Of a stretch of 64,000 bases of DNA, positions 1 to 64,000 are shown one piece after another (the first letter of the stretch is position 1; every line of letters starts with the position of its first letter). The stretch is from Hexactinellida sp. DTS-2022 (taxonomy: Eukaryota; Porifera; Hexactinellida). The position numbers and the translations under genes were made by a program. Location: NCBI GenBank assembly GCA_028753945.1, contig JAPNXP010000001.1, forward strand, positions 13,692,501 through 13,756,500, written 5' to 3'. The notes below the pieces were generated by a model. That model saw only the letters and a list, made by a program, of their open reading frames with translations, was not told the DNA's origin and ran no database searches.

Positions 1-328
1 CTGGAATATATTGACGAAGAGATGATAATACGGCTGTATACAAATTTTCGTTTTTGCTTGTCATTAATATATGTAATGCTGGTATAGCATGTCCTTTATA
101 TTGTATGAAAATGGTAAAAAGCTGGTAAAAAATATGAGGTACTACCTTGAAAGTCCCGTCAAAATGGATTGTAATTAGTTCCACGAGTTTTGATATCAAA
201 AGATTAGTGGCGAACAATATTGCTGTATCATTTCCATCTCTAATAGTTAGTCTGTGATCGCTGGAGAAGGGGGAGTCTATCATGGAGTTCGATAAACTCC
301 TCTGGAGATATCGGCAGCTTAGGAAGTT
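1..328. other. Left-edge sequence, no gene recognised
   Basis: No complete gene is visible. On the minus strand about 249-328 is open in a different frame from the pseudo-exon to its right (it reads ...LPKLPISPEEFIEL...), so it may be the frameshifted continuation of that exon or a separate exon. The remainder is AT-rich and unassigned. Confidence 0.3.
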
Positions 329-960
329 CTACCCTTCGTCTTTACACATCGAACTTTCAAGTTTCTTAAATGTTAGAGAAGATGCTCCATCTGCATTGCG
401 ACATTCGTTGTTGAAGATTTCTCTTAAACCATCTGTATATGATTCTGCTGTACGTTTTATTCTATTTGCTAGGACAATCAGGGGTTTATCTAGGATTTTC
501 GTTGCTTGCACTTTATTATGGAGGTAGAAATTTCCGGCACCCTAAAGGTATTAGCCATAATACATAATCAGTATAATTCAATGATGCGGCACTATTTTAA
601 GGAGGTAAATTGCTACGGTGCACAACGGTTGTCTATCCAAGCATTTCTGGACCAGAAAATCTGGCCATACACCCGGCAGCTAATTAAATGTCAACCCGCA
701 CCTAAATCGTTTCGAAAATCACGCACTTTTTGACCACAACTGATGCCTAACCGGCACTTTGAAGTGCCGGCCTGGCACCTAGATAAACCCCTGAGGACAA
801 TACTATCTGACATGTATTCAGAACGAGAATGGTTATGCGCTTTTGTAACCTCTAATAAAGACCTTATGGCAGGAATCTTCGCCAATCCTAGTCAATTACA
901 TTGCTTTGCAAGAGTGCTCGGAGGTAAATATATACCATTTGATTCGCGATTTTTGGTATA
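329..960 (-). pseudogene. FLYWCH-like zinc-finger exon remnant, split by a hAT MITE
   Basis: Reading right to left and skipping the MITE at 479-793 (keeping one copy of its 8-bp target duplication), the minus strand gives one reading frame across the insertion site: ...KIPAIRSLLEVTKAHNHSR..., then ...IVLANRIKRTAESYTDG.... The T-K-A-H-N-H motif followed by a basic helix resembles the C-terminal end of FLYWCH zinc fingers, which bind DNA and occur in MULE-type transposases and regulators. An in-frame TGA sits just before L-G-L-A-K-I here, while the copy at 8472-8645 has a Cys codon there. Broken by both stop and insertion. The family assignment rests on a short motif and could be wrong. Confidence 0.4.
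479..793. mobile_element. hAT-type MITE, family H1 (8-bp TSD AGGACAAT)
   Basis: A 315-bp element with terminal inverted repeats CAGGGGTTTATCTAGG and CCTAGATAAACCCCTG. It is flanked by perfect 8-bp direct repeats AGGACAAT at 471-478 and 794-801, the hallmark of hAT transposition. It has no coding capacity. It carries a short internal hairpin, CCGGCACTTTGAAGTGCCGG. Truncated relatives lie at 8203-8463 and 15335-15610, and a composite with the same ends is at 42829-45035. It interrupts the FLYWCH-like pseudo-exon. Confidence 0.9.
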
Positions 961-1316
961 CCTAGTATATCCATCTGATAGGTAGTTCAAAGAATTTAAC
1001 CGTTTGCCTTGAATGATTGAATATTCTATTCTAAACTGATTGCAAAATTTACAAATTACCTAGTATATATGTTGCAAAAGTGTTAAACAAAAATAGATGA
1101 CTTATTAATGAATGCAAAAATGCAAGTGTTATGATAAAACACCAATAAACTGCAATAAACCGACTTCAGACCAATTTATTGGCCTTTCGATCTTATTTCT
1201 ACTTACAGGCCTTTCGATCTTATCCCGCATCCCCCAATGAAAAGTTATATTTCCTCTTATTCAGTTTTCACCATTTTAATAATATCATTAAACAAACAAA
1301 TAAATATATATACAAA
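961..1316. other. 3' flank of NHL gene 1
   Basis: AT-rich flank with no gene. Read on the minus strand (downstream of the gene's stop), a candidate AATAAA polyadenylation signal lies at 1175-1180, about 140 bp after the stop codon. A short direct repeat GGCCTTTCGATCTTA occurs twice near 1181 and 1208. Confidence 0.5.
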
Positions 1317-2552
1317 TTAGAACCATTGAAGAGGATAATTAGCATTATTAGACGCGACACAAATGGTTCCTAATTTGGAGATACAAACTCCTCGTGGCTC
1401 GATAAACTCCCCTAAGGCATTTCCTTTCCTTCCCAAGGTGAGAATATGCTGTCCCGATTCCGTATACACCTTGATGGCATTATTCCCACAGTCGCTAATG
1501 ATGATATTGCCAGCTGAGTCCAAACAGAAGAAGGAAGGGTTAGCGACCAAACTGTCCCCTGTCCCAAGAGAGACACAGGAACTGAGGGGGTGTCCTTCTC
1601 GAGAGAAGAAATGGACACATTTGGGACTCCAGCCTAGCACCACGATTCGATCAGCTGACAGCTTAACGTCTCTTGGGTGATTCAGCTGTCCTATTCCGAT
1701 GCAGGACTTGAATTTGAGGAGTTTCGAGTATGCACACACTCTGTTGTTGTAGCAATCTGCAACTAACACATCTCCGTTAGTGTCGATACAGAGTCCATAG
1801 GGATAGTTAAACTCTCCTTCCTTGTTTCCTTTAGTTCCAGTTCTGTTGATGAGTTTGGAATCTTTCTTTCGGAACTGCAACAATGCATGGTGCCCTGCGT
1901 CGGTTACGAATATGGACTCTTTGTTAACAGCTATTCCATGTGGCCACTCCAGCTTATCATTACCGAATTGTGCCACAAACTCTCCCTTTAACGACACTAT
2001 TTGCACACGACTGCTCCCATAATCTGCTACGTACATTAGCTCAGTGGATTCATCGAATGCTATTCCTGCGGCTTTCAACTCATTAGCACCTTCACCATAC
2101 TTCCCAGCTGTTAATACCGGTTCTCGCTTGAGAGAATAGTCCGGTATCTCACACGGGACTATCTCTCCTAGCTCGGATATCAGCTGTCGGATTGTGTCCG
2201 TATTTTGACACCTTAAGACGGGACATAGGAATGTGGCAGATGGTCCCAGTTTCTTAATGCCCTGTTGGTAGGCTTGTTTGGCCTGTTCATGGAACTCAAG
2301 GTTTGGGTTTACCTTTATGCTCATTTCCATCATTTGTTGCTGTACCCTTTCCAGTTCTTCTATGGCAGCGATACGAGTGGCCTCTTTGTTCCTGTGGTCC
2401 TCTCGCAGCTCACGGACCCTCTGGAGGAGAGCGTCCCTCCTCGCGATCAGCTGATCGATTAGGGAACCAAATGTTTGGTGGATGATAGTGGCGACATTGT
2501 CGAAATGTGCCATTTTATCAAAAGTTACATTTGTAGGCATATTAGTGGCCAT
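1317..2552 (-). CDS. NHL-propeller protein, paralogue 1 (RING-less TRIM-like)
   Basis: Single uninterrupted 411-residue frame. Residues ~25-85 are charged and heptad-like (…RVRELREDHRNKEATR…), a likely coiled coil as in the TRIM family. Residues 86-150 are a linker with C110-P-V-x-R-C115, and 151-411 form six NHL repeats (motifs EF..P.GL, VAD..N.RV). No RING, B-box, signal peptide or membrane segment. The start is supported by ATGGCC preceded by AAA and by identity across all paralogues; a second Met is at residue 5. Blade-face residues: KAA/YGSS, EWPH/AGHH, NYPY/CYNN, NHPR/GWSP, ANPS/CGNN, EPR/SNNA. It shares four of these sets with paralogue 6. NHL propellers bind protein or RNA in known families; the ligand here is unknown. 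An E3-scaffold or receptor role is inference only. Confidence 0.88.
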   Translation of the reverse strand: MATNMPTNVTFDKMAHFDNVATIIHQTFGSLIDQLIARRDALLQRVRELREDHRNKEATRIAAIEELERVQQQMMEMSIKVNPNLEFHEQAKQAYQQGIKKLGPSATFLCPVLRCQNTDTIRQLISELGEIVPCEIPDYSLKREPVLTAGKYGEGANELKAAGIAFDESTELMYVADYGSSRVQIVSLKGEFVAQFGNDKLEWPHGIAVNKESIFVTDAGHHALLQFRKKDSKLINRTGTKGNKEGEFNYPYGLCIDTNGDVLVADCYNNRVCAYSKLLKFKSCIGIGQLNHPRDVKLSADRIVVLGWSPKCVHFFSREGHPLSSCVSLGTGDSLVANPSFFCLDSAGNIIISDCGNNAIKVYTESGQHILTLGRKGNALGEFIEPRGVCISKLGTICVASNNANYPLQWF

Positions 2553-2612
2553 TTTAGTTTCTGTTACTAATTGAGTTTATTCAAATAATATAATTAATCT
2601 AATGCAGATCTA

Positions 2613-2619
2613 TCTTATA
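2613..2619 (-). promoter_or_regulatory. TATA-like box of NHL gene 1
   Basis: On the minus strand this reads TATAAGA, 61-67 bp upstream of the ATG, so a start site about 30 bp below it would leave a short 5' leader. The same word is at 10269-10275, 17443-17449, 29954-29960, 35396-35402, 46837-46843, 51690-51696 and 59829-59835, ahead of the other intact genes. In unit 4 it is changed to TCTTATT (plus strand). Conservation could simply reflect recent duplication. Confidence 0.45.
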
Positions 2620-2652
2620 CTTGTGTAACTTGAGAATACCAAAGTACGTCAA

Positions 2653-2769
2653 TGGTTGCTATGGTGATAATTGGAAAGAAGGGAATTTTATTGGATAATT
2701 GTGTCTACTGTGACTCAATAAACCAATAAAATTCCCTAACTTTCCAGTAACCATAGCATAGCCAAACCA
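2653..2769. promoter_or_regulatory. Upstream inverted repeat of NHL gene 1
   Basis: Two ~45-bp arms, TGGTTGCTATGG...GGGAATTTTATTGG and CCAATAAAATTCCC...CCATAGC...CCAAACCA, face each other across a ~28-bp loop about 100 bp upstream of the ATG. The arms contain CCAAT boxes, the loop contains TGACTCA (AP-1 consensus), and just outside is TACGTCA (CRE/ATF-like). A matching structure stands before every intact gene. It may be a promoter module or a captured foldback element; binding is not shown. Confidence 0.6.
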
Positions 2770-2800
2770 TTGTATGAATAATACGGTATTAGAATTCTAA

Positions 2801-2820
2801 GCGCCAAAATAGTTGGCGCC
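2801..2820. promoter_or_regulatory. E2F-like palindrome upstream of gene 1
   Basis: GCGCCAAAATAGTTGGCGCC is an imperfect palindrome containing TTTTGGCGC on the minus strand, a match to the E2F consensus TTTSGCGC. Close copies: 5797-5816 (relic unit), 10452-10471, 23619-23638, 30137-30156, near 35579, near 47021 and 60012-60031. It is degenerate in unit 3. Confidence 0.3.
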
Positions 2821-3502
2821 TGAATTTATTCATTTATAAGTTAGTTTATTAGTTGCTAATCTTTCCCCGCCTAAACACAATCAGATCGAAATACTCTTGC
2901 CATTTATGTTCAGTGTACCATCTACCTTGAAATGAACGATTATATAACCCAAACATAGTGGTAGGGAATTGAAAGTTTGGTTGTATTGTTGGCCCATCTT
3001 TATTACTCGCTATATCATCGACATTATTATTTAAAGTAGCTAGTGATCCAGAATGGTAATCTTTTCTAAGTACAAGGTAGCTAGATATTTCGTCTCTGAG
3101 ACAGTGGAACTACCAGTTGTTGTTGAAACACTATCTATATTTCTTCTACTCTTTTCTCTACCATTATCCCAAAAGTCTTTAATAGTACGTTTCATTGACG
3201 CGCTAATGCTAACAAAAATATAAATTACTATATCAAAACTAATTAATTTTGTAAAATTACCTAAGTGTTGTGTTGATATAAGTATACATAAATATAGACA
3301 CAATTAGGAAAATCGGGATTTAAATAAAAGAACGATAATCCTAGCCAGTACATGGTTCAGTCTAGGAATGTCTAACCGGACATTGCCCGGGTATGCCCGG
3401 TTCTATCTACTCCTATGCATACGGCCCGTGTAAAAATTTAATCCGGCCCACCCAAACTTGCACTAAACATTTGCACTCTGTAATATAGACTATTTCTTCA
3501 TA
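2821..3502. other. Repeated intergenic block with MKRTI reading-frame relic
   Basis: No intact gene. The minus strand at 3040-3195 reads MKRTIKDFWDNGREKSRRN..., open for 51 codons to a stop. Short basic starts of this type occur in hAT/ZMYM-type transposases, so it may be the first exon of the decayed transposase further right. Degraded copies are at 6180-6319, 53424-53570 and 54010-54145. The right end holds a CGGCCCGTGTAAAAATTTAA terminal motif typical of the hAT copy (see 36053). Confidence 0.35.
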
Positions 3503-3602
3503 CAGGTAAACCTCCCAAAGCGGCACCTCCGAGTAGCGGCAATCTCCGAGAAGCGGCACAAAATTATTCTCCCGATGGATGCCGCTTTGGGAGTTTTACC
3601 TG
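3503..3602. mobile_element. 100-bp pogo/mariner-like MITE (TA TSD)
   Basis: Terminal inverted repeats CAGGTAAACCTCCCAAAGCG and its complement at the right end (CGCTTTGGGAGTTTTACCTG), flanked by TA on both sides. The empty site is visible at about 6604-6620, where CTTCATATTCCTAAACC runs uninterrupted, so the boundaries are certain. Confidence 0.88.
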
Positions 3603-4429
3603 TATTCCTAAACCACAATTCAATTACTTTCATACTGAGTGTCAAATATCAATTGATTTGACATATCGAGGATTCTTGTTGATTTTGAATAACAGACAGG
3701 TGCTGTGATAATAATCCTTAGCGGTGTCATGATTTAGATGTGTTTCTTAACCTTTTCTGTTCAATTTCCGCTGGGATATTATACCCTAACCTATCTGTCC
3801 CTTTATCAATTAGCCTATATGGCCCAGCTAAATATTTGAGGAACCCAATGTGTCCCGCAATTAATTCGAGTTGTGCACCCTGATCTATACTTTTCGTTTT
3901 TGTATGTATATGTTTGTGTGTCTGAACTTTCCATCTGTCAACGCTTTGAGTCCTTTGTGTGAAGCGTACTAAATGCTGCTGTATTATTAAGATTATTATT
4001 TTTGTCACACAAAGAAGAATCATTATTTTCCGATCCTATGTTAATTCGGCCATCTGCCGAGTCTCTAGCTCTAATAGTCCACCAGTGGGCATAAGGCACA
4101 AGCTGAATTATTAGAGACTATATTAGAAATAGTTGTTTTGGGACTCAGAGTAGACTACAGTCGAAATCTTTTTTAAAAAACCAATTCTTTGCATGGAAAT
4201 AAGGTAGAAAATCCGATAGTTAGAATAAACCGATTGTAAATATATCAAAATAGAAATTTCTTACACATTTAAATTATTAGTTAGTTACTAAAAACCGATT
4301 ACGTTAGTTAGAAACCCGTTATTAGAAATTCCGGGTTCGACTGTATTAGAGTGACAGACTACAAATCTATAATTCAATCCTTTGAGCTTTGTCCTTAAAT
4401 TTCTCGATTAATTTCTCGGTTTCGATTAA
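3603..4429. other. Unidentified conserved intergenic block
   Basis: Repeated in most units (about 6600-7400, 11030-12120, 17990-18740, 24190-25080, 54440-55230). Minus-strand frames read YLAGPYRLIDKG... and LVPYAHWW..., which I do not recognise with confidence. They probably belong to the decayed mobile element that fills this part of every unit. Confidence 0.4.
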
Positions 4430-5075
4430 AGTCATCCAAGGTCGCCAAGCATCTCATCCTCTATAGTGGAACGGAGATAGGTTTTGATAAGCTTTTCACC
4501 ATGGAAGTCTTATATAGACTATAGTAGGTTTGCAAAGAGGGAAAGACACACTACGAAGTCCGTGTCCACAAAGTTTAAGATTGCCTCTGCTCTTTTCCTT
4601 ATTCACCGCTCGTGTCCTCGAAAAGAACTCCACGGTCTCTAAACTACTTCAGCTTTCGATCTGACAAACCATCTTGTCATACTTAGGCTCTTGAGTTCCT
4701 TCATCTGTAGACTGTGTCCATGTTCGTTAGCTCATTACGTTACAGCTCTTTTGCATTTCGAGGAACTTGTCATGTGGAACAGTAGATGAGAAAACTTGTG
4801 AAGTCAGAAATAGAATTAACAACTAGATTCAACCTGTGGCCCAACAATGGATAAAACACCCTTTGGGCAAATGCTCTCTCTCATCCACTGTTGCACGCCG
4901 TGGAGGCGATAAATCTTGATTGTCGCGAGTACCTCCGTAAGCTTGTTTGTGATGGCGGCCATTGTCCCGTGAAAAGTTATAGAATTCCTCCCTGATGGCT
5001 CCCTACACACACGTAACGAATACACAAATATATCTGCTCGCGTTTGCCACTGTCCCGAGTCTCGTCGCACATAAA
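4430..5075 (-). pseudogene. hAT transposase relic (ZMYM1/DUF4371 type), unit 1
   Basis: Reading right to left with several frame changes, the sequence gives the order expected of a DUF4371-type hAT transposase: R-R-D-S-G-Q... / EQIYLCIRYV-like, then AITNKLTEVL, then a MREHLPKG / FIHCW-type stretch (clearest in the copy at 36811), and further left a KFLEMQ-like and VLETVEFFSRT-like region. Frameshifts and stops make it non-functional. Copies sit in nearly every unit, so the insertion predates the tandem duplication. Confidence 0.6.
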
Positions 5076-5267
5076 GGAGAATAAGTGCGCTTGGTTAATC
5101 TCAGCCTTATACATTGCTTATCATCATCTGGACGAGTAATGGAGAGGATCTCGCCTTGGATGTTATGGTGGGTGTATTTGCAAAACAGGGTCGGGGCAAT
5201 CCTCCTGTGGAGAGTGCCAAAATAATAATATAGGCTAATGGGAACGCCTTAGGTAAATCAATGTGAT

Positions 5268-5645
5268 CTACTGAGTCCCTAAATATGAATTCCCATTTCC
5301 CATTCGCCAATAATATATTTCATATGTATAAAACTAACTAATCTCGAGATTTTAACAATATTACCATATATGGAAAGGTGTGAGAATCGTATAACTTACA
5401 TTCCACAAATTTTTTCGATAAACCAATATGACCGTTGGACTCCCAAAATATGATTTCCTGTACGAAAATGATACATTTCATGTGGATAAAGTTAAGTAAT
5501 CTCGAGATTTTAACAAAATTACCATATATGGAAGGGTGTAAAAATCGCATAACTTACATTCCACAAATATTTTCGATAAACCAATATTACCGTTGGACTC
5601 CCAAAATATGACTTCCTATACGACAATAATACATTTCCTATGTCT
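5268..5645. repeat. 158-bp tandem repeat, about 2.3 copies
   Basis: ATCTCGAGATTTTAACA recurs at 5341 and 5499, with matching sequence (CCATATATGGAA, CATTCCACAAAT, CGTTGGACTCCCAAAATATG) at the same offset. The stretch 5268-5340 resembles the end of a further degenerate copy. It lies inside a block whose ends (GGGGCAATCCTCCTGTGG near 5196 and CCCTATATTAAAGAAGTCCC near 5730) are adjacent, in inverse orientation, at 26.0-26.1 kb, so this appears to be an expanded insert unique to unit 1. Confidence 0.7.
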
Positions 5646-5751
5646 AGCATTAGCGGATTACGGGATATCAATAAGTAACAATACTGTTTTAGGCCTACGC
5701 TAATTTTACCGTAAAACGAAGTTTACAGTCCCTATATTAAAGAAGTCCCTG

Positions 5752-7430
5752 CCATAGCATAGCCAAACCAATGTTTGAATAATATTAGAATTATACGCGC
5801 CAAAATAGTTGGCGCCTGAATTTATTCATTTATAAGTTAGTTTCTTAGTTTCTAATCTTTTCCCGCCTAAACACAATCAGATCCAATTATGGCGCCTAAA
5901 TCTACTATTCAATTCGTTTGTTCGGATTTTGTTTTAAAGTGACTGGAGAATAGAAACAGCATTTATATTTGAGATAGAAAATAACTTCCCAATTGTATAA
6001 ATTGGTAAACAAGTATGCTGAAGTATGCTGCCATTTATGTTCAGTGTACCATCTACCTTGAAATGATCGATTATATAACCCAAACATAGTGGTAGGGAAT
6101 TTAAAGTTTTGTTGTATTGTTGGCCCATCTTTATTCTTCGCTATATCATCGCATTATTATATAAAGTAGCTAGTGATCCAGAATGGTAATCTTTTCTAAG
6201 TACAAGCTAGCTAGATATTTCGAGACAGTGGAACTACCAGTTGTTGTTGAAACACTATCTATATTTCTTCTACTCTTTTCTCTACCATTATACCAAAAGT
6301 ATTTAATAGTACGTTTCATTGACGCGCAAATGCTGACAAATATAAATTACTATATCAAAACTAATTAATTTTGTAAAATTACCTAAGTGTTGTGTTGATA
6401 TAAGTATACATAAATATAGACACAATTAGGAAAATCGGGATTTTAATATAAGAACGATAATCCTAGCCAGTACATGGTTCAATCTAGGAATGTCTAACCG
6501 GTTATGCCCGGGTCTATCTACGCCTATGCATACGCCCGCGTAAAAATTTAATCCGGCCCACCCAAACTTGCACTAACTTTTGCACTCTGTAATTTATACT
6601 ATTTCTTCATATTCCTAAACCACAATTCAATTACTTTCCCTACTGAGTGTCAAATATCAATTTATTTGACATATCGAGGATTCTTGTTGATTTTGAATGC
6701 CAGACAGGTGCATGTGATAATAATCCTTAGCGGTGTCATGATTTAGATGTGTTTCTTAACCTTTTCTGTTCAATTTCCGCTTGGATATTATACTCCAATC
6801 TATCTCTCCCTTTATGAATTAGCTTATATGGCCCGGCTAAATATTTGAGGAACCCAATGTGGCCCGAAATTAAATCGAGTTGTGCTATAATGTTCGTTTT
6901 TGTATGTATATGTTTGTTCGTCTTGAACTTTCCATCTGTGAACGCTTTGAGTCCTTTGTGTAAAGCGTACTAAATGTTGCTGTACTATTAAGATTATTAT
7001 CTTTGTCACAAGGAAGAATCATTATTTTCCGATCCTTTGTTAATTCGGCCATCTCCCGAGTCTCTAGCTCTAATAGCCACCAGTGGGCATAAGGCACAAG
7101 CTGGAATATTAGAGACTATATTAGTAATAGTTGTTTTGGACGTAGAGTAGACTACAGTCGAAATCTTTATTTTTTTAACCAATTCTTTGCATGGAAATTA
7201 AGTAAGAGAAATCCGATAGTTAGAATAAACCGATTGTAAATATATCAAAATAGAAATTTCTTACGCATTTAGAATTATTAGTTGGTTACTAAAAACCGAT
7301 TACTTTAGTTACAAAACCGGTGTTAGAAATTCCGGTTCGACTGTGTTAGAGTGACAGACGACAAATCTATAATTCAATCCTTTGAACTTTGTCCTTAAAT
7401 TTTTCGATGAATTTCTCGACGCTTTTTCTA
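5752..7430. repeat. Relic array unit lacking its NHL gene
   Basis: Begins with the right arm of the upstream inverted repeat (CCATAGCATAGCCAAACCA) and the E2F-like palindrome, then repeats the block seen at 2790-4430, in the same order, including the MKRTI relic at 6180-6319. No NHL coding sequence or left hairpin arm precedes it. The simplest reading is a unit whose gene and promoter were deleted. Confidence 0.6.
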
Positions 7431-7786
7431 AAAGAACGAATATTCGAATATTCGTTCGTTTGGATGTCTAAGCATTAAATTAATTTCAAGACACAAAATA
7501 CTTTGGAAAATAGATCTTTGTTAATGTTGAAATGGTTAAATAATACCGAATTTTAAGTAGGAATAAGTTCGAAAACTTATCAAGTAGGATTAAGTTCGAA
7601 TATATTTCTGAAGTAGGAATAAGTTGAATCCTTATTAATTTGGAATAACCTAGAAAACCCATGCATGAATTATCAGATTTAGTATTTAATAAATATGATG
7701 TATGACTGGACAAAAAGATATGGAGTAAATATATACTAACAAGATATTATATTTATAAATAGATTAAGAAGTTATTAAATGAATCA
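7431..7786. other. AT-rich spacer shared with 14300-14520
   Basis: Contains two or three degenerate copies of AAGTAGGAATAAGTTCGAA and no gene. The same sequence precedes the second MDM2-type RING relic. Confidence 0.5.
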
Positions 7787-8190
7787 TTAGACTAATAGAG
7801 CAGTATTCTGCTGAAAGGCCCTCATAATCCCAACAATCTTCTCACGACAGATAGGACAGTCATGTTTCAACTGGTATAATCTATTTGCACAACTTTCGCA
7901 AAAACCAGCATGTGCATTACTTTCATGCAGTAAGGAAAAAATTTCTCCATGCTTCCCAAGGCATAGGCGCAAACTTTTGACCTGTAGCCAAAAGTGCCAG
8001 TGGTGCACCTCAATACAAAGTACAGGTGTACCTAGCACCACCTGCACCACCGTACTTTGCGCCTATGTCCCAAGGCACACATGACACTTGATCTCTCAAA
8101 ATTCGTCATCTCTGGATGAAACTGAATCTTCCTTATCTGATAGCCCTGTTTGATCACTTGATGTATTTTGCATACTTTGATTTTGACAGC
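7787..8190 (-). pseudogene. MDM2-type RING finger exon, broken by a MITE (copy A)
   Basis: With the MITE at 7962-8067 skipped and one 8-bp target copy kept, the minus strand reads C-H-V-C-L-G, then H-E-S-N-A-H-A-G-F-C-E-S-C-A-N-R-L and D-C-P-I-C-R-E-K-I. The order of zinc ligands (CxxC, H, H, CxxC, CPxC) and the short hydrophobic-aromatic tail match the C-terminal RING of the MDM2/MDM4 family, E3 ligases that act on p53. The MITE falls directly after the first CxxC, and an in-frame TGA lies five codons before it. Upstream sequence is Ser/Asp-rich (SDKEDSVSS). A complete exon end without the rest of the gene: a pseudogene fragment. Confidence 0.7.
7962..8067. mobile_element. 106-bp hAT-like MITE inside the RING exon (copy A)
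   Basis: Inverted ends CATAGGCGCAAA and TTTGCGCCTATG, flanked by perfect 8-bp direct repeats TCCCAAGG at 7954-7961 and 8068-8075. No coding capacity. Confidence 0.88.
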
Positions 8191-8202
8191 CCATCGTAAT
8201 TT

Positions 8203-8463
8203 CCAGCACCCTAAAGGCATTAGCCATATTACATAATCAGTATAATTCAATGATGCGGCATTATTGTAAGGAGGTAATACTGCTACGGTGCACAACGGTT
8301 GTCTATCCAAGCATTTCTGGACCAGAAAATCTGGCCATACATCCGGCAGCTAATTAAATGTCAACCCGCACCTAAATCGTTTCGGAAATCACGCACTTTT
8401 TTACCACAACTGATGCCTAACCGGCACTTTGAAGTGCCGGCCAGGCACCTAGATAAACCCCTG
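8203..8463. mobile_element. H1 hAT MITE, left end deleted
   Basis: Matches 532-793 and keeps the right end CCTAGATAAACCCCTG and the right target copy AGGACAAT (8464-8471). The left terminus is missing; a deletion has joined it to the RING relic at about 8197. Confidence 0.8.
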
Positions 8464-8471
8464 AGGACAAT

Positions 8472-8645
8472 ACTATCTGACATGTATTCTGAACGAGAAT
8501 GGTTATGCGCTTTTGTAACCTCTAATATAGACCTTATGGCAGGAATTTTCGCCAATCCTAGACATTTACATTGCTTTGCAAGAGTGCATTGGAGGTAAAT
8601 ATATACCATTTGATTCGCTATTTTTGGTATACCTAGTATATCCAT
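8472..8645 (-). pseudogene. FLYWCH-like exon remnant (copy 2)
   Basis: Best preserved copy: the minus strand is open from 8645 through ...YLQCTLAKQCKCLGLAKI... and ...VTKAHNHSRSEYMSDSIV, giving the Cys pair and H-N-H expected of a FLYWCH finger. The rest of the exon was lost with the left half of the MITE. Confidence 0.4.
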
Positions 8646-8974
8646 CTGATAGGTAGTTCAAAGAATTTAACCGTTTGCCTTGAATGATTGAATATTCCAT
8701 TCTAAACTGATTGCAAAATTTACAAATTACCTAGTATATATGTTGCAAAAGTGTTGAACAAAAATAGATGACTTATTAATGAATGCAAATGCAAGTGTTA
8801 TGATAAAACACCAATAAACCGACTTCAGACCAATTTATTGGCCTTTCGATCTTATTTCTACTTACAGGCCTTTCGATCTTATCCCTCATCCCCCAATGAA
8901 AGTTTTATTTCCTCTTATTCAGTTTTCACCATTTTAATAATATCAATAAACAAACAAATAAATATATATACAAA
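8646..8974. other. 3' flank of NHL gene 2
   Basis: Closely matches 980-1316, including the minus-strand AATAAA candidate at the CCAATTTATTGG stretch (about 8830-8842). No gene. Confidence 0.5.
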
Positions 8975-10210
8975 TTAGAAAAATTGAAGAGGATAATTAG
9001 CATTATTAGACGCGACACAAATGGTTCCTAATTTGGAGATATAAACTCCTCGTGGATTGATAAACTCCCCTAAGGCATTTCCTTTCCTTCCCAAGGTGTG
9101 AATATGCTGTCCCGATTCCGTATACACCTTGATGGCATTATTCCCCCTGTCGCTAATGATAATATTGCCAGCTGAGTCCAAACAGAAGAAGAAAGGGTAA
9201 GCGACCAAACTGTCCTCTGTCCCTTTAGAGACACAGGAACTGAGGGGGTGTCCTTCTCGAGAGAAGAAATGGACACATTTGGGACTCCAGTCTAGCACCA
9301 CGATTCGATCAGCTGACAGCTTAACGTCTTTAGGGCGATTCAGCTGTCCTATTCCGATGCAGGATTTGAATTTGAGGAGTTTCGAGTAAACGCACACTCT
9401 GTTGTTGAGGCAATCTGCAACTAACACATCTCCGTTAGTGTCGATACAGAGTCCATAGGCCCAGTTAAACTCTCTTTCCTTATTGCCCAAATTTCCAGTT
9501 CTGTTGATGAGTTTGTGATCTTTCTTTCGGAACTGTAACAATACACAGTGCCATGTGTCGATTACGAATATGGATTCTTTGTGAACAGCTATTCCATGTG
9601 GCCTCTTGAGCTTATCATTACCGAATTGTGCAACAAACTCTCCCTTTAATGACACTATTTGCACACGACTGTTCCCATAATCTGCTACGTACATTAGCTC
9701 AGTGGATTCATCGAATGCTATTCCTCTGGCATTAAACTCATTAGCACCTGCACCTAACTTCCAAGCTGTTAAAACCGGTTCTCGCTTGAGAGAATAGTCC
9801 GGTATCTCACACGGGACTATCTCTCCTAGCTCGGATATCATCTGTCGGATTTTGTACATGTTTTGACACCTTAAGACGGGACATAGGAATGTGGCAGATG
9901 GTTCCAGTTTCTTAATGCCCTGTTGGTAGGCTTGTTTGGCCTGTTCATGGAACTCTTTGTTTGGGTTAACCTTTATGCTCATTTCCATCATTTGTTGCTG
10001 TACCCTTTCCAGTTCTTCTATGGCAGCGATACGAGTGGCCTCTTTGTTCCGGTGGTCCTCTCGCAGCTCACGGACCCTCTGGAGGAGAGCGTCCCTCCTC
10101 GCGATCAGCTGATCGATTAGGGGATCGAATGTTTGGTGGATGATAGTGGCGACATTGTCGAATTGTGCCATTTTATCAAAAGTTACATTTGTAGGCATAT
10201 TAGTGGCCAT
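8975..10210 (-). CDS. NHL-propeller protein, paralogue 2
   Basis: 411 residues, intronless, same layout as paralogue 1 (coiled coil ~25-85, propeller ~151-411). Blade-face residues: NAR/YGNS, KRPH/TWHC, NWAY/CLNN, NRPK/DWSP, AYPF/RGNN, NPR/SNNA. Blade 3 has lost its turn proline (N-W-A-Y instead of x-x-P-x), and blade 2 reads VIDTWHCVLL rather than VTD..HxALL, so this copy is the most divergent in blades 2-3. The linker also differs (QNMYKIRQM). From blade 4 onward it follows paralogue 3 (NRPK, RGNN). Function unknown beyond the NHL fold; an intact frame argues for retained coding. Confidence 0.87.
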   Translation of the reverse strand: MATNMPTNVTFDKMAQFDNVATIIHQTFDPLIDQLIARRDALLQRVRELREDHRNKEATRIAAIEELERVQQQMMEMSIKVNPNKEFHEQAKQAYQQGIKKLEPSATFLCPVLRCQNMYKIRQMISELGEIVPCEIPDYSLKREPVLTAWKLGAGANEFNARGIAFDESTELMYVADYGNSRVQIVSLKGEFVAQFGNDKLKRPHGIAVHKESIFVIDTWHCVLLQFRKKDHKLINRTGNLGNKEREFNWAYGLCIDTNGDVLVADCLNNRVCVYSKLLKFKSCIGIGQLNRPKDVKLSADRIVVLDWSPKCVHFFSREGHPLSSCVSKGTEDSLVAYPFFFCLDSAGNIIISDRGNNAIKVYTESGQHIHTLGRKGNALGEFINPRGVYISKLGTICVASNNANYPLQFF

Positions 10211-10308
10211 TTTAGTTTTTGTTCCGAATTGAGTTTATTCAAATAATATTTAATCTATTACAGATCTATCTTATACTTGTGTAACTTGAGAATACCAAAG
10301 TACGTCAA

Positions 10309-10425
10309 TGGTTGCTATGGTAATTATTGGAAGTGAGGGATTTTTTTTGGATTATTGTGTCTACTGTGACTCAATTAACCAATAAAATTCCCTAACTTTC
10401 CAGTAACCATAACATAGCCAAACCA
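10309..10425. promoter_or_regulatory. Upstream inverted repeat of NHL gene 2
   Basis: Same paired arms as at 2653-2769 with TGACTCA in the loop. The left arm is partly degraded (GGGATTTTTTTTGG). Confidence 0.55.
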
Positions 10426-10937
10426 TAGTTCGAATAATATTATTATTATACGCGCCGAAATAGTTGGCGCCTAAATTTATTCATTTATATAAGTTAGTTT
10501 AGTAGTTTCTAATCTTTCCCCGCCTAAACACAATTAGATCCAAATTATGGCGCCTAAATCTACTATTCAATTCGTTTGTTCGGATTTTGTTTTAAACTGA
10601 CGGGAATAGAAACAGCATTTATATTTGTGATACAAAATAATCCCTATTGTATAAATAGGTAATCTGTATGCTGATCACGAATTTCTTATTTATAATAAGA
10701 ATACTAGTATCCCTTTGGTCTTGGTCGTTTTGCGACGGATATACAAGGTATTGCTTCCTTAAATCCTTGCCCTAAAATTCTGGATTTGTATTTCAAATGT
10801 GGGAACAATTGTTCCCTGTCAATTTATCCTTTTGCAGTGTATTTATTTTCTATGCAATATATTTAAAACACATCAGACATTCTTATATAATAAATAATAT
10901 TTGTAATTATTCTTGTTTTTATATACATCTATAACGG
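10426..10937. other. Intergenic block after gene 2
   Basis: No gene. Contains the E2F-like palindrome variant (10452-10471) and a segment (10680-10930) also present at 23860-24105 and 35800-36050, which ends where the hAT terminal motif begins. Confidence 0.45.
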
Positions 10938-11477
10938 GTGCTCAACATACGGCCCGCGTAAAAATTTAATCCGGCCCGTCCAAACTTGCACTAACTTTTG
11001 CACTCCGTAATGTAGACTATTTCTTCATATTCCTAAACCACAATTCAATTACTTTCATACTGAGTGTCAAATATCAATTGATTTGACATATCGAGGATTC
11101 TTGTTGATTTTGAATACCAAACAGGTGCATGTGATAATAAACCTTAGCTCATGATTTAGATGTGTTTCTTAACCTTTTCTGTTCAATTTCCGCTTGGATA
11201 TTGTACCCCAACCTATCTGTCCCTTTATCAATTAGCCTATATGGCCCAGCTAAATATTTGAGGAACCCAATGTGGCCCGAAATTAAATCGAGGTGTGCAC
11301 CCCTGATCTATAATGTTCGTTTTGTATGTGTATGTTTGTGTGTCTTGTACTTTCCATCTGTGAACGCTTTGGGTCCTTTGTGTAAAGCGTATTAAATGCT
11401 GCTGTATTATTAAGATTATTATTTTTGTCACAAAGAAGAATCCTATGTTAATTCGGCCTTCTCCCGAGTCTCTAGCT
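10938..11477. mobile_element. Terminal region of the ancient hAT element
   Basis: Starts with GTGCTCAACATACGGCCCGC, a typical hAT end, here without the leading CAGAG seen at 36053. It continues through the conserved unidentified block. No open gene. Confidence 0.45.
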
Positions 11478-11795
11478 CAGTGGTTTTCAACCTTTTTTGT
11501 ATTACGGAACCCCTAAATTGTTTGTGGCAGCACGCCGAACCCTACACTTCTAATTCCTCTACGAATATATTCATAACAAATTTAATTACATTTATTTATT
11601 AACTACATAGTACGTATTGTCAGGTACAATTTCAATGTAAGATCTGTGATTGTTTACTTTTGCATTTTTCTTTTATTCGTGGTCTGATAGTCAATAAGCT
11701 GCTAAAGATTGTATTTCCGATTGACTATTATGAGTCTCTGCTGTATTTACATCGATTTGCTAATAATCCCACGGAACCCCGGTTGAAAACCACTG
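11478..11795. mobile_element. 318-bp hAT MITE (8-bp TSD CTCTAGCT)
   Basis: Inverted ends CAGTGGTTTTCAACC and GGTTGAAAACCACTG, followed internally by CGGAACCCC in both orientations. Perfect 8-bp duplications CTCTAGCT lie at 11470-11477 and 11796-11803. A 3'-truncated copy at the identical insertion site is at 24646-24836. Confidence 0.92.
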
Positions 11796-12159
11796 CTCTA
11801 GCTCTTATAGTCCACCAGTGGGCATAAGGGACAAGCTGGATTATTAGAGACTATATTAGAAATAGTTGTTTTGGGACGTAGAGTAGACTACAGTCGAAAT
11901 CTTTATTTTTTTAACCAATTCTTTGCATAGAAATAAAGTAAGAAAAATCCGATAGTTAGAATAAACCAATTGTAAATATATCAAAATAGAATTTCTTACA
12001 CATTTAAATAATTAGTTAGTTACTAAAAACCGATTACGTTAGTTAGAAACCCGGTGTTCGAAATTCCGGGTTCGACAGTGTATTTGAGTGACAGACTACA
12101 AATCTATAATTCAATCCTTTGAGCTTTTTCCTTAAATTTCTCGATGAATTTCTCGATTT

Positions 12160-12735
12160 CGATGAAAGTCATCCAAGGTCTCCAAGCATCTCATCCTCTA
12201 TAGTGGAACGGAGGTATGTTTTGATAAGCTTTTCACCATGGAAGTCTTATATAGACTATAGTAGGTTTGCAAAGAGGGAAAGACACACTACGAAGTCCGT
12301 GTCCACAAAGTTTAAGATTGCCTCTGCTCCTTTCCTTATTCACCGCTCGTGTCCTCGAAAAGAACTCCACGGTCTCTAAACTACTTCAGCTGACACCACT
12401 GACAAGACCATCTTGTCATAATTAGGCCCTTGAGTTCCTTCATCTGTAAACTGTGTCCACGTTCGTTAGCTCATTACGTTACAGCTCTTTTGCATTTCGA
12501 GGAACTTGTCATGTGGAACAGTAGATTAGAAAACTTGTGAAGTCAGAAACAGAAATAACAACTAGATTCAACCTGTGGCCCAACAATGTATAAAACACCC
12601 TTTGGGCAAATGCTCTCTCTCATCCACTGTTGCACGACATGGACGCGATAAATCTTGATTGTCGCGGTACCTCCGTAAGCTTGTTGTGATGGCGGCCATT
12701 GTCCCGTAAATGTTATAGAATTCCTCCCTATTCTT
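12160..12735 (-). pseudogene. hAT transposase relic (DUF4371 type), unit 2
   Basis: Same order of fragments as 4430-5075. It is cut short at 12729 within the IREEF-like segment, where it joins a TTCTTTTTACAATAAATG sequence also seen near 56080. Confidence 0.55.
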
Positions 12736-12853
12736 TTTACAATAAATGTTATAGTTAGAGATAATTAACCAAGTAGTAATCCCGAAGCCCGCACTGGTCC
12801 GGAGTTCGGAGGGTGCCCGTAACTAGGAATTTCCGGATCTGAGAAATACAAAT

Positions 12854-13737
12854 GCTGGTACACATGGAATGAAAGGTTCAGGAACGAACTTATTGAACTT
12901 GAACTGAACGAACTGAACGAACTGAATTGAACGGATTGAACTGAACGAACTTAACTGAATAAAGATAAATTATAAATATAGATCCATTAAATATAATAGG
13001 TGACTGCAAAAGTGCTAATCTCTTAGCTTATATTCTAGCTTCTTAACTTGAATTTCAATAACAGCTTGGATGTTAGAACAGTCTATCATTAACGGAATAG
13101 TTCGACTTTCTAACTGTACACTGAACGAACTGAACGAATTGAACGAACGAGGGTTAGCCCGTGAACGAATTGAACGAACGTTGGTGGAGATGAAGTTAGG
13201 AGGTGAACTTGAACGAATTGAACGTGCGTCAATTTAAGATGAACTGAATTGCGTCAATTCAGTCCATTCGTGAACCTTTCATTCCCTGGGTATAACGTTA
13301 ATGTAGTGCACCTTTCATTCCCTGGGTATAACGTTAATGTAGTGCACCTTTCATTCCCTGGGTATAATGTTAATGTAGTGCACCTTTCATTCCCTGGGTA
13401 TAACGTTAATGTAGTGCACCTTTCATTCCCTGGGTATAACGTTAATGTAGTGCACCTTTCATTCCCTGGGTATAACGTTAATGTAGTGAACCTTTCATTC
13501 CCTGGGTATAACGTTAATGTAGTGCACCTTTCATTCCCTGGGTATAACGTTAATGTAGTGCACCCTTCATTCCCTGGGTATAACGTTAATGTAGTGCACC
13601 TTTCATTCCCTGGGTATAACGTTAATGTAGTGCACCTTTCATTCCCTGGGTATAACGTTAATGTAGTGCACCTTTCATTCCCTGGGTATAACGTTAATGT
13701 AGTGCACCTTTCATTCCCTGGCTGGTACACATGGAAT
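12854..13737. repeat. Direct-repeat-bounded block with 36-bp minisatellite (unit 2)
   Basis: Bounded by two copies of GCTGGTACACATGGAAT (12854 and 13721). Inside are an AATGAAAGGTTC...GAACGAAC start, many GAACTGAAC/GAACGAACT short repeats, and an inverted copy CGTGAACCTTTCATT that begins the minisatellite. The architecture (terminal duplicate, inverted sub-ends, internal tandem array) resembles tandem-repeat-bearing non-autonomous elements of invertebrates such as HINE/DINE or pearl types; this is inference. Confidence 0.6.
13275..13721. repeat. 36-bp minisatellite, 12 copies
   Basis: Units CCTTTCATTCCCTGGGTATA + ACGTTAATGTAGTGCA repeated 12 times plus a 15-bp partial unit, nearly identical. 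Because 36 is a multiple of three, both strands stay open (179 and 173 codons), but the composition and its copy-number variation between units argue against coding. Confidence 0.95.
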
Positions 13738-14520
13738 TCCCAAGTGTCTAATCCATATTTTCTAAATACACTCAAAATTTCAAACTGATGTTTTAACGGG
13801 GCTGTGGATAATTTAAGACACGTATCTGTTATAACATTTTGTCTTTAGACTTCAATATTGTCTAAATGAATTCATATTTAGTTTGTCTTTACACCAAAAG
13901 GGTGCCAGGTTGAGGAGGTTTGAGTGTATTGAGATTAATTGAATTCTCTGGAAGGATCCAAGTAAGGAACTCATTTACTGGTAACTGAAGTAACAAATTA
14001 TATTACTGAACATGGATATATATACAATACTCGTTTTTTCTTAGAAATTAGAACTTGTTTGATTGTTTCTAGAAACTGTATTCTCCACCCCCCTGCCAAA
14101 TTAAAGTATGTAGCTCTTACCAGTTCCTCAATCAATTCTGAACAACAAACAAACAAAAACAAAAATTGAGATCACTCTCAAACAGAGCATTAAGGTTTCA
14201 ATTTGTATTATACAAACACAGACAAACACACAACATTGTGCTTTTAATTTAGAAATTGAATACCAGGTTAGCATTCTGTACAATGAACGGGGCGCCGGAA
14301 TAAGTCCGAATTTTAAGTAGGAATAAGTTCGAAAACTTATGGAGTAGGAATAAGTTGAATCCTTATTAATTTGGAATAACCCAGAAAACCTATGCATGAA
14401 TTATCAGATTTAGAAGTATTTAATAAATATGATGTATGACTGGACAAAAAGATATGGAGTGAATATAGACTAACAAGATATTATATTTATAAATAGATTA
14501 AGAAGTTATTAAATGAATAA
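13738..14520. other. Intergenic sequence before RING relic B
   Basis: 13738-14160 matches 33540-33935 and 39521-39990. 14300-14520 matches 7560-7786. No gene. Confidence 0.45.
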
Positions 14521-14940
14521 TTAGACTAATAGAGCAGTATTCTGCTGAAAGGCCCTCATAATCCCAACAATCTTCTCGCGACAGATAGGACAGTCATGTT
14601 TCAACTGGTGTAATCTATTTGCACAACTTTCGCAAAAACCAGCATGTGCATTACTTTCATGCAGTAAGGAAAAAATTTCTCCATGCTTCCCAAGGCATAG
14701 GCGCAAACTTTTGACCTGTAGCCAAAAGTGCCAGTGGTGCACCTCATTACAAAGTACAGGTGTACGTAGCACCACCTGCACCACCGTACTTTGCGCCTAT
14801 GTCCCAAGGCACACATGACACTTGATCTCTCAAAATTCGTCATCTCTGGATGAAACTGAATCTTCCTTATCTGATAGCCCTGTTTGATCACTTGATGTAT
14901 TTTGGATACGTGTACTTTGGTTTTGACAGCCCATCGTCCA
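14521..14940 (-). pseudogene. MDM2-type RING finger exon, broken by a MITE (copy B)
   Basis: Second copy of the fragment at 7787-8190, with the same MITE at the same base (14696-14801) and the same in-frame TGA. One residue differs (C-A-N-R-L-H-Q versus L-Y-Q). The shared lesions show that it was already dead before this part of the array duplicated. Confidence 0.7.
14696..14801. mobile_element. 106-bp hAT-like MITE inside the RING exon (copy B)
   Basis: Same element and same TSD (TCCCAAGG at 14688-14695 and 14802-14809) as 7962-8067. Confidence 0.88.
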
Positions 14941-14948
14941 TTGATATA

Positions 14949-15121
14949 CAGTGGAAGCCGCTTAATCGGGACGCCTCGGGAGTAGGAATTTTGTCCCGTT
15001 TATCCGGTTCTCCCGTTAAACCGATATACTTTATACTATCTATACGAATTGGTTTCCAAAGACTTGTCTCGAATAACCGAATTTCCCGATTAACCGTCTC
15101 CCGATTAAGCGGCTTCCACTG
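14949..15121. mobile_element. 173-bp pogo-like MITE (TA TSD)
   Basis: Ends CAGTGGAAGCCGCTTAATCG and CGATTAAGCGGCTTCCACTG, both flanked by TA. Absent from the corresponding part of copy A, where a deletion removed the region. Confidence 0.88.
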
Positions 15122-15175
15122 TATTCAAGGGGTGAATATATTTTGTTTAGATACTTTGTTTTGTATTCTGTTCTG

Positions 15176-15327
15176 AGTTCAACATTTTTACGAGACTTAA
15201 GTTCGGGTAATCTTGTAATTTCTAACCCATCATCCAGTCTCTTTACTTCTAAATCATAATCAGACATTACTTTATCCATTGCTGACATGAATTTCCATGT
15301 GTTTGGATGGTCTTTCGTTGCTGGCAC
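15176..15327 (-). pseudogene. Unrecognised exon-like fragment
   Basis: The minus strand is open as ...DHPNTWKFMSAMDKVMSDYD... then LEVKRLDDGLEITRLPEL.... The composition looks coding, but I do not recognise a family. It may be an upstream exon of the MDM2-type gene or unrelated. Its right edge is cut by the truncated H1 MITE. Confidence 0.3.
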
Positions 15328-15334
15328 TTTATTA

Positions 15335-15610
15335 TGGAGGTAGAAATTTCCGGCACCCTAAAGGTATAAGCCAGAATACATGATCAGTATAATTCAATGA
15401 TGCGGCATTATTGTAAGGAGGTAATACTGCTACGGTGCACAACGGTTGTCTATCCAAGCATTTCTGGACCAGAAAATCTGGCCATACACCCGGCAGCTAA
15501 TTACATGTCAACCCGCACCTAAATCGTTTCGAAAATCACGCACTTTTTGACCACAACTGATGCCTAACCGGCACTTTGAAGTGCCGGCCAGGCACCTAGA
15601 TAAACCCCTG
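15335..15610. mobile_element. H1 hAT MITE, first ~25 bp missing
   Basis: Matches 500-793. The right end CCTAGATAAACCCCTG and right target copy AGGACAAT (15611-15618) are intact. The left terminus is replaced by the exon-like fragment. Confidence 0.8.
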
Positions 15611-15618
15611 AGGACAAT

Positions 15619-15770
15619 ACTATCTTACATGTATTCAGAACGAGAATGGTTATGCGCTTTTGTAATCTCTAATAAAGACCTTATGCCAGGAATTTTCGCC
15701 AATCCTAGACAATTACATTGCTTTGCAAGAGTGCATCGGAGGTAGATATATACCATTTGATTCGCGATTT
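15619..15770 (-). pseudogene. FLYWCH-like exon remnant (copy 3)
   Basis: Corresponds to 802-950 and 8472-8620, with H-N-H-T-like coding decayed by substitutions (for example VIS for VTS in the complementary reading). Confidence 0.35.
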
Positions 15771-16147
15771 TTTGTATACCTAGTATATCCATCTGATAGG
15801 TAGTTCAAAGAATTTAACCGTTTGCCTTCAATGATTGAATATTCTATTCTAAACTGATTGCAAAATTTACAAATTAGCTAGTATATATGTTGCAAAAGTG
15901 TTAAACAAAAATAGATGACTTATTAATGAATGCAAATGCAAGTGTTATGATAAAACACCAATAAACCGACTTCAGACCAATTTATTCGTTTTCGAACTTT
16001 TCATAATTGGAAGCCTTTCGATCTTATTTCTACTTACAGGCCTTTCGATCTTATCCCGCATCCCCCAATGAAAAGTTTTATTTCCTCTTATTCAGTTTTC
16101 ACCATTTTAATAATATCAATAAACAAACAAATAAATATATAGACAAA
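15771..16147. other. 3' flank of NHL gene 3
   Basis: Same flank as units 1-2 with a small insertion (CGTTTTCGAACTTTTCATAA) near 15987. No gene. Confidence 0.45.
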
Positions 16148-17383
16148 TTAGAAAAATTGAAGAGGATATTTAGCATTATCAGACACGACACAAATGGTTC
16201 CTAATTTGGAGATATAAACTCCTCGTGGCTCGATAAACTCCCCTAAGGCATTTCCTTTCCTTCCCAAGGTGTGAATATGCTGTCCCGATTCCGTATACAC
16301 CTTGATGGCATTATTCCCCCTGTCGCTAATGATGATATTACCAACTGAGTCCAAACAGAAGAAGAGAGGGTCAGCGACCAAACTGTCCTCTGTCCCTTTA
16401 GAGACACAGGAACTGAGGGGGTGTCCTTCTCGAGAGAAGAAATGGACACATTTGGGACTCCAGTCTAGCACCACGATTCGATCAGCTGACAGCTTAACGT
16501 CTTTAGGGCGATTCAGCTGTCCTATTCCGATGCAGGACTTGAATTTTAGGAGTTTCGAGTATACGCACACTCTGTTGTTGTTGCTATCTGCAACTAACAC
16601 ATCTCCGTTAGTGTCGATACAGAGTCCTTCGGGATAGCTAAACTCTCCTTCCTTGTTGCCTTCAGTTCCAGTTCTGTTGATGAGTTTGGAATCTTTCTTT
16701 CGGAACTGTAACAATGCATTGTGCCATGTGTCGGTTACGAATATGGACTCTTTGTTAACAGCTATTCCATGTGGCAACCTGAGCTTATCATTCTTGAATT
16801 GTGCCACAAACTCTCCCTTTAGCGACACTATTTGCACACGACTGTTCCAACAATCTGCTACGTACATTAGCTCAGTGGATTCATCGAATGCTATTCCTCT
16901 GGCATAGAACTCATTAGCACCTGCACCAAACTTCCCAGCTGTTAATACCGGTTCTCGCTTGAGAGAATAGTCCGGTATCTCACACGGGACTATCTCTCCT
17001 AGCTCGGATATCAGCTGTCGGATTGTGTTCCTATTTTGACACCTGGAGACGGGACATAGGAATGTGGCAGATGGTTCCAGTTTCTTAATGCCCTGTTGGT
17101 AGACTTGTTTGGCCTGTTCATGGAACTCTAGGTTTGGGTTAACCTTTATGCTCATTTCCATCATTTGTTGCTGTACCCTTTCGAGTTCTTCTATGGCAGC
17201 GATACGAGTGGCCTCTTTGTTCCTGTGGTCCTCTCGCAGCTCACGGACCCTCTGGAGGAGAGCGTCCCTCCTCGCGATCAGCTGATCGATTAGGGAATCA
17301 AATGTTTGGTGGATGATAGTGGTGACATTGTCGAATTGTGCCATTTTATCGAAAGTTACATTTGTAGGCATATTAGTGGCCAT
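16148..17383 (-). CDS. NHL-propeller protein, paralogue 3
   Basis: 411 residues, intronless; coiled coil ~25-85, six NHL blades ~151-411. Blade-face residues: YAR/CWNS, RLPH/TWHN, SYPE/SNNN, NRPK/DWSP, ADPL/RGNN, EPR/SDNA. The blade 3 turn D-S-N-N-N is unique in the array. Blades 4-5 match paralogue 2, blades 1-3 do not, which indicates mosaic ancestry. The linker reads CPVSRCQNRNT. Start chosen as for the other copies (ATGGCC, invariant N-terminus). No RING or B-box. Confidence 0.88.
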   Translation of the reverse strand: MATNMPTNVTFDKMAQFDNVTTIIHQTFDSLIDQLIARRDALLQRVRELREDHRNKEATRIAAIEELERVQQQMMEMSIKVNPNLEFHEQAKQVYQQGIKKLEPSATFLCPVSRCQNRNTIRQLISELGEIVPCEIPDYSLKREPVLTAGKFGAGANEFYARGIAFDESTELMYVADCWNSRVQIVSLKGEFVAQFKNDKLRLPHGIAVNKESIFVTDTWHNALLQFRKKDSKLINRTGTEGNKEGEFSYPEGLCIDTNGDVLVADSNNNRVCVYSKLLKFKSCIGIGQLNRPKDVKLSADRIVVLDWSPKCVHFFSREGHPLSSCVSKGTEDSLVADPLFFCLDSVGNIIISDRGNNAIKVYTESGQHIHTLGRKGNALGEFIEPRGVYISKLGTICVVSDNAKYPLQFF

Positions 17384-17482
17384 TTTAGTTTCTGTTCGAA
17401 TTGAGTTTATTCAAATAATATAATTAATCTACTACAGATCTATCTTATACTTGTGTAACCTGAGAATTCCAAAGTACGTCAA

Positions 17483-17599
17483 TGGTTGCTATGGTGATTA
17501 TTGGAAAGAAGGGAATTTTATTGGATAATTGTGTCTACTGTGACTCAATAAACCAATAAAATTCCCTAACTTTCCAGTAACCATAGCATAGCCAAGCCA
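17483..17599. promoter_or_regulatory. Upstream inverted repeat of NHL gene 3
   Basis: Well preserved arms and TGACTCA loop; the right end reads GCCAAGCCA. The E2F-like palindrome beyond it is degenerate (CCGCCAAATTTTTTGGCTCC). Confidence 0.58.
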
Positions 17600-17639
17600 T
17601 TGTTTGAATAATATTAGAATTCTTTCCGCCAAATTTTTT

Positions 17640-18815
17640 GGCTCCTGAATTTATTCATTTATAAGTTAGTTTAGTAGTTTCTAATCTAATCAAATGCTAA
17701 CAAATATAAATTACTATATCAAAACTAATTAATTGGAAAGAATTTACCTAAGTGTTGTGTTGATATAAGTATACATTAATATAGACACAATTAGGAAAAT
17801 CGGGATTTAAAAGAACGATAATCCTAGCCAGTACATGGTTCAGTCTAGGAATGTCTAACCGGGCATTGCCCGGGTATGCCCGGGTTTATCTACGCCTATG
17901 CATACGGCCCGTATAAAAATTAAATCCGGCCCGCCCAAACTTGCACTAAACTTTGCACTCTGTAATATAGACTATTTCTTCATATTCCTAAACCACAATT
18001 CAATTACTTTCATACTGAGTGTCAAATATCGATTGATTTGACATATCGAGGATTCTTGTTGATTTGAATACCAGACAGGTGCATGTGATAATAATCCTTA
18101 GCGTTGTCATGATTTAGATGTGTTTCTTAACCTTTTCTGTTCAATTTCCGCTTGGATATTATACCTCAACCTATTTCTCTCTTTATCAATTAGCCTATAT
18201 GGCCCAGCTAAATATTTGAGGAACCCAATGTGGTCCGAAATTAAATCGAGTTGTGCACCCCTGATCTATAATGTTCGTTTTTTATGTGTATGTTTGTGCG
18301 TCTTGAACTTTCCATCTGTGAACGCTTTGAGTCCTTTGTGTAAAGCGTACTAAATGCTGCTGTATTATTAAGATTATTATTTTTGTCACAAAGAAGAATC
18401 ATTATTTCCGATACTATGTTAATTCGGCCATCTCCCGAGTCTCTAGCTCTAATAGTCCACCAGTGGGCATAAGGCACAAGCTGGATTATTAGAGACTATA
18501 TTAGAAATAGTTGTTTTGGTACTTAGAGTAGACTACAGTCGAAATCTTTTTTTTAAACCAATTCTTTGCATGGAAATAAAGTAAAAAATCCGATAGTTAG
18601 AATAAACCGATTGTAAATATATCAAAATAGAAATTTCTTACACATTTAGAATTATTAGTTAGTTACTTAAAACCGATTACGTTAGTTAGAAAACCGGTGT
18701 TAGAAATTCCGGGTTCGACTGTATTAGATTGACAGACTACAAATCTATGATTCAATGCTCTGACATTTGTCCTCAAATTTCTCGATGATTTCCTCCAATG
18801 CTTAGTGCAGTAGTA
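17640..18815. other. Conserved unidentified block, unit 3
   Basis: Shortened version of 3190-4430: part of the left portion, including the MKRTI relic, is deleted near 17690. No gene. Confidence 0.45.
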
Positions 18816-18823
18816 GTGCAGCC

Positions 18824-19320
18824 CAGAGTGGATCAACATTGGTGACCCATCTGACCCATCCCATTTCTGACCCATGACCCATCGAGTGACCCATTGACCC
18901 ATCACACAATTTTAAATGTCTATATACTATACTGTAACTTAACAGAATAACAGAATAACAGTATAAATTACCTCAACAAACCTACTTGTGTCAATGTCTA
19001 ATAAGTTTAGTATTTCAATGCACATCAATGTTATAATAATAATAATGATGATGATGAGTGATTCATATTTAACTGAAGAATATATGTTGAAATTACAAAT
19101 GGGTCATGGGTCACGGAGCCGTGACCCATGACCCATGGTCGCTGTCGGCACAGGCTGCAATTTTGGATTTTTTTCCGCCAAGTCATCAACGCCTCAAGGT
19201 GTCAAGAACCATTTGTTAATTGGTCCGAGCCACAAGGAACGGTAGATACATTTGAAGTTTGTTTCTATCATAAACCATCTTGACCCATGGGTCATGACCC
19301 ATGACCCATGGTCCACTCTG
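18824..19320. mobile_element. 497-bp hAT MITE rich in GACCCATG (8-bp TSD GTGCAGCC)
   Basis: Ends CAGAGTGGA and TCCACTCTG, with perfect 8-bp duplications GTGCAGCC at 18816-18823 and 19321-19328. The sub-terminal regions and centre consist of repeated GACCCAT/ATGGGTC words in both orientations, including a CATGGGTCACGGAGCCGTGA palindrome. It lies within the transposase relic. A related but partly deleted copy is at 36155-36512. Confidence 0.9.
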
Positions 19321-19328
19321 GTGCAGCC

Positions 19329-20000
19329 ATCTCCATGTTGAGCGAAAGTCATCTAAGGTCGCCAAGCATCTCATCCTCTATAGTGGAACGGAGATAGGTT
19401 TTGATAAGCTTTTCACCATGGAAGTCTATATAGACTATAGTAGGTTTGCAAAGAGGGAAACACACACTACGAAGTCCGTGTCCACAAAGTTTAAGATTGC
19501 CTCTGCTCCTTTCCTTATTCACCGCTCGTGTCCTCGAAAAGAACTCCACGGTCTCTAAAACTACTTCAGCTGACACCACTGACAAGACCATCTTGTCATA
19601 CTTAGGCTCTTGAGTTCCTTCATCTGTAGACTGTGTCCACGTTCGTTAGCTCATTACGATACAGCTCTTTTGCATTTCTAGGAACTTGTCATGTGGAACA
19701 GAGTAGATGAGAAAACTTGTGAAGTCAGAAAGAGAAATAACAACTAGATTCAACCTGTGGCCCAATAATGGATAAAACACCCTTTGGGCAAATGCTCTCT
19801 CTCATCCACTGTTGCACGACATGGAGGCGATAAATCTTGATTGTCGCGAGTGCCTCCGTAAGCTTGTTTGTGATGGCGGCCATTGTCCCGTAAAAGTTAT
19901 AGAATTCCTCCCTGATGGCTCCCTACACACACGTAACGAATGCACAAATATATCTGCTCGCGTTTGCCACTGCCCCGAGTCTCGTCGCACACGAAGGAGA
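19329..20000 (-). pseudogene. hAT transposase relic (DUF4371 type), unit 3
   Basis: The minus strand retains VVLETVEFFSRTRAVNK... and IDFHGEKLIKTYLRSTIEDE... in one frame (19349-19591), the clearest copy of the C-terminal part, then further right the AITNKL / EQIYLC segment with frameshifts. Confidence 0.6.
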
Positions 20001-20497
20001 ATAAGTGCACTTGGTTAATCTCAGCCTCTATAAATTGCGTATCATCATCTGGCCGAGTAATGGAGAGGATCTCGACTTGGATGTTATGGTGGGTGTATTC
20101 TGCATTTTCCTATCGTTCTGAGGCCTGCAATTGTATCCAATGACCTAGATCGATTCAGATAATGGCGGTTGGCTATTATATCCTGATTGCCGATGAGATT
20201 CATTTGCTGCGCTTTTCAGTTTACCCATTTCACCATGGCTGTGATGTGTGGGTTGATGTCTCGTGACCCTTTAATCCCCTATCCTTTCCATAGCTGCAGT
20301 TCTTGTATCCAGTTTTCACCCACTCTTCCGAAGAAGAGGATGATTTTAATGTCCTGCAGTAGACATGAGGTCAAGCCCTTTTTTAAAAAGGGCTTAAGTC
20401 CAAGCTCATGCCTTTAATAATGGGCTTAAGTCCGGACTGGTCCGGAGTCCGGAGGGTGCCCGTAACTGGGAATTTTCCGGATCTGAGAAATACAAAT
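20001..20497. other. Spacer with GGGCTTAAGTCC words, unit 3
   Basis: Contains inverted GGGCTTAAGTCC-type repeats at 20375-20435 and otherwise no gene. The same spacer precedes the minisatellite blocks at 26.9, 38.1 and 56.8 kb. Confidence 0.45.
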
Positions 20498-21055
20498 GCT
20501 GGTACACATGGAATGAAAGGTTCACGAACGAACTTATTGAACTTGAACTGAACGAACTGAACGAACTGAATTGAACGGATTGAACTGAACAAACTTAACT
20601 GAATAAAGATAAATTATAAATATAGATCCATTAAATATAATAGTTGACTGCAAAAGTGCTAATTTCGGACATCCCTAGTGGACTCATGTCTCTTAGCTTA
20701 TATTCTAGTTTCTTAACCTGAATTTCAATAACAGCTTGGATGTTAGAACAGTCTATCATTAACGGAATAGTTCGACTTTCTAACTGTACACTGAACGAAC
20801 TGACTAAACGAATTGAACGGATTGAACGAACGCTGGTGGAGCTGAAGTTAGGAGGTGAACTTGAACGAACTGAACGTGCGTCAATTTAAGATGAACTGAA
20901 CGTGCGTCAATTTAAGATGAACTGAATTGCGTCTATTCAGTCCGTTCGTGAACCTTTCATTCCCTGGGTATAACGTTAATGTAGTGCACCTTTCATTCCC
21001 TGGGTATAACGTTAATGTAGTGCACCTTTCATTCCCTGGCTGGTACGCATGGAAT
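20498..21055. repeat. Direct-repeat-bounded block with 36-bp minisatellite (2 copies)
   Basis: Same structure as 12854-13737. The minisatellite is 20953-21039 (two units plus 15 bp). The right boundary repeat has one change (GGTACGCATGG). Confidence 0.75.
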
Positions 21056-21735
21056 TCCCAAGTGTCTATATTTTCTAAATACACTCAAAATTTCAAACTG
21101 ATGTTTTTGACGGGTTGTGGATAATTTAAGATATGTATCTGTTATAATCATAGACTCCTTAAGTAAAGGACTGGAACGTCGCGATCTCGGGGGTTTTAAC
21201 TTGAGTCTGAGAGGCTCCAATTATAAAAATTGATAAAGCATTAAGTTTCCGGTCTCCAAATGTGATTTTTGGTATATAGGGGTAACTTTTGGCACCCGTC
21301 AACAATTTGAGGTTTTCACTCCAAATTTATCACACCTCGACAAGTTATGACGTCATTCTCACATTTCGAGAACCCTGAAAAGTCACTTAATCGCACATAA
21401 TTCGCGCACTCTAAGAGATAAAATCTGAAAATTTAATAGAACATACACATTAATGATGCTGACACTTTGGTAACACCAGATTGCCAATATGCTTACTCAT
21501 TATCACATGATGACGTAATCACTAAAATTTCACATTTTTAAATTTGACTATTTAGGCCTATTTACGCTTTATAATCATTGTTATAAGTGTCACCAACCGC
21601 AAAGCGGTTGGTGTGTGGTTGGGTTCTTCCGCAAAGCACGCTAGTATCTATATAGATTGATTCTACATTATATCTATATAGACTAGGGCGTCTCGCTTGC
21701 TAGGTCGCATTTAAGATATGTTTTAATTGATTATA
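21056..21735. other. Recently duplicated spacer with Helitron-like end
   Basis: Nearly identical to 27555-28239 and 57433-58112. At 21591-21612 CACCAACCGC-AAA-GCGGTTGGTG forms a hairpin, followed 28 bp later by CTAGT at 21641, resembling a Helitron 3' terminus (hairpin then CTRR before T), although the spacing is longer than usual. No gene. Confidence 0.35.
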
Positions 21736-21931
21736 CTGTCAGGTTCTTTTATTATGAACATTCAAGGGACCAAAAATTGTGTTCATAATAGAGAGACTTC
21801 ATAATAAGCGAACTCAACCTAATACAAACCCTATGTAAGTTGTTAAATTGGGACCATAGGGCTTGTTCATATTAAAAAAAACTTCATATTAAGCAGACGA
21901 AAAGTTGTTCACAATAAGCAGACTTGACTGT
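21736..21931. mobile_element. 196-bp pogo-like MITE (TA TSD)
   Basis: Imperfect ends CTGTCAGGTTCTTTTATTAT and (complement) CAGTCAAGTCTGCTTATTGT, flanked by TA. Copies at the same place at 28240-28433 and 58113-58307. Confidence 0.75.
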
Positions 21932-22152
21932 AGTTGTTTATTTTATAAATCAATCTATATTATTAAAATTCGATTGTTGTGTGTGTGGTTGACACACAAA
22001 CAAACACAGTTACACAACATTGCGCTTTTATTATTGAGATTGATTACCAGGATAGCATTTTGTACAATAAAACAGTTTGATTTCGTTTTCCTCTTATTCA
22101 GTTTCACCATTTTAATAATACCAATAAACAAACAAATAAATAAATATACAAA
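21932..22152. other. 3' flank of NHL gene 4
   Basis: AT-rich, with a TTGTGTGTGTGG...CACACAAACAAACACA stretch. A minus-strand AATAAA candidate lies near 22026-22031. No gene. Confidence 0.4.
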
Positions 22153-23391
22153 TTAGAAACATTGAAGAGGATAATTAGGATTACTAGAGACGACACAAAT
22201 GGTTCCTAATTTGGAGATACAAACTCCTCGTGGCTCGATAAACTCCCCTAAGGCATTTCCTTTCCTTCCCAAGGTGAGAATATGCTGTCCCGATTCCGTA
22301 TACACCTTGATGGAATTACTCCCATAGTCGCTAATGATTATATTACCCGCTAAGTCCAAACAGAAGAAGAAAGGTTTAGCGACCGAACAACTGTCCTCTG
22401 TCCCTCTAGAGACACAGGAACTGAGGGGGTGTCCTTCTCGAGAGAAGAAATGGACACATTTGGGACTCCTGTCTAGCACCACGATTCGATCAGCTGACAG
22501 CTTAACGTCTCTAGGGTAATCCAGCTGTCCTATTCCGATGCAGGATTTGAATTTGAGGAATTTCGAGTATACGCACACTCTGTTGTTCCTGCAATCTGCA
22601 ACTAACACATCTCCGTTAGTGTCGATACAGAGTCCACGGGGCCAGTTAAACTCTCCTTCCTTGTTGCCTTTAGTTCCAGTTCTGTTGATGACTTTGCAAT
22701 CTTTCTTTCTGAACTGTAACAATGCATCGTGCCATGTGTCGGTGACGAATATGGACTCTTTGTTAACAGCTATTCCATGTGGCCACCTGAGCTTATCATT
22801 CCTGAATTGTGCCACAAACTCTCCCTTTAACGACACTAATTGCACACGACTGTTCATACAATCTGCTACGCACATTAGCTCAGTGGATTCATCGAATGCT
22901 ATTCCTCTGGCTCTCAACTCATTAGCACCATAACCAAACTTCCCAGCTGTTAATACCGGTTCTCGCTTGAGAGAATAGTCCGGTATCTCACACGGGACTA
23001 TCTCTCCTAGCTCGGATATCAGCTGTCGGATTGTGTCCTTATTTTGACACCTTAAGACGGGACATAGGAATGTGGCAGATGGTCCCAGTTTCTTAATGCC
23101 CTGTTGGTAGGCTTGTTTGGCCTGTTCATGGAACTCTAGGTTTGGGTTAACCTTTATGCTCATTTCCATCATATGTTGCTGTACCCTTTCGAGTTCTTCT
23201 ATGGCAGCGATACGAGTGGCCTCTTTGTTCCTGTGGTCCTCTCGCAGCTCACGGACCCTCTGGAGGAGAGCGTCCCTCCTCGCGATCAGCTGATCGATTA
23301 GGGGATCGAATGTTTGGTGAATGATAGTGGTGACATTGTCGAAATGTGCCATTTTATCGAAAGTTACATTTGTAGGCATATTAGTGGCCAT
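22153..23391 (-). CDS. NHL-propeller protein, paralogue 4
   Basis: 412 residues: one extra residue in blade 5 (TEDSCSVAKPF in place of TEDSLVANPF). Intronless. Blade-face residues: RAR/CMNS, RWPH/TWHD, NWPR/CRNN, DYPR/DRSP, AKPF/YGSN, EPR/SSNP. The C-terminal ~110 residues are almost identical to paralogues 5 and 10, whereas blades 1-3 differ, so a gene-conversion or crossover boundary probably falls between blades 3 and 4. Blade 1 reads ELMCVADCMNSRVQLV, with a Cys in place of the usual Tyr. Confidence 0.88.
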   Translation of the reverse strand: MATNMPTNVTFDKMAHFDNVTTIIHQTFDPLIDQLIARRDALLQRVRELREDHRNKEATRIAAIEELERVQQHMMEMSIKVNPNLEFHEQAKQAYQQGIKKLGPSATFLCPVLRCQNKDTIRQLISELGEIVPCEIPDYSLKREPVLTAGKFGYGANELRARGIAFDESTELMCVADCMNSRVQLVSLKGEFVAQFRNDKLRWPHGIAVNKESIFVTDTWHDALLQFRKKDCKVINRTGTKGNKEGEFNWPRGLCIDTNGDVLVADCRNNRVCVYSKFLKFKSCIGIGQLDYPRDVKLSADRIVVLDRSPKCVHFFSREGHPLSSCVSRGTEDSCSVAKPFFFCLDLAGNIIISDYGSNSIKVYTESGQHILTLGRKGNALGEFIEPRGVCISKLGTICVVSSNPNYPLQCF

Positions 23392-23491
23392 TTTGGTTTC
23401 TGTAGCGAATTGAGTTTATTGAAATATTATAATTAATCTATTACAGATCTATCTTATTCTTGTGTAACCTGAGAATACCCAAGTACGTCAA

Positions 23492-23593
23492 TGGTTGCTA
23501 TGGTGATTATTGGAAAGAAGGGAATTTTATTGGATAATTGTGTCTACTGTGAATCAATAAACCAATAAAATTCCCTAACTTTCCAGTAACCAT
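23492..23593. promoter_or_regulatory. Upstream inverted repeat of NHL gene 4 (right arm shortened)
   Basis: The outer part of the right arm (AGCATAGCCAAACCA) is deleted, and the AP-1-like word is mutated to TGAATCA. The TATA-like word is also altered, making this the most damaged promoter among the intact genes. Confidence 0.5.
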
Positions 23594-24645
23594 TGTTTGA
23601 ATAATATTAGAATTCTACGCGCCAAAATAGTTGGCGCCTGAATTTATTCATTTATAAGTTAGTTTAGTAGTTTCTAATCTTTCCCCGCCTAAACACAATC
23701 AGATCCAATTTATGGCGCCTAAATCTATTGTTCAATTCGTTTATTGTTCGGATTTTGTTTTAAAGTGACAGGGGAATAGAAACATCATTTATATTTGAGA
23801 TGGAAAATAACTTCCCAATTGTATAAATAGGTAAACAAGTATGCTGAACACGAATTTCGTATTTATGAAAATACGAGCCCTTCGGTCTCGGTCATTTTAC
23901 GACGGATATACAAGGTATTGCTTCCTTAAATACCTTGCCCTAAAATTCTGGATTTGTATTACAAATGTGGGAACAATTATTCCCCGTCAATTTATGCTTT
24001 AGCCAGTCTATTTATTTTCTATGCAATATATTTAAAACACATCATGACATTCTTATATAATAAATAATTTTTGTAATTATTCTTGTTTTTATATAGATCT
24101 ATAACGGGTGCTCAACATACGGCCCGCGTAAAAATTTAATCCGGCCCGTCCATACTTGCACTAACTTTTGCACTCTGTAATATAGACTATTTCTCAATTC
24201 CTAAACCACAATTCAATTACTTTCATACTGAGTGTCAAATATCAATTGATTTGACATATCGAGGATTCTTGTTGATTTTGAATACCAAACAGGTGCATGT
24301 GATAATAAACCTTAGCTCATGATTTAGATGTGTTTCTTAACCTTTTCTGTTCAATTTCCGCTTGGATATTATACCCCAACCTATCTCTCCCTTTATCAAT
24401 TGGCCTATATGGCCCAGCTAAATATTTGAGGAACCCAATGTGGCCCGAAATTAAATCGAGGTGTGCACCCCTGATCTATAATGTTCGTTTTGTATGTGTA
24501 TGTTTGTGTGTCTTGTACTTTCCATCTGTGAACGCTTTGGGTCCTTTGTGTAAAGCGTACTAAATGCTGCTGTACTATTAAGATTATTATTTTTGTCACA
24601 AAGAAGAATCCTATGTTAATTCGGCCTTCTCCCGAGTCTCTAGCT
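23594..24645. other. Intergenic block, unit 4
   Basis: E2F-like palindrome at 23619-23638, the GTGCTCAACATACGGCCCGC hAT end at 24108, then the conserved unidentified block. No gene. Confidence 0.45.
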
Positions 24646-24836
24646 CAGTGGTTTTCAACCTTTTTTGTATTACGGAACCCCTAAATTGTTTGTGGCAGCA
24701 CGCCGAACCCTACACTTCTAATTCCTCTACGAATATATTCATAACAAATTTAATTACATTTATTTATTAACTACATAGTACGTATTGTCAGGTACAATTT
24801 CAATGTGAGATCTGTGATTGTTTACTTTTGCATTTT
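24646..24836. mobile_element. hAT MITE as at 11478, right part deleted
   Basis: Same left end, same left flank (CTCTAGCT) and same interior as 11478-11668. It stops abruptly and continues as AGACTACAGTCGAAATC, sequence that lies beyond the MITE in unit 2. A deletion has removed the right half plus flank. Confidence 0.85.
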
Positions 24837-25084
24837 AGACTACAGTCGAAATCTTTATTTTTTTAACCAATTCTTTGCATAGAAATAAAGTAAGAAAAAT
24901 CCGATAGTTAGAATAATCCAATTGTAAATATATCAAAATAGAAATTTCCTACACATTTAAATAATTAGTTAGTTACTAAAAACCGATTACGTTAGTTAGA
25001 AACCCGGTGTTCGAAATTCCGGGTTCGACAGTGTATTTGAGTGACAGACTACAAATCTATAATTCAATCCTTTGAGCTTTTTCC

Positions 25085-25990
25085 TTAAATTTCTCGATGA
25101 ATTTCTCGATTTCGATGAAAGTCATCCAAGGTCTCCAAGCATCTCATCCTCTATAGTGGAACGGAGGTAGGTTTTGATAAGCTTTTCACCATGGAAGTCT
25201 TATATAGACTTAGTAGGTTTGCAAAGAGGGAAAGACACACTACGAAGTCCGTGTCCACAAAGTTTAAGATTGCCTCTGCTCCTTTCCTTATTCACCGCTC
25301 GTGTCCTCGAAAAGAACTCCACGGTCTCTAAACCACTTCAGCTGCCACCACTGACAAGACCATCTTGTCATACTTAGGCTCTTGAGTTCCTTCAGCTGTA
25401 GACTGTGTCCACGTTCGTTAGCTCATTACGTTACAGCTCTTTTGCATTCGAGGGACTTGTCATGTGGAACAGTAGATGAGAAAAACTTGGGAAGTCAGAA
25501 TAAGAAATAACAACTAATTTCAACCTGTGGCCCAACAATGCATAAAACACCCTTTGGGAAAATGCTCTCTCTCATCCGCTGTTGCACCCCATGGAGGCGA
25601 CCTGACATATTTTTGGTAGCATTGTGTCGAGGGTTTAATTTAGGCGTATGCAACGCCTGGAGGCGCGTAAATTTGGAGGTAAAATTTTCTAGGCCGCGAA
25701 AATTGAGAAATGCTACATAGACTCAATACAAAATGAGTAATTTAGGCGCGTGTGAGCGAGCTCGAACTAAATCAAGGCGCGCGGGAAATTGACTCTGGAT
25801 GAAAGCCTATTTGTGTCACAGCTCCTACCGCTACGTAAATCTTGATGGTCCCGAGTACCTCCGTAAGCTTGTTTGTCATGGCGGCCATTGTCCCTTAAAA
25901 AGTTATAGAATTCCTCCCTGATGGCTCCCTCCAACACACGTAACGATACACAAATATATCTGCTCGCGTTTGCCACTGTCCCGAGGCTCG
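25085..25990 (-). pseudogene. hAT transposase relic (DUF4371 type), unit 4
   Basis: Order as in other units, but interrupted at about 25600-25830 by unrelated sequence containing several GGCGCG words. To the right the minus strand keeps EGAIREEFYNFLRDNG (IREEF motif). Confidence 0.55.
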
Positions 25991-26003
25991 TCGCACACCA
26001 AAA

Positions 26004-26217
26004 TGCACTTGTTTAATCTCAGCCTCTATATATTGCCAGGGACTTCTTTAATATAGGGATTCATATTTAGCACTCTCCACAGGAGGATTGCCCCGTGCGC
26101 TTGGTTAATCTCAGCCTCTATATATTGCGTATCATATCTGGGCGAGTAATGGAGAGGATCTCGACTTGGATGTTATGGTTGTTCGTGACCTACTTAATAT
26201 GTCTCGCAGTTCTTTAG
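26004..26217. repeat. 92-bp tandem repeat, one full plus one partial copy
   Basis: GCACTTG.TTAATCTCAGCC recurs 92 bp apart (about 26004 and 26096). The same repeat has two full copies plus a partial third in unit 6 (37105-37330). Confidence 0.7.
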
Positions 26218-26462
26218 ACTCGAATTATATATTTTTGTATATTTGTGGTGTCATCACTAAATGGCGCCTAAATAGCTTAACCACAAATCTGAGATTCTCA
26301 AAAGTGGTTCCATTGGACTCGCAATGGTTGATTACCCCATATGCAACCCAAATAACATCAATATGATGCATAGTTTATCCTAAAATGAAAATTAGAAACT
26401 GGCCTTCTCGTTTTATGGCCTTCTCGGTGACATATCTAGCCGTATATTTAGTAGGTCATGGG
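26218..26462. mobile_element. Solo terminus of the foldback element seen at 42894
   Basis: Matches the terminal repeat of the nested element at 44574-44782 (words TTAACCACAAATCTGAGATT, AAAAGTGGTTCC, ending TATTTAGTAGGTCATGGG). Only one end is present. Confidence 0.6.
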
Positions 26463-27008
26463 TGGGTGTATTTGCATTCTTCGGGCTGTGAAGTAGCGCT
26501 GTTCTATATGGGATCGTGCGGCAACGACGTGCATAATCTCGAGAAATCCCTATGGTTCTGAGGCCTGCAATTGTATCCAATGCTTGCAGGTTGACTCTCC
26601 TCGCTATACATCTCCCTCACGATGATCACCAAGCGCACTGTTCTGTACTGCACACACCTAGTTCGATTCAGATAATGACGGTTGTTGGCTATTATATCCT
26701 GATTACCGATGAGATTCATTTGCAGCGCTTTTTCAGTTTTCCCATTTCACCATGGCTGTGATGTGAGGGTTCTCGTGACCCTTTAATCCCCTGTCCTTTC
26801 CATAGCTGCAGTTCTTGTATCAGTTTTCACCCACTCTTCCGAAGAAGAGGATGATTTTAATGTCCTGCAGTAGACATGAGGTCAAGCCCTTTTTTAAAAA
26901 GGGCTTAAGTCCAAGCTCATGCCTTTAATAATGGGCTTAAGTCCGGACTGGTCCGGAGTCCGGAGGGTGCCCGTAACTGGGAATTTTCCGGATCTGAGAA
27001 ATACAAAT
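26463..27008. other. Spacer with GGGCTTAAGTCC words, unit 4
   Basis: No gene. The right half (26870-27008) is nearly identical to 20360-20497. Confidence 0.4.
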
Positions 27009-27554
27009 GCTGGTACACATGGAATGAAAGGTTCACGAACGAACTTATTGAACTTGAACTGAACGAACTGAACGAACTGAATTGAACGGATTGAACTGAA
27101 CGAACTTAACTGAATAAAGATAAATTATAAATATAGATCCATTAAATATAATAGTTGACTGCAAAAGTGCTAATTCCGGACATCCCTAGTGGACTCATGT
27201 CTCTTAGCTTAGATTCTAGCTTCTTAACCTGAACTTCAATAACAGCTTGGATGTTAGAATCTATCATTAACGGAATAGTTCGACTTTCTAACTGTACACT
27301 GAACGAACTGAACGAATTGAACGGATTGAACGAACGCTGGTGGAGCTGAAGTTAGGAGGTGAACTTGAACGAACTGAACGAATTGAACGAACGCTGGTGG
27401 AGCTGAAGTTAGGAGGTGAACTTGAACGAACTGAACGTGCGTCAATTTAAGATGAACTGAATTGCGTCTATTCAGTCCATTCGTGAACCTTTCATTCCCT
27501 GGGTATAACGTTAATGTAGTGCACCTTTCATTCCCTGGCTGGTACACATGGAAT
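27009..27554. repeat. Direct-repeat-bounded block with 36-bp minisatellite (1 copy)
   Basis: Minisatellite 27488-27538 (one unit plus 15 bp). A ~60-bp stretch (GAACGAACGCTGGTGGAGCT...) is duplicated in tandem just before it (27330-27430). Confidence 0.75.
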
Positions 27555-28239
27555 TCCCAAGTGTCTAATCCATATTTTCTAAATTCATTCAAAATTTCAA
27601 ACTGATGTTTTTAACGGGTTGTGGATAATTTAAGATATGTATCTGTTATAATCATAGACTCCTTAAGTAAAGGACTGGAACGTCGCGATCTCGGGGGTTT
27701 TAACTTGAGTCTGAGAGGCTCCAATTATAAAAATTGATAAAGCATTAAGTTTCCGGTCTCCAAATGTGATTTTTGGCATATAGGGGTAACTTTTGGCACC
27801 CGTCAACAATTTGAGGTTTTCACTCCAAATTTATCACACCTCGACAAGTTATGACGTCATTCTCACATTTCGAGAACCCTGAAAAGTCACTTAATCGCAC
27901 ATAATTCGCGCACTCTAAGAGATAAAATCTGAAAATTTAATAGAACATGCACATTAATGATGCTGACACTTTGGTAACACCAGATTGCCAATATGCTTAC
28001 TCATTATCACATGATGACGTAATCACTAAAATTTCACATTTTTAAATTTGACTATTTAGGCCTATTTACGCTTTATAATCATTGTTATAAGTGTCACCAA
28101 CCGCAAAGCGGTTGGTGTGTGGTTGGGTTCTTCCGCAAAGCACGCTAGTATCTATATAGATTGATTCTACATTATATCTATATAGACTAGGGCGTCTCGC
28201 TTGCTAGGTCGCATTTAAGATATGTTTTAATTGATTATA

Positions 28240-28433
28240 CTGTCAGGTTCTTTTATTATGAACATTCAAGGGACCAAAAATTGTGTTCATAATAGAGAGA
28301 CTTCATAATAAGCGAACTCAACCTAATACAAACCCTATATAAGTTGTTAAATTGGGACCATAGGGCTTGTTCATATTAAAAAAACTTCATATTAAGCAGA
28401 CGAAAAGTTGTTCACAATAAGCAGACTTGACTG
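28240..28433. mobile_element. 194-bp pogo-like MITE (TA TSD)
   Basis: Same element and site as 21736-21931. Confidence 0.75.
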
Positions 28434-28655
28434 TAGTTGTTTATCTAATAAATCAATCTATATTATTAAAATTCGATTGTTGTGTGTGTGGTTGACACAC
28501 AAACAAACACAGTTACACAACATTGCGCTTTTATTATTGAGATTGATTACCAGGATAGCATTTTGTACAATAAAACAGTTTGATTTCGTTTTCCTCTTAT
28601 TCAGTTTCACCATTTTAATAATACCAATAAACAAACAAATAAATAAATATACAAA

Positions 28656-29894
28656 TTAGAAACATTGAAGAGGATAATTAGGATTACTAGAGACGACACA
28701 AATGGTTCCTAATTTGGAGATACAAACTCCTCGTGGCTCGATAAACTCCCCTAAGGCATTTCCTTTCCTTCCCAAGGTGAGAATATGCTGTCCCGATTCC
28801 GTATACACCTTGATGGAATTAGTCTCATTGTCGCTAATGATGATATTACCCGCTAAGTCCAAACAGAAGAAGAAAGGTTTAGCGACCGAACAACTGTCCT
28901 CTGTCCCTCTAGAGACACAGGAACTGAGGGGGTGTCCTTCTCGAGAGAAGAAATGGACACATTTGGGACTCCTGTCTAGCACCACGATTCGATCAGCTGA
29001 CAGCTTAACGTCTCTAAGGTAATCCAGCTGTCCTATTCCGATGCAGGATATGAATTTAAGGAGTTTCGAGTATACGCACACTCTGTGGTTGCCGCTATCT
29101 GCAACTAACACATCTCCGTTAGTGTCGATACAGAGTCCATAGGGCCAATTAAACTCTCCTTCCTTGTTGCCTTTAGTTCCAGTTCTGTTGATTAGTTTGT
29201 GATCTTTCTTTCGAAACTGTAACAATGCATCGTGCCATGTGTCGGTTACGAATATGGACTCTTTGTTAACAGCTATTCCATGTGGCCACTTGAGCTTATC
29301 ATTCCTGAATTGTGCCACAAACTCTCCCTTTAATGACACTATTTGCACACGACTGTTCATACAATCTGCTACGTACAGTAGCTCAGTGGATTCATCGATT
29401 GCTATTCCTGCGGCTTTCAACTCATTAGCACCTGCACCAAACTTCCCTGCTGTTAATACCGGTTCTCCCTTGAGAGAATAGTCCGGTATCTCACACGGGA
29501 CTATCTCTCCTAGCTCGGATATCAGCTGTCGGATTGTGTCCGTATTTTGACACCTTAAGACGGGACATAGGAATGTGGCAGATGGTTCCAGTTTCTTAAT
29601 GCCCTGTTGGTAGGCTTGTTTGGCCTGTTCATGGAACTCTTTGTTTGGGTTAACCTTTATGCTCATTTCCATCATTTGTTGCTGTACCCTTTCGAGTTCT
29701 TCTATGGCAGCGATACGAGTGGCCTCTTTGTTCCTGTGGTCCTCTCGCAGCTCACGGACCCTCTGGAGGAGAGCGTCCCTCCTCGCGATCAGCTGATCGA
29801 TTAGGGGATCGAATGTTTGGTGGATGATAGTGGCGACATTGTCGAAATGTGCCATTTTATCGAAAGTTACATTTGTAGGCATATTAGTGGCCAT
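28656..29894 (-). CDS. NHL-propeller protein, paralogue 5
   Basis: 412 residues, intronless. Blade-face residues: KAA/CMNS, KWPH/TWHD, NWPY/SGNH, DYLR/DRSP, AKPF/NETN, EPR/SSNP. Differs from paralogues 4 and 10 at blade 5 (SDNETNS for SDYGSNS), a cluster of three adjacent residue changes in otherwise near-identical DNA. Blade 4 lost its turn proline (D-Y-L-R). Blade 1 reads AIDESTELLYVAD. N-terminal half invariant apart from SLKGEP for SLKREP. Confidence 0.88.
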   Translation of the reverse strand: MATNMPTNVTFDKMAHFDNVATIIHQTFDPLIDQLIARRDALLQRVRELREDHRNKEATRIAAIEELERVQQQMMEMSIKVNPNKEFHEQAKQAYQQGIKKLEPSATFLCPVLRCQNTDTIRQLISELGEIVPCEIPDYSLKGEPVLTAGKFGAGANELKAAGIAIDESTELLYVADCMNSRVQIVSLKGEFVAQFRNDKLKWPHGIAVNKESIFVTDTWHDALLQFRKKDHKLINRTGTKGNKEGEFNWPYGLCIDTNGDVLVADSGNHRVCVYSKLLKFISCIGIGQLDYLRDVKLSADRIVVLDRSPKCVHFFSREGHPLSSCVSRGTEDSCSVAKPFFFCLDLAGNIIISDNETNSIKVYTESGQHILTLGRKGNALGEFIEPRGVCISKLGTICVVSSNPNYPLQCF

Positions 29895-29993
29895 TTTAGT
29901 TTTAGTACGAATTGAGTTTATTCAAATAATATAATTAATCTATTACAGTTCTATCTTATACTTGTGTAATTTGAGAATACCAAAGTACGTCAA

Positions 29994-30110
29994 TGGTTGC
30001 TATGGTAATTACTGGAGAGAAGGGAATTTTCTTGGTTAATTGTGTCTACTGTGACTCAATAAACCAATAAAATTCCCTAACTTTCCAGTAACCATAGCAT
30101 AGCCAAACCA
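29994..30110. promoter_or_regulatory. Upstream inverted repeat of NHL gene 5
   Basis: Arms intact except GGGAATTTTCTTGG on the left; TGACTCA present. Shares these details with unit 10. Confidence 0.58.
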
Positions 30111-31307
30111 TTGTTTGAATAATATTCGAATTATACGCGCCAAAATAGTTGGCGCCTGAATTTATTCATTTATAAGTTAGTTCAGTAGTTTCTAATCTTT
30201 CCCCGCCTAAACACAATCAGATCCAAATTATGGCGCCTAAATCTACTATTCAATTCGTTTGTTGTTCGGATTGGAATAGAAACAGCATTTTTATTTGAGA
30301 TGGAAATAACTTCCCAATTGTATAAATTGGTAAACATGTATGCTGAAGACGAATTTCGTATTTATGAAGCCCTTCGGTCTCTGTCGTTTTGTGTCTGATT
30401 GACTATGTATTGCGCTTAAATACTTTGCCCTAAAACGCTGGGTTTGTATTACAAATGTAGGAAAATTTCTTCTCTTCAATTTATGCTCCTTTAGCCGGCA
30501 AATATACAGTATATATTTTCTATGGGATATTTTTTTAACAAAATTAGTTGAAATTTGAACAATTTTTTAATCTATACCGGTATGGCTGAATACTGATATT
30601 ATGGGCCTCCTGGACATTTGTCTCAATTAACCGGTATACTGTAATTCCAATTATATTGGCTCTACATATTTAATATTGAAGATACTTATCAGCTCTACTA
30701 GGGCTCAGTTTATTATACCATTTCCATAGTTTTAACTTGTTACTGTGCCGACTATACTATAGTATAGTGCCTTGTATTGAAATGACTGCCTTTGGTATAT
30801 TATTTATCCTTAACCTCTCCAAAGAACAGAGTTTTATTAACTAAGAACTGAAATTTTCATGGTTAGTTGTCTCATGGATTACAGATGTGGGGTCACGATT
30901 TTAGATAATTCACATTTCCAAGGTAACAAAACTTTTAACCAGTGAATTTCGAGTGTTGTCCCAGTATGGATTATCGAGTATAAACGGATTTTCTATGAAT
31001 TGTTAAGTGTGCATTATAGAATGCCTAACAGAGGCTGTAATTTTATTGGTCGAGAGTATATTCATGCATCCAATCAGTTATTTCAATCAGTTATTCTACA
31101 GCATTTTCTTTTGGAGGCATTTTGGAGCAAAATATAGTGCCTTGGAGGACATGCTGTCGGCACAGTTGTAATTTTCGATTTTTTCATATTCTAAATTTAT
31201 AAATGCGAAATTCGTATTCAGCATACTTTTTTACCTATAATACCCGTTGAAAGCTAACTTAGGTTTATTTTGGATTTTCATTGATTTGTTTACCTAATTG
31301 TGTAAAC
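30111..31307. other. Intergenic block duplicated at 59986-62188
   Basis: No gene. Contains paired TGTGCCGAC (30744) and GTCGGCACA (31156) motifs, the same terminal words that make up the tandem array at 48400-49195, suggesting an old foldback element between them. Unique to units 5 and 10. Confidence 0.4.
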
Positions 31308-32229
31308 CAGTACATCTCAAAACCTTTTCATGTCGCGGACCAATATTTCGTTATCACAATTTAATTTCGCGTAGTCTCGTCCTTAGTGAAAATTTGATTA
31401 TTGTATTGTTTCAACATTTATGATGCAAACACGTGGAAATTATCAATTGTGTTTAATCGAAGGTAAATTATAAAAATCGTTTCTAATTAATGTCAACCTA
31501 ACATACACACCCCTACCAAAAGTATTCAACAACCCAAAATTTCCATTGGAAATAGTATTATATAGTCTAATATTATGCGCTAATGCATTCAAATTATATG
31601 AGATGTGGTCATTTTGATTGCAGAATCGTGTTCAACGCATCCAATTAACCTATGTAGAAGCTTTCAGCGAATTATCACATTGATTAGTTTGAAAATTAAC
31701 ATCCGGTGGCACCATGTACATTTATTCCAATTGCCAACATGGTATAAGGTGGGAACAAGTGGCACATAGTGGCTTTGGATGGTAATCTTCAACCTAATCA
31801 GTAGCTAACAGAGGTGAAGGCTCCTGAAATGGATATTTCAAATGCGTAGAATAAGAATCTGGCATCAAATTTCAATGTCCCATATATTACGAATACAAAT
31901 ACATTTTCATATTGCTATTTTCTATGGAATTTTTTACTTTTGGTAGGGGAGTGTATTGTGGAAGTTTAAATTATGTTTGAATTTCACGTTACTGTTTATG
32001 TTTGCAGGATTGATGAAATTATAGCAGCATTCTTGGAAGTAGATTAAGTGATCATCATCTGATAATTTTTGAATGAAAGTGAGGGAGATTTCGATATTAT
32101 ACCCAAAATTGTACAATGACAACAAATAATTGGGGATTGAGATCCATTAAATAAAATATTTAACAACTTTCATGATTTTTCCGCGGCCCAGTAACAATTT
32201 CCTCGCGGACCACAGTTTGTGTACCACTG
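31308..32229. mobile_element. 922-bp hAT non-autonomous element (8-bp TSD GTGTAAAC)
   Basis: Ends CAGTACATCTCAAAACC and (complement) CAGTGGTACACAAACTGTGG, with internal GTCGCGGACC and GCGGACC near the two ends. Perfect 8-bp duplications at 31300-31307 and 32230-32237. Sister copy at 62189-63117. A 63-codon minus frame inside is not convincing as a gene. Confidence 0.85.
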
Positions 32230-32501
32230 GTGTAAACAACAACAATAAATATTCATACAGTGGAATCCGCTTAATCTTCAAGCTTTATACATTTTTATAC
32301 TTTATGAATTTATGTTAACACATCGAGTGAATGCCACTTACCTATAAGCATGGGAAAGCAATATTGGCTGTCAATATCTGGAGTATGTTGTTTTCTCGAT
32401 CCGCCCCATAGAGTTGTTAGTGGAGATATAAAGAGTTGTCTCGAGTCATATGTTAGTCCCATTCGTATTTGTCTGATAAGTTGATCTGGTCTGGCCGATT
32501 G

Positions 32502-32681
32502 CAGTGCTCGACAAATTAAGTGGTTTGGTGACTTAACTAATCCACCATAATTTATGGATTATTTGACTTATCGTTCCATTATTTGTTATTAATATTAGTG
32601 TTGTTTTACGGCATCAGAAGTTTGTTAAGCCATCAGTGGTTTGTTAAAAAACCCATCAAAATTTCATTTTGTAAGGCACTG
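32502..32681. mobile_element. 180-bp hAT-like MITE (near-perfect 8-bp TSD)
   Basis: Starts CAGTGCTCGACAAATTAAG and ends CATTTTGTAAGGCACTG. Flanks GCCGATTG and GTCGATTG form a 7/8 duplication. Same family as 63248-63545 in inverse orientation. Confidence 0.75.
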
Positions 32682-33000
32682 GTCGATTGATTTGTTCCAA
32701 GTATTCTCCTTCCCAAATGCTCTCGTATAATCTATCTCTTCCCTTAATATTCCCTTTCTACTCACTCTATCTTAACTAATCTAATGTCGCCACGAATTCC
32801 CTCCTTATGAGCTGAGTTCTTATCTGCTCTCTCTGTGAAGTGAAACTATTTGATTAAGCAGATTGCAAGTAGACTCCAACCTCCCTTATCCGGGCACTGA
32901 GGTCCGGAGGGTGCCCGTAACTGGGAATTTGCCGGTTCTGAGGAATACAAATGCTGGTACACATGGTATTCCCAAGTGTCTAATCCATATTTTCTGAATA
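32682..33000. other. Spacer with solo boundary repeat of the minisatellite block
   Basis: At 32953-32969 the word GCTGGTACACATGG appears once, directly joining the left and right flanks that elsewhere surround the minisatellite block. This is either the pre-insertion state or a collapse between the two direct repeats. No gene. Confidence 0.6.
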
Positions 33001-33531
33001 CAGTAAAACTTCCATTAGGGAACACCTCCGATTAAGAAACACTCTGCTTAGGGACACTTTTTTAAAGTCCCGATTTTCTCCTATGCTTTAACATTGATAC
33101 CTACCTCCCATTAAGGAACTCCTCCCTACAGTGAACAGGGAACACCTTTTGTGTCCCAAATATCAATTAACCATTCAGATGAACCTCTCATTGAGGAACA
33201 TTCGTATTTATCATAATTTGCAGGGATCATAACCAATTGGCCTACGTACTTATCACATTTAATAACCAGATTCGTTAAATGTGTCCTACATACAAAATGT
33301 CAATGATGTTTTGATGCTGATATGGTTAATACAAAACACTATAATTAGATTATTTGTTTAACGTTCATTACTCACAGTAGTACATCTTGCGCATGTTTAT
33401 AACAAACATTCATACACCTCACAAAGTTTATGATATGCTCCTAAAAGACAGACCTCTTATCAAGGAACACCTCCATATTAGGAACACTTTTCAGCAGTCC
33501 CCAAAGTGTTCCCTAATTGGAGGTTTTACTG
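33001..33531. mobile_element. 531-bp pogo-like MITE (TA TSD)
   Basis: Ends CAGTAAAACTTCCATTAGGG and CCCTAATTGGAGGTTTTACTG-type, flanked by TA. The empty site TTTCTAAATACACTCAAAA is present at 13760, 21070, 39545 and 57448, fixing the borders. The interior repeats GGAACAC words in both orientations. Confidence 0.9.
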
Positions 33532-34098
33532 TACACTCAAAATTTCAAACTGATATTTTTAACGGGTTGTGGATAATTTAACGAATGTATCTGTTATAAC
33601 ATTTTGTCATTAGACTCCAATATTGTCTAAATGAATACATATTTAGTTTGTCTTTACACCAAAAGGGTGCCAGGTTGAGGGAGGTTTGAGTGTATTGAGA
33701 TTAATTGAATTCTCTTGAAATATCAAACCACTAGGATCCTAATAAGGAACTCATTTACTGGTAACTGAAGTAACAAATTATATTACAGAACATGGATACG
33801 TATATATACACCTACTCGTTTTTACTTAGAAATGAGAACTTGTTTGATTGTTTCTAGAAATAATATTCCCCACCCCTGCAAAATTAAAGTCTGTAGCTCT
33901 TACCAGTTCCTCAATCAATTCTGAACAACAAACAAACAAAAATCAAAATTTGAGATCACTCTCAAACAGAGAATAAAGCTTTCAATGTGTATTTTTCCAG
34001 GATAGCATTCGGTACAATAAAACAATTTGATTTGTCTCTTATTCAGTTTACACCATTTTAATAATACCAATAAACAAACAAATAAATAAATATACAGA
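33532..34098. other. 3' flank of NHL gene 6
   Basis: Matches 13760-14160 and 39545-40128. No gene. Confidence 0.45.
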
Positions 34099-35337
34099 TT
34101 AGAAACATTGAAGAGGATAATTAGCATTATCAGACACGACACAAATGGTTCCTAATTTGGAGATACAAACTCCTCGGGGCCTGATAAACTCCCCTAAGGC
34201 ATTTCCTTTCCTTCCCAAGGTGAGAATATGCTGTCCCGATTCCGTATACACCTTGATGGCATTACTCCCACAGTCGCTAATGATGATATTATCAGCTGAG
34301 TCCAAACAGAAGAAGAAAGGGTTAGCGACCGAACAACTGTCCTCTGTTCCTAGAGAGACACAGGAACTGAGGGGGTGTCCTTCTCGAGAGAAGAAATGGA
34401 CACATTTGGAACTCCAGTCTAGTACCACGATTCGATCAGCTGACAGCTTAACGTCTCTAGGGTGATTCAGCTGTCCTATTCCGATGCAGGACTTGAATTT
34501 GAGGAGTTTCGAGTATGCGCACACTCTGTTGTTGTAGCAATCTGCAACTAACACATCTCCGTTAGTGTCGATACAGAGTCCATAGGGATAGTAAAACTCT
34601 CCTTCCTTGTTGCCTTTAGTTCCATTTCTGTTGATGAGTTTGTGATCTTTCTTTCGGAACTGTAACAATGCATGGTGCCCTGCGTCGGTTACGAATATGG
34701 ACTCTTTATTAACAGCTATTCCATGTGGCCACTCCAGCTTATCATTACCGAATTGTGTCACAAACTCTCCCTTTAATGACACTATTTGCACACGACTGTT
34801 CCCAATATCTGCTACGTATATTTGCTCAGTGGATTCATCGAATGCTATTCCTGCGGCTTTCAACTCATTAGCACCTGCACCAAACTTCCCAGCTGTTAAT
34901 ACCGGTTCTCGCTTGAGAGAATAATCCGGTATCTCACACGGGACTATCTCTCCTAGCTCGGATATCAGCTGTCGGATTGTGTCCGTATTTTGACACCTGA
35001 AGACGGGACATAGGAGTGTGGCAGATGGTCCCAGTTTCTTAATGCCCTGTTGGTAGACTTGTTTGGCCTGTTCATGGAACTTTAGGTTTGGGTTTACCTT
35101 TATGCTCATTTCCATCATTTGTTGCTGTACCTTTTCGAGTTCTTCTATGGCAGCGACACGAGTGGCCTCTTTGTTCCTGTGGTCCTCTCGCAGCTCACGG
35201 ACCCTCTGGAGGAGAGCGTCCCTCCTCGCGATCAGCTGATCGATTAGGGGATCGAATGTTTGGTGGATGATAGTGGCGACATTGTCGAATTGTACCATTT
35301 TATCGAAAGTTACATTTGTAGGCATATTAGTGGCCAT
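34099..35337 (-). CDS. NHL-propeller protein, paralogue 6
   Basis: 412 residues (SCSV insertion in blade 5 as in 4, 5 and 10), intronless. Blade-face residues: KAA/IGNS, EWPH/AGHH, YYPY/CYNN, NHPR/DWSS, ANPF/CGSN, RPR/SDNA. Closest to paralogue 1 through blades 2-5, but with unique changes I178, R385 and WSSK for WSPK. It reads EQIYVAD for ELMYVAD. Coiled coil and linker as in the family; no RING. Confidence 0.88.
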   Translation of the reverse strand: MATNMPTNVTFDKMVQFDNVATIIHQTFDPLIDQLIARRDALLQRVRELREDHRNKEATRVAAIEELEKVQQQMMEMSIKVNPNLKFHEQAKQVYQQGIKKLGPSATLLCPVFRCQNTDTIRQLISELGEIVPCEIPDYSLKREPVLTAGKFGAGANELKAAGIAFDESTEQIYVADIGNSRVQIVSLKGEFVTQFGNDKLEWPHGIAVNKESIFVTDAGHHALLQFRKKDHKLINRNGTKGNKEGEFYYPYGLCIDTNGDVLVADCYNNRVCAYSKLLKFKSCIGIGQLNHPRDVKLSADRIVVLDWSSKCVHFFSREGHPLSSCVSLGTEDSCSVANPFFFCLDSADNIIISDCGSNAIKVYTESGQHILTLGRKGNALGEFIRPRGVCISKLGTICVVSDNANYPLQCF

Positions 35338-35435
35338 TTAGTTTCAGTACGAATTGAGTTTATTCAAATAATATAATTAATCTATTACAGCTCTATCTTA
35401 TACTTGTGTAATTTGAGAATACCAAAGTACGTCAA

Positions 35436-35551
35436 TGGTTGCTATGGTAATTACTGGAAAGATGGGAATTTATTGGATAATTGTGTCTACTGTAACTCAA
35501 TAAACCAATAACATTCCCTAACTTTCCAGTAACCATAGCATAGCCAAACCA
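35436..35551. promoter_or_regulatory. Upstream inverted repeat of NHL gene 6
   Basis: Arms recognisable with single-base losses (GGGAATTTATTGG); the loop word is changed to TAACTCA. Confidence 0.55.
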
Positions 35552-36052
35552 TTGTTTGAATAATATTTGAACTCTACGCGCCAAAATAGTTGGCGCCTGA
35601 AATTGTTCTTTGAAAGGATGGTTAATACGTAGTTTCTAATCTTTCCTAAACACAATCCGATCCAAATATGGCGCCTAAATCTACTATTCAATTCGTTTGT
35701 TCGGATTTTGTTTTAAAGTGACATGGGAATAGAAACAGCATTTAGATTTTGAGGTATAAATACCTTCCCAATTGTATAAATAGGTAGACAAGTATGCTGA
35801 ACACGAATTTCTTATTTATAAGAATTCGAGCCCTTCTGTCTCGGTTTTACGACGGATATACAAGGTATTGCTTCCTTAAATACCTTGCCCTAAATCCTGG
35901 ATTTGTATTACAAATGTGGGAACAATTATTCCCCGTCAATTTATGCTTTAGCCAGTGTATTTATTTTCTATGCAATATATTTAAAACACATCAAGACATT
36001 TATATAATAATAATATTTGTAAATATTCTTGTTTTTATATACATCTATAACA
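35552..36052. other. Intergenic block, unit 6
   Basis: No gene recognised. A plus-strand frame of 97 codons (35794-36087) is AT-driven and not convincing. Confidence 0.4.
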
Positions 36053-36154
36053 GAGGTGCTCAACATACGGCCCGCGTAAAAATTTAATCCGACCCGCTCA
36101 AACTTGCACTAACTTTTGCACTCTGTATATAGACTATTTCTTCATATTCCTTCA
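36053..36154. mobile_element. hAT terminus CAGAGGTGCTCAACATACGG
   Basis: The most complete copy of the terminal motif (CAGAGGTGCTCAACATACGG followed by CCCGC), a recognisable hAT end. In other units the first bases are eroded. It marks the left border of the ancient transposase-bearing element. Confidence 0.5.
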
Positions 36155-36512
36155 AGTGGACCATGGGTCAACATTGGTGACCCATGACCCATTTGACCCA
36201 TTGATCCATCACACAATTTTAAATATCTATCTACTATACTGTAACTTAACAGAATAACAGAATAACAGTATAAATTACCTCAACAAACCTACTTGTTGCA
36301 ATGTCGAATATGTTTAGTATTTCAATGCACATCAATGTTATAATAATAATGATGATGATGAGTGATTCGTATTTAACTGAAGAATACATTGAAATTCCAA
36401 ATGGGTCATGGGTCACGGAGCCGTGACCCATGACCCATCTGACCCATTTGGAGTAACCCATCTGAGTAACCCATGACCCATGGTCCATATGATCCACTCT
36501 GGAAAGCCATCT
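36155..36512. mobile_element. GACCCATG-rich hAT MITE, damaged copy
   Basis: Relative of 18824-19320 at the equivalent place in unit 6, with the left end lost and internal deletions. The right end ...GATCCACTCTG is retained. Confidence 0.75.
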
Positions 36513-36529
36513 CCATGTTGATCGAAAGT

Positions 36530-37110
36530 CATCCAAGGTCGCCAAGCATCTCATCCTCTATAGTGGATCGGACTCATCGGAGGTAGGTTTTGATAAGCTT
36601 TTCACCATGGAAGTCTTATATAGACTATGCAAAGAGGGAAAGATACACTACGAAGTCCGTTCAAAAAGTTTAAGATCTAAAACTACTTCAGCTTTCGCCA
36701 CTGACAAGACCATCTTGTCATACTTAGGCCCTTGAGTTCCTTCTTCTGTAGACTGTGTCCACGTTCGTTAGCTCATTACGTTACAGCTCTTTTGCATTTC
36801 GAGGAACTTGTCATGTGGAACAGTAGATGAGAAAACTTGTGAAGTTAGAAACAGAAATAACAACTGGATTCAACCTGTGGGCCCAACAATGGATAAAACA
36901 CCCTTTGGGCAAATGCTCTCTCGCCATGGGGGCGATAAATCTTGATTGTCGCGAGACCTCCGTAAGCTTGTTTGTGATGGCGGCCATTCTCCCGTAAAGA
37001 CTTATAGAATTCCTCCCTGATGGCTCCCTCCGACACACGTAACGAATACACAAATATATCTGCTCGCGTTTGCCACTGTCCCGAGGCTCGTCGCACATCA
37101 AAATGCACTT
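36530..37110 (-). pseudogene. hAT transposase relic (DUF4371 type), unit 6
   Basis: Best view of the catalytic-domain motifs: the minus strand gives C-D-E-P-R-D-S-G...EQIYLCIRYV, AAITNKLTEV and, after a gap, GCFIHCWAHRLNPVV, where FIHC.AHRLN is characteristic of DUF4371-type hAT transposases. Internal deletions remove the VLETVEF region. Confidence 0.65.
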
Positions 37111-37330
37111 GGTTAATCTCAGCCTCTATATATTGCCAGGGACTTCTTTAATATAGGGATTCATATTTAGCACTCTCCACAGGAGGATTGCCCCGTGCAC
37201 TTGGTTAATCTCAGCCTCTATATATTGCCAGGGACTTCTTTAATATATGGATTCATATTTAGCACTCTCCACAGGAGGATTGCCCCGTGCACTTGGTTAA
37301 TCTCAGCCTCTATATATTGCGTATCATCAT
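37105..37330. repeat. 92-bp tandem repeat, two full copies plus a partial third
   Basis: GCACTTGGTTAATCTCAGCC recurs at 37105, 37197 and 37289, with the intervening ATATATTGCCAGGGACTTCT unit repeated. Confidence 0.85.
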
Positions 37331-37432
37331 CTGGGCGAGTAATGGAGAGGATCTCGACTTGGATGTTATGGTTGTTCGTGACCTACTTAATATGTCTCGC
37401 AGTTCTTTAGACTCGAATTATATATTTTTGTA

Positions 37433-37652
37433 TATTTGTGGTGTCATCATTAAATGGCGCCTAAATAGCTTAACCACAAATCTGAGATTCTCAAAAGTGG
37501 TTCCATTGGACTCGCAATGGTTAATTACCCCATATACAACCCAAATAACATCAATATGATGCATAGTTTATCCTAAAATGAAAATTAGAAACTGGCCTTC
37601 TCGTTTTATGGCCTTCTCGGTGACATATCTAGCCGTATATTTAGTAGGTCAT
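37433..37652. mobile_element. Solo terminus of the foldback element
   Basis: Nearly identical to 26218-26462 and related to the terminal repeats of 42894-44782. Confidence 0.6.
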
Positions 37653-38209
37653 GGGTGGGTGTATTTGCATTCTTCAGCCTGTGAAGTAGGCGCTGTTCTA
37701 TATGGGATCGTGCGGCAACGACGTGCATAATCTCGAGAAATTCCTATGGTTCTGAGGCCTGCAATTGTATCCAATGCTTGCAGGTTAACTCTCCTCTTCT
37801 ATAAATCTCCCTCATGATGAGCACGAATAGCACTGTTCTGTACTGCACACACCTAGATTGATTCAGGTAATGGCGGTTGTTGGCTATTATATCCTGATTA
37901 CCGATGAAATTCATTTGCTGCGCTTTTTCAGTTTCCCATTTCACCATGGCTGTGATGTAAGGGTTGATGTTCTCGTGACCCTTTAATCCCCTATCCTTTC
38001 CATAGCTGCAGTTCTTGTATCCAGTTTTCACCCACTCTTCCGAAGAAGAGGATGATTTTAATGTCCTGCAGTAGACATGAGGTCAAGCCCTTTTTTAAAA
38101 AGGGCTTAAGTCCAAGCTCATGCCTTTAATAATGGGCTTAAGTCCGGACTGGTCCGGAGTCCGGAGGGTGCCCGTAACTGGGAATTTTCCGGATCTGAGA
38201 AATACAAAT

Positions 38210-39520
38210 GCTGGTACACATGGAATGAAAGGTTCACGAACGAACTTATTGAACTTGAACTGAACGAACTGAACGAACTGAATTGAACGGATTGAACTGA
38301 ACAAACTTAACTGAATAAAGATAAATTATAAATATAGATCCATTAAATATAATAGTTGACTGCAAAAGTGCTAATTCCGGACATCCCTAGTGGACTCATG
38401 TCTCTTAGCTTATATTCTAGCTTCTTAACCTGAATTTCAATAACAGCTTGGATGTTAGAATCTATCATTAACGGAATAGTTCGACTTTCTAACTGTACAC
38501 TGAACGAACTGACTAAACGAATTGAACGGATTGAACGGATTGAACGGATTGAACGGATTGAACGGATTGAACGAACGCTGGTGGAGCTGAAGTTAGGAGG
38601 TGAACTTGAACGAACTGAACGTGCGTCAATTTAAGATGAACTGAACGTGCGTCAATTTAAGATGAACTGAATTGCGTCAATTCAGTCCGTTCGTGAACCT
38701 TTCATTCCCTGGGTATAACGTTAATGTAGTGCACCTTTCATTCCCTGGGTATAACGTTAATGTAGTGCACCTTTCATTCCCTGGGTATAACGTTAATGTA
38801 GTGCACCTTTCATTCCCTGGGTATAACGTTAATGTAGTGCACCTTTCATTCCCTGGGTATAACGTTAATGTAGTGCACCTTTCATTCCCTGGGTATAACG
38901 TTAATGTAGTGCACCTTTCATTCCCTGGGTATAACGTTAATGTAGTGCACCTTTCATTCCCTGGGTATAACGTTAATGTAGTGCACCTTTCATTCCCTGG
39001 GTATAACGTTAATGTAGTGCACCTTTCATTCCCTGGGTATAACGTTAATGTAGTGCACCTTTCATTCCCTGGGTATAACGTTAATGTAGTGCACCTTTCA
39101 TTCCCTGGGTATAACGTTAATGTAATGCACCTTTCATTCCCTGGGTATAACGTTAATGTAGTGCACCTTTCATTCCCTGGGTATAACGTTAATGTAGTGC
39201 ACCTTTCATTCCCTGGGTATAACGTTAATGTAGTGCACCTTTCATTCCCTGGGTATAACGTTAATGTAGTGCACCTTTCATTCCCTGGGTATAACGTTAA
39301 TGTAGTGCACCTTTCATTCCCTGGGTATAACGTTAATGTAATGCACCTTTCATTCCCTGGGTATAACGTTAATGTAATGCACCTTTCATTCCCTGGGTAT
39401 AACGTTAATGTAGTGCACCTTTCATTCCCTGGGTATAACGTTAATGTAATGCACCTTTCATTCCCTGGGTATAACGTTAATGTAGTGCACCTTTCATTCC
39501 CTGGCTGGTACACATGGAAT
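38210..39520. repeat. Direct-repeat-bounded block with expanded 36-bp minisatellite
   Basis: Same architecture as 12854-13737. A pentameric run of ATTGAACGG (38520-38570) has also expanded here. Confidence 0.75.
38698..39504. repeat. 36-bp minisatellite, 22 copies
   Basis: 22 units plus 15 bp. Most are identical; a few carry GTAATGCA for GTAGTGCA, and these variants cluster in the right third (39121, 39337-39376, 39445). Both strands remain open (299 and 293 codons) purely because of the period. Confidence 0.95.
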
Positions 39521-40128
39521 TCCCAAGTGTCTAATCCATATTTTCTAAATACACTCAAAATTTCAAACTGATATTTTTAACGGGGGTTTTGGATAAATAT
39601 AATTTAAGATATGTATCTGTTATAAAATTTTGTCATTATACTCCAATATTGTGTAAATGAATACATATTTAGTTTGTCTTTGCACCAAAAGGGTGCCAGG
39701 TTGAGGAGGTTTGAGTGTATTGAGATCAATTGAATTCTCTTGAAATATCAAACCACCAGGATCCTAATAAGAAACTCATTTACTGGTAACTGAAGTAATA
39801 AATTCCGCATATTACTGAACATGGATATGCTATATACACACTACTCGTTTTTTCTTAGAAATTAGAACTTGTTTGATTGTTTCTAGAAATAATATTCCCC
39901 ACCCCCCTGCCAAATTAAAGTCTGTAGCTCTTACCAGTTCCTCAATCAATTCTGAACAACAAACAAACAAAAATCAAAATTTGAGATCACTCTCATACAG
40001 AGCAATAAGCTTTCAATGTGTATTTTCCAGGATAGCATTCGTTACAATAAAACAGTTTGATTTGTCTCTTATTCAGTTTGCACCATTTTAATAATACCAA
40101 TAAATACACAAATAAATAAATATACAAA
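39521..40128. other. 3' flank of NHL pseudogene 7
   Basis: Matches 33532-34098 with small indels. No gene. Confidence 0.4.
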
Positions 40129-40907
40129 TTAGAAACATTGTAGAGGATAGTTAGGATTATAAAACGCGACACAAATGGTTCCTAATTTGGAGATACAAAC
40201 TCCTCGTGGCTCGATAAACTCCCCTAAGGCATTTCCTTTCCTTCCCAAGGTGTGAATATGCTGTCCCGTTTCCGTATACACCTTGATGGCATTACTCCCC
40301 CTGTCGCTAATGATGATATTACCAGCTGAGTCCAAACAGAAGAAGATAGGGCTAGCGACCAAACTGTCCCCTGTCCCTCTAGAGACACAGGAACTGAGGG
40401 GGTGTCCTTCTCGAGAGAAGAAATGGACACATTTGGGACTCTTGTCTAGCACCACGATTCGATCAGCTGACAGCTTAACGTCTCTAGTGTAATACAGCTG
40501 TCCTATTCCGATGCAGGACTTGAATTTGAGGAGTTTCGAGTATACGCACACTCTGTGGTTCCTGTTATCTGCAACTAACACTTCTCCGTTAGTGTCGATA
40601 CAGAGTCCACAGGGATAGTAAAACTCTCCTTCCTTGTTGCCATAAGTTCCAGTTCTGTTGATGAGTTTGTGATCTTTCTTTCGGAACTGTAACAATGCAT
40701 GGTGCTCTGTGTCGGTTACGTATATGGACTCTTTGCTAACAGCTATTCCATGTGGTCTCTTGAGCTTATCATTCCTGAATTGTGCCACAAACTCTCCCTT
40801 TAATGACACTATTTGCACACGACTGTTCCAATAATCTGCTACGTACATTAGCTCAGTGGACTCATCGAATGCTATTCCTTCCGCTTTCAACTCATTAGCA
40901 CCTGCCT
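40129..40907 (-). pseudogene. NHL-propeller paralogue 7, 5'-truncated
   Basis: Homology starts at G-A-G-A-N-E-L (family residue ~153) and runs intact to the stop. The coiled coil, linker, promoter and ATG are gone, replaced by unrelated DNA with AATTAACGCG words. Blade-face residues: KAE/YWNS, KRPH/TEHH, YYPC/NRNH, YYTR/DKSP, ASPI/RGSN, EPR/FYNP. No ATG opens the frame, so it is probably untranslated, although the propeller has no stop, which points to a recent truncation. It could act as a donor for gene conversion. Confidence 0.75.
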
Positions 40908-41190
40908 GCTCATTAGCAATTAACGCGAATAATTTTTCGAAAAGATTTCCTGGATCTTAATCTCCATATTAATACTATTATTGTGCTCAAATAGGCTTCC
41001 AATCTACTTGATAGACATGTATATCCTTTCAACCTAGTTGCACATCTGAAAATATGTAGCTCGGAAGTTTGTCCATCCATTGTATAATTTTGCTAAATAG
41101 CAGGAAATTAAGGTCGTGGAATTAACGCTCCATGAAATTATCGCGAAGGAAATTAACGCGATTTGGAGAAATTTGCGTTAATTCTATAAT
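40908..41190. other. Insert replacing the 5' half of paralogue 7
   Basis: Bordered by AATTAACGCGAAT (left) and, inverted, AATTAACGCAAATTTCTCC (right), so it may be a small foldback element. No gene. Confidence 0.4.
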
Positions 41191-41194
41191 AAGG

Positions 41195-41447
41195 TAGATT
41201 CAACCTGTGGCCAACAATGGATAAAGCATCCTTTGGGCAAATGCTCTCTCTCATCCGCTGTTTGCACGCCATGGAGGCGATAAATCTTGATTGTCCCGAG
41301 TACTTCCGTAAGCTTGTTTGTGATGGCGGCCATTGTCCCGTAAAGACTTATATAATTCCTCCCTGATGGCTCCCTCCCACACACGTAACGGATACACAAA
41401 TGTATCTGCTCGCGTTTGCCACTGTCCCGAGTCTCGTCGCACATCAA
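41195..41447 (-). pseudogene. hAT transposase relic (DUF4371 type), unit 7
   Basis: Short copy with C-D-E-T-R-D-S-G...EQIHLCIRYV and AAITNKLTEVL in one frame (41184-41447). Confidence 0.6.
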
Positions 41448-42382
41448 GGAGAGTAAGTGTACTTGGTTAATCTCAGCATCTATAAAGTGCTTATCATCAT
41501 CTGGGCGAGTAATGGAGAGGATCTCGACTTGGATGTTATGGTGGGTGTATTTGCATTATTCGGCTGTCAAGTAGGGGTGGTTCTATACGTGATCTTCCGC
41601 GGCAACGACGTGCATAATCTCGAGAAATTCCTATGGTTCTGAGGCCTGCAATTGTATCCAATGCTTGCAGGTTAACTCTCCTCTTCTATAAATCTCCCTC
41701 ACGATGAGCACGAATAGCACTGTTCTGTACTGCACACACCTAGATCGATTCAGGTAATGGCGGTTGTTGGCTATTATATCCTGATTGCCGATGAGATTCA
41801 TTTGCTGCGCTTTTCAGTTTTCCCATTTCACCATGGCTGTGATGTAAGGGTTGATGTTCTCGTGACCCTTTAATCCCCTATCCTTTCCATAGCTGCAGTT
41901 CTTGCATCCAGTTTTCACCCACTCTTCCGGGGAAGGATAGGGGTTTGAATGCCCTGCAGTAGACATGGGGTCAAGCCCTTTCAAAAGGGCTTAAGCCCAA
42001 GCTCAAGCCCTTAATAATGGGCTAAGTCCAGACTGAAGTCTTTTACTCTAATATTTAGAAATCCATACCGTATTTTATTGAATAAGTGCCTTGAAAAGGG
42101 CTTGAAGCTCATCTATAAAGGGCTTAAGTCCAAGTCCGGACTTGAGCCCTTTTATTAAAGGAGGACTTAAGTCCGAATTTAAGCCCTCTCAAAAATGGGC
42201 TTAAGTCCAAAGGGTTTGGTCCCATGCCTGCCTTGCATCAATAACATAAAGCACGGTTGTTAATTTTGGAGTGCTCAAGCCAATATCTATCTTCATACCA
42301 ATTATTATAGAATTTCGCAACTTTCCACCAAACACGATTGTAGGGTATGATTCTAAAAAAGACGGAATGCTTTAGGTTAGCC
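41448..42382. other. Spacer with clustered GGGCTTAAGTCC repeats
   Basis: At 41960-42230 the word GGGCTTAAGTCC and its variants recur about ten times in both orientations, more than in other units, so the region can fold on itself. No gene. Confidence 0.45.
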
Positions 42383-42555
42383 CTGTTGTATGACAGTTTA
42401 ACTACCTTGTATTATTATAACCATGGATATTCCAGACTCCAGCCATGACAGTTTCATACAAAGAAGTTATAGAATTGTCATTGGTGGTTAAACTGTCATG
42501 GCTAGAATATCCATGGTTATAATAATACAAGGTAGTTCAAACTGTCATACAACAG
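42383..42555. repeat. Long hairpin (about 65-bp arms)
   Basis: CTGTTGTATGACAGTTTAAC... and its near-perfect complement ...AAACTGTCATACAACAG enclose a ~40-bp loop. The arms contain TACCTTGTATTATTATAACC with its inverse. Present once in the window. It could be a foldback MITE or an RNA hairpin precursor; nothing decides. Confidence 0.7.
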
Positions 42556-42828
42556 CCCAACCCCTTCCACAGCCATTGAATTATCCTATCTGGGACGTTT
42601 GGATAGGAGGCTACAGAGTTGTACAAACATCAGGAAGCTAATAACAGTAGTACAGTACACATTCAAAATACACAAACTAAAAGGAAGTGTGCTTCGGGTG
42701 TGTAAACATTGTGTGAGAATCCTCAAATCTAACTAACTGTGTTATGATAGGGGGAGGGTGGGTGGGGATACGACTAAAGTTAACTCGTAGGTGGCACACT
42801 AACAATATATTTAAACTTGTGTCCCACC

Positions 42829-45035
42829 CAGGGGTTTATCTAGGATTTTCGTGGCTGGCACTTTATTATGGACGTATAAATTTGTACCGCACCCCATGGC
42901 TTACTATATATATATACGACTGTGTATGTTCCCGACTTGGCCTTCAAACAAGAAGGCCAGTTTTAAATTTCATTCAAAGCTAAACCATGCCTTCTATTGT
43001 GGTTTATTGGGTTGTACATGGGGTAATCAACCATTGCGAGTCCATTGGAACCACTTTTGAGAATATCAGATTTGTGGTTAAGTTATTTAGGCGCCATTTA
43101 ATGATGACACCACCAATATACAATTCGAGTCTAAAGAACTACAAGAAAATGAAAATTATTTGCTAATATACTTAGAATACATTTTCCGAATATTAATGAG
43201 AATGAATCTTATATATTAAATCACAATGATTTGTTTAGTTTTTTTTTTGTTCGGAATTGATTGAGGAACTGGTAAGAGCTACAGACTTGAAATTTGGCAG
43301 GGGGGTGGGAAATATTGTTTCTAGGAACAAGTTCTAATATCTAAGAAAAATATTAACATCTTCCCTTCCCTAAAGGTGACAAAACTTTAGCCTATTAAAT
43401 TCGAGGGTTTTCCAGTATGGATTAGCAGCTAGCATTCAATTCGTATAAAAGGATTTTAGTGTCTCTATCAATTGTTAAGTGTACATTATAGAATGCCTAT
43501 CTAGCATATCTGAGACTGTGATTTAATTGGTCGATAGGAAGTTAATTCATCCAATCAGTCATTTGTGTTCCGTGTGTCTACCCATACATTTCTAACATTT
43601 CATTGTGACTATTTGATTATTACCAATCAATTCAATAACTTCTCCACATCCCAAAGTCAGGGGTCCACAGAGTTGTACAGTTCCTTAGTGATATTTAATT
43701 AATTTCTATTTGGAGTCGGTTTGTTAATATACATGTTAATATACACGGATCTAGAAAATTGTCAGTTATAATTAGCATAAATATTCAACAATACAGGCGG
43801 ATTAGTATTTCCCAATTTATTTTTTCTGTCCTTATACGTGTATACCTATGGCTAGGGCCCACGGATATAAATAGACAGTTTAGGGGGGCATAACCCTACT
43901 CTGAAACAATAGCATTACTATTACGTGTGTCACTAGCGGTGACCTAAATATCACCCATATGATTCCCGTAATATAATCAAGCTGTGTATACGTATAGGGC
44001 CTTTGAATTTTAAGTAATGCCAAGGGGTAAGTATTACAGCCCATCCTTTTTTATTACAAAATGGCAAAAAGCGTAATGTAGGGAGGGGGTATATAATTTT
44101 GTTAATTTTTCGTTACATAACCGACATTTTTATAGGCTCCTAGAATCTGTTTGAGCTCAATCATGCACATACATTACTCAATTTGCATTAAGTCTATTGG
44201 AGTATGTATTTAAAAATACAACCGGCATTTAATTTGAAAAGGTATCTGCTTTAAATACAAGCGAGGGCAGCAGGCCCGAGTGCAAGTTGTAAGAACGCGC
44301 GTAGCGCGGGCGAGCAGCTTGTATATATAAACCAGCAATTATATACGTTTTATGGACGAAAATAGTAAGTTGTAATTCGGATAATACTTGTATTATGGTT
44401 GCTTTAGAATTTTTAAAAATTTTTAGAGTGTCGCCATTTTGTGATTTAGTAGCCTTTGGGGTATGAAATAAATTCCTATTTTAGTATTCGTGTTATAAAA
44501 TTATTAGAAAGTAGGAAGAAAATGAAATTTATGATATTTGAAAAATTTTTATTTTACCAAAAATTGTTACCGTCTTCATTAAATGGCGTCTAAATAACTT
44601 AACCGCAAATCTAAGATTCTCAAAAGTGGTTCCAATGGATTCACAATTGTTGATTACCCCATATACAATCCATTAAACCACAATAGAAGGCATGGTTTAG
44701 CTTTGAATGAAATTTAAAACTGGCCTTCTTGTTTGAAGGCCAAGTCGGGAACATACACAGTCGTATATATAGTAAGCCATGGGCACCCTAAAGGTATTAG
44801 CCATAATACCTAATCAGTATATTCAATATACACTATTTTAAGGAGGTAAATTGCAACGGTGCACAAACAGTTGTTTATCCAAGCATTTCTGGACCATGAA
44901 ATCTGGTCATACACCCTGCACCTAATTAAGTGCCAACCCGGCACCTAAATCGAATAGCAATTCACGCACTTTTCACCACAACTGATGCCTGGCCTGCACC
45001 TAAAAGTGCCGGCCAGGCACCTAGATAAACCCCTG
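42829..45035. mobile_element. Composite H1 hAT element, 2.2 kb (8-bp TSD GTCCCACC)
   Basis: Has the same ends as the 315-bp H1 MITE (CAGGGGTTTATCTAGG / CCTAGATAAACCCCTG) and its own perfect 8-bp duplication GTCCCACC at 42821-42828 and 45036-45043. Its extra length comes from the nested foldback element at 42894-44782. No transposase frame is visible. Confidence 0.88.
42894..44782. mobile_element. Nested foldback element, 1.9 kb, ~210-bp inverted ends
   Basis: CCATGGCTTACTATATATAT... at the left and its complement at the right extend about 210 bp (42894-43110 and 44574-44782). GCACC borders both sides (42889-42893, 44783-44787), probably a 5-bp duplication. The interior (43.1-44.6 kb) holds no recognisable gene. 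Confidence 0.75.
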
Positions 45036-45043
45036 GTCCCACC

Positions 45044-45540
45044 TCAGGTGGGGTACACTCAAATTTAGCGTGGTTATTGTTAATCATACATTTCCTTATT
45101 ATTATAGTCTTGTAAAGACTTGTTCAATTTGTTGTCTCCATTTTATAATTTGTTCAAGCATATTTACATTTATAAATGCAAAATTTTATGAATTACTTTT
45201 AATAAAAACTTTGTTAACAACGTCCCATGATGTATCTACTATGATTAATACATTAAATCCTACAAATTAAACAAAGAAGATACTTACTATTTAGTAATTG
45301 ATTATAGTTGTTTATTTTATAAATCAATCTATATTATTAAAACTCGATTGTTGTGTGTATGTTTGTTTGTGTGTGACAAACACAGACAAACACAGACAAA
45401 CACAGAAAAACACAGACAAACACACAACATTGTGCTTTTATAGCATTCTGTACAATAAAACAGTTTGATTTTCCTCTTATTCAGTTTACACCATTTTAAT
45501 GATACCAATAAATAAACAAACAAATAAATAAATATACAAA
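45044..45540. other. 3' flank of NHL gene 8
   Basis: AT-rich; a CAGACAAACA simple repeat at 45378-45425. No gene. Confidence 0.5.
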
Positions 45541-46776
45541 CTAAAAACATTGAAGAGGATAATTAGCATTATAAGACACGACACAAATGGTTCCTAATTT
45601 GGAGATACAAACTCCATAGGGCGCGATAAACTCCCCTAAGGCATTTCCTTTCCTTCCCAAGGTGAGAATATGCTGTCCCGATTCCGTATACACCTTGATG
45701 GCATTACTCCCATGGTCGCTAATGATGATATTACCAGCTGAGTCCAAACAGAAGAAGAAAGGGCTAGCGACCAAACTGTCCTCTGTCCCTCTAGAGACAC
45801 AGGAGCTGAGGGGGTGTCCTTCTCGAGAGAAGAAATGGACACATTTGGGACTCTTGTCTAGCACAACGATTCGATCAGCTGACAGCTTAACGTCTCTTGG
45901 TTCATACAGCTGGCCTATTCCGATGCAGGATTTGAATTTGAGGAGTTTCGAGTATACGCACACTCTGTCGTTGTTGTGATCTGCAACTAACACATCTCCG
46001 TTAGTGTCGATACAGAGTCCATTTGGATAGTTAAACTCTCCTTCCTTGTTGCCTTGAGTTCCAGTTCTGTTGATGAGTTTGTGATCTTTCTTTCGGAACT
46101 GTAACAATGCATCGTGCCCTGCGTCGGTTACGAATATGGACTCTTTGTTAACAGCTATTCCATGTGGCCACTCCAGCTTATCATTTCTGAATTGCTTCAC
46201 AAACTCTCCCTTTAAAGACACTAATTGCACACGATTGTTCCAACAATCTGCTATGTACATTAGCTCAGTGGATTCATCGAATGCTATTCCTGCGGCTTTC
46301 AACTCATTAGCACCTGCACCAAACTTCCCAGCTGTTAATTCCGGTTCTCGCTTGAGAGAATAGTCCGGTATCTCACACGGGACTATCTCTCCTAGCTCGG
46401 ATATCAGCTGTCGGATTGTGTCCAAATTTTGACACCTGAAGACGGGACATAGGAATGTGGCAGATGGTCCCAGTTTCTTAATTCCCTGTTGGTAGGCTTG
46501 TTTGGCCTGTTCATGGAACTCTAGGTTTGGGTTAACCTTTATGCTCATTTCCATCATTTGTTGCTGTACCCTTTCCAGTTCTTCTATGTCAGCGATACGA
46601 GTGGCCTCTTTGTTCCTGTGGTCCTCTCGCAGCCCTCGGACCCTCTGGAGGAGAGCGTCCCTCCTCGCGATCAGCTGATCGATTAGGGAATCGAATGTTT
46701 GGTGGATTAAAGTGGCGACATTGTCGAAATGTGCCATTTTATCAAATGTTACATTTGTAGGCATATTAGTGGCCAT
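45541..46776 (-). CDS. NHL-propeller protein, paralogue 8
   Basis: 411 residues, intronless. Blade-face residues: KAA/CWNN, EWPH/AGHD, NYPN/HNND, YEPR/DKSP, ASPF/HGSN, APY/SYNA. Blades 3, 4 and 6 carry residue sets found in no other copy. N-terminal half nearly invariant (RVRGLRE for RVRELRE, IADIEE for IAAIEE). VKQFRND replaces VAQFRND. Same start and stop context as the family. Confidence 0.88.
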   Translation of the reverse strand: MATNMPTNVTFDKMAHFDNVATLIHQTFDSLIDQLIARRDALLQRVRGLREDHRNKEATRIADIEELERVQQQMMEMSIKVNPNLEFHEQAKQAYQQGIKKLGPSATFLCPVFRCQNLDTIRQLISELGEIVPCEIPDYSLKREPELTAGKFGAGANELKAAGIAFDESTELMYIADCWNNRVQLVSLKGEFVKQFRNDKLEWPHGIAVNKESIFVTDAGHDALLQFRKKDHKLINRTGTQGNKEGEFNYPNGLCIDTNGDVLVADHNNDRVCVYSKLLKFKSCIGIGQLYEPRDVKLSADRIVVLDKSPKCVHFFSREGHPLSSCVSRGTEDSLVASPFFFCLDSAGNIIISDHGSNAIKVYTESGQHILTLGRKGNALGEFIAPYGVCISKLGTICVVSYNANYPLQCF

Positions 46777-46876
46777 TTTAGTTTTTGTTACGAATTGAGT
46801 TTATTCAAATAATATAATTAATCTATTACAGATCTATCTTATACTTGTGTAACCTGAGAATACCAAAGTACGTCAA

Positions 46877-46993
46877 TGGTTGCTATGGTAATTATTGGTT
46901 AGAAGGGAATTTTATTGGATAATTGTGTCTACTGTGACTCAATAAACCAATAAAATTCCCTAACTTTCCACTAACCATAGCATAGCCAAACCA
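46877..46993. promoter_or_regulatory. Upstream inverted repeat of NHL gene 8
   Basis: Arms and TGACTCA loop preserved. The following palindrome reads GCGCCATAATTGTTGGCGCC. Confidence 0.58.
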
Positions 46994-47387
46994 TAGTTTG
47001 AATAATATTATAATTCTAAGCGCCATAATTGTTGGCGCCTGAAATTGTTCTTTGAAAGGATAGTTTCTATTCTTTTATTCATTTATAAGTTAGTTTATTG
47101 GTTTCTAATCTTTCCCCGCCTAAACACAATCAGATCCTATTTATGGCGCCTAAATCTACTATTCTATTCGTTTGTTCGGATTTGTTAAAGTGACAGGGGA
47201 ATAGAAACAGCATTTATATTCGAGATAGAAAATACCTTCCCAATTGTATGAATAGGTAAACAAGTATGCTGAACACGAATTTATATTTATAAGAATTCGA
47301 GCCCTTTGGTCTCGGTCGTTTTGCGTCGGATCGGTTCTACGCACTTCAAGTTAACGGCTTCGATCTTTTTTAACTAGTTTAACAATA
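46994..47387. other. Intergenic block, unit 8
   Basis: No gene; the common hAT relic region is missing here and the sequence instead resembles 60000-60365. Confidence 0.4.
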
Positions 47388-47703
47388 CAGTACACCATCG
47401 CTAATCCGAACAGAGGTGTTCCTATTCAAAAAATTCTGTTCCGATTAGTGAATTCGTTCGGATAGTGAAGTAATGCATTTTCTATGGGCATCTATAAATG
47501 AGAATCTCGATAATCATCACAAACTTGTACAAACCTTGCTAATCCGCACTAAACATCTAGTGTACCCCTTAAAAATTAAAATACTTGTCTGAGACTTGTT
47601 TTTTATACTTCCATTGCAATATATGTACCTATATTTACGATTTTCCCACTTTTATTTGAAAAATATTTTGGTATCTCCTGTTCGGATTAGCGAGGGTGTA
47701 CTG
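47388..47703. mobile_element. 316-bp pogo-like MITE (TA TSD)
   Basis: Ends CAGTACACCATCGCTAATCC and GGATTAGCGAGGGTGTACTG, flanked by TA. The empty site (AGTTTAACAATAACCTTTGG) is at 60360-60380. The interior has TTCGGAT/ATCCGAA repeats in both orientations. Confidence 0.9.
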
Positions 47704-48399
47704 TAATACCTTTTGGAAGCTGACTTCTAGGTCGATTTTGAATTTCATTAATTTGTTAACTTAATTGTGTAAACATCAGTGGAAGCCGCTAATCTTCAAG
47801 CCTGTACTAGTTTACAAAACATTTATGTTTTTGAGTCATGAGTCATTAGGAAATATACGTTTCCCTGGCAACCGAGGAATGTGTCAACATTCCATTTATA
47901 ATTTCGATATATTTCATTCAACGAGTTATGGACATCCTCATGTTCCAATTTTGAACATTTATAACGCGTTTAACTATGTTAAAAGCAGGCTATAATAACA
48001 CGATAATTCCCACCAAAAATAGCGATTACGTAATCAAATGGTGATATATCACAATTCTAAAGGGTGTTATGTATGCCTTGATATCATGTTCCTAACTTCC
48101 TATACAATTATAATGCATTTTTCAGGTCTGTCATTACTAGCTATTGAGATAAATATATGTCAGCTAATAACCAATGGCCTTTAAGTAATCCATGGTCCAG
48201 CAAAATCTACTCAGTAGTAAGGCCTTATATAACGAAGGTCACGCCTGAGTAAATTTATTCATCTAATATTAGTCGCAATACGATTATCAACCGACTATAC
48301 TAAATAAATTGTATCAACATGTGATATCCTCGAAAAGTCACAAAATTATTGGTCAGAAAAGGGCCTAAAACAATAATCGCCTAGGCTACTATTAGGATA
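47704..48399. mobile_element. Degraded relative of the interior of the 52025 foldback element
   Basis: 47800-48245 matches 52530-52970 in order (words CAACCGAGGAATGTGTCAAC, CATTTATAACGCGTTTAACT, GAAGGTCACG) with many substitutions, but the long inverted ends are absent. No gene. Confidence 0.55.
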
Positions 48400-49195
48400 T
48401 ATACGGAATTCATTTAGAGGCACTATATTAGGCATTATGCAATATATACTATATCCTATATCCTAGGTCATTCTCTATTGTTACTATCACAATAAGAAAT
48501 ATATCTTGTATATTAAATCACAAAAAATCTAAAATTACAGCTGTGCCGACTGCATAACCATTTAGAGGCACTATATTAGGCACTATATACTATATACTAA
48601 GTCATTCTTTATTATTACTATCACAGGTATATGTTCTACGTATATTAAATTACAGAAAATCTAAAACTATAGCTGTGCCGACTGCATATTAATTTAGAGG
48701 CACTATTATTACTATCACAGGTAGGATATTATATTTATACTAATGTCCTATTGTTACTATCACAGGTAGAAATATATCTTGTATATTAAATCACAAAAAA
48801 TCTAAAATTACAGCTGTGCCGACTGCATATTCATTTAGAGGCACTGTATAGGCACTATAGACTGTATACTATATCCTAGGTCATTCTCTATTGTTACTAT
48901 CACAGTTAGGATATTATATTTAACTAACGTCCTGTTATTACTATCACAGGTAGGATATTTATTTATACTAATGTCCTGTTATTACTATCACAGATATTAA
49001 AATAACAAAAATCTAAAATTATAGCTGTGCCGACTACATATTCATTTAGAGGCACTATATTAGGCACTAGGCATTATATACTATATCTTGGGTCATTCTC
49101 TATTGTTTCTATCACAGGTAGGAATATCTTATATATTAAATCACAAAAAATCTAAAATTACAGCTGTGCCGACTACATATTCATTTAGAGGCACG
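48400..49195. repeat. ~140-bp imperfect tandem array
   Basis: AGCTGTGCCGACT recurs at about 48539, 48671, 48812, 49023 and 49162, each preceded by AAAAATCTAAAATTA and followed by CATTTAGAGGCACTAT and a CTATTGTTACTATCACAGGT segment. Spacings are 132, 141, 211 and 139 bp. The core word also forms the inverted ends noted at 30744 and 31156. Confidence 0.75.
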
Positions 49196-49609
49196 GCAAA
49201 ATAATTTTAGGTGTGATCTAGTGGTTCCGTAATTGCCAAAATCAATGGAAATACACTCCAGTTTTCAACTAATGTGTTTGAATGTTATCATACAAATGTC
49301 ATTTTATTGAGCTTATCACTGTAGTTTAGGGAGTCAATCCTAGGGCCATGGGACGATAGTTATTTTCGTTAATAAACTAATATTATACTACTTGTATAGG
49401 TGATAAGTACTTAGAATTGATATTCAACTAGAGAATAATCTTCCAACTCCCCAACTATTTTATTCAGGGAATCGTAAGTAGCATTTCTCAATATTATTGG
49501 CATATTCGCACTGACTTTACAACGTAGGGCTTGCATATTAAAGTATCATGGCTGCACTTTGATACTAACTAATAGATTAATGTTACTTCAGGTCTTATAT
49601 TGAGTAAAT
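49196..49609. other. Unassigned single-copy sequence
   Basis: No gene or repeat recognised. Confidence 0.4.
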
Positions 49610-49692
49610 CAGTGGTCCCAACCTGGGGTCCACAAGATGTATTACGGTCACAATGGGAGGGGGTCCACGGTTGAAAAGTTTGGGAATCGCTG
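49610..49692. mobile_element. 83-bp hAT MITE (7/8 TSD)
   Basis: Starts CAGTGGTCCCAACCTGGGGT and ends AAGTTTGGGAATCGCTG; flanks GAGTAAAT (49602-49609) and GACTAAAT (49693-49700). Same terminal style as the 31308 and 62189 elements. Confidence 0.7.
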
Positions 49693-50013
49693 GACTAAAT
49701 AATGAATTATTTGGTGTGTTATGGTTCCTAATCGATACATTGAGAACATGCCTATAGCTTGCATTCCTATATCTCTTCTGGTTGCCATGGATCTTAAAGT
49801 ACCATGTAATCTTCAAGTCTTATACTTATGTATTGTTTATGAATGTAATGTTAATTTAATGTTGTTCGAGTAAGAGACACTTATCTATAAACATAGGAAA
49901 GCAATACTATTGGCTGTCAATATCTTGAGTCTGTTGTTATCTTGATCCGCTCCATAGAGTTGTTAGTGGAGATATAAAGAGTTGTCTCGGATCATATGTT
50001 AGTCCCATTCGTA
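49693..50013. other. Unassigned spacer, related to 32280-32470 and 63150-63640
   Basis: Shares AGGAAAGCAATACTATTGGC and CATAGAGTTGTTAGTGGAGA words with those regions. No gene. Confidence 0.4.
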
Positions 50014-50194
50014 CAGTAGAACCTCGTTAATACGAACACCAACGGACGGTAAGAATTTGTTCGTTTTGCCGGAGTTCGTATTAACCGGAGTAACAACATT
50101 GAATAGCCATTATAGGGACCTGATTTGTGGAACTGTTTGTTCGTCTTATCCGGAAATTCGTATTAACCGTGTTCGTACTAACGAGATTCTACTG
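50014..50194. mobile_element. 181-bp pogo/Tigger-like MITE (TA TSD)
   Basis: Ends CAGTAGAACCTCGTTAATAC and GTACTAACGAGATTCTACTG, flanked by TA. The CAGTAGAACC start is typical of pogo-superfamily elements. Confidence 0.88.
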
Positions 50195-50393
50195 TATATT
50201 AAATATGCAGATTGCAAGAATTGAGATTAATTGAATTCTCTTGAATTACTCAGTTTTTAAAAAATGAAAAAATGAGAAAAAAAATGAGAGAGCGCGGGTC
50301 AAAAAATGAATATCAGTTGTAACTCAGTTTATCTTATTCAGTTTACACCATTTTAATAATACCAATAAATAAACAGATAATTATATATACAAA
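50195..50393. other. 3' flank of NHL gene 9
   Basis: AT-rich with AAAAAATGAGAAAAAAAATG tracts. No gene. Confidence 0.5.
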
Positions 50394-51629
50394 TTAGAAA
50401 CATTGAAGAGGATAATTAGGATTTAAGGACACGACACAAATGGTTCCTAATTTGGAGATACAAACTCCATTGGCCTCGATAAACTCCCCTAAGGCATTTC
50501 CTTCCCTTCCCAAGGTGAGAATATGCTGTCCCGATTCAGTATACACCTTGATGGCATTACTTCCCCAGTCGCTAATGATGATATTGCCAGCTGAGTCCAA
50601 ACAGAAGAAGTAAGGGTTAGCGACCAAACTGTCCTCTGTCCCTCTAGAGACACAGGAACTGAGGGGGTGTCCTTCTCGAGAGAAGAAATGGACACATTTG
50701 GGACTCCAGTCTAGCACCACGATTCGATCAGCTGACAGCTTAACGTCTCTAGTGTAATACAGCTGTCCTATTCCGATGCAGGATTTGAATTTAAGGAGTT
50801 TCGAGTATACGCACACTCTGTTGTTGTAGCTATCTGCAACTAACACATCTCCGTTAGTGTCGATACAGAGTCCTTCGGGCCAGTAAAACTCTCCTTCCTT
50901 GTTGCCTTTAGTTCCATTTCTGTTGATTAGTTTGTGATCTTTCTTTCGAAACTGTAACAATGCATGATGCCCTGTGTCAGTTACGAATATGGACTCTTTG
51001 TTAACAGATATTCCCCATGGACTCACTAGCTTATCATTCCTGAATTGTGCCACAAACTCTCCCTTTAATGACACTATTTGCACACGACTGTTCCCATAAT
51101 CTGCTATGTACATTAGCTCAGTGGATTCATCGAATGCTATTCCTGCGGCTTCCAACTCATTAGCACCTGCACCTAACTTCCCAGCTGTTAATACCGGTTC
51201 TCGCTTGAGAGAATAGTCCGGTATCTCACACGGGACTATCTCTCCTAGCTCGGATATCAGCTGTCGGATTGTGTCCGTATTTTGACACCTTAAGACGGGA
51301 CATAGGAATGTGGCAGATGGTCCCAGTTTCTTAATGCCCTGTTGGTAGGCTTGTTTGGCTTGTTCATGGAACTCTAGGTTTGGGTTAACCTTGATGCTCA
51401 TTTCCATCATTTGTTGTTGTACCCTTTCCAGTTCTTCTATGGCAGCGATACGAGTGGCCTCTTTGTTCCTGTGGTCCTCTCGCAGCTCACGGACCCTCTG
51501 GAGGAGAGCGTCCCTCCTCGCGATCAGCTGATCGATTAGGGGATCGAATGTTTGGTGGATGATAGTGGCGACATTGTCGAATTGTGCCATTTTATCAAAA
51601 GTTACATTTGCAGGCATATTAGTGGCCAT
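50394..51629 (-). CDS. NHL-propeller protein, paralogue 9
   Basis: 411 residues, intronless. Blade-face residues: EAA/YGNS, VSPW/TGHH, YWPE/SYNN, YYTR/DWSP, ANPY/WGSN, EAN/SLNP. Blade 2 is unusual: both residues before the proline and the one after it are new (VSPWGIS for xxPHGIA), and blade 6 replaces E-P-R by E-A-N. N-terminal half as in the family except PANVTF for PTNVTF. This copy shows the widest departure at the putative binding face while keeping the scaffold. Confidence 0.88.
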   Translation of the reverse strand: MATNMPANVTFDKMAQFDNVATIIHQTFDPLIDQLIARRDALLQRVRELREDHRNKEATRIAAIEELERVQQQMMEMSIKVNPNLEFHEQAKQAYQQGIKKLGPSATFLCPVLRCQNTDTIRQLISELGEIVPCEIPDYSLKREPVLTAGKLGAGANELEAAGIAFDESTELMYIADYGNSRVQIVSLKGEFVAQFRNDKLVSPWGISVNKESIFVTDTGHHALLQFRKKDHKLINRNGTKGNKEGEFYWPEGLCIDTNGDVLVADSYNNRVCVYSKLLKFKSCIGIGQLYYTRDVKLSADRIVVLDWSPKCVHFFSREGHPLSSCVSRGTEDSLVANPYFFCLDSAGNIIISDWGSNAIKVYTESGQHILTLGREGNALGEFIEANGVCISKLGTICVVSLNPNYPLQCF

Positions 51630-51729
51630 TTTAGTTTTAGTTACGAATTGAGTTTGTTCAAATAATATAATTAATCTATTACAGATCTATCTTATACTTG
51701 TGTAACTTGAGAATACCAAAGTACGTCAA

Positions 51730-51845
51730 TGGTTGCTATGGTGATTTTTGGAAAGAAGGGAATTTTATTGGATAATTGTGTCTACTGTGACTCAATAAAC
51801 CAATAAAATTCCCTAACTTTCCAGTAAACAAGCATAGCCAAACCA
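51730..51845. promoter_or_regulatory. Upstream inverted repeat of NHL gene 9
   Basis: Arms preserved with AGTAAACAAGCATAGCC on the right side; TGACTCA in the loop. The palindrome beyond it is degraded (GCGCCAAATAGTTGGCACC). Confidence 0.56.
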
Positions 51846-52024
51846 ATGTTTGAATAATATTTGAATTCTAAGCGCCAAATAGTTGGCACCTGAATTTATT
51901 CATTTATAAGTTAGTTTGATAGTTTCTAATCTTTCCCCGCCTAAACACAATCAGATCGAAATACTCTAGCCATTTATGTTCAGTGTACAATCTACCTTGA
52001 AATGAACGATTATATAACCCAAAC

Positions 52025-53326
52025 CACGGACTACTAGAATACCGGACGCGACAAAGCCAAACCACAGTCAAAAATGCGTAGGCTGAACATTGTATGACTG
52101 AAAATGTGGTCAATTCTGTATGTTTAGTCACTAAATTTGGTATCTAACACAATCTTTGGGCGCTGAATTCAAAAATGACAATTTCAAGGTTCAAAAACTC
52201 ACTCCCCGCCCTAATTTTGGCAAAAAGGCTTGTTCACACCCAAATATGGTCAATTCCATATTTTTGTTTCTATTACTTCATCACAACACTAAATTCGCAA
52301 TATCCTCTTAACTAGGAACGATATTGATGAACACATGATTGATAAATTGTTCAGCTAAATATATATTACTACGTGACCTTCGATATACAAGGCCTGACTT
52401 GCTAAGCGTATTACCTAATAATGAATTAAGTGTTAATTATCTCATTATCTCAAAGATTATTGAAGTTAGGCATAGAAAATGTATTATCAATGAATAGGAA
52501 GTTACCTATTGCGGATAGATCAGTGCTAGCCTAGTTTACATAACATTCATAGTTTTTGAGTTATGGCACATTTTAGAAAAAATACATTTTCCTTGGCAAC
52601 CGAGGAATGTGTCAACATTCCATTTATAATTTCGATATATTTTATTCAACTACTTCTGGGTATAACCATGTTCCAATTTTGAACATTTATAACGCGTTTA
52701 ACTATGTTAAAAGTATGCTAGAAAAACAAGATAATTCGCAACCAAAATTACCATAACGTCATCAGATGATGACATATCACAATTCTGGAGGGTGCTATGT
52801 ATACCTGGATACCATATTCCTATATAGTTATAATACACTTTTCAGCTCTATCATTGCTAATTATTGGAATAAAGATCAATTCTCCATTTTTCAATGCACT
52901 TTAAGTAATCCATGGTACACAAATTTTCGCTTAGCAAGTCAGGCCTTGTATACCGAAGGTCACGTGGTAATATTATATTATATATATTTATTATTTAGCT
53001 GAACAATTTATTAATCATATGTTCATCAATATCGTTCCTAGTTATGTGGATATTGCGAATTTAGTGTTATGATGAAGTAATAGAACAAAAATATGGAATT
53101 GACCATATTTGGGTGTGACCACGCCTTTTTGCCAAAATTAGGGCGGGGAGTGAGTTTTTGAACCTTGAAATTGTAATTTTTGAATTCAGCCCCAAAAGAT
53201 TGTGTTAGATACCAAATTTAGTGACTAAACATACAGAATTGACCATATTTTCAGTCATACAATGTTCAGCCTACGCATTTTGACTGTGGTTTGGCTTTGT
53301 CGCGTCCGGTATTCTAGTAGTCCGTG
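52025..53326. mobile_element. 1.3-kb foldback DNA element, ~385-bp inverted ends
   Basis: Left arm 52025-52408 and right arm about 52928-53326 are near-perfect inverted copies beginning CACGGACTACTAGAATACCG. The flanks CCCAAAC (52018-52024 and 53327-53333) are duplicated, and the empty site ATAACCCAAACATAGTGG is present near 2946 and 6077. A 7-bp duplication does not fit the common superfamilies neatly. The interior has no transposase frame; a 78-codon plus frame (52766-53002) is unconvincing. Confidence 0.9.
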
Positions 53327-53333
53327 CCCAAAC

Positions 53334-54010
53334 ATAGTGGTAGGGAATTGAAAGTTTGGTTGTATTGTTGGCCCATCTTTATTCTTCGCTATATCATCGA
53401 CATTATTATCTAAAGTAGCTAGTGTTCCAGAATGGTCATCTTTTCTAAGTACAAGGTAGCTAGATACTGTAGACTCCGTTTAATCGGTTCGTACTCTGAG
53501 ACTGAGACAGTGGAACTACCAGTTGTTGTTGAAACACTATCTAGACTATCTAAGGTAGCTCTAATAGTCCACCAGTGGGCACAAGCTGGATTAGATAGAG
53601 ATGATTAGAGACTATATTAGAAAGGGTTGTTTTGGGACGTAGAGTAGACTACAGTTTTTTTAACCAATTCTTTGCATGGAAATATAAATAAAGTCAGAAA
53701 ATCCGATAGTTAGAATAAACCGATTGTAAATATATCAAAATGAAATTTCTTACACATTTAAATTATTAGTTAGTTACTAAAAACCGAGTACGTTAGTTGG
53801 AAACCCGGTGTTATAAATTCCGGGTTCGACTGTATTAGAGTGACAGACTAGACTACAAATCTATAATTCAATCCTCTGAGCATTGTCCTTAAATTTCTCG
53901 ATCAATTTCTCGATCTCGATGAAAGTCATCCAAGGTCGCCAAGCATTTCATCCTCTATAGTGGAACGGATGTAGGTTTTGATAAGCTTTTCACCATTGAA
54001 GTTTTCTAAG
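53334..54010. other. Rearranged copy of the conserved block, unit 9
   Basis: Pieces of the MKRTI relic region, the unidentified block and the transposase C-terminal end (53920-54000) are joined with deletions, then a second copy starts at 54000. An internal tandem duplication of the unit is the simplest reading. No gene. Confidence 0.45.
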
Positions 54011-55254
54011 TACTACAATGTAGCTAGATATTTCGTACTCTGAGACAGTGGAACTACCAGTTGTTGTTGAAACACTATCTATATTTCTTCTACTCTTTTC
54101 TCTACCATTATCCCAAAAGTATTTAATAGTACGTTTCATTGAGGCGCAAATGCTAACAAATATAAATTTCTATATCAAAACTAATTAATTGGAAAGAATT
54201 TACCTAAGTGTTGTGTTGATATAAGTATACATAAATATAGACACAATTTGGAAAATCGGGATTTAAATAAAAGAACGATAGTCCTAGCCAGTACATGGTT
54301 CAGTCTAGGAATGTCTAACCGGACATTGCCCGGGTATGCCCGGTTCTATCTACGCCTATGCATACGGCCCGTATAAATATTTAATCCGGCCCGCCCTAAC
54401 TTGCACTAACTTTTGCACTCTGTAATATAGACTATTTCTTCATATTCCTAAACCACAATTCAATTACTTTCCCTACTGAGTGTCAAATATCAATTGATTT
54501 GACATATCGAGGATTCTTGTTGATTTGAATCCCAGACAGGTGCATGTGATAATAATCCTTAGCGGTGTCATGACTTTAGATGTGTTTCTTAACCTTTTCT
54601 GTTCAATTTCCGCTTGGATATTATACTCCAATCTATCTCTCCCTTTATCAATTGGCCTATATGGCCCAGCTAAATATTTGAGGAACCCAATGTGGCCCGA
54701 AATTAAATCGAGTTGTGCACCTCTGATCTATAATGTTCGTTTTTGTATGTATATGTTTGTGCGTCTTGAACTTTCCATCTGTGAACGCTTTGAGTCCTTT
54801 GTGTATAGCGTACTAAATGTTGCTGTACTATTAAGATTATTATTTTTGTCACAAAGAAGAATCATATTTTCCGATCCTTTGTTAATTCGGCCATCTCCCG
54901 AGTCTCTAGCTCTAATAGTCCACCATTGGGCATAAGGCACAAGCTGGATTATTAGAGAGGATATTAGAAATAGTTGTTTTGGGACTTAGAGTAGACTACA
55001 GTCGAAATCTTTTTTTTTAACCAATTCTTTGCATGGAAATAAAGTAAGAAAAATTCGATAGTTAGAATAAACGGATTGTAAATCTATCAAAATAGAAATT
55101 TCTTACACATTTAGAATTACTAGTTAGTTACTAAAAACCGATTACGTTAGTTAGAAACCCGGTGTTAGAAATTCTGGGTTCGACTGTATTAGAGTGACAG
55201 ACTACAAATCTTTAATTAAATCCTTTGTGCTTTGTCCTTAAAATTTCTCGATTT
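54011..55254. other. Second copy of the conserved block, unit 9
   Basis: Includes the MKRTI relic (54010-54145) and the unidentified frames seen at 3603-4429. No gene. Confidence 0.45.
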
Positions 55255-55905
55255 CGATGAAAGTCATCCAAGGTCGCCAAGCATCTCATCCTCTATAGGA
55301 ACGGATGTAGGTTTTGATAAGCTTTTCACCATGGAAGTCTTATATAGACTATAGTAGGTTTGCAAAGAGGGAAAGACACACTACGAACTCCGTGTCCACA
55401 AAGTTTAAGATTGCCTCGCTCCTTTCCTTATTCACCGCTCGTGTCCTCGAAAAGAACTCCACGGTCTCTAAAACTACTTAAGCTGCCACCATTGACAAGA
55501 CCATCTTGTCATACTTAGGCCCTTGAGTTCCTTCTTCTGTAGACTGTGTCCACGTTTGTTAGCTCATTACGATACAGCTCTTTTGCATTTCGAGGAACTT
55601 GTCATGTGAAACAGTAGATGAGAAAACCTGTGAAGTCAGAAACAGAAATAACAACTAGATTCACCATGTGGGCCAACAATGGATAAAACACCCTTTGGGC
55701 AAATGCTCTCTCTCATCCACTGTTGCACGCCGTGGAGGCGATAATTCTTGTTTGTCGCGAGTACCTCCGTAAGCTTGTTTGTGATGGCGGCCATTGTCCC
55801 GTGAAAAGTTATAGAATTCCTCCCTGATGGCTCCCTCTGACACACGTAACGAATTCACAAATATATCTGCTCGCGTTTGCCACTGTCCCGAGTCTCGTCG
55901 CACAT
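55255..55905 (-). pseudogene. hAT transposase relic (DUF4371 type), unit 9
   Basis: Full set of fragments as in unit 1, with SEGAIREEFYNFSRDNG and AAITNKLTEVLATNK visible on the minus strand in different frames. Confidence 0.6.
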
Positions 55906-56276
55906 AAAGGAGAATAAGTGCACTTGGTTAATCTCAGCCTCTATTAATTGCTTATCATCATCTGGGCGAGTAATGGAGAGGATCTCGCCTTGGATGTTAT
56001 GGTGGGTCGTTACCTACGTTATAATAAGACCTGTTCATTAGTGTTAAATTTTGGACCATGGATGTCGGTTAAGTCCATTGATTCTTTTTGCAATAAATGT
56101 TATAGTTAGAGATAATTAACCAAGTAGTAATCCAGAAGAAGTAGAATACTGCACACACACTTAGATCGATTTCAAATAATGGCGTTTGGCTATTATATCC
56201 TGATTACCGATGAGATTCATTTCACCATGGCTGTGATGTGAGGGTTGCTGTTCTCGTGACCCTTTAATCCCCTATC

Positions 56277-56686
56277 CAGAGGGTCCGAATGGATCGGAAG
56301 ACGTATCCATATCCGCTCCATAATCCATCACATCTAGAATTAAAATTCCAAATCCGCTCCATATCCGTAAATTACGGATTTTCAATCCGTAATCCGTAAT
56401 CCATATAGACCCTCTATCCATAGCTTATTTTTAAATTCTACAAAATATATACAGATTTCCAAATCCATACGTATTTGCAAAATCCATATGGATCCATTAT
56501 ACCATATTACGATAAGGATTTTTTATAGATTGAGAATAATTTCCAAATTCTTTAAAATATCCGATATTTACGGATTTGGAATGGATTTGAGAATTATTCC
56601 AAATCCGTTCCAAAATCCGTAAATTACGGATTTGACGGATTCCACATCCGTAAATCCGTAAATCCGTAATCCATTCGGATCCTCTG
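56277..56686. mobile_element. 410-bp hAT MITE of ATCCGTAA repeats (8-bp TSD CCCCTATC)
   Basis: Ends CAGAGGGTCCGAATGGAT and ATCCATTCGGATCCTCTG, with perfect duplications CCCCTATC at 56269-56276 and 56687-56694. The empty site AATCCCCTATCCTTTCC occurs near 37985 and 41876. The interior is built from ATCCGTAA/TTACGGAT and related words. Confidence 0.93.
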
Positions 56687-56694
56687 CCCCTATC

Positions 56695-56913
56695 CTTCCC
56701 ATAGCTGCAGTTCTTGTATCCAGTTTTCACCCACTCTTCTGAAGAAGAGGATGATTTGAATGCCCTGCACTGCAGTAGACATGAGGTCAAGCCCTTTTTT
56801 AAAAAGGGCTTAAGTCCATGCTCATGCCTTTAATAATGGGCTTAAGTCCGGACTGGTCCGGAGTCCGGAGGGTGCCCGTAACTGGGAATTTTCCGGATCT
56901 GAGAAATACAAAT
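56695..56913. other. Spacer with GGGCTTAAGTCC words, unit 9
   Basis: No gene; near-identical to 20290-20497. Confidence 0.4.
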
Positions 56914-57432
56914 GCTGGTACACATGGAATGAAAGGTTCACGAACGAACTTATTGAACTTGAACTGAACGAACTGAACGAACTGAATTGAACGGATTGAA
57001 CTGAACAAACTTAACTGAATAAAGATAAATTATAAATATAGATCCATTAAATATAATAGGTGACTGCAAAAGTGCTAATTCCGGACATCCCTAGTGGACT
57101 CTTGTCTCTTAGCTTATATTCTAGTTTCTTAACTTGAATTTCAATAACAGCTTGGATGTTAGAATCTATCATTAACGGAATAGTTCGACTTTCTAACTGT
57201 ACACTGAACGAACTGACTAAACGAATTGAACGGATTGAACGAACGCTGGTGGAGCTGAAGTTAGGAGGTGAACTTGAACGAACTGAACGTGCGTCAATTT
57301 AAGATGAACTGAACGTGCGTCAATTTAAGATGAACTGAATTGCGTCAATTCAGTCCGTTCGTGAACCTTTCATTCCCTGGGTATAACGTTAATGTAGTGC
57401 ACCTTTCATTCCCTGGCTGGTACACATGGAAT
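56914..57432. repeat. Direct-repeat-bounded block with 36-bp minisatellite (1 copy)
   Basis: Minisatellite 57366-57416 (one unit plus 15 bp). Confidence 0.75.
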
Positions 57433-58112
57433 TCCCAAGTGTCTATATTTTCTAAATACACTCAAAATTTCAAACTGATGTTTTTGACGGGTTGTGGATA
57501 ATTTAAGATATGTATCTGTTATAATCATAGACTCCTTAAGTAAAGGACTGGAACGTCGCGATCTCGGGGGTTTTAACTTGAGTCTGAGAGGCTCCAATTA
57601 TAAAAATTGATAAAGCATTAAGTTTCCGGTCTCCAAATGTGATTTTTGGCATATAGGGGTAACTTTTGGCACCCGTCAACAATTTGAGGTTTTCACTCCA
57701 AATTTATCACACCTCGACAAGTTATGACGTCATTCTCACATTTCGAGAACCCTGAAAAGTCACTTAATCGCACATAATTCGCGCACTCTAAGAGATAAAA
57801 TCTGAAAATTTAATAGAACATGCACATTAATGATGCTGACACTTTGGTAACACCAGATTGCCAATATGCTTACTCATTATCACATGATGACGTAATCACT
57901 AAAATTTCACATTTTTAAATTTGACTATTTAGGCCTATTTACGCTTTATAATCATTGTTATAAGTGTCACCAACCGCAAAGCGGTTGGTGTGTGGTTGGG
58001 TTCTTCCGCAAAGCACGCTAGTATCTATATAGATTGATTCTACATTATATCTATATAGACTAGGGCGTCTCGCTTGCTAGGTCGCATTTAAGATATGTTT
58101 TAATTGATTATA
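57433..58112. other. Recently duplicated spacer with Helitron-like end
   Basis: Copy of 21056-21735. It shares ACATGCACATTAATG with the unit 5 copy but CCCTATGTAAG with the unit 4 copy, a mosaic of the two. No gene. Confidence 0.4.
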
Positions 58113-58307
58113 CTGTCAGGTTCTTTTATTATGAACATTCAAGGGACCAAAAATTGTGTTCATAATAGAGAGACTTCATAATAAGCGAACTCAACCTAAT
58201 ACAAACCCTATGTAAGTTGTTAAATTGGGACCATAGGGCTTGTTCATATTAAAAAAAACTTCATATTAAGCAGACGAAAAGTTGTTCACAATAAGCAGAC
58301 TTGACTG
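58113..58307. mobile_element. 195-bp pogo-like MITE (TA TSD)
   Basis: Same element and site as 21736-21931. Confidence 0.75.
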
Positions 58308-58529
58308 TAGTTGTTTATTTTATAAATCAATCTATATTATTAAAATTCGATTGTTGTGTGTGTGGTTGACACACAAACAAACACAGTTACACAACATTGC
58401 GCTTTTATTATTGAGATTGATTACCAGGATAGCATTTTGTACAATAAAACAGTTTGATTTCGTTTTCCTCTTATTCAGTTTCACCATTTTAATAATACCA
58501 ATAAACAAACAAATAAATAAATATACAAA

Positions 58530-59768
58530 TTAGAAACATTGAAGAGGATAATTAGGATTACTAGAGACGACACAAATGGTTCCTAATTTGGAGATACAAA
58601 CTCCTCGTGGCTCGATAAACTCCCCTAAGGCATTTCCTTTCCTTCCCAAGGTGAGAATATGCTGTCCCGATTCCGTATACACCTTGATGGAATTACTCCC
58701 ATAGTCGCTAATGATTATATTACCAGCTGAGTCCAAACAGAAGAAGAAAGGTTTAGCGACCGAACAACTGTCCTCTGTCCCTCTAGAGACACAGGAACTG
58801 AGGGGGTGTCCTTCTCGAGAGAAGAAATGGACACATTTGGGACTCCTGTCTAGCACCACGATTCGATCAGCTGACAGCTTAACGTCTCTAGGGTAATCCA
58901 GCTGTCCTATTCCGATGCAGGATATGAATTTAAGGAGTTTCGAGTATACGCACACTCTGTTGTTGTCGCTATCTGCAACTAACACATCTCCGTTAGTGTC
59001 GATACAGAGTCCTTCGGGATAGTCAAACTCTCCTTCCTTGTTGCCTCTTGTTCCAGTTCTGTTGATGAGTTTGTGATCTTTCTTTCGGAACTGTAACAAT
59101 GCATCGTGCCATGTGTCGGTTACGAATATGGACTCTTTATTAACAGCTATTCCATGTGGCTTCCCTAGCTTATCATTACCGAATTGTGCCACAAACTCTC
59201 CCTTTAACGACACTATTTGCACACGACTGTTGTAACAATCTGCTACGTACATTAGCTCAGTGGATTCATCTAATGCTATTCCTGCGGCAATCAACTCATT
59301 AGCACCTGCACCAAACTTCCCAGCTGTTAATTCCGGTTCTCGCTTGAGAGAATAGTCCGGTATCTCACACGGGACTATCTCTCCTAGCTCGGATATCAGC
59401 TGTCGGATTGTGTCCGTATTTTGACACCTGAAGACGGGACATAGGAATGTGGCAGATGGTTCCAGTTCCTTAATGCCTTGTTGGTAGACTTGTTTGGCCT
59501 GTTCATGGAACTTTAGGTTTGGGTTAACCTTTATGCTCATTTCCATCATTTGTTGCTGTACCCTTTCCAGTTCTTCTATGGCAGCGATACGAGTGGCCTC
59601 TTTGTTCCTGTGGTCCTCTCGCAGCTCACGGACCCTCTGGAGGAGAGCGTCCCTCCTCGCGATCAGCTGATCGATTAGGGGATCGAATGTTTGGAGGATG
59701 ATAGTGGCGACATTGTCGAAATGTGCCATTTTATCAAAAGTTACATTTGTAGGCATATTAGTGGCCAT
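58530..59768 (-). CDS. NHL-propeller protein, paralogue 10
   Basis: 412 residues, intronless. Blade-face residues: IAA/CYNS, GKPH/TWHD, DYPE/SDNN, DYPR/DRSP, AKPF/YGSN, EPR/SSNP. Blades 4-6 are near-identical to paralogue 4, while blades 1-3 have their own sets (I160, G202-K203, D249, S-D-N-N). N-terminal half: TIILQTF for TIIHQTF and GIKELEP for GIKKLGP. Same ATGGCC start. Confidence 0.88.
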   Translation of the reverse strand: MATNMPTNVTFDKMAHFDNVATIILQTFDPLIDQLIARRDALLQRVRELREDHRNKEATRIAAIEELERVQQQMMEMSIKVNPNLKFHEQAKQVYQQGIKELEPSATFLCPVFRCQNTDTIRQLISELGEIVPCEIPDYSLKREPELTAGKFGAGANELIAAGIALDESTELMYVADCYNSRVQIVSLKGEFVAQFGNDKLGKPHGIAVNKESIFVTDTWHDALLQFRKKDHKLINRTGTRGNKEGEFDYPEGLCIDTNGDVLVADSDNNRVCVYSKLLKFISCIGIGQLDYPRDVKLSADRIVVLDRSPKCVHFFSREGHPLSSCVSRGTEDSCSVAKPFFFCLDSAGNIIISDYGSNSIKVYTESGQHILTLGRKGNALGEFIEPRGVCISKLGTICVVSSNPNYPLQCF

Positions 59769-59868
59769 TTTAGTTTTTGTTACGAATTGAGTTTATTCAA
59801 ATAATATAATTAATCTATTACAGTTCTATCTTATACTTGTGTAATTTGAGAATACCAAAGTACGTCAA

Positions 59869-59985
59869 TGGTTGCTATGGTAATTACTGGAGAGAAGGGA
59901 ATTTTCTTGGTTAATTGTGTCTACTGTGACTTAATAAACCAATAAAATTCCCTAACTTTCCAGTAACCATAGCATAGCCAAACCA
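59869..59985. promoter_or_regulatory. Upstream inverted repeat of NHL gene 10
   Basis: Like unit 5 (GGGAATTTTCTTGG left arm); loop word TGACTTA, one base off AP-1. Confidence 0.56.
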
Positions 59986-61150
59986 TTGTTTAAATAATAT
60001 TCGAATTATACGCGCCAAAATAGTTGGCGCCTGAATTTATTCATTTATAAGTTAGTTTAGTAGTTTCTAATCTTTCCCCGCCTAAACACAATCAGATCCT
60101 AAATATGGCGCCTAAATCTGCTATTCAATTCGTTTGTTGTTCGAATTTTGTTAAAGTGACAGGGGAATGGAAACTGCATTTATATTTGGGATAGAAATAC
60201 CTTCCCAATTGTATAAATAGGTAAACAAGTATGCTGAACACGAATTTCTTATTTATATGAAATTCTTATTTATAAGAAACGACCGAGCCCTTCGGTCTCG
60301 GTCGTTTTGCGTCGGATCGGTGCTACGCCTCAAGTTAACGGCTTCAACCATTTTTAACTAGTTTAACAATAACCTTTGGAAGGTAACTTCTAGGTGCATT
60401 GTGAATTTTCATTAATTTGTTTACCTAATTGTGTAGACCTCAACAACAACTATTCATATTATAAATTTATGAATGCGAAATTCATGTTCACTGTTCAGCT
60501 TTATTCTTTACTATTATAACATTTGCAAGTTAGTTTATATCTCGTTTATAAATGCGGTTTATATCACTTTAATACAATCCGGACAAACACACAACAATCG
60601 AAATTGATTAATACGAGCCCTTCGGTCTCGGTCGCTTTACGACGGTTCAGCGCTTCACGCCTCAATTGACGACCGCTGCGCGGCCTTACTACGCCTATAA
60701 ACTAATCATTTATAATTAGACATCTCTGTGGTGTATTAAATATATTCCTAATAAAGTCCCCTTAATAAGAATGCTACACAATGTAATTTGTAAATTCAAA
60801 TACTCCCATTAATAGCTCAATAAATTTCAGTTGCACGATAAGGATAGCTCGAATCAAAATAATACTAAAAGAAAAACATGCAATAGAATAGACAAATGAT
60901 TGATTGGTTAGATGAATTTATTTTCAATCAATCAAATTGCAGCCTCAGAAAATCTTTCTATTATGCACAGTCTATTTATACTAATTTATGAAGTATAGCT
61001 AATCCATACTAACAAACCCTCGAATTTAATCGGCTAACATATTTTGTCACCTTCAAATGTGAATATTTCTCTTCAAAAACCAATAGATCGCTATCGCAGT
61101 ACTAAATTACCCCTGTATACATATTTTCAGCTTTCAAAGTGACAGGGGGA
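59986..61150. other. Intergenic block, unit 10
   Basis: E2F-like palindrome at 60012-60031, the empty site of the 47388 MITE near 60370, and GAGCCCTTCGGTCTCGGTCG repeats at 60285 and 60616. No gene. Confidence 0.45.
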
Positions 61151-62188
61151 TAGAAACAGCATTTATATTTGAGACCTTCCCAATTGTATAAATAGGTAAA
61201 CAAGTATGCTGAACACGAATTTCGTATTTATGAAGCCCTTCGGTCTCGGTCGTTTTGCGCCTGATTGACAATGTATTGCGCTTAAATACTTTGCCCTAAA
61301 ACGCTGGGTTTGTATTACAAATGTGGGGAAATTTCTTCTCTTCAATTTATGCTCCTTTAGCCGGCAAATATACAGTATATATTTTCTATGGGATATATTT
61401 TTAACAATATTAGTTGAAAGTAGAACAAATCTTTTATCTATACCGGTATGGCTGAATACAGATATTATGGGTCTCCTGTACATTTGTCTCAATTAACCGG
61501 TATACTGTAATTCCAATTATATTGGCTCTACATATTTAATATTGAAAATACTTATCAGCTCTACTAGGGCTCTGTTTTTATTTACATCCCTTTATACCAT
61601 TTCCATAGTTTTAACTTGTTACTGTGCCGACTATAGTATAGTATATAGTGCCCAGTATTGAAATGACTGCCTTGGTATATTTATCCGTATCCTCTCCAAA
61701 GAACAGAGTTTTATTAACTAAGAACTGAAATTTTCAGGATAGATGTCTCATGGATTACAGATGTGTACCTAGAGTCACGATTTTAGATAATTCACATTTC
61801 CAAGGTAACAAAACTTTTAACCAGTGAAATTTGGATTGTCCCTGTATGGATTATCGAGTATAAAAGGATTTTCTGTGAATTGTTAAGTGTGCATTATAGA
61901 ATGCCTAACAGAGGCTGTAATTTAATTGGTCGAGAGTATATTCATGCATCCAATCAGTTATTTCAATCAGTTATTCTACAGCATTTTCTTTTGGAGGCAT
62001 TTTGGAGCAAAATATAGTGCCATAAAGGACATGCTGTCGGCACAGTTGTAATTTTGGATTTTTTCATATTCTAAATTTATAAATGCGAAATTCGTGTTCC
62101 GCATACTTGTTTACCTATCATACCCGTTGAAAGTTAGCTTTAGGTTGATTTTGAATTTTCATTAATTTGTTTACCTAATTGTGTAAAC
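61151..62188. other. Copy of the 30300-31307 block
   Basis: Near-identical to unit 5 downstream sequence, including paired TGTGCCGAC and GTCGGCACA words. A 109-codon minus frame (61163-61492) is not convincing as a gene. Confidence 0.5.
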
Positions 62189-63117
62189 CAGTGCTTCTCA
62201 AACTTTTTTTATGTCGCGGACCAATAATTTCGTTATCACAATTTTATTTCGCGCATTCTCGTCCTTAATAAAATTTGATTTTTTGTAATGTTTCAACATT
62301 TATGATGCAAATACGTGGATATTATCAATTGTTAATCGAAGGATTCGAAGGTAAATTATAAAAAGCGTTTCTAATTATTGTCAACCTAACATACACACCC
62401 ATACCAAAAGTATTCAACAACCCAAAATTTCCATTGGAAATAGTATTATATAGTCTAATATTATGCGCTAATGCATTCAAATTATATGAGATGTGGTCAT
62501 TTTGATTGCAGAATCGTGTTCAACGCATCCAATTAACATATGTGGAAGCTTTCAACTAAATATCCTATTGATTAGTTTGTATATTATCATCCGTTGGCAC
62601 CATGTACATTTAATCCAATTGCCAACATGGTACAAGATGGGAACAAGTGGCACATAGTGGCAATGGATGGTAATTTTCAACCTAATCAGTAGCTAACAGA
62701 GGTGAAGGCTTCTGAAATGGATATTTCGAATGCGTAGAATAAGAATCTGGCATCAAATTTCAATGTCCCATATATTACGAATACAATATACATTTTCATA
62801 TTGCTATTTTCTATGGAAATTTTTACTTTTGGTAGGGAGTGTATTGTGGAAGATAAAATTATGTTCGAATTTCACGTTACTGTTTAATGTTTGCAGGATT
62901 GATGAAATATAGCAGCATTCTAGGAAGTAGATTAAGTGATCATCATCTGATAATTTTTGAATGAAAGTGAGGGAGATTTCGATATTATACCCAAAATTGT
63001 ACAATGACAACAAATAATTGGGGATTGAAACCCATTAAATATAATATTTAACAACTTTCATGATTTTTCCGCGGCCCAGTAACAATTTCCTCGAGGACTA
63101 CAGTTTGAGTACCACTG
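62189..63117. mobile_element. 929-bp hAT non-autonomous element (8-bp TSD)
   Basis: Sister of 31308-32229 with better preserved left end CAGTGCTTCTCAAAC and right end GTTTGAGTACCACTG. Flanks GTGTAAAC (62181-62188) and ATGTAAAC (63118-63125). Confidence 0.85.
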
Positions 63118-63247
63118 ATGTAAACAACAACAATAAATATTTATACAGTGCAATCCGCTTAATCTTCAAGCCTTATACATTTTTATTGTTTATGAATTTA
63201 TGTTAACACATCGAGTGAATGACACTTACCTATAAACATACATACTG

Positions 63248-63545
63248 CAGTGCTCGACAAAATGAAATTTTGATGGTGGTTAATTAAGCCACCACCTCAC
63301 TTTTCTGGTGGCTAAAGAATAAACAACGGCCGATTTAACAAACCACTGATGACTTAACAAAGATCTAATGCCTAAAACAACACTCATATTTATAGCAAAT
63401 AATGCAGCGATAAATATAATCTACACCACGTCAAATAATCCACAATTCATGGTAGATTAGTTAAGCCACCAAAGGAAATATTTGGTGGCTTAAATAAGAT
63501 TTTTGGTGGCTAACGCCACCAAACCACCTAATTTGTCGAGCACTG
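63248..63545. mobile_element. 298-bp hAT-like MITE rich in GGTGGCTTAA
   Basis: Ends CAGTGCTCGACAAA and TTTGTCGAGCACTG. AAACATAC/AAACATAG flank it with six extra bases on the left. The element is absent from the matching sequence near 49896. The interior repeats GTGGCTTAA/TTAAGCCAC words. Confidence 0.8.
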
Positions 63546-63654
63546 AAACATAGTAAAGCAATACTATTGTCTGTCAATATCTGGAGTATGTTGTTATCTT
63601 GATCCGCTCCATAGAGTTGTTAGTGGAGAGATATAAAGAGTTGTCTCGGATACA

Positions 63655-64000
63655 GGGCCGAATTAAGGTCTTCGTAGGCCCTAGGCACTGTGAGGATACC
63701 AGGAAGCAATTAGGCCCCAAATTTTCGTAGGCCCCAAATTTTTCGTTCGTATTGATTTTCTTTTTAGTTTGTTAATCCAGTTAGTAGAACTCGGATAAGA
63801 CGTACACTCGGTTAATATGTACTATTTCTTTCAAAGCAAAAAATTTATTCTCATAAGTAAGACGTACATAGGATAGTACATAGGATAGTACATACGAATT
63901 TTTGTTTCCCGAAGTGGTACGTCTTATCCGAGTTCCACTTTATATATTTTAGGCTCCCAACTTTCGTAGGCCTGGGGCACAGTGCCCTAGTGCCCTATGG
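63655..64000. mobile_element. Partial element with GTAGGCCC words, cut by window end
   Basis: Begins ACAGGGCCGAATTAAGGT and repeats TTCGTAGGCCCCAAATTTT, a style typical of another hAT family. A smaller pogo-like insertion (63785-63938, ends GTAGAACTCGGATAAGACGT and complement) lies inside. The right end is outside the window. Confidence 0.5.

Follow-up and report, generated by a model that had tools for sequence, protein, structure and literature searches.

The 64,000-nt stretch analysed here, referred to as the window, comes from a probable sponge and carries an array of NHL-propeller genes. We consider it probable, though far from settled, that they belong to a germline-encoded recognition repertoire that selection has diversified and exchange between copies has mixed, and that is most likely intracellular and defence-related. 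The first-pass annotation had proposed that a fixed scaffold carries a diversified recognition surface, an idea which, as an evolutionary inference, draws support from the position of the variable sites on one face and from their dN/dS.

All nine intact genes announced in that annotation were recovered, as was the truncated copy. The intact ones are ATG-to-stop frames of 411–412 aa on the minus strand (Table 1), and their uninterrupted frames suggest that they are intronless. The gene at 45541..46776 provides the residue numbering used below and is the first sequence of the AlphaFold model. No exact 20-bp upstream element lies near the truncated copy. It is unlikely that the copies are an assembly artefact, as they lie on one contig and their flanks are partly different. 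A retrocopy origin was also considered, but the copies have at least about 150 bp of upstream sequence and a short tail in common, and no poly(A) tail was seen in those compared. Scans of the window with Rfam (gathering threshold) and for tRNA genes (bacterial code) were empty. RING-like fragments elsewhere in the window lie in frames separate from the NHL genes.

Table 1. Features of the NHL array, in window coordinates.
Feature	Coordinates	Strand	Basis or remark
Intact helical-stalk/NHL gene, 411 aa	1317..2552	-	ORF list and alignment; profile scan
Upstream element (20 bp, promoter-like), CCATAGCAACCATTGACGTA	2645..2664	-	
Intact helical-stalk/NHL gene, 411 aa	8975..10210	-	ORF list and alignment
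Upstream element (20 bp), as CCATAGCAACCATTGACGTA	10301..10320	-	
Intact helical-stalk/NHL gene, 411 aa	16148..17383	-	ORF list and alignment
Upstream element (20 bp), as CCATAGCAACCATTGACGTA	17475..17494	-	
Intact helical-stalk/NHL gene, 412 aa	22153..23391	-	ORF list and alignment
Upstream element (20 bp), as CCATAGCAACCATTGACGTA	23484..23503	-	
Intact helical-stalk/NHL gene, 412 aa	28656..29894	-	ORF list and alignment
Upstream element (20 bp), as CCATAGCAACCATTGACGTA	29986..30005	-	
Intact helical-stalk/NHL gene, 412 aa	34099..35337	-	ORF list and alignment
Upstream element (20 bp), as CCATAGCAACCATTGACGTA	35428..35447	-	
Truncated NHL copy, 253-aa frame, propeller without N-terminal half	40129..40890	-	First listed start codon TTG
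Short ATTTA-rich 3′ tail	45460..45540	-	ATTAAA downstream in consensus; given for one gene
Intact helical-stalk/NHL gene, 411 aa	45541..46776	-	ORF list and alignment; profile scan
Upstream element (20 bp), as CCATAGCAACCATTGACGTA	46869..46888	-	
Intact helical-stalk/NHL gene, 411 aa	50394..51629	-	ORF list and alignment
Upstream element (20 bp), as CCATAGCAACCATTGACGTA	51722..51741	-	
Intact helical-stalk/NHL gene, 412 aa	58530..59768	-	ORF list and alignment
Upstream element (20 bp), as CCATAGCAACCATTGACGTA	59861..59880	-	

The family proved not to be a tandem array bound to the window. Its close members occupy at least 69 places on 12 contigs (nine of them in the window), with N-terminal halves 82–99% identical, and the 112-Mb genome holds at least 214 NHL-type places, fragments included; the latter count joins the best 150 places of one search to the 150 best rows of a second, of which the 34 weaker were omitted and 116 kept. 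A bdelloid source was considered and set aside: four units of the six-base telomere repeat of that group matched at 12 overlapping positions, all in one array within C18, and the reversed control likewise matched 12 times. Among the 69 close-family places listed, 15 are interrupted by a stop codon or offer only a short frame. Forty of the 60 places outside the window were fetched, and because 20 of these were chosen largely on the length of their open frames, the sample leans to intact genes. All but three of the forty (L022, L024 and L042) were full length and, together with the nine window genes, gave 46 intact members; from 60 related frames, 14 had been dropped (seven partial family frames and seven distant relatives). 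Recombination among copies was significant, and exchange between copies may thus mix the repertoire.

Within the ten window sequences, 104 of the 412 alignment columns vary, and the highest-entropy columns fall at or beside the positions reported as hypervariable in the first-pass annotation. The ranges given there are variable overall, but residues 161, 204, 221 and 403 are invariant in the ten sequences and residue 180 is nearly so; the series quoted for the variable turns of blade 3 reads as stated. Across the 46 intact members the variable residues keep a register: the third and the first residue ahead of the P-x-G glycine (-3 and -1) and the two that follow the Asp of D-x-x-N (+1 and +2), with no variable D+2 in blades 4 and 6. 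Further variable sites lie at 152/154, 241 and 329 (in the linker, a D-A loop or the last part of strand D), at 232 on the opposite face, and at 113/118 ahead of the propeller. The 24-residue strings of variable sites are almost all different, with 45 distinct strings among 46 members.

That dN/dS exceeds 1 at the variable sites is a point on which pooled, by-position and site-wise tests agree. Pooled omega in the 46 members was 2.88 at 36 anatomically defined a priori sites (column bootstrap 1.56–5.28); the remainder of the propeller gave 0.39 and the N-terminal half 0.45. By blade position (six codons each), it reached 5.17 at -3, 4.21 at -1, 9.35 at D+1 and 3.99 at D+2, while the constrained positions -2, 0 and D gave 0.22, 0.23 and 0.12. 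Values above 1 with lower pN were also found at -12 (1.56), -10 (2.28), -4 (1.27) and +5 (1.16), and on the Asp side at D+5 (2.68), D+6 (1.13), D+14 (1.87) and D+19 (2.17). When 32 sites were chosen in the nine window genes and evaluated in 28 dispersed members, omega was 3.83 versus 0.39, a design that lessens circularity for copies still of common ancestry. Our own implementation of a site-wise grid analysis yielded 62 sites with a single tree (PP>0.9) and 51 with seven segment trees (PP>0.95); one simulation without positive selection or recombination yielded 0 of 417 sites at PP>0.9. Recombination inflates such tree-based tests, and the tree-free pooled ratios alone escape this effect. Thirteen sites of the N-terminal half pass PP>0.95 on the segment trees, so selection, or inflation caused by recombination, extends beyond the top face. 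The family combines a multigene set, a constant scaffold and diversifying selection on one surface, hallmarks of a recognition repertoire, with these N-terminal sites scoring as well.

NHL repeats were detected in two window proteins at 100.2 and 84.6 bits (Pfam cut-off 20). In the AlphaFold model, blocks from residue 161 onward have pLDDT of 74–96, bar one at 63, and form a propeller of 23 strands whose sixth blade has three. The best Foldseek matches are TRIM71, Thin and LIN41 (best E 1.9e-21). The selected propeller sites of this model gather on one face, as anticipated, and not on both: 27 of the 36 lie in top-face loops and one in bottom-face loops (27 of the 79 residues in top loops versus 1 of the 48 in bottom loops, Fisher p = 5.6e-6). 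Outside the top face, residue 232 is in a bottom loop and residues 194, 371 and 410 are in strands. The N-terminal half contains predicted helices 12–80 and 86–101 with pLDDT under 60, and one of the two proteins scanned has a CCDC22_CC match far below cut-off. A RING, B-box or other effector domain is absent from both of these proteins, which leaves the signalling output unexplained and argues that the genes are not TRIMs; the 20 B-box places of the genome are at least 25 kb from every one of the 69 close-family places listed.

The 20-bp element lies upstream of 61 of the 69 close-family starts among the places listed. Family-specificity would be uninformative for any 20-mer in a duplicated unit; what carries information is exact identity in 50 of 65 copies. 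Mean divergence over the full 175 bp upstream is 12.9%, close to that of synonymous propeller sites, so that constraint is suggested for the conserved upstream blocks only. Since nearly all copies have this element in common, they are probably switched on together. The ATTTA-rich 3′ tail, which we take to be AU-rich-element-like, suggests a short-lived and inducible mRNA.

We hypothesize that each gene encodes a RING-less protein in which a conserved helical, probably coiled-coil N-terminal half, possibly mediating oligomerisation, precedes a six-bladed NHL propeller. Purifying selection and exchange between copies would keep the scaffold constant, and diversifying selection would change about four top-face residues per blade, located within the D-A and B-C loops or next to them; each copy would thereby carry its own binding surface on a common stalk. 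The ligands would most likely be fast-evolving non-self molecules, either protein or RNA, from viruses, microbes or selfish elements; they would be met inside the cell, presumably in the cytosol, because inspection by eye reveals neither a signal peptide nor a membrane segment, and their binding might trigger a downstream signal. More tentatively, and with the odds somewhat against it, we speculate that an early-branching animal has its own anticipatory, co-regulated, germline-encoded intracellular NHL recognition system, in which an ancestral RNA-reading face came to read non-self RNA or protein combinatorially, renewed by gene conversion and selection.

RNA as the ligand, absent from the first-pass annotation, is a live alternative. 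The genes could be diversified RNA-binding regulators that, like LIN41 and Brat, contact RNA through the top face, with copies tracking diverging own, transposon or viral transcripts, which we regard as possible but doubtful; KRAB zinc fingers and retroelements are engaged in a comparable arms race. By spacing and alignment, all 14 of the LIN41 contacts considered fall on -4, -3, -1, D+1 or D+2 (residues 178 and 219 here align with 675 and 722), given an offset derived from the published 435–824 and 409-residue chain with inferred tag length, and a spacing from -3 to D+1 inferred from the contacts themselves. Brat F916, N933 and R875 fit -3, D+1 and -1 if the chain in the structure begins, as we presume, at residue 756. 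The variable positions thus appear to coincide with RNA-contact positions of LIN41 and, on this presumed numbering, of Brat. TRIM71 with RNA ranks first in Foldseek, and the 24 sites are enriched relative to the rest of the propeller in aromatic residues and Arg (Y 12.7% vs 2.2%, W 9.2% vs 0.1%, R 12.5% vs 3.7%). A charged top surface binds RNA in NHL domains according to the passages cited (PMC9070667). However, although positions match the basic top-face patch of RNA-binding TRIM-NHL proteins, the residues vary, and the net charge of the 24 sites has a mean of only +2 (range -3 to +7), unlike a uniformly basic patch. Moreover, the closest protein by sequence is TRIM2, whose surface is reported not to be significantly conserved relative to the LIN41 or Brat RNA surfaces (PMC5908797). 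Fast evolution of the NHL RNA face between subfamilies is already on record in the same articles, as cited (PMC5908797; PMC9070667).

Allorecognition, in which the copies or one polymorphic subset would label individuals or control fusion by analogy with Podospora WD40 receptors, seems improbable. Its logic resembles that of fungal HNWD propellers (PMC12222747, passages cited), and the array bears signs of exchange between copies, but at least 69 places on 12 contigs, 61 of the 69 with one upstream element, fit a single allodeterminant locus poorly; no evidence ties the genes to fusion, and the lack of a signal peptide or membrane segment evident by eye also weighs against it. Neutral drift of redundant copies, or a relaxation of constraint on them, is very improbable: loops generally tolerate substitution and the defective places mentioned above would suit it, but it predicts omega near 1 rather than 4–9 at fixed register positions, the bottom-face loops hold a single selected site, and pS is similar at the 36 a priori sites (0.158) and in the rest of the propeller (0.141). 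We give the least credence to targeted mutation, whether hypermutation or a process like that of diversity-generating retroelements, as the writer of the variable codons. Single codons and short runs do vary between near-invariant flanks, yet all four bases occur at each codon position, with no clear adenine-template signature, and synonymous diversity is not raised at variable sites.

Variable recognition repertoires are built on immunoglobulin and LRR domains. Others use B30.2 in fish TRIMs (PMC2657112) and WD40 propellers in fungi (PMC12222747), as described in the passages cited, and a selection-diversified NHL repertoire in a probable sponge would, if real, add a further scaffold and imply that diversified binding surfaces can arise from a propeller face known to bind RNA. 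Like the TRIM-NHL proteins (TRIM2/3, TRIM71/LIN41, Brat, Mei-P26, Thin), the proteins here have a six-bladed NHL propeller after a helical stretch; unlike them, the two scanned have no RING or B-box, their genes are compact with uninterrupted frames, and at least 69 close places diversify the face among paralogues of one genome. NHL proteins without part of the TRIM signature are known, such as NHLRC1/Malin (PMC3503706), which keeps a RING that the two proteins scanned here do not have; the passages cited do not describe it or other TRIM-derived NHL genes as a hypervariable family.

In finTRIM of teleost fish and TRIM5alpha, the passages cited report tens of genes clustered on different chromosomes, conserved N-terminal parts and a C-terminal recognition domain whose loops carry most of the positive selection (PMC2657112), a pattern shared by the clustered NHL family with its conserved N-terminal part and selected C-terminal loops. 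The domain differs (NHL here, B30.2 there), as probably does the phylum; the RING-B-box and, in long forms, B30.2 that mark finTRIMs are missing from the two proteins scanned, and virus induction is, so far, a feature of the finTRIMs. HNWD (het-d/het-e) WD40 NLRs of Podospora have four diversifying codon positions per repeat on a predicted interaction face (PMC12222747, passages cited), comparable with the roughly four diversified positions per blade on one face of the NHL propeller. Their WD40 repeats are 80–100% identical within one gene, whereas blades within one NHL protein are dissimilar, so the variation here is between paralogues and not among shuffled repeats; the host is an animal, and the two NHL proteins scanned carry no NLR or other domain. 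For the sponge Halichondria panicea, NHL has a single mention, in a figure legend on pattern-recognition receptors, and hypervariable sites are absent from the passages cited (PMC8242945). Hypervariable NHL propellers were not recognised among the papers listed from open-licence PMC literature, judged by title and start of abstract. Dozens of candidate binders on one scaffold, differing mainly at the face, would form a natural panel that makes the ligand question concretely testable.

The same pattern recurs in related NHL genes. In a second subfamily, 19 of 20 genes were used (L063 was too short; L065 was kept despite an aberrant C-terminus), and omega was 5.02 at 24 core sites versus 0.49. 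The C17 family was represented by five of its seven genes, L084 and L085 being short. Core entropy was 1.59 versus 0.36 in a third family (eight genes) and 0.66 versus 0.17 in a fourth (five genes, three of them 98–99% alike), with a permutation p of 1e-4 in each.

The minus strand of the window carries nine intact frames of 411–412 amino acids plus one truncated copy of 253 amino acids. Both window proteins scanned contain NHL repeats scoring well over the Pfam cut-off; in these two, Pfam detected neither a RING nor a B-box nor any further effector domain. By eye, the family proteins show no evident signal peptide or membrane segment. The AlphaFold model predicts the part preceding the propeller (N-half) as long helices (residues 12–80 and 86–101, numbered as in the intact gene 45541..46776) with low confidence, and the propeller, from about residue 161, as six blades with mostly high confidence, the sixth having three strands. 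The closest solved structure is TRIM2 by sequence, and TRIM71, Thin and LIN41 by fold.

Variability was examined in 46 intact members (9 from the window, 9 others from the same array and 28 elsewhere). The loop residues listed as hypervariable by the first-pass annotation include most of the highest-entropy sites, but the list is incomplete, as residues 241, 329 and 232 also rank. When blades are pooled by position (six codons each, without intervals), dN/dS (omega) reaches 5.17 at −3 and 4.21 at −1, counted from the P-x-G glycine; the first and second residues after the aspartate of D-x-x-N (D+1, D+2) give 9.35 and 3.99. The residues between them are constrained, with omega of 0.22 at −2, 0.23 at 0 and 0.12 at D. 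Eight further blade positions (−12, −10, −4, +5, D+5, D+6, D+14 and D+19) show omega >1 with lower pN. Over 36 sites chosen a priori by register, omega is 2.88, versus 0.39 in the remaining propeller and 0.45 in the N-half. At 32 sites picked from the window alone, the 28 dispersed members give 3.83 versus 0.39, a comparison in which circularity is reduced, though the copies have common ancestry. The 36 sites and the other propeller codons have similar synonymous diversity (0.158 and 0.141), which favours selection over a mutational hotspot.

The copies appear to exchange sequence. Incompatibility between polymorphic sites is rarer between neighbours than between distant sites (PHI-like p = 0.001), and linkage is low past tens of bases. 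Blades are shared mosaically within the window: the genes starting at 22153 and 58530 are identical at the core sites of blades 4–6 and unlike in blades 1 and 3.

Selection was also assessed site by site with our own grid analysis modelled on FUBAR, using an MG94-type model. A single tree yielded PP > 0.9 at 62 sites. Because the copies recombine, separate trees were used for seven segments, giving PP > 0.95 at 51 sites; the propeller holds 36 of these, the N-half 13 and the linker 2. In one simulation that excluded positive selection, 0 of 417 sites reached PP > 0.9; it contained no recombination, so error from that source is not calibrated by it. On the predicted structure, with loops assigned to faces by standard propeller topology, the 36 selected propeller sites comprise 27 in top-face loops (D-A, B-C; 79 residues available), one in bottom-face loops (A-B, C-D; 48 available) and eight in strands (top versus bottom loops, Fisher p = 5.6e-6). 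Among the strand sites, 162, 252, 329, 340 and 387 lie at the top edge, and 194, 371 and 410 do not.

The N-half is conserved as a whole despite its 13 selected sites (15, 16, 25, 85, 86, 92, 94, 100, 101, 103, 113, 116 and 118), for which stalk selection or gene conversion may be responsible.

PMC5908797 names at least 14 LIN41 residues contacting RNA: 563, 564, 581, 582, 611, 628, 629, 658, 660, 676, 707, 722, 752 and 770. If one blade is taken as 47 residues, every one of these 14 lands on −4, −3, −1, D+1 or D+2. The aligned ranges pair family residues 178 and 219 with LIN41 675 and 722 (construct 435–824, tag length inferred), which anchors D+1; the other LIN41 positions follow from spacing. 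Brat F916, N933 and R875 fit −3, D+1 and −1, provided that the Brat chain starts at residue 756, as we presume. On this mapping, the diversified positions are the ligand-contact positions of the fold.

We suggest that these stalk-and-propeller proteins form a recognition repertoire with a diversified top face, for which the likeliest pressure would be intracellular defence against non-self that evolves fast. We consider a non-self recognition repertoire reasonably probable. The main rival, a set of RNA readers diversified under target conflict, seems rather unlikely, and an RNA ligand of non-self origin would fit both readings. The LIN41 and Brat contacts concern RNA binding; net charge at the variable sites spans −3 to +7, which does not point to a general clamp on the RNA backbone. 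At these sites Tyr, Trp, Arg and Asn are abundant, Val, Gln and Pro are nearly absent, and the 46 members carry 45 distinct 24-residue strings. Germline-encoded variable repertoires are already known as a kind, including fungal WD40 propellers and fish TRIMs, and strong NHL-face differences between TRIM-NHL subfamilies are described in PMC5908797 and PMC9070667. An NHL-based variable repertoire in an animal was not found in open-licence literature, judged mostly from titles and abstract openings.

The same pattern recurs in other NHL families of this genome (112.4 Mb, 18 contigs). In a second subfamily, whose 19 members are about 86% alike mutually and in the N-half match the window genes at about 50%, omega is 5.02 at 24 core sites versus 0.49 in other propeller codons. 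Core entropy is 1.59 versus 0.36 in eight members of a family on contigs C14 and C7 (30–34% like the window family), and 0.66 versus 0.17 in five members of a family on contig C17, three of them 98–99% alike (permutation p 1e-4 for both, over 23 of the 24 core sites).

The window corresponds to C1:13692501–13756500. An N-half search puts the close family at 69 places on 12 contigs among the matches listed (82–99% identity), nine of them inside the window and 22 within 13.66–13.81 Mb of its contig, C1; in 15 of the 69 the frame is short or interrupted by an internal stop. A second group of matches lies at about 50–53% identity. Merged with NHL matches, these make 214 or more distinct places, fragments counted, and none of the 18 contigs is without one. 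The genome also holds two nuclear-receptor DNA-binding domains, at least 153 SRCR matches and 20 B-box places, a gene content compatible with a demosponge, since two nuclear receptors are typical of that group.

The 26 copies compared with their flanks have about 150 bp or more of upstream sequence in common, together with a short AT-rich tail; beyond these, most dispersed copies share little, and a few share more among themselves. A 20-mer, CCATAGCAACCATTGACGTA, picked by eye from the most conserved upstream block, has 65 genome-wide matches with up to two mismatches (50 exact), versus 5 for the backward control. Sixty-two of the 65 lie upstream of the start of a close-family member at a distance of no more than 250 bp, and for 57 the distance is 89–98 bp; the element is present at 61 of the 69 starts listed and exact at all nine intact window genes. 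The upstream 175 bp diverge by 12.9% overall, like synonymous sites, so that any claim of constraint depends on the conserved blocks. We liken the element to an RFX X-box beside a CRE, and the block presumably resembles the MHC class II X/X2 module; co-regulation of the copies would be the natural reading of the shared element. Upstream, array copies also carry an inverted repeat, GGGAATTTTATTGG...CCAATAAAATTCCC.

Neighbouring features and motifs (G000, whole genome assembly; C, contig)
Feature	Location	Strand	Remarks
Upstream block (example)	window, around 2645–2664		putative X-box beside CRE-like site, CCAAT upstream
RING-like fragments	window 7787–8062, 14521–14796	minus	PF13920 C-terminal half; 29.1, 30.0 bits (cut-off 27)
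36-bp minisatellite	window 13270–13721, 38693–39504		12.6, 22.6 copies; 98–99% match
36-bp minisatellite, short tract	window 20948–21039
SRCR domains	G000:C13:1250394–1291140		every about 7.64–7.66 kb; scores identical
Hexamer TGTGGG array	G000:C18:4086723–4086812		internal

The RING-like fragments sit downstream of NHL genes, inside a 94.7%-alike duplication, and may represent an E3-ligase gene, broken or spliced, that was duplicated together with the array. Neither strand of the minisatellite is closed by stops, and the resulting long mirror frames, built of a 12-residue repeat, are probably not genes. The SRCR repeats on contig C13 resemble a tandem array of very recent origin, belonging to another receptor family.
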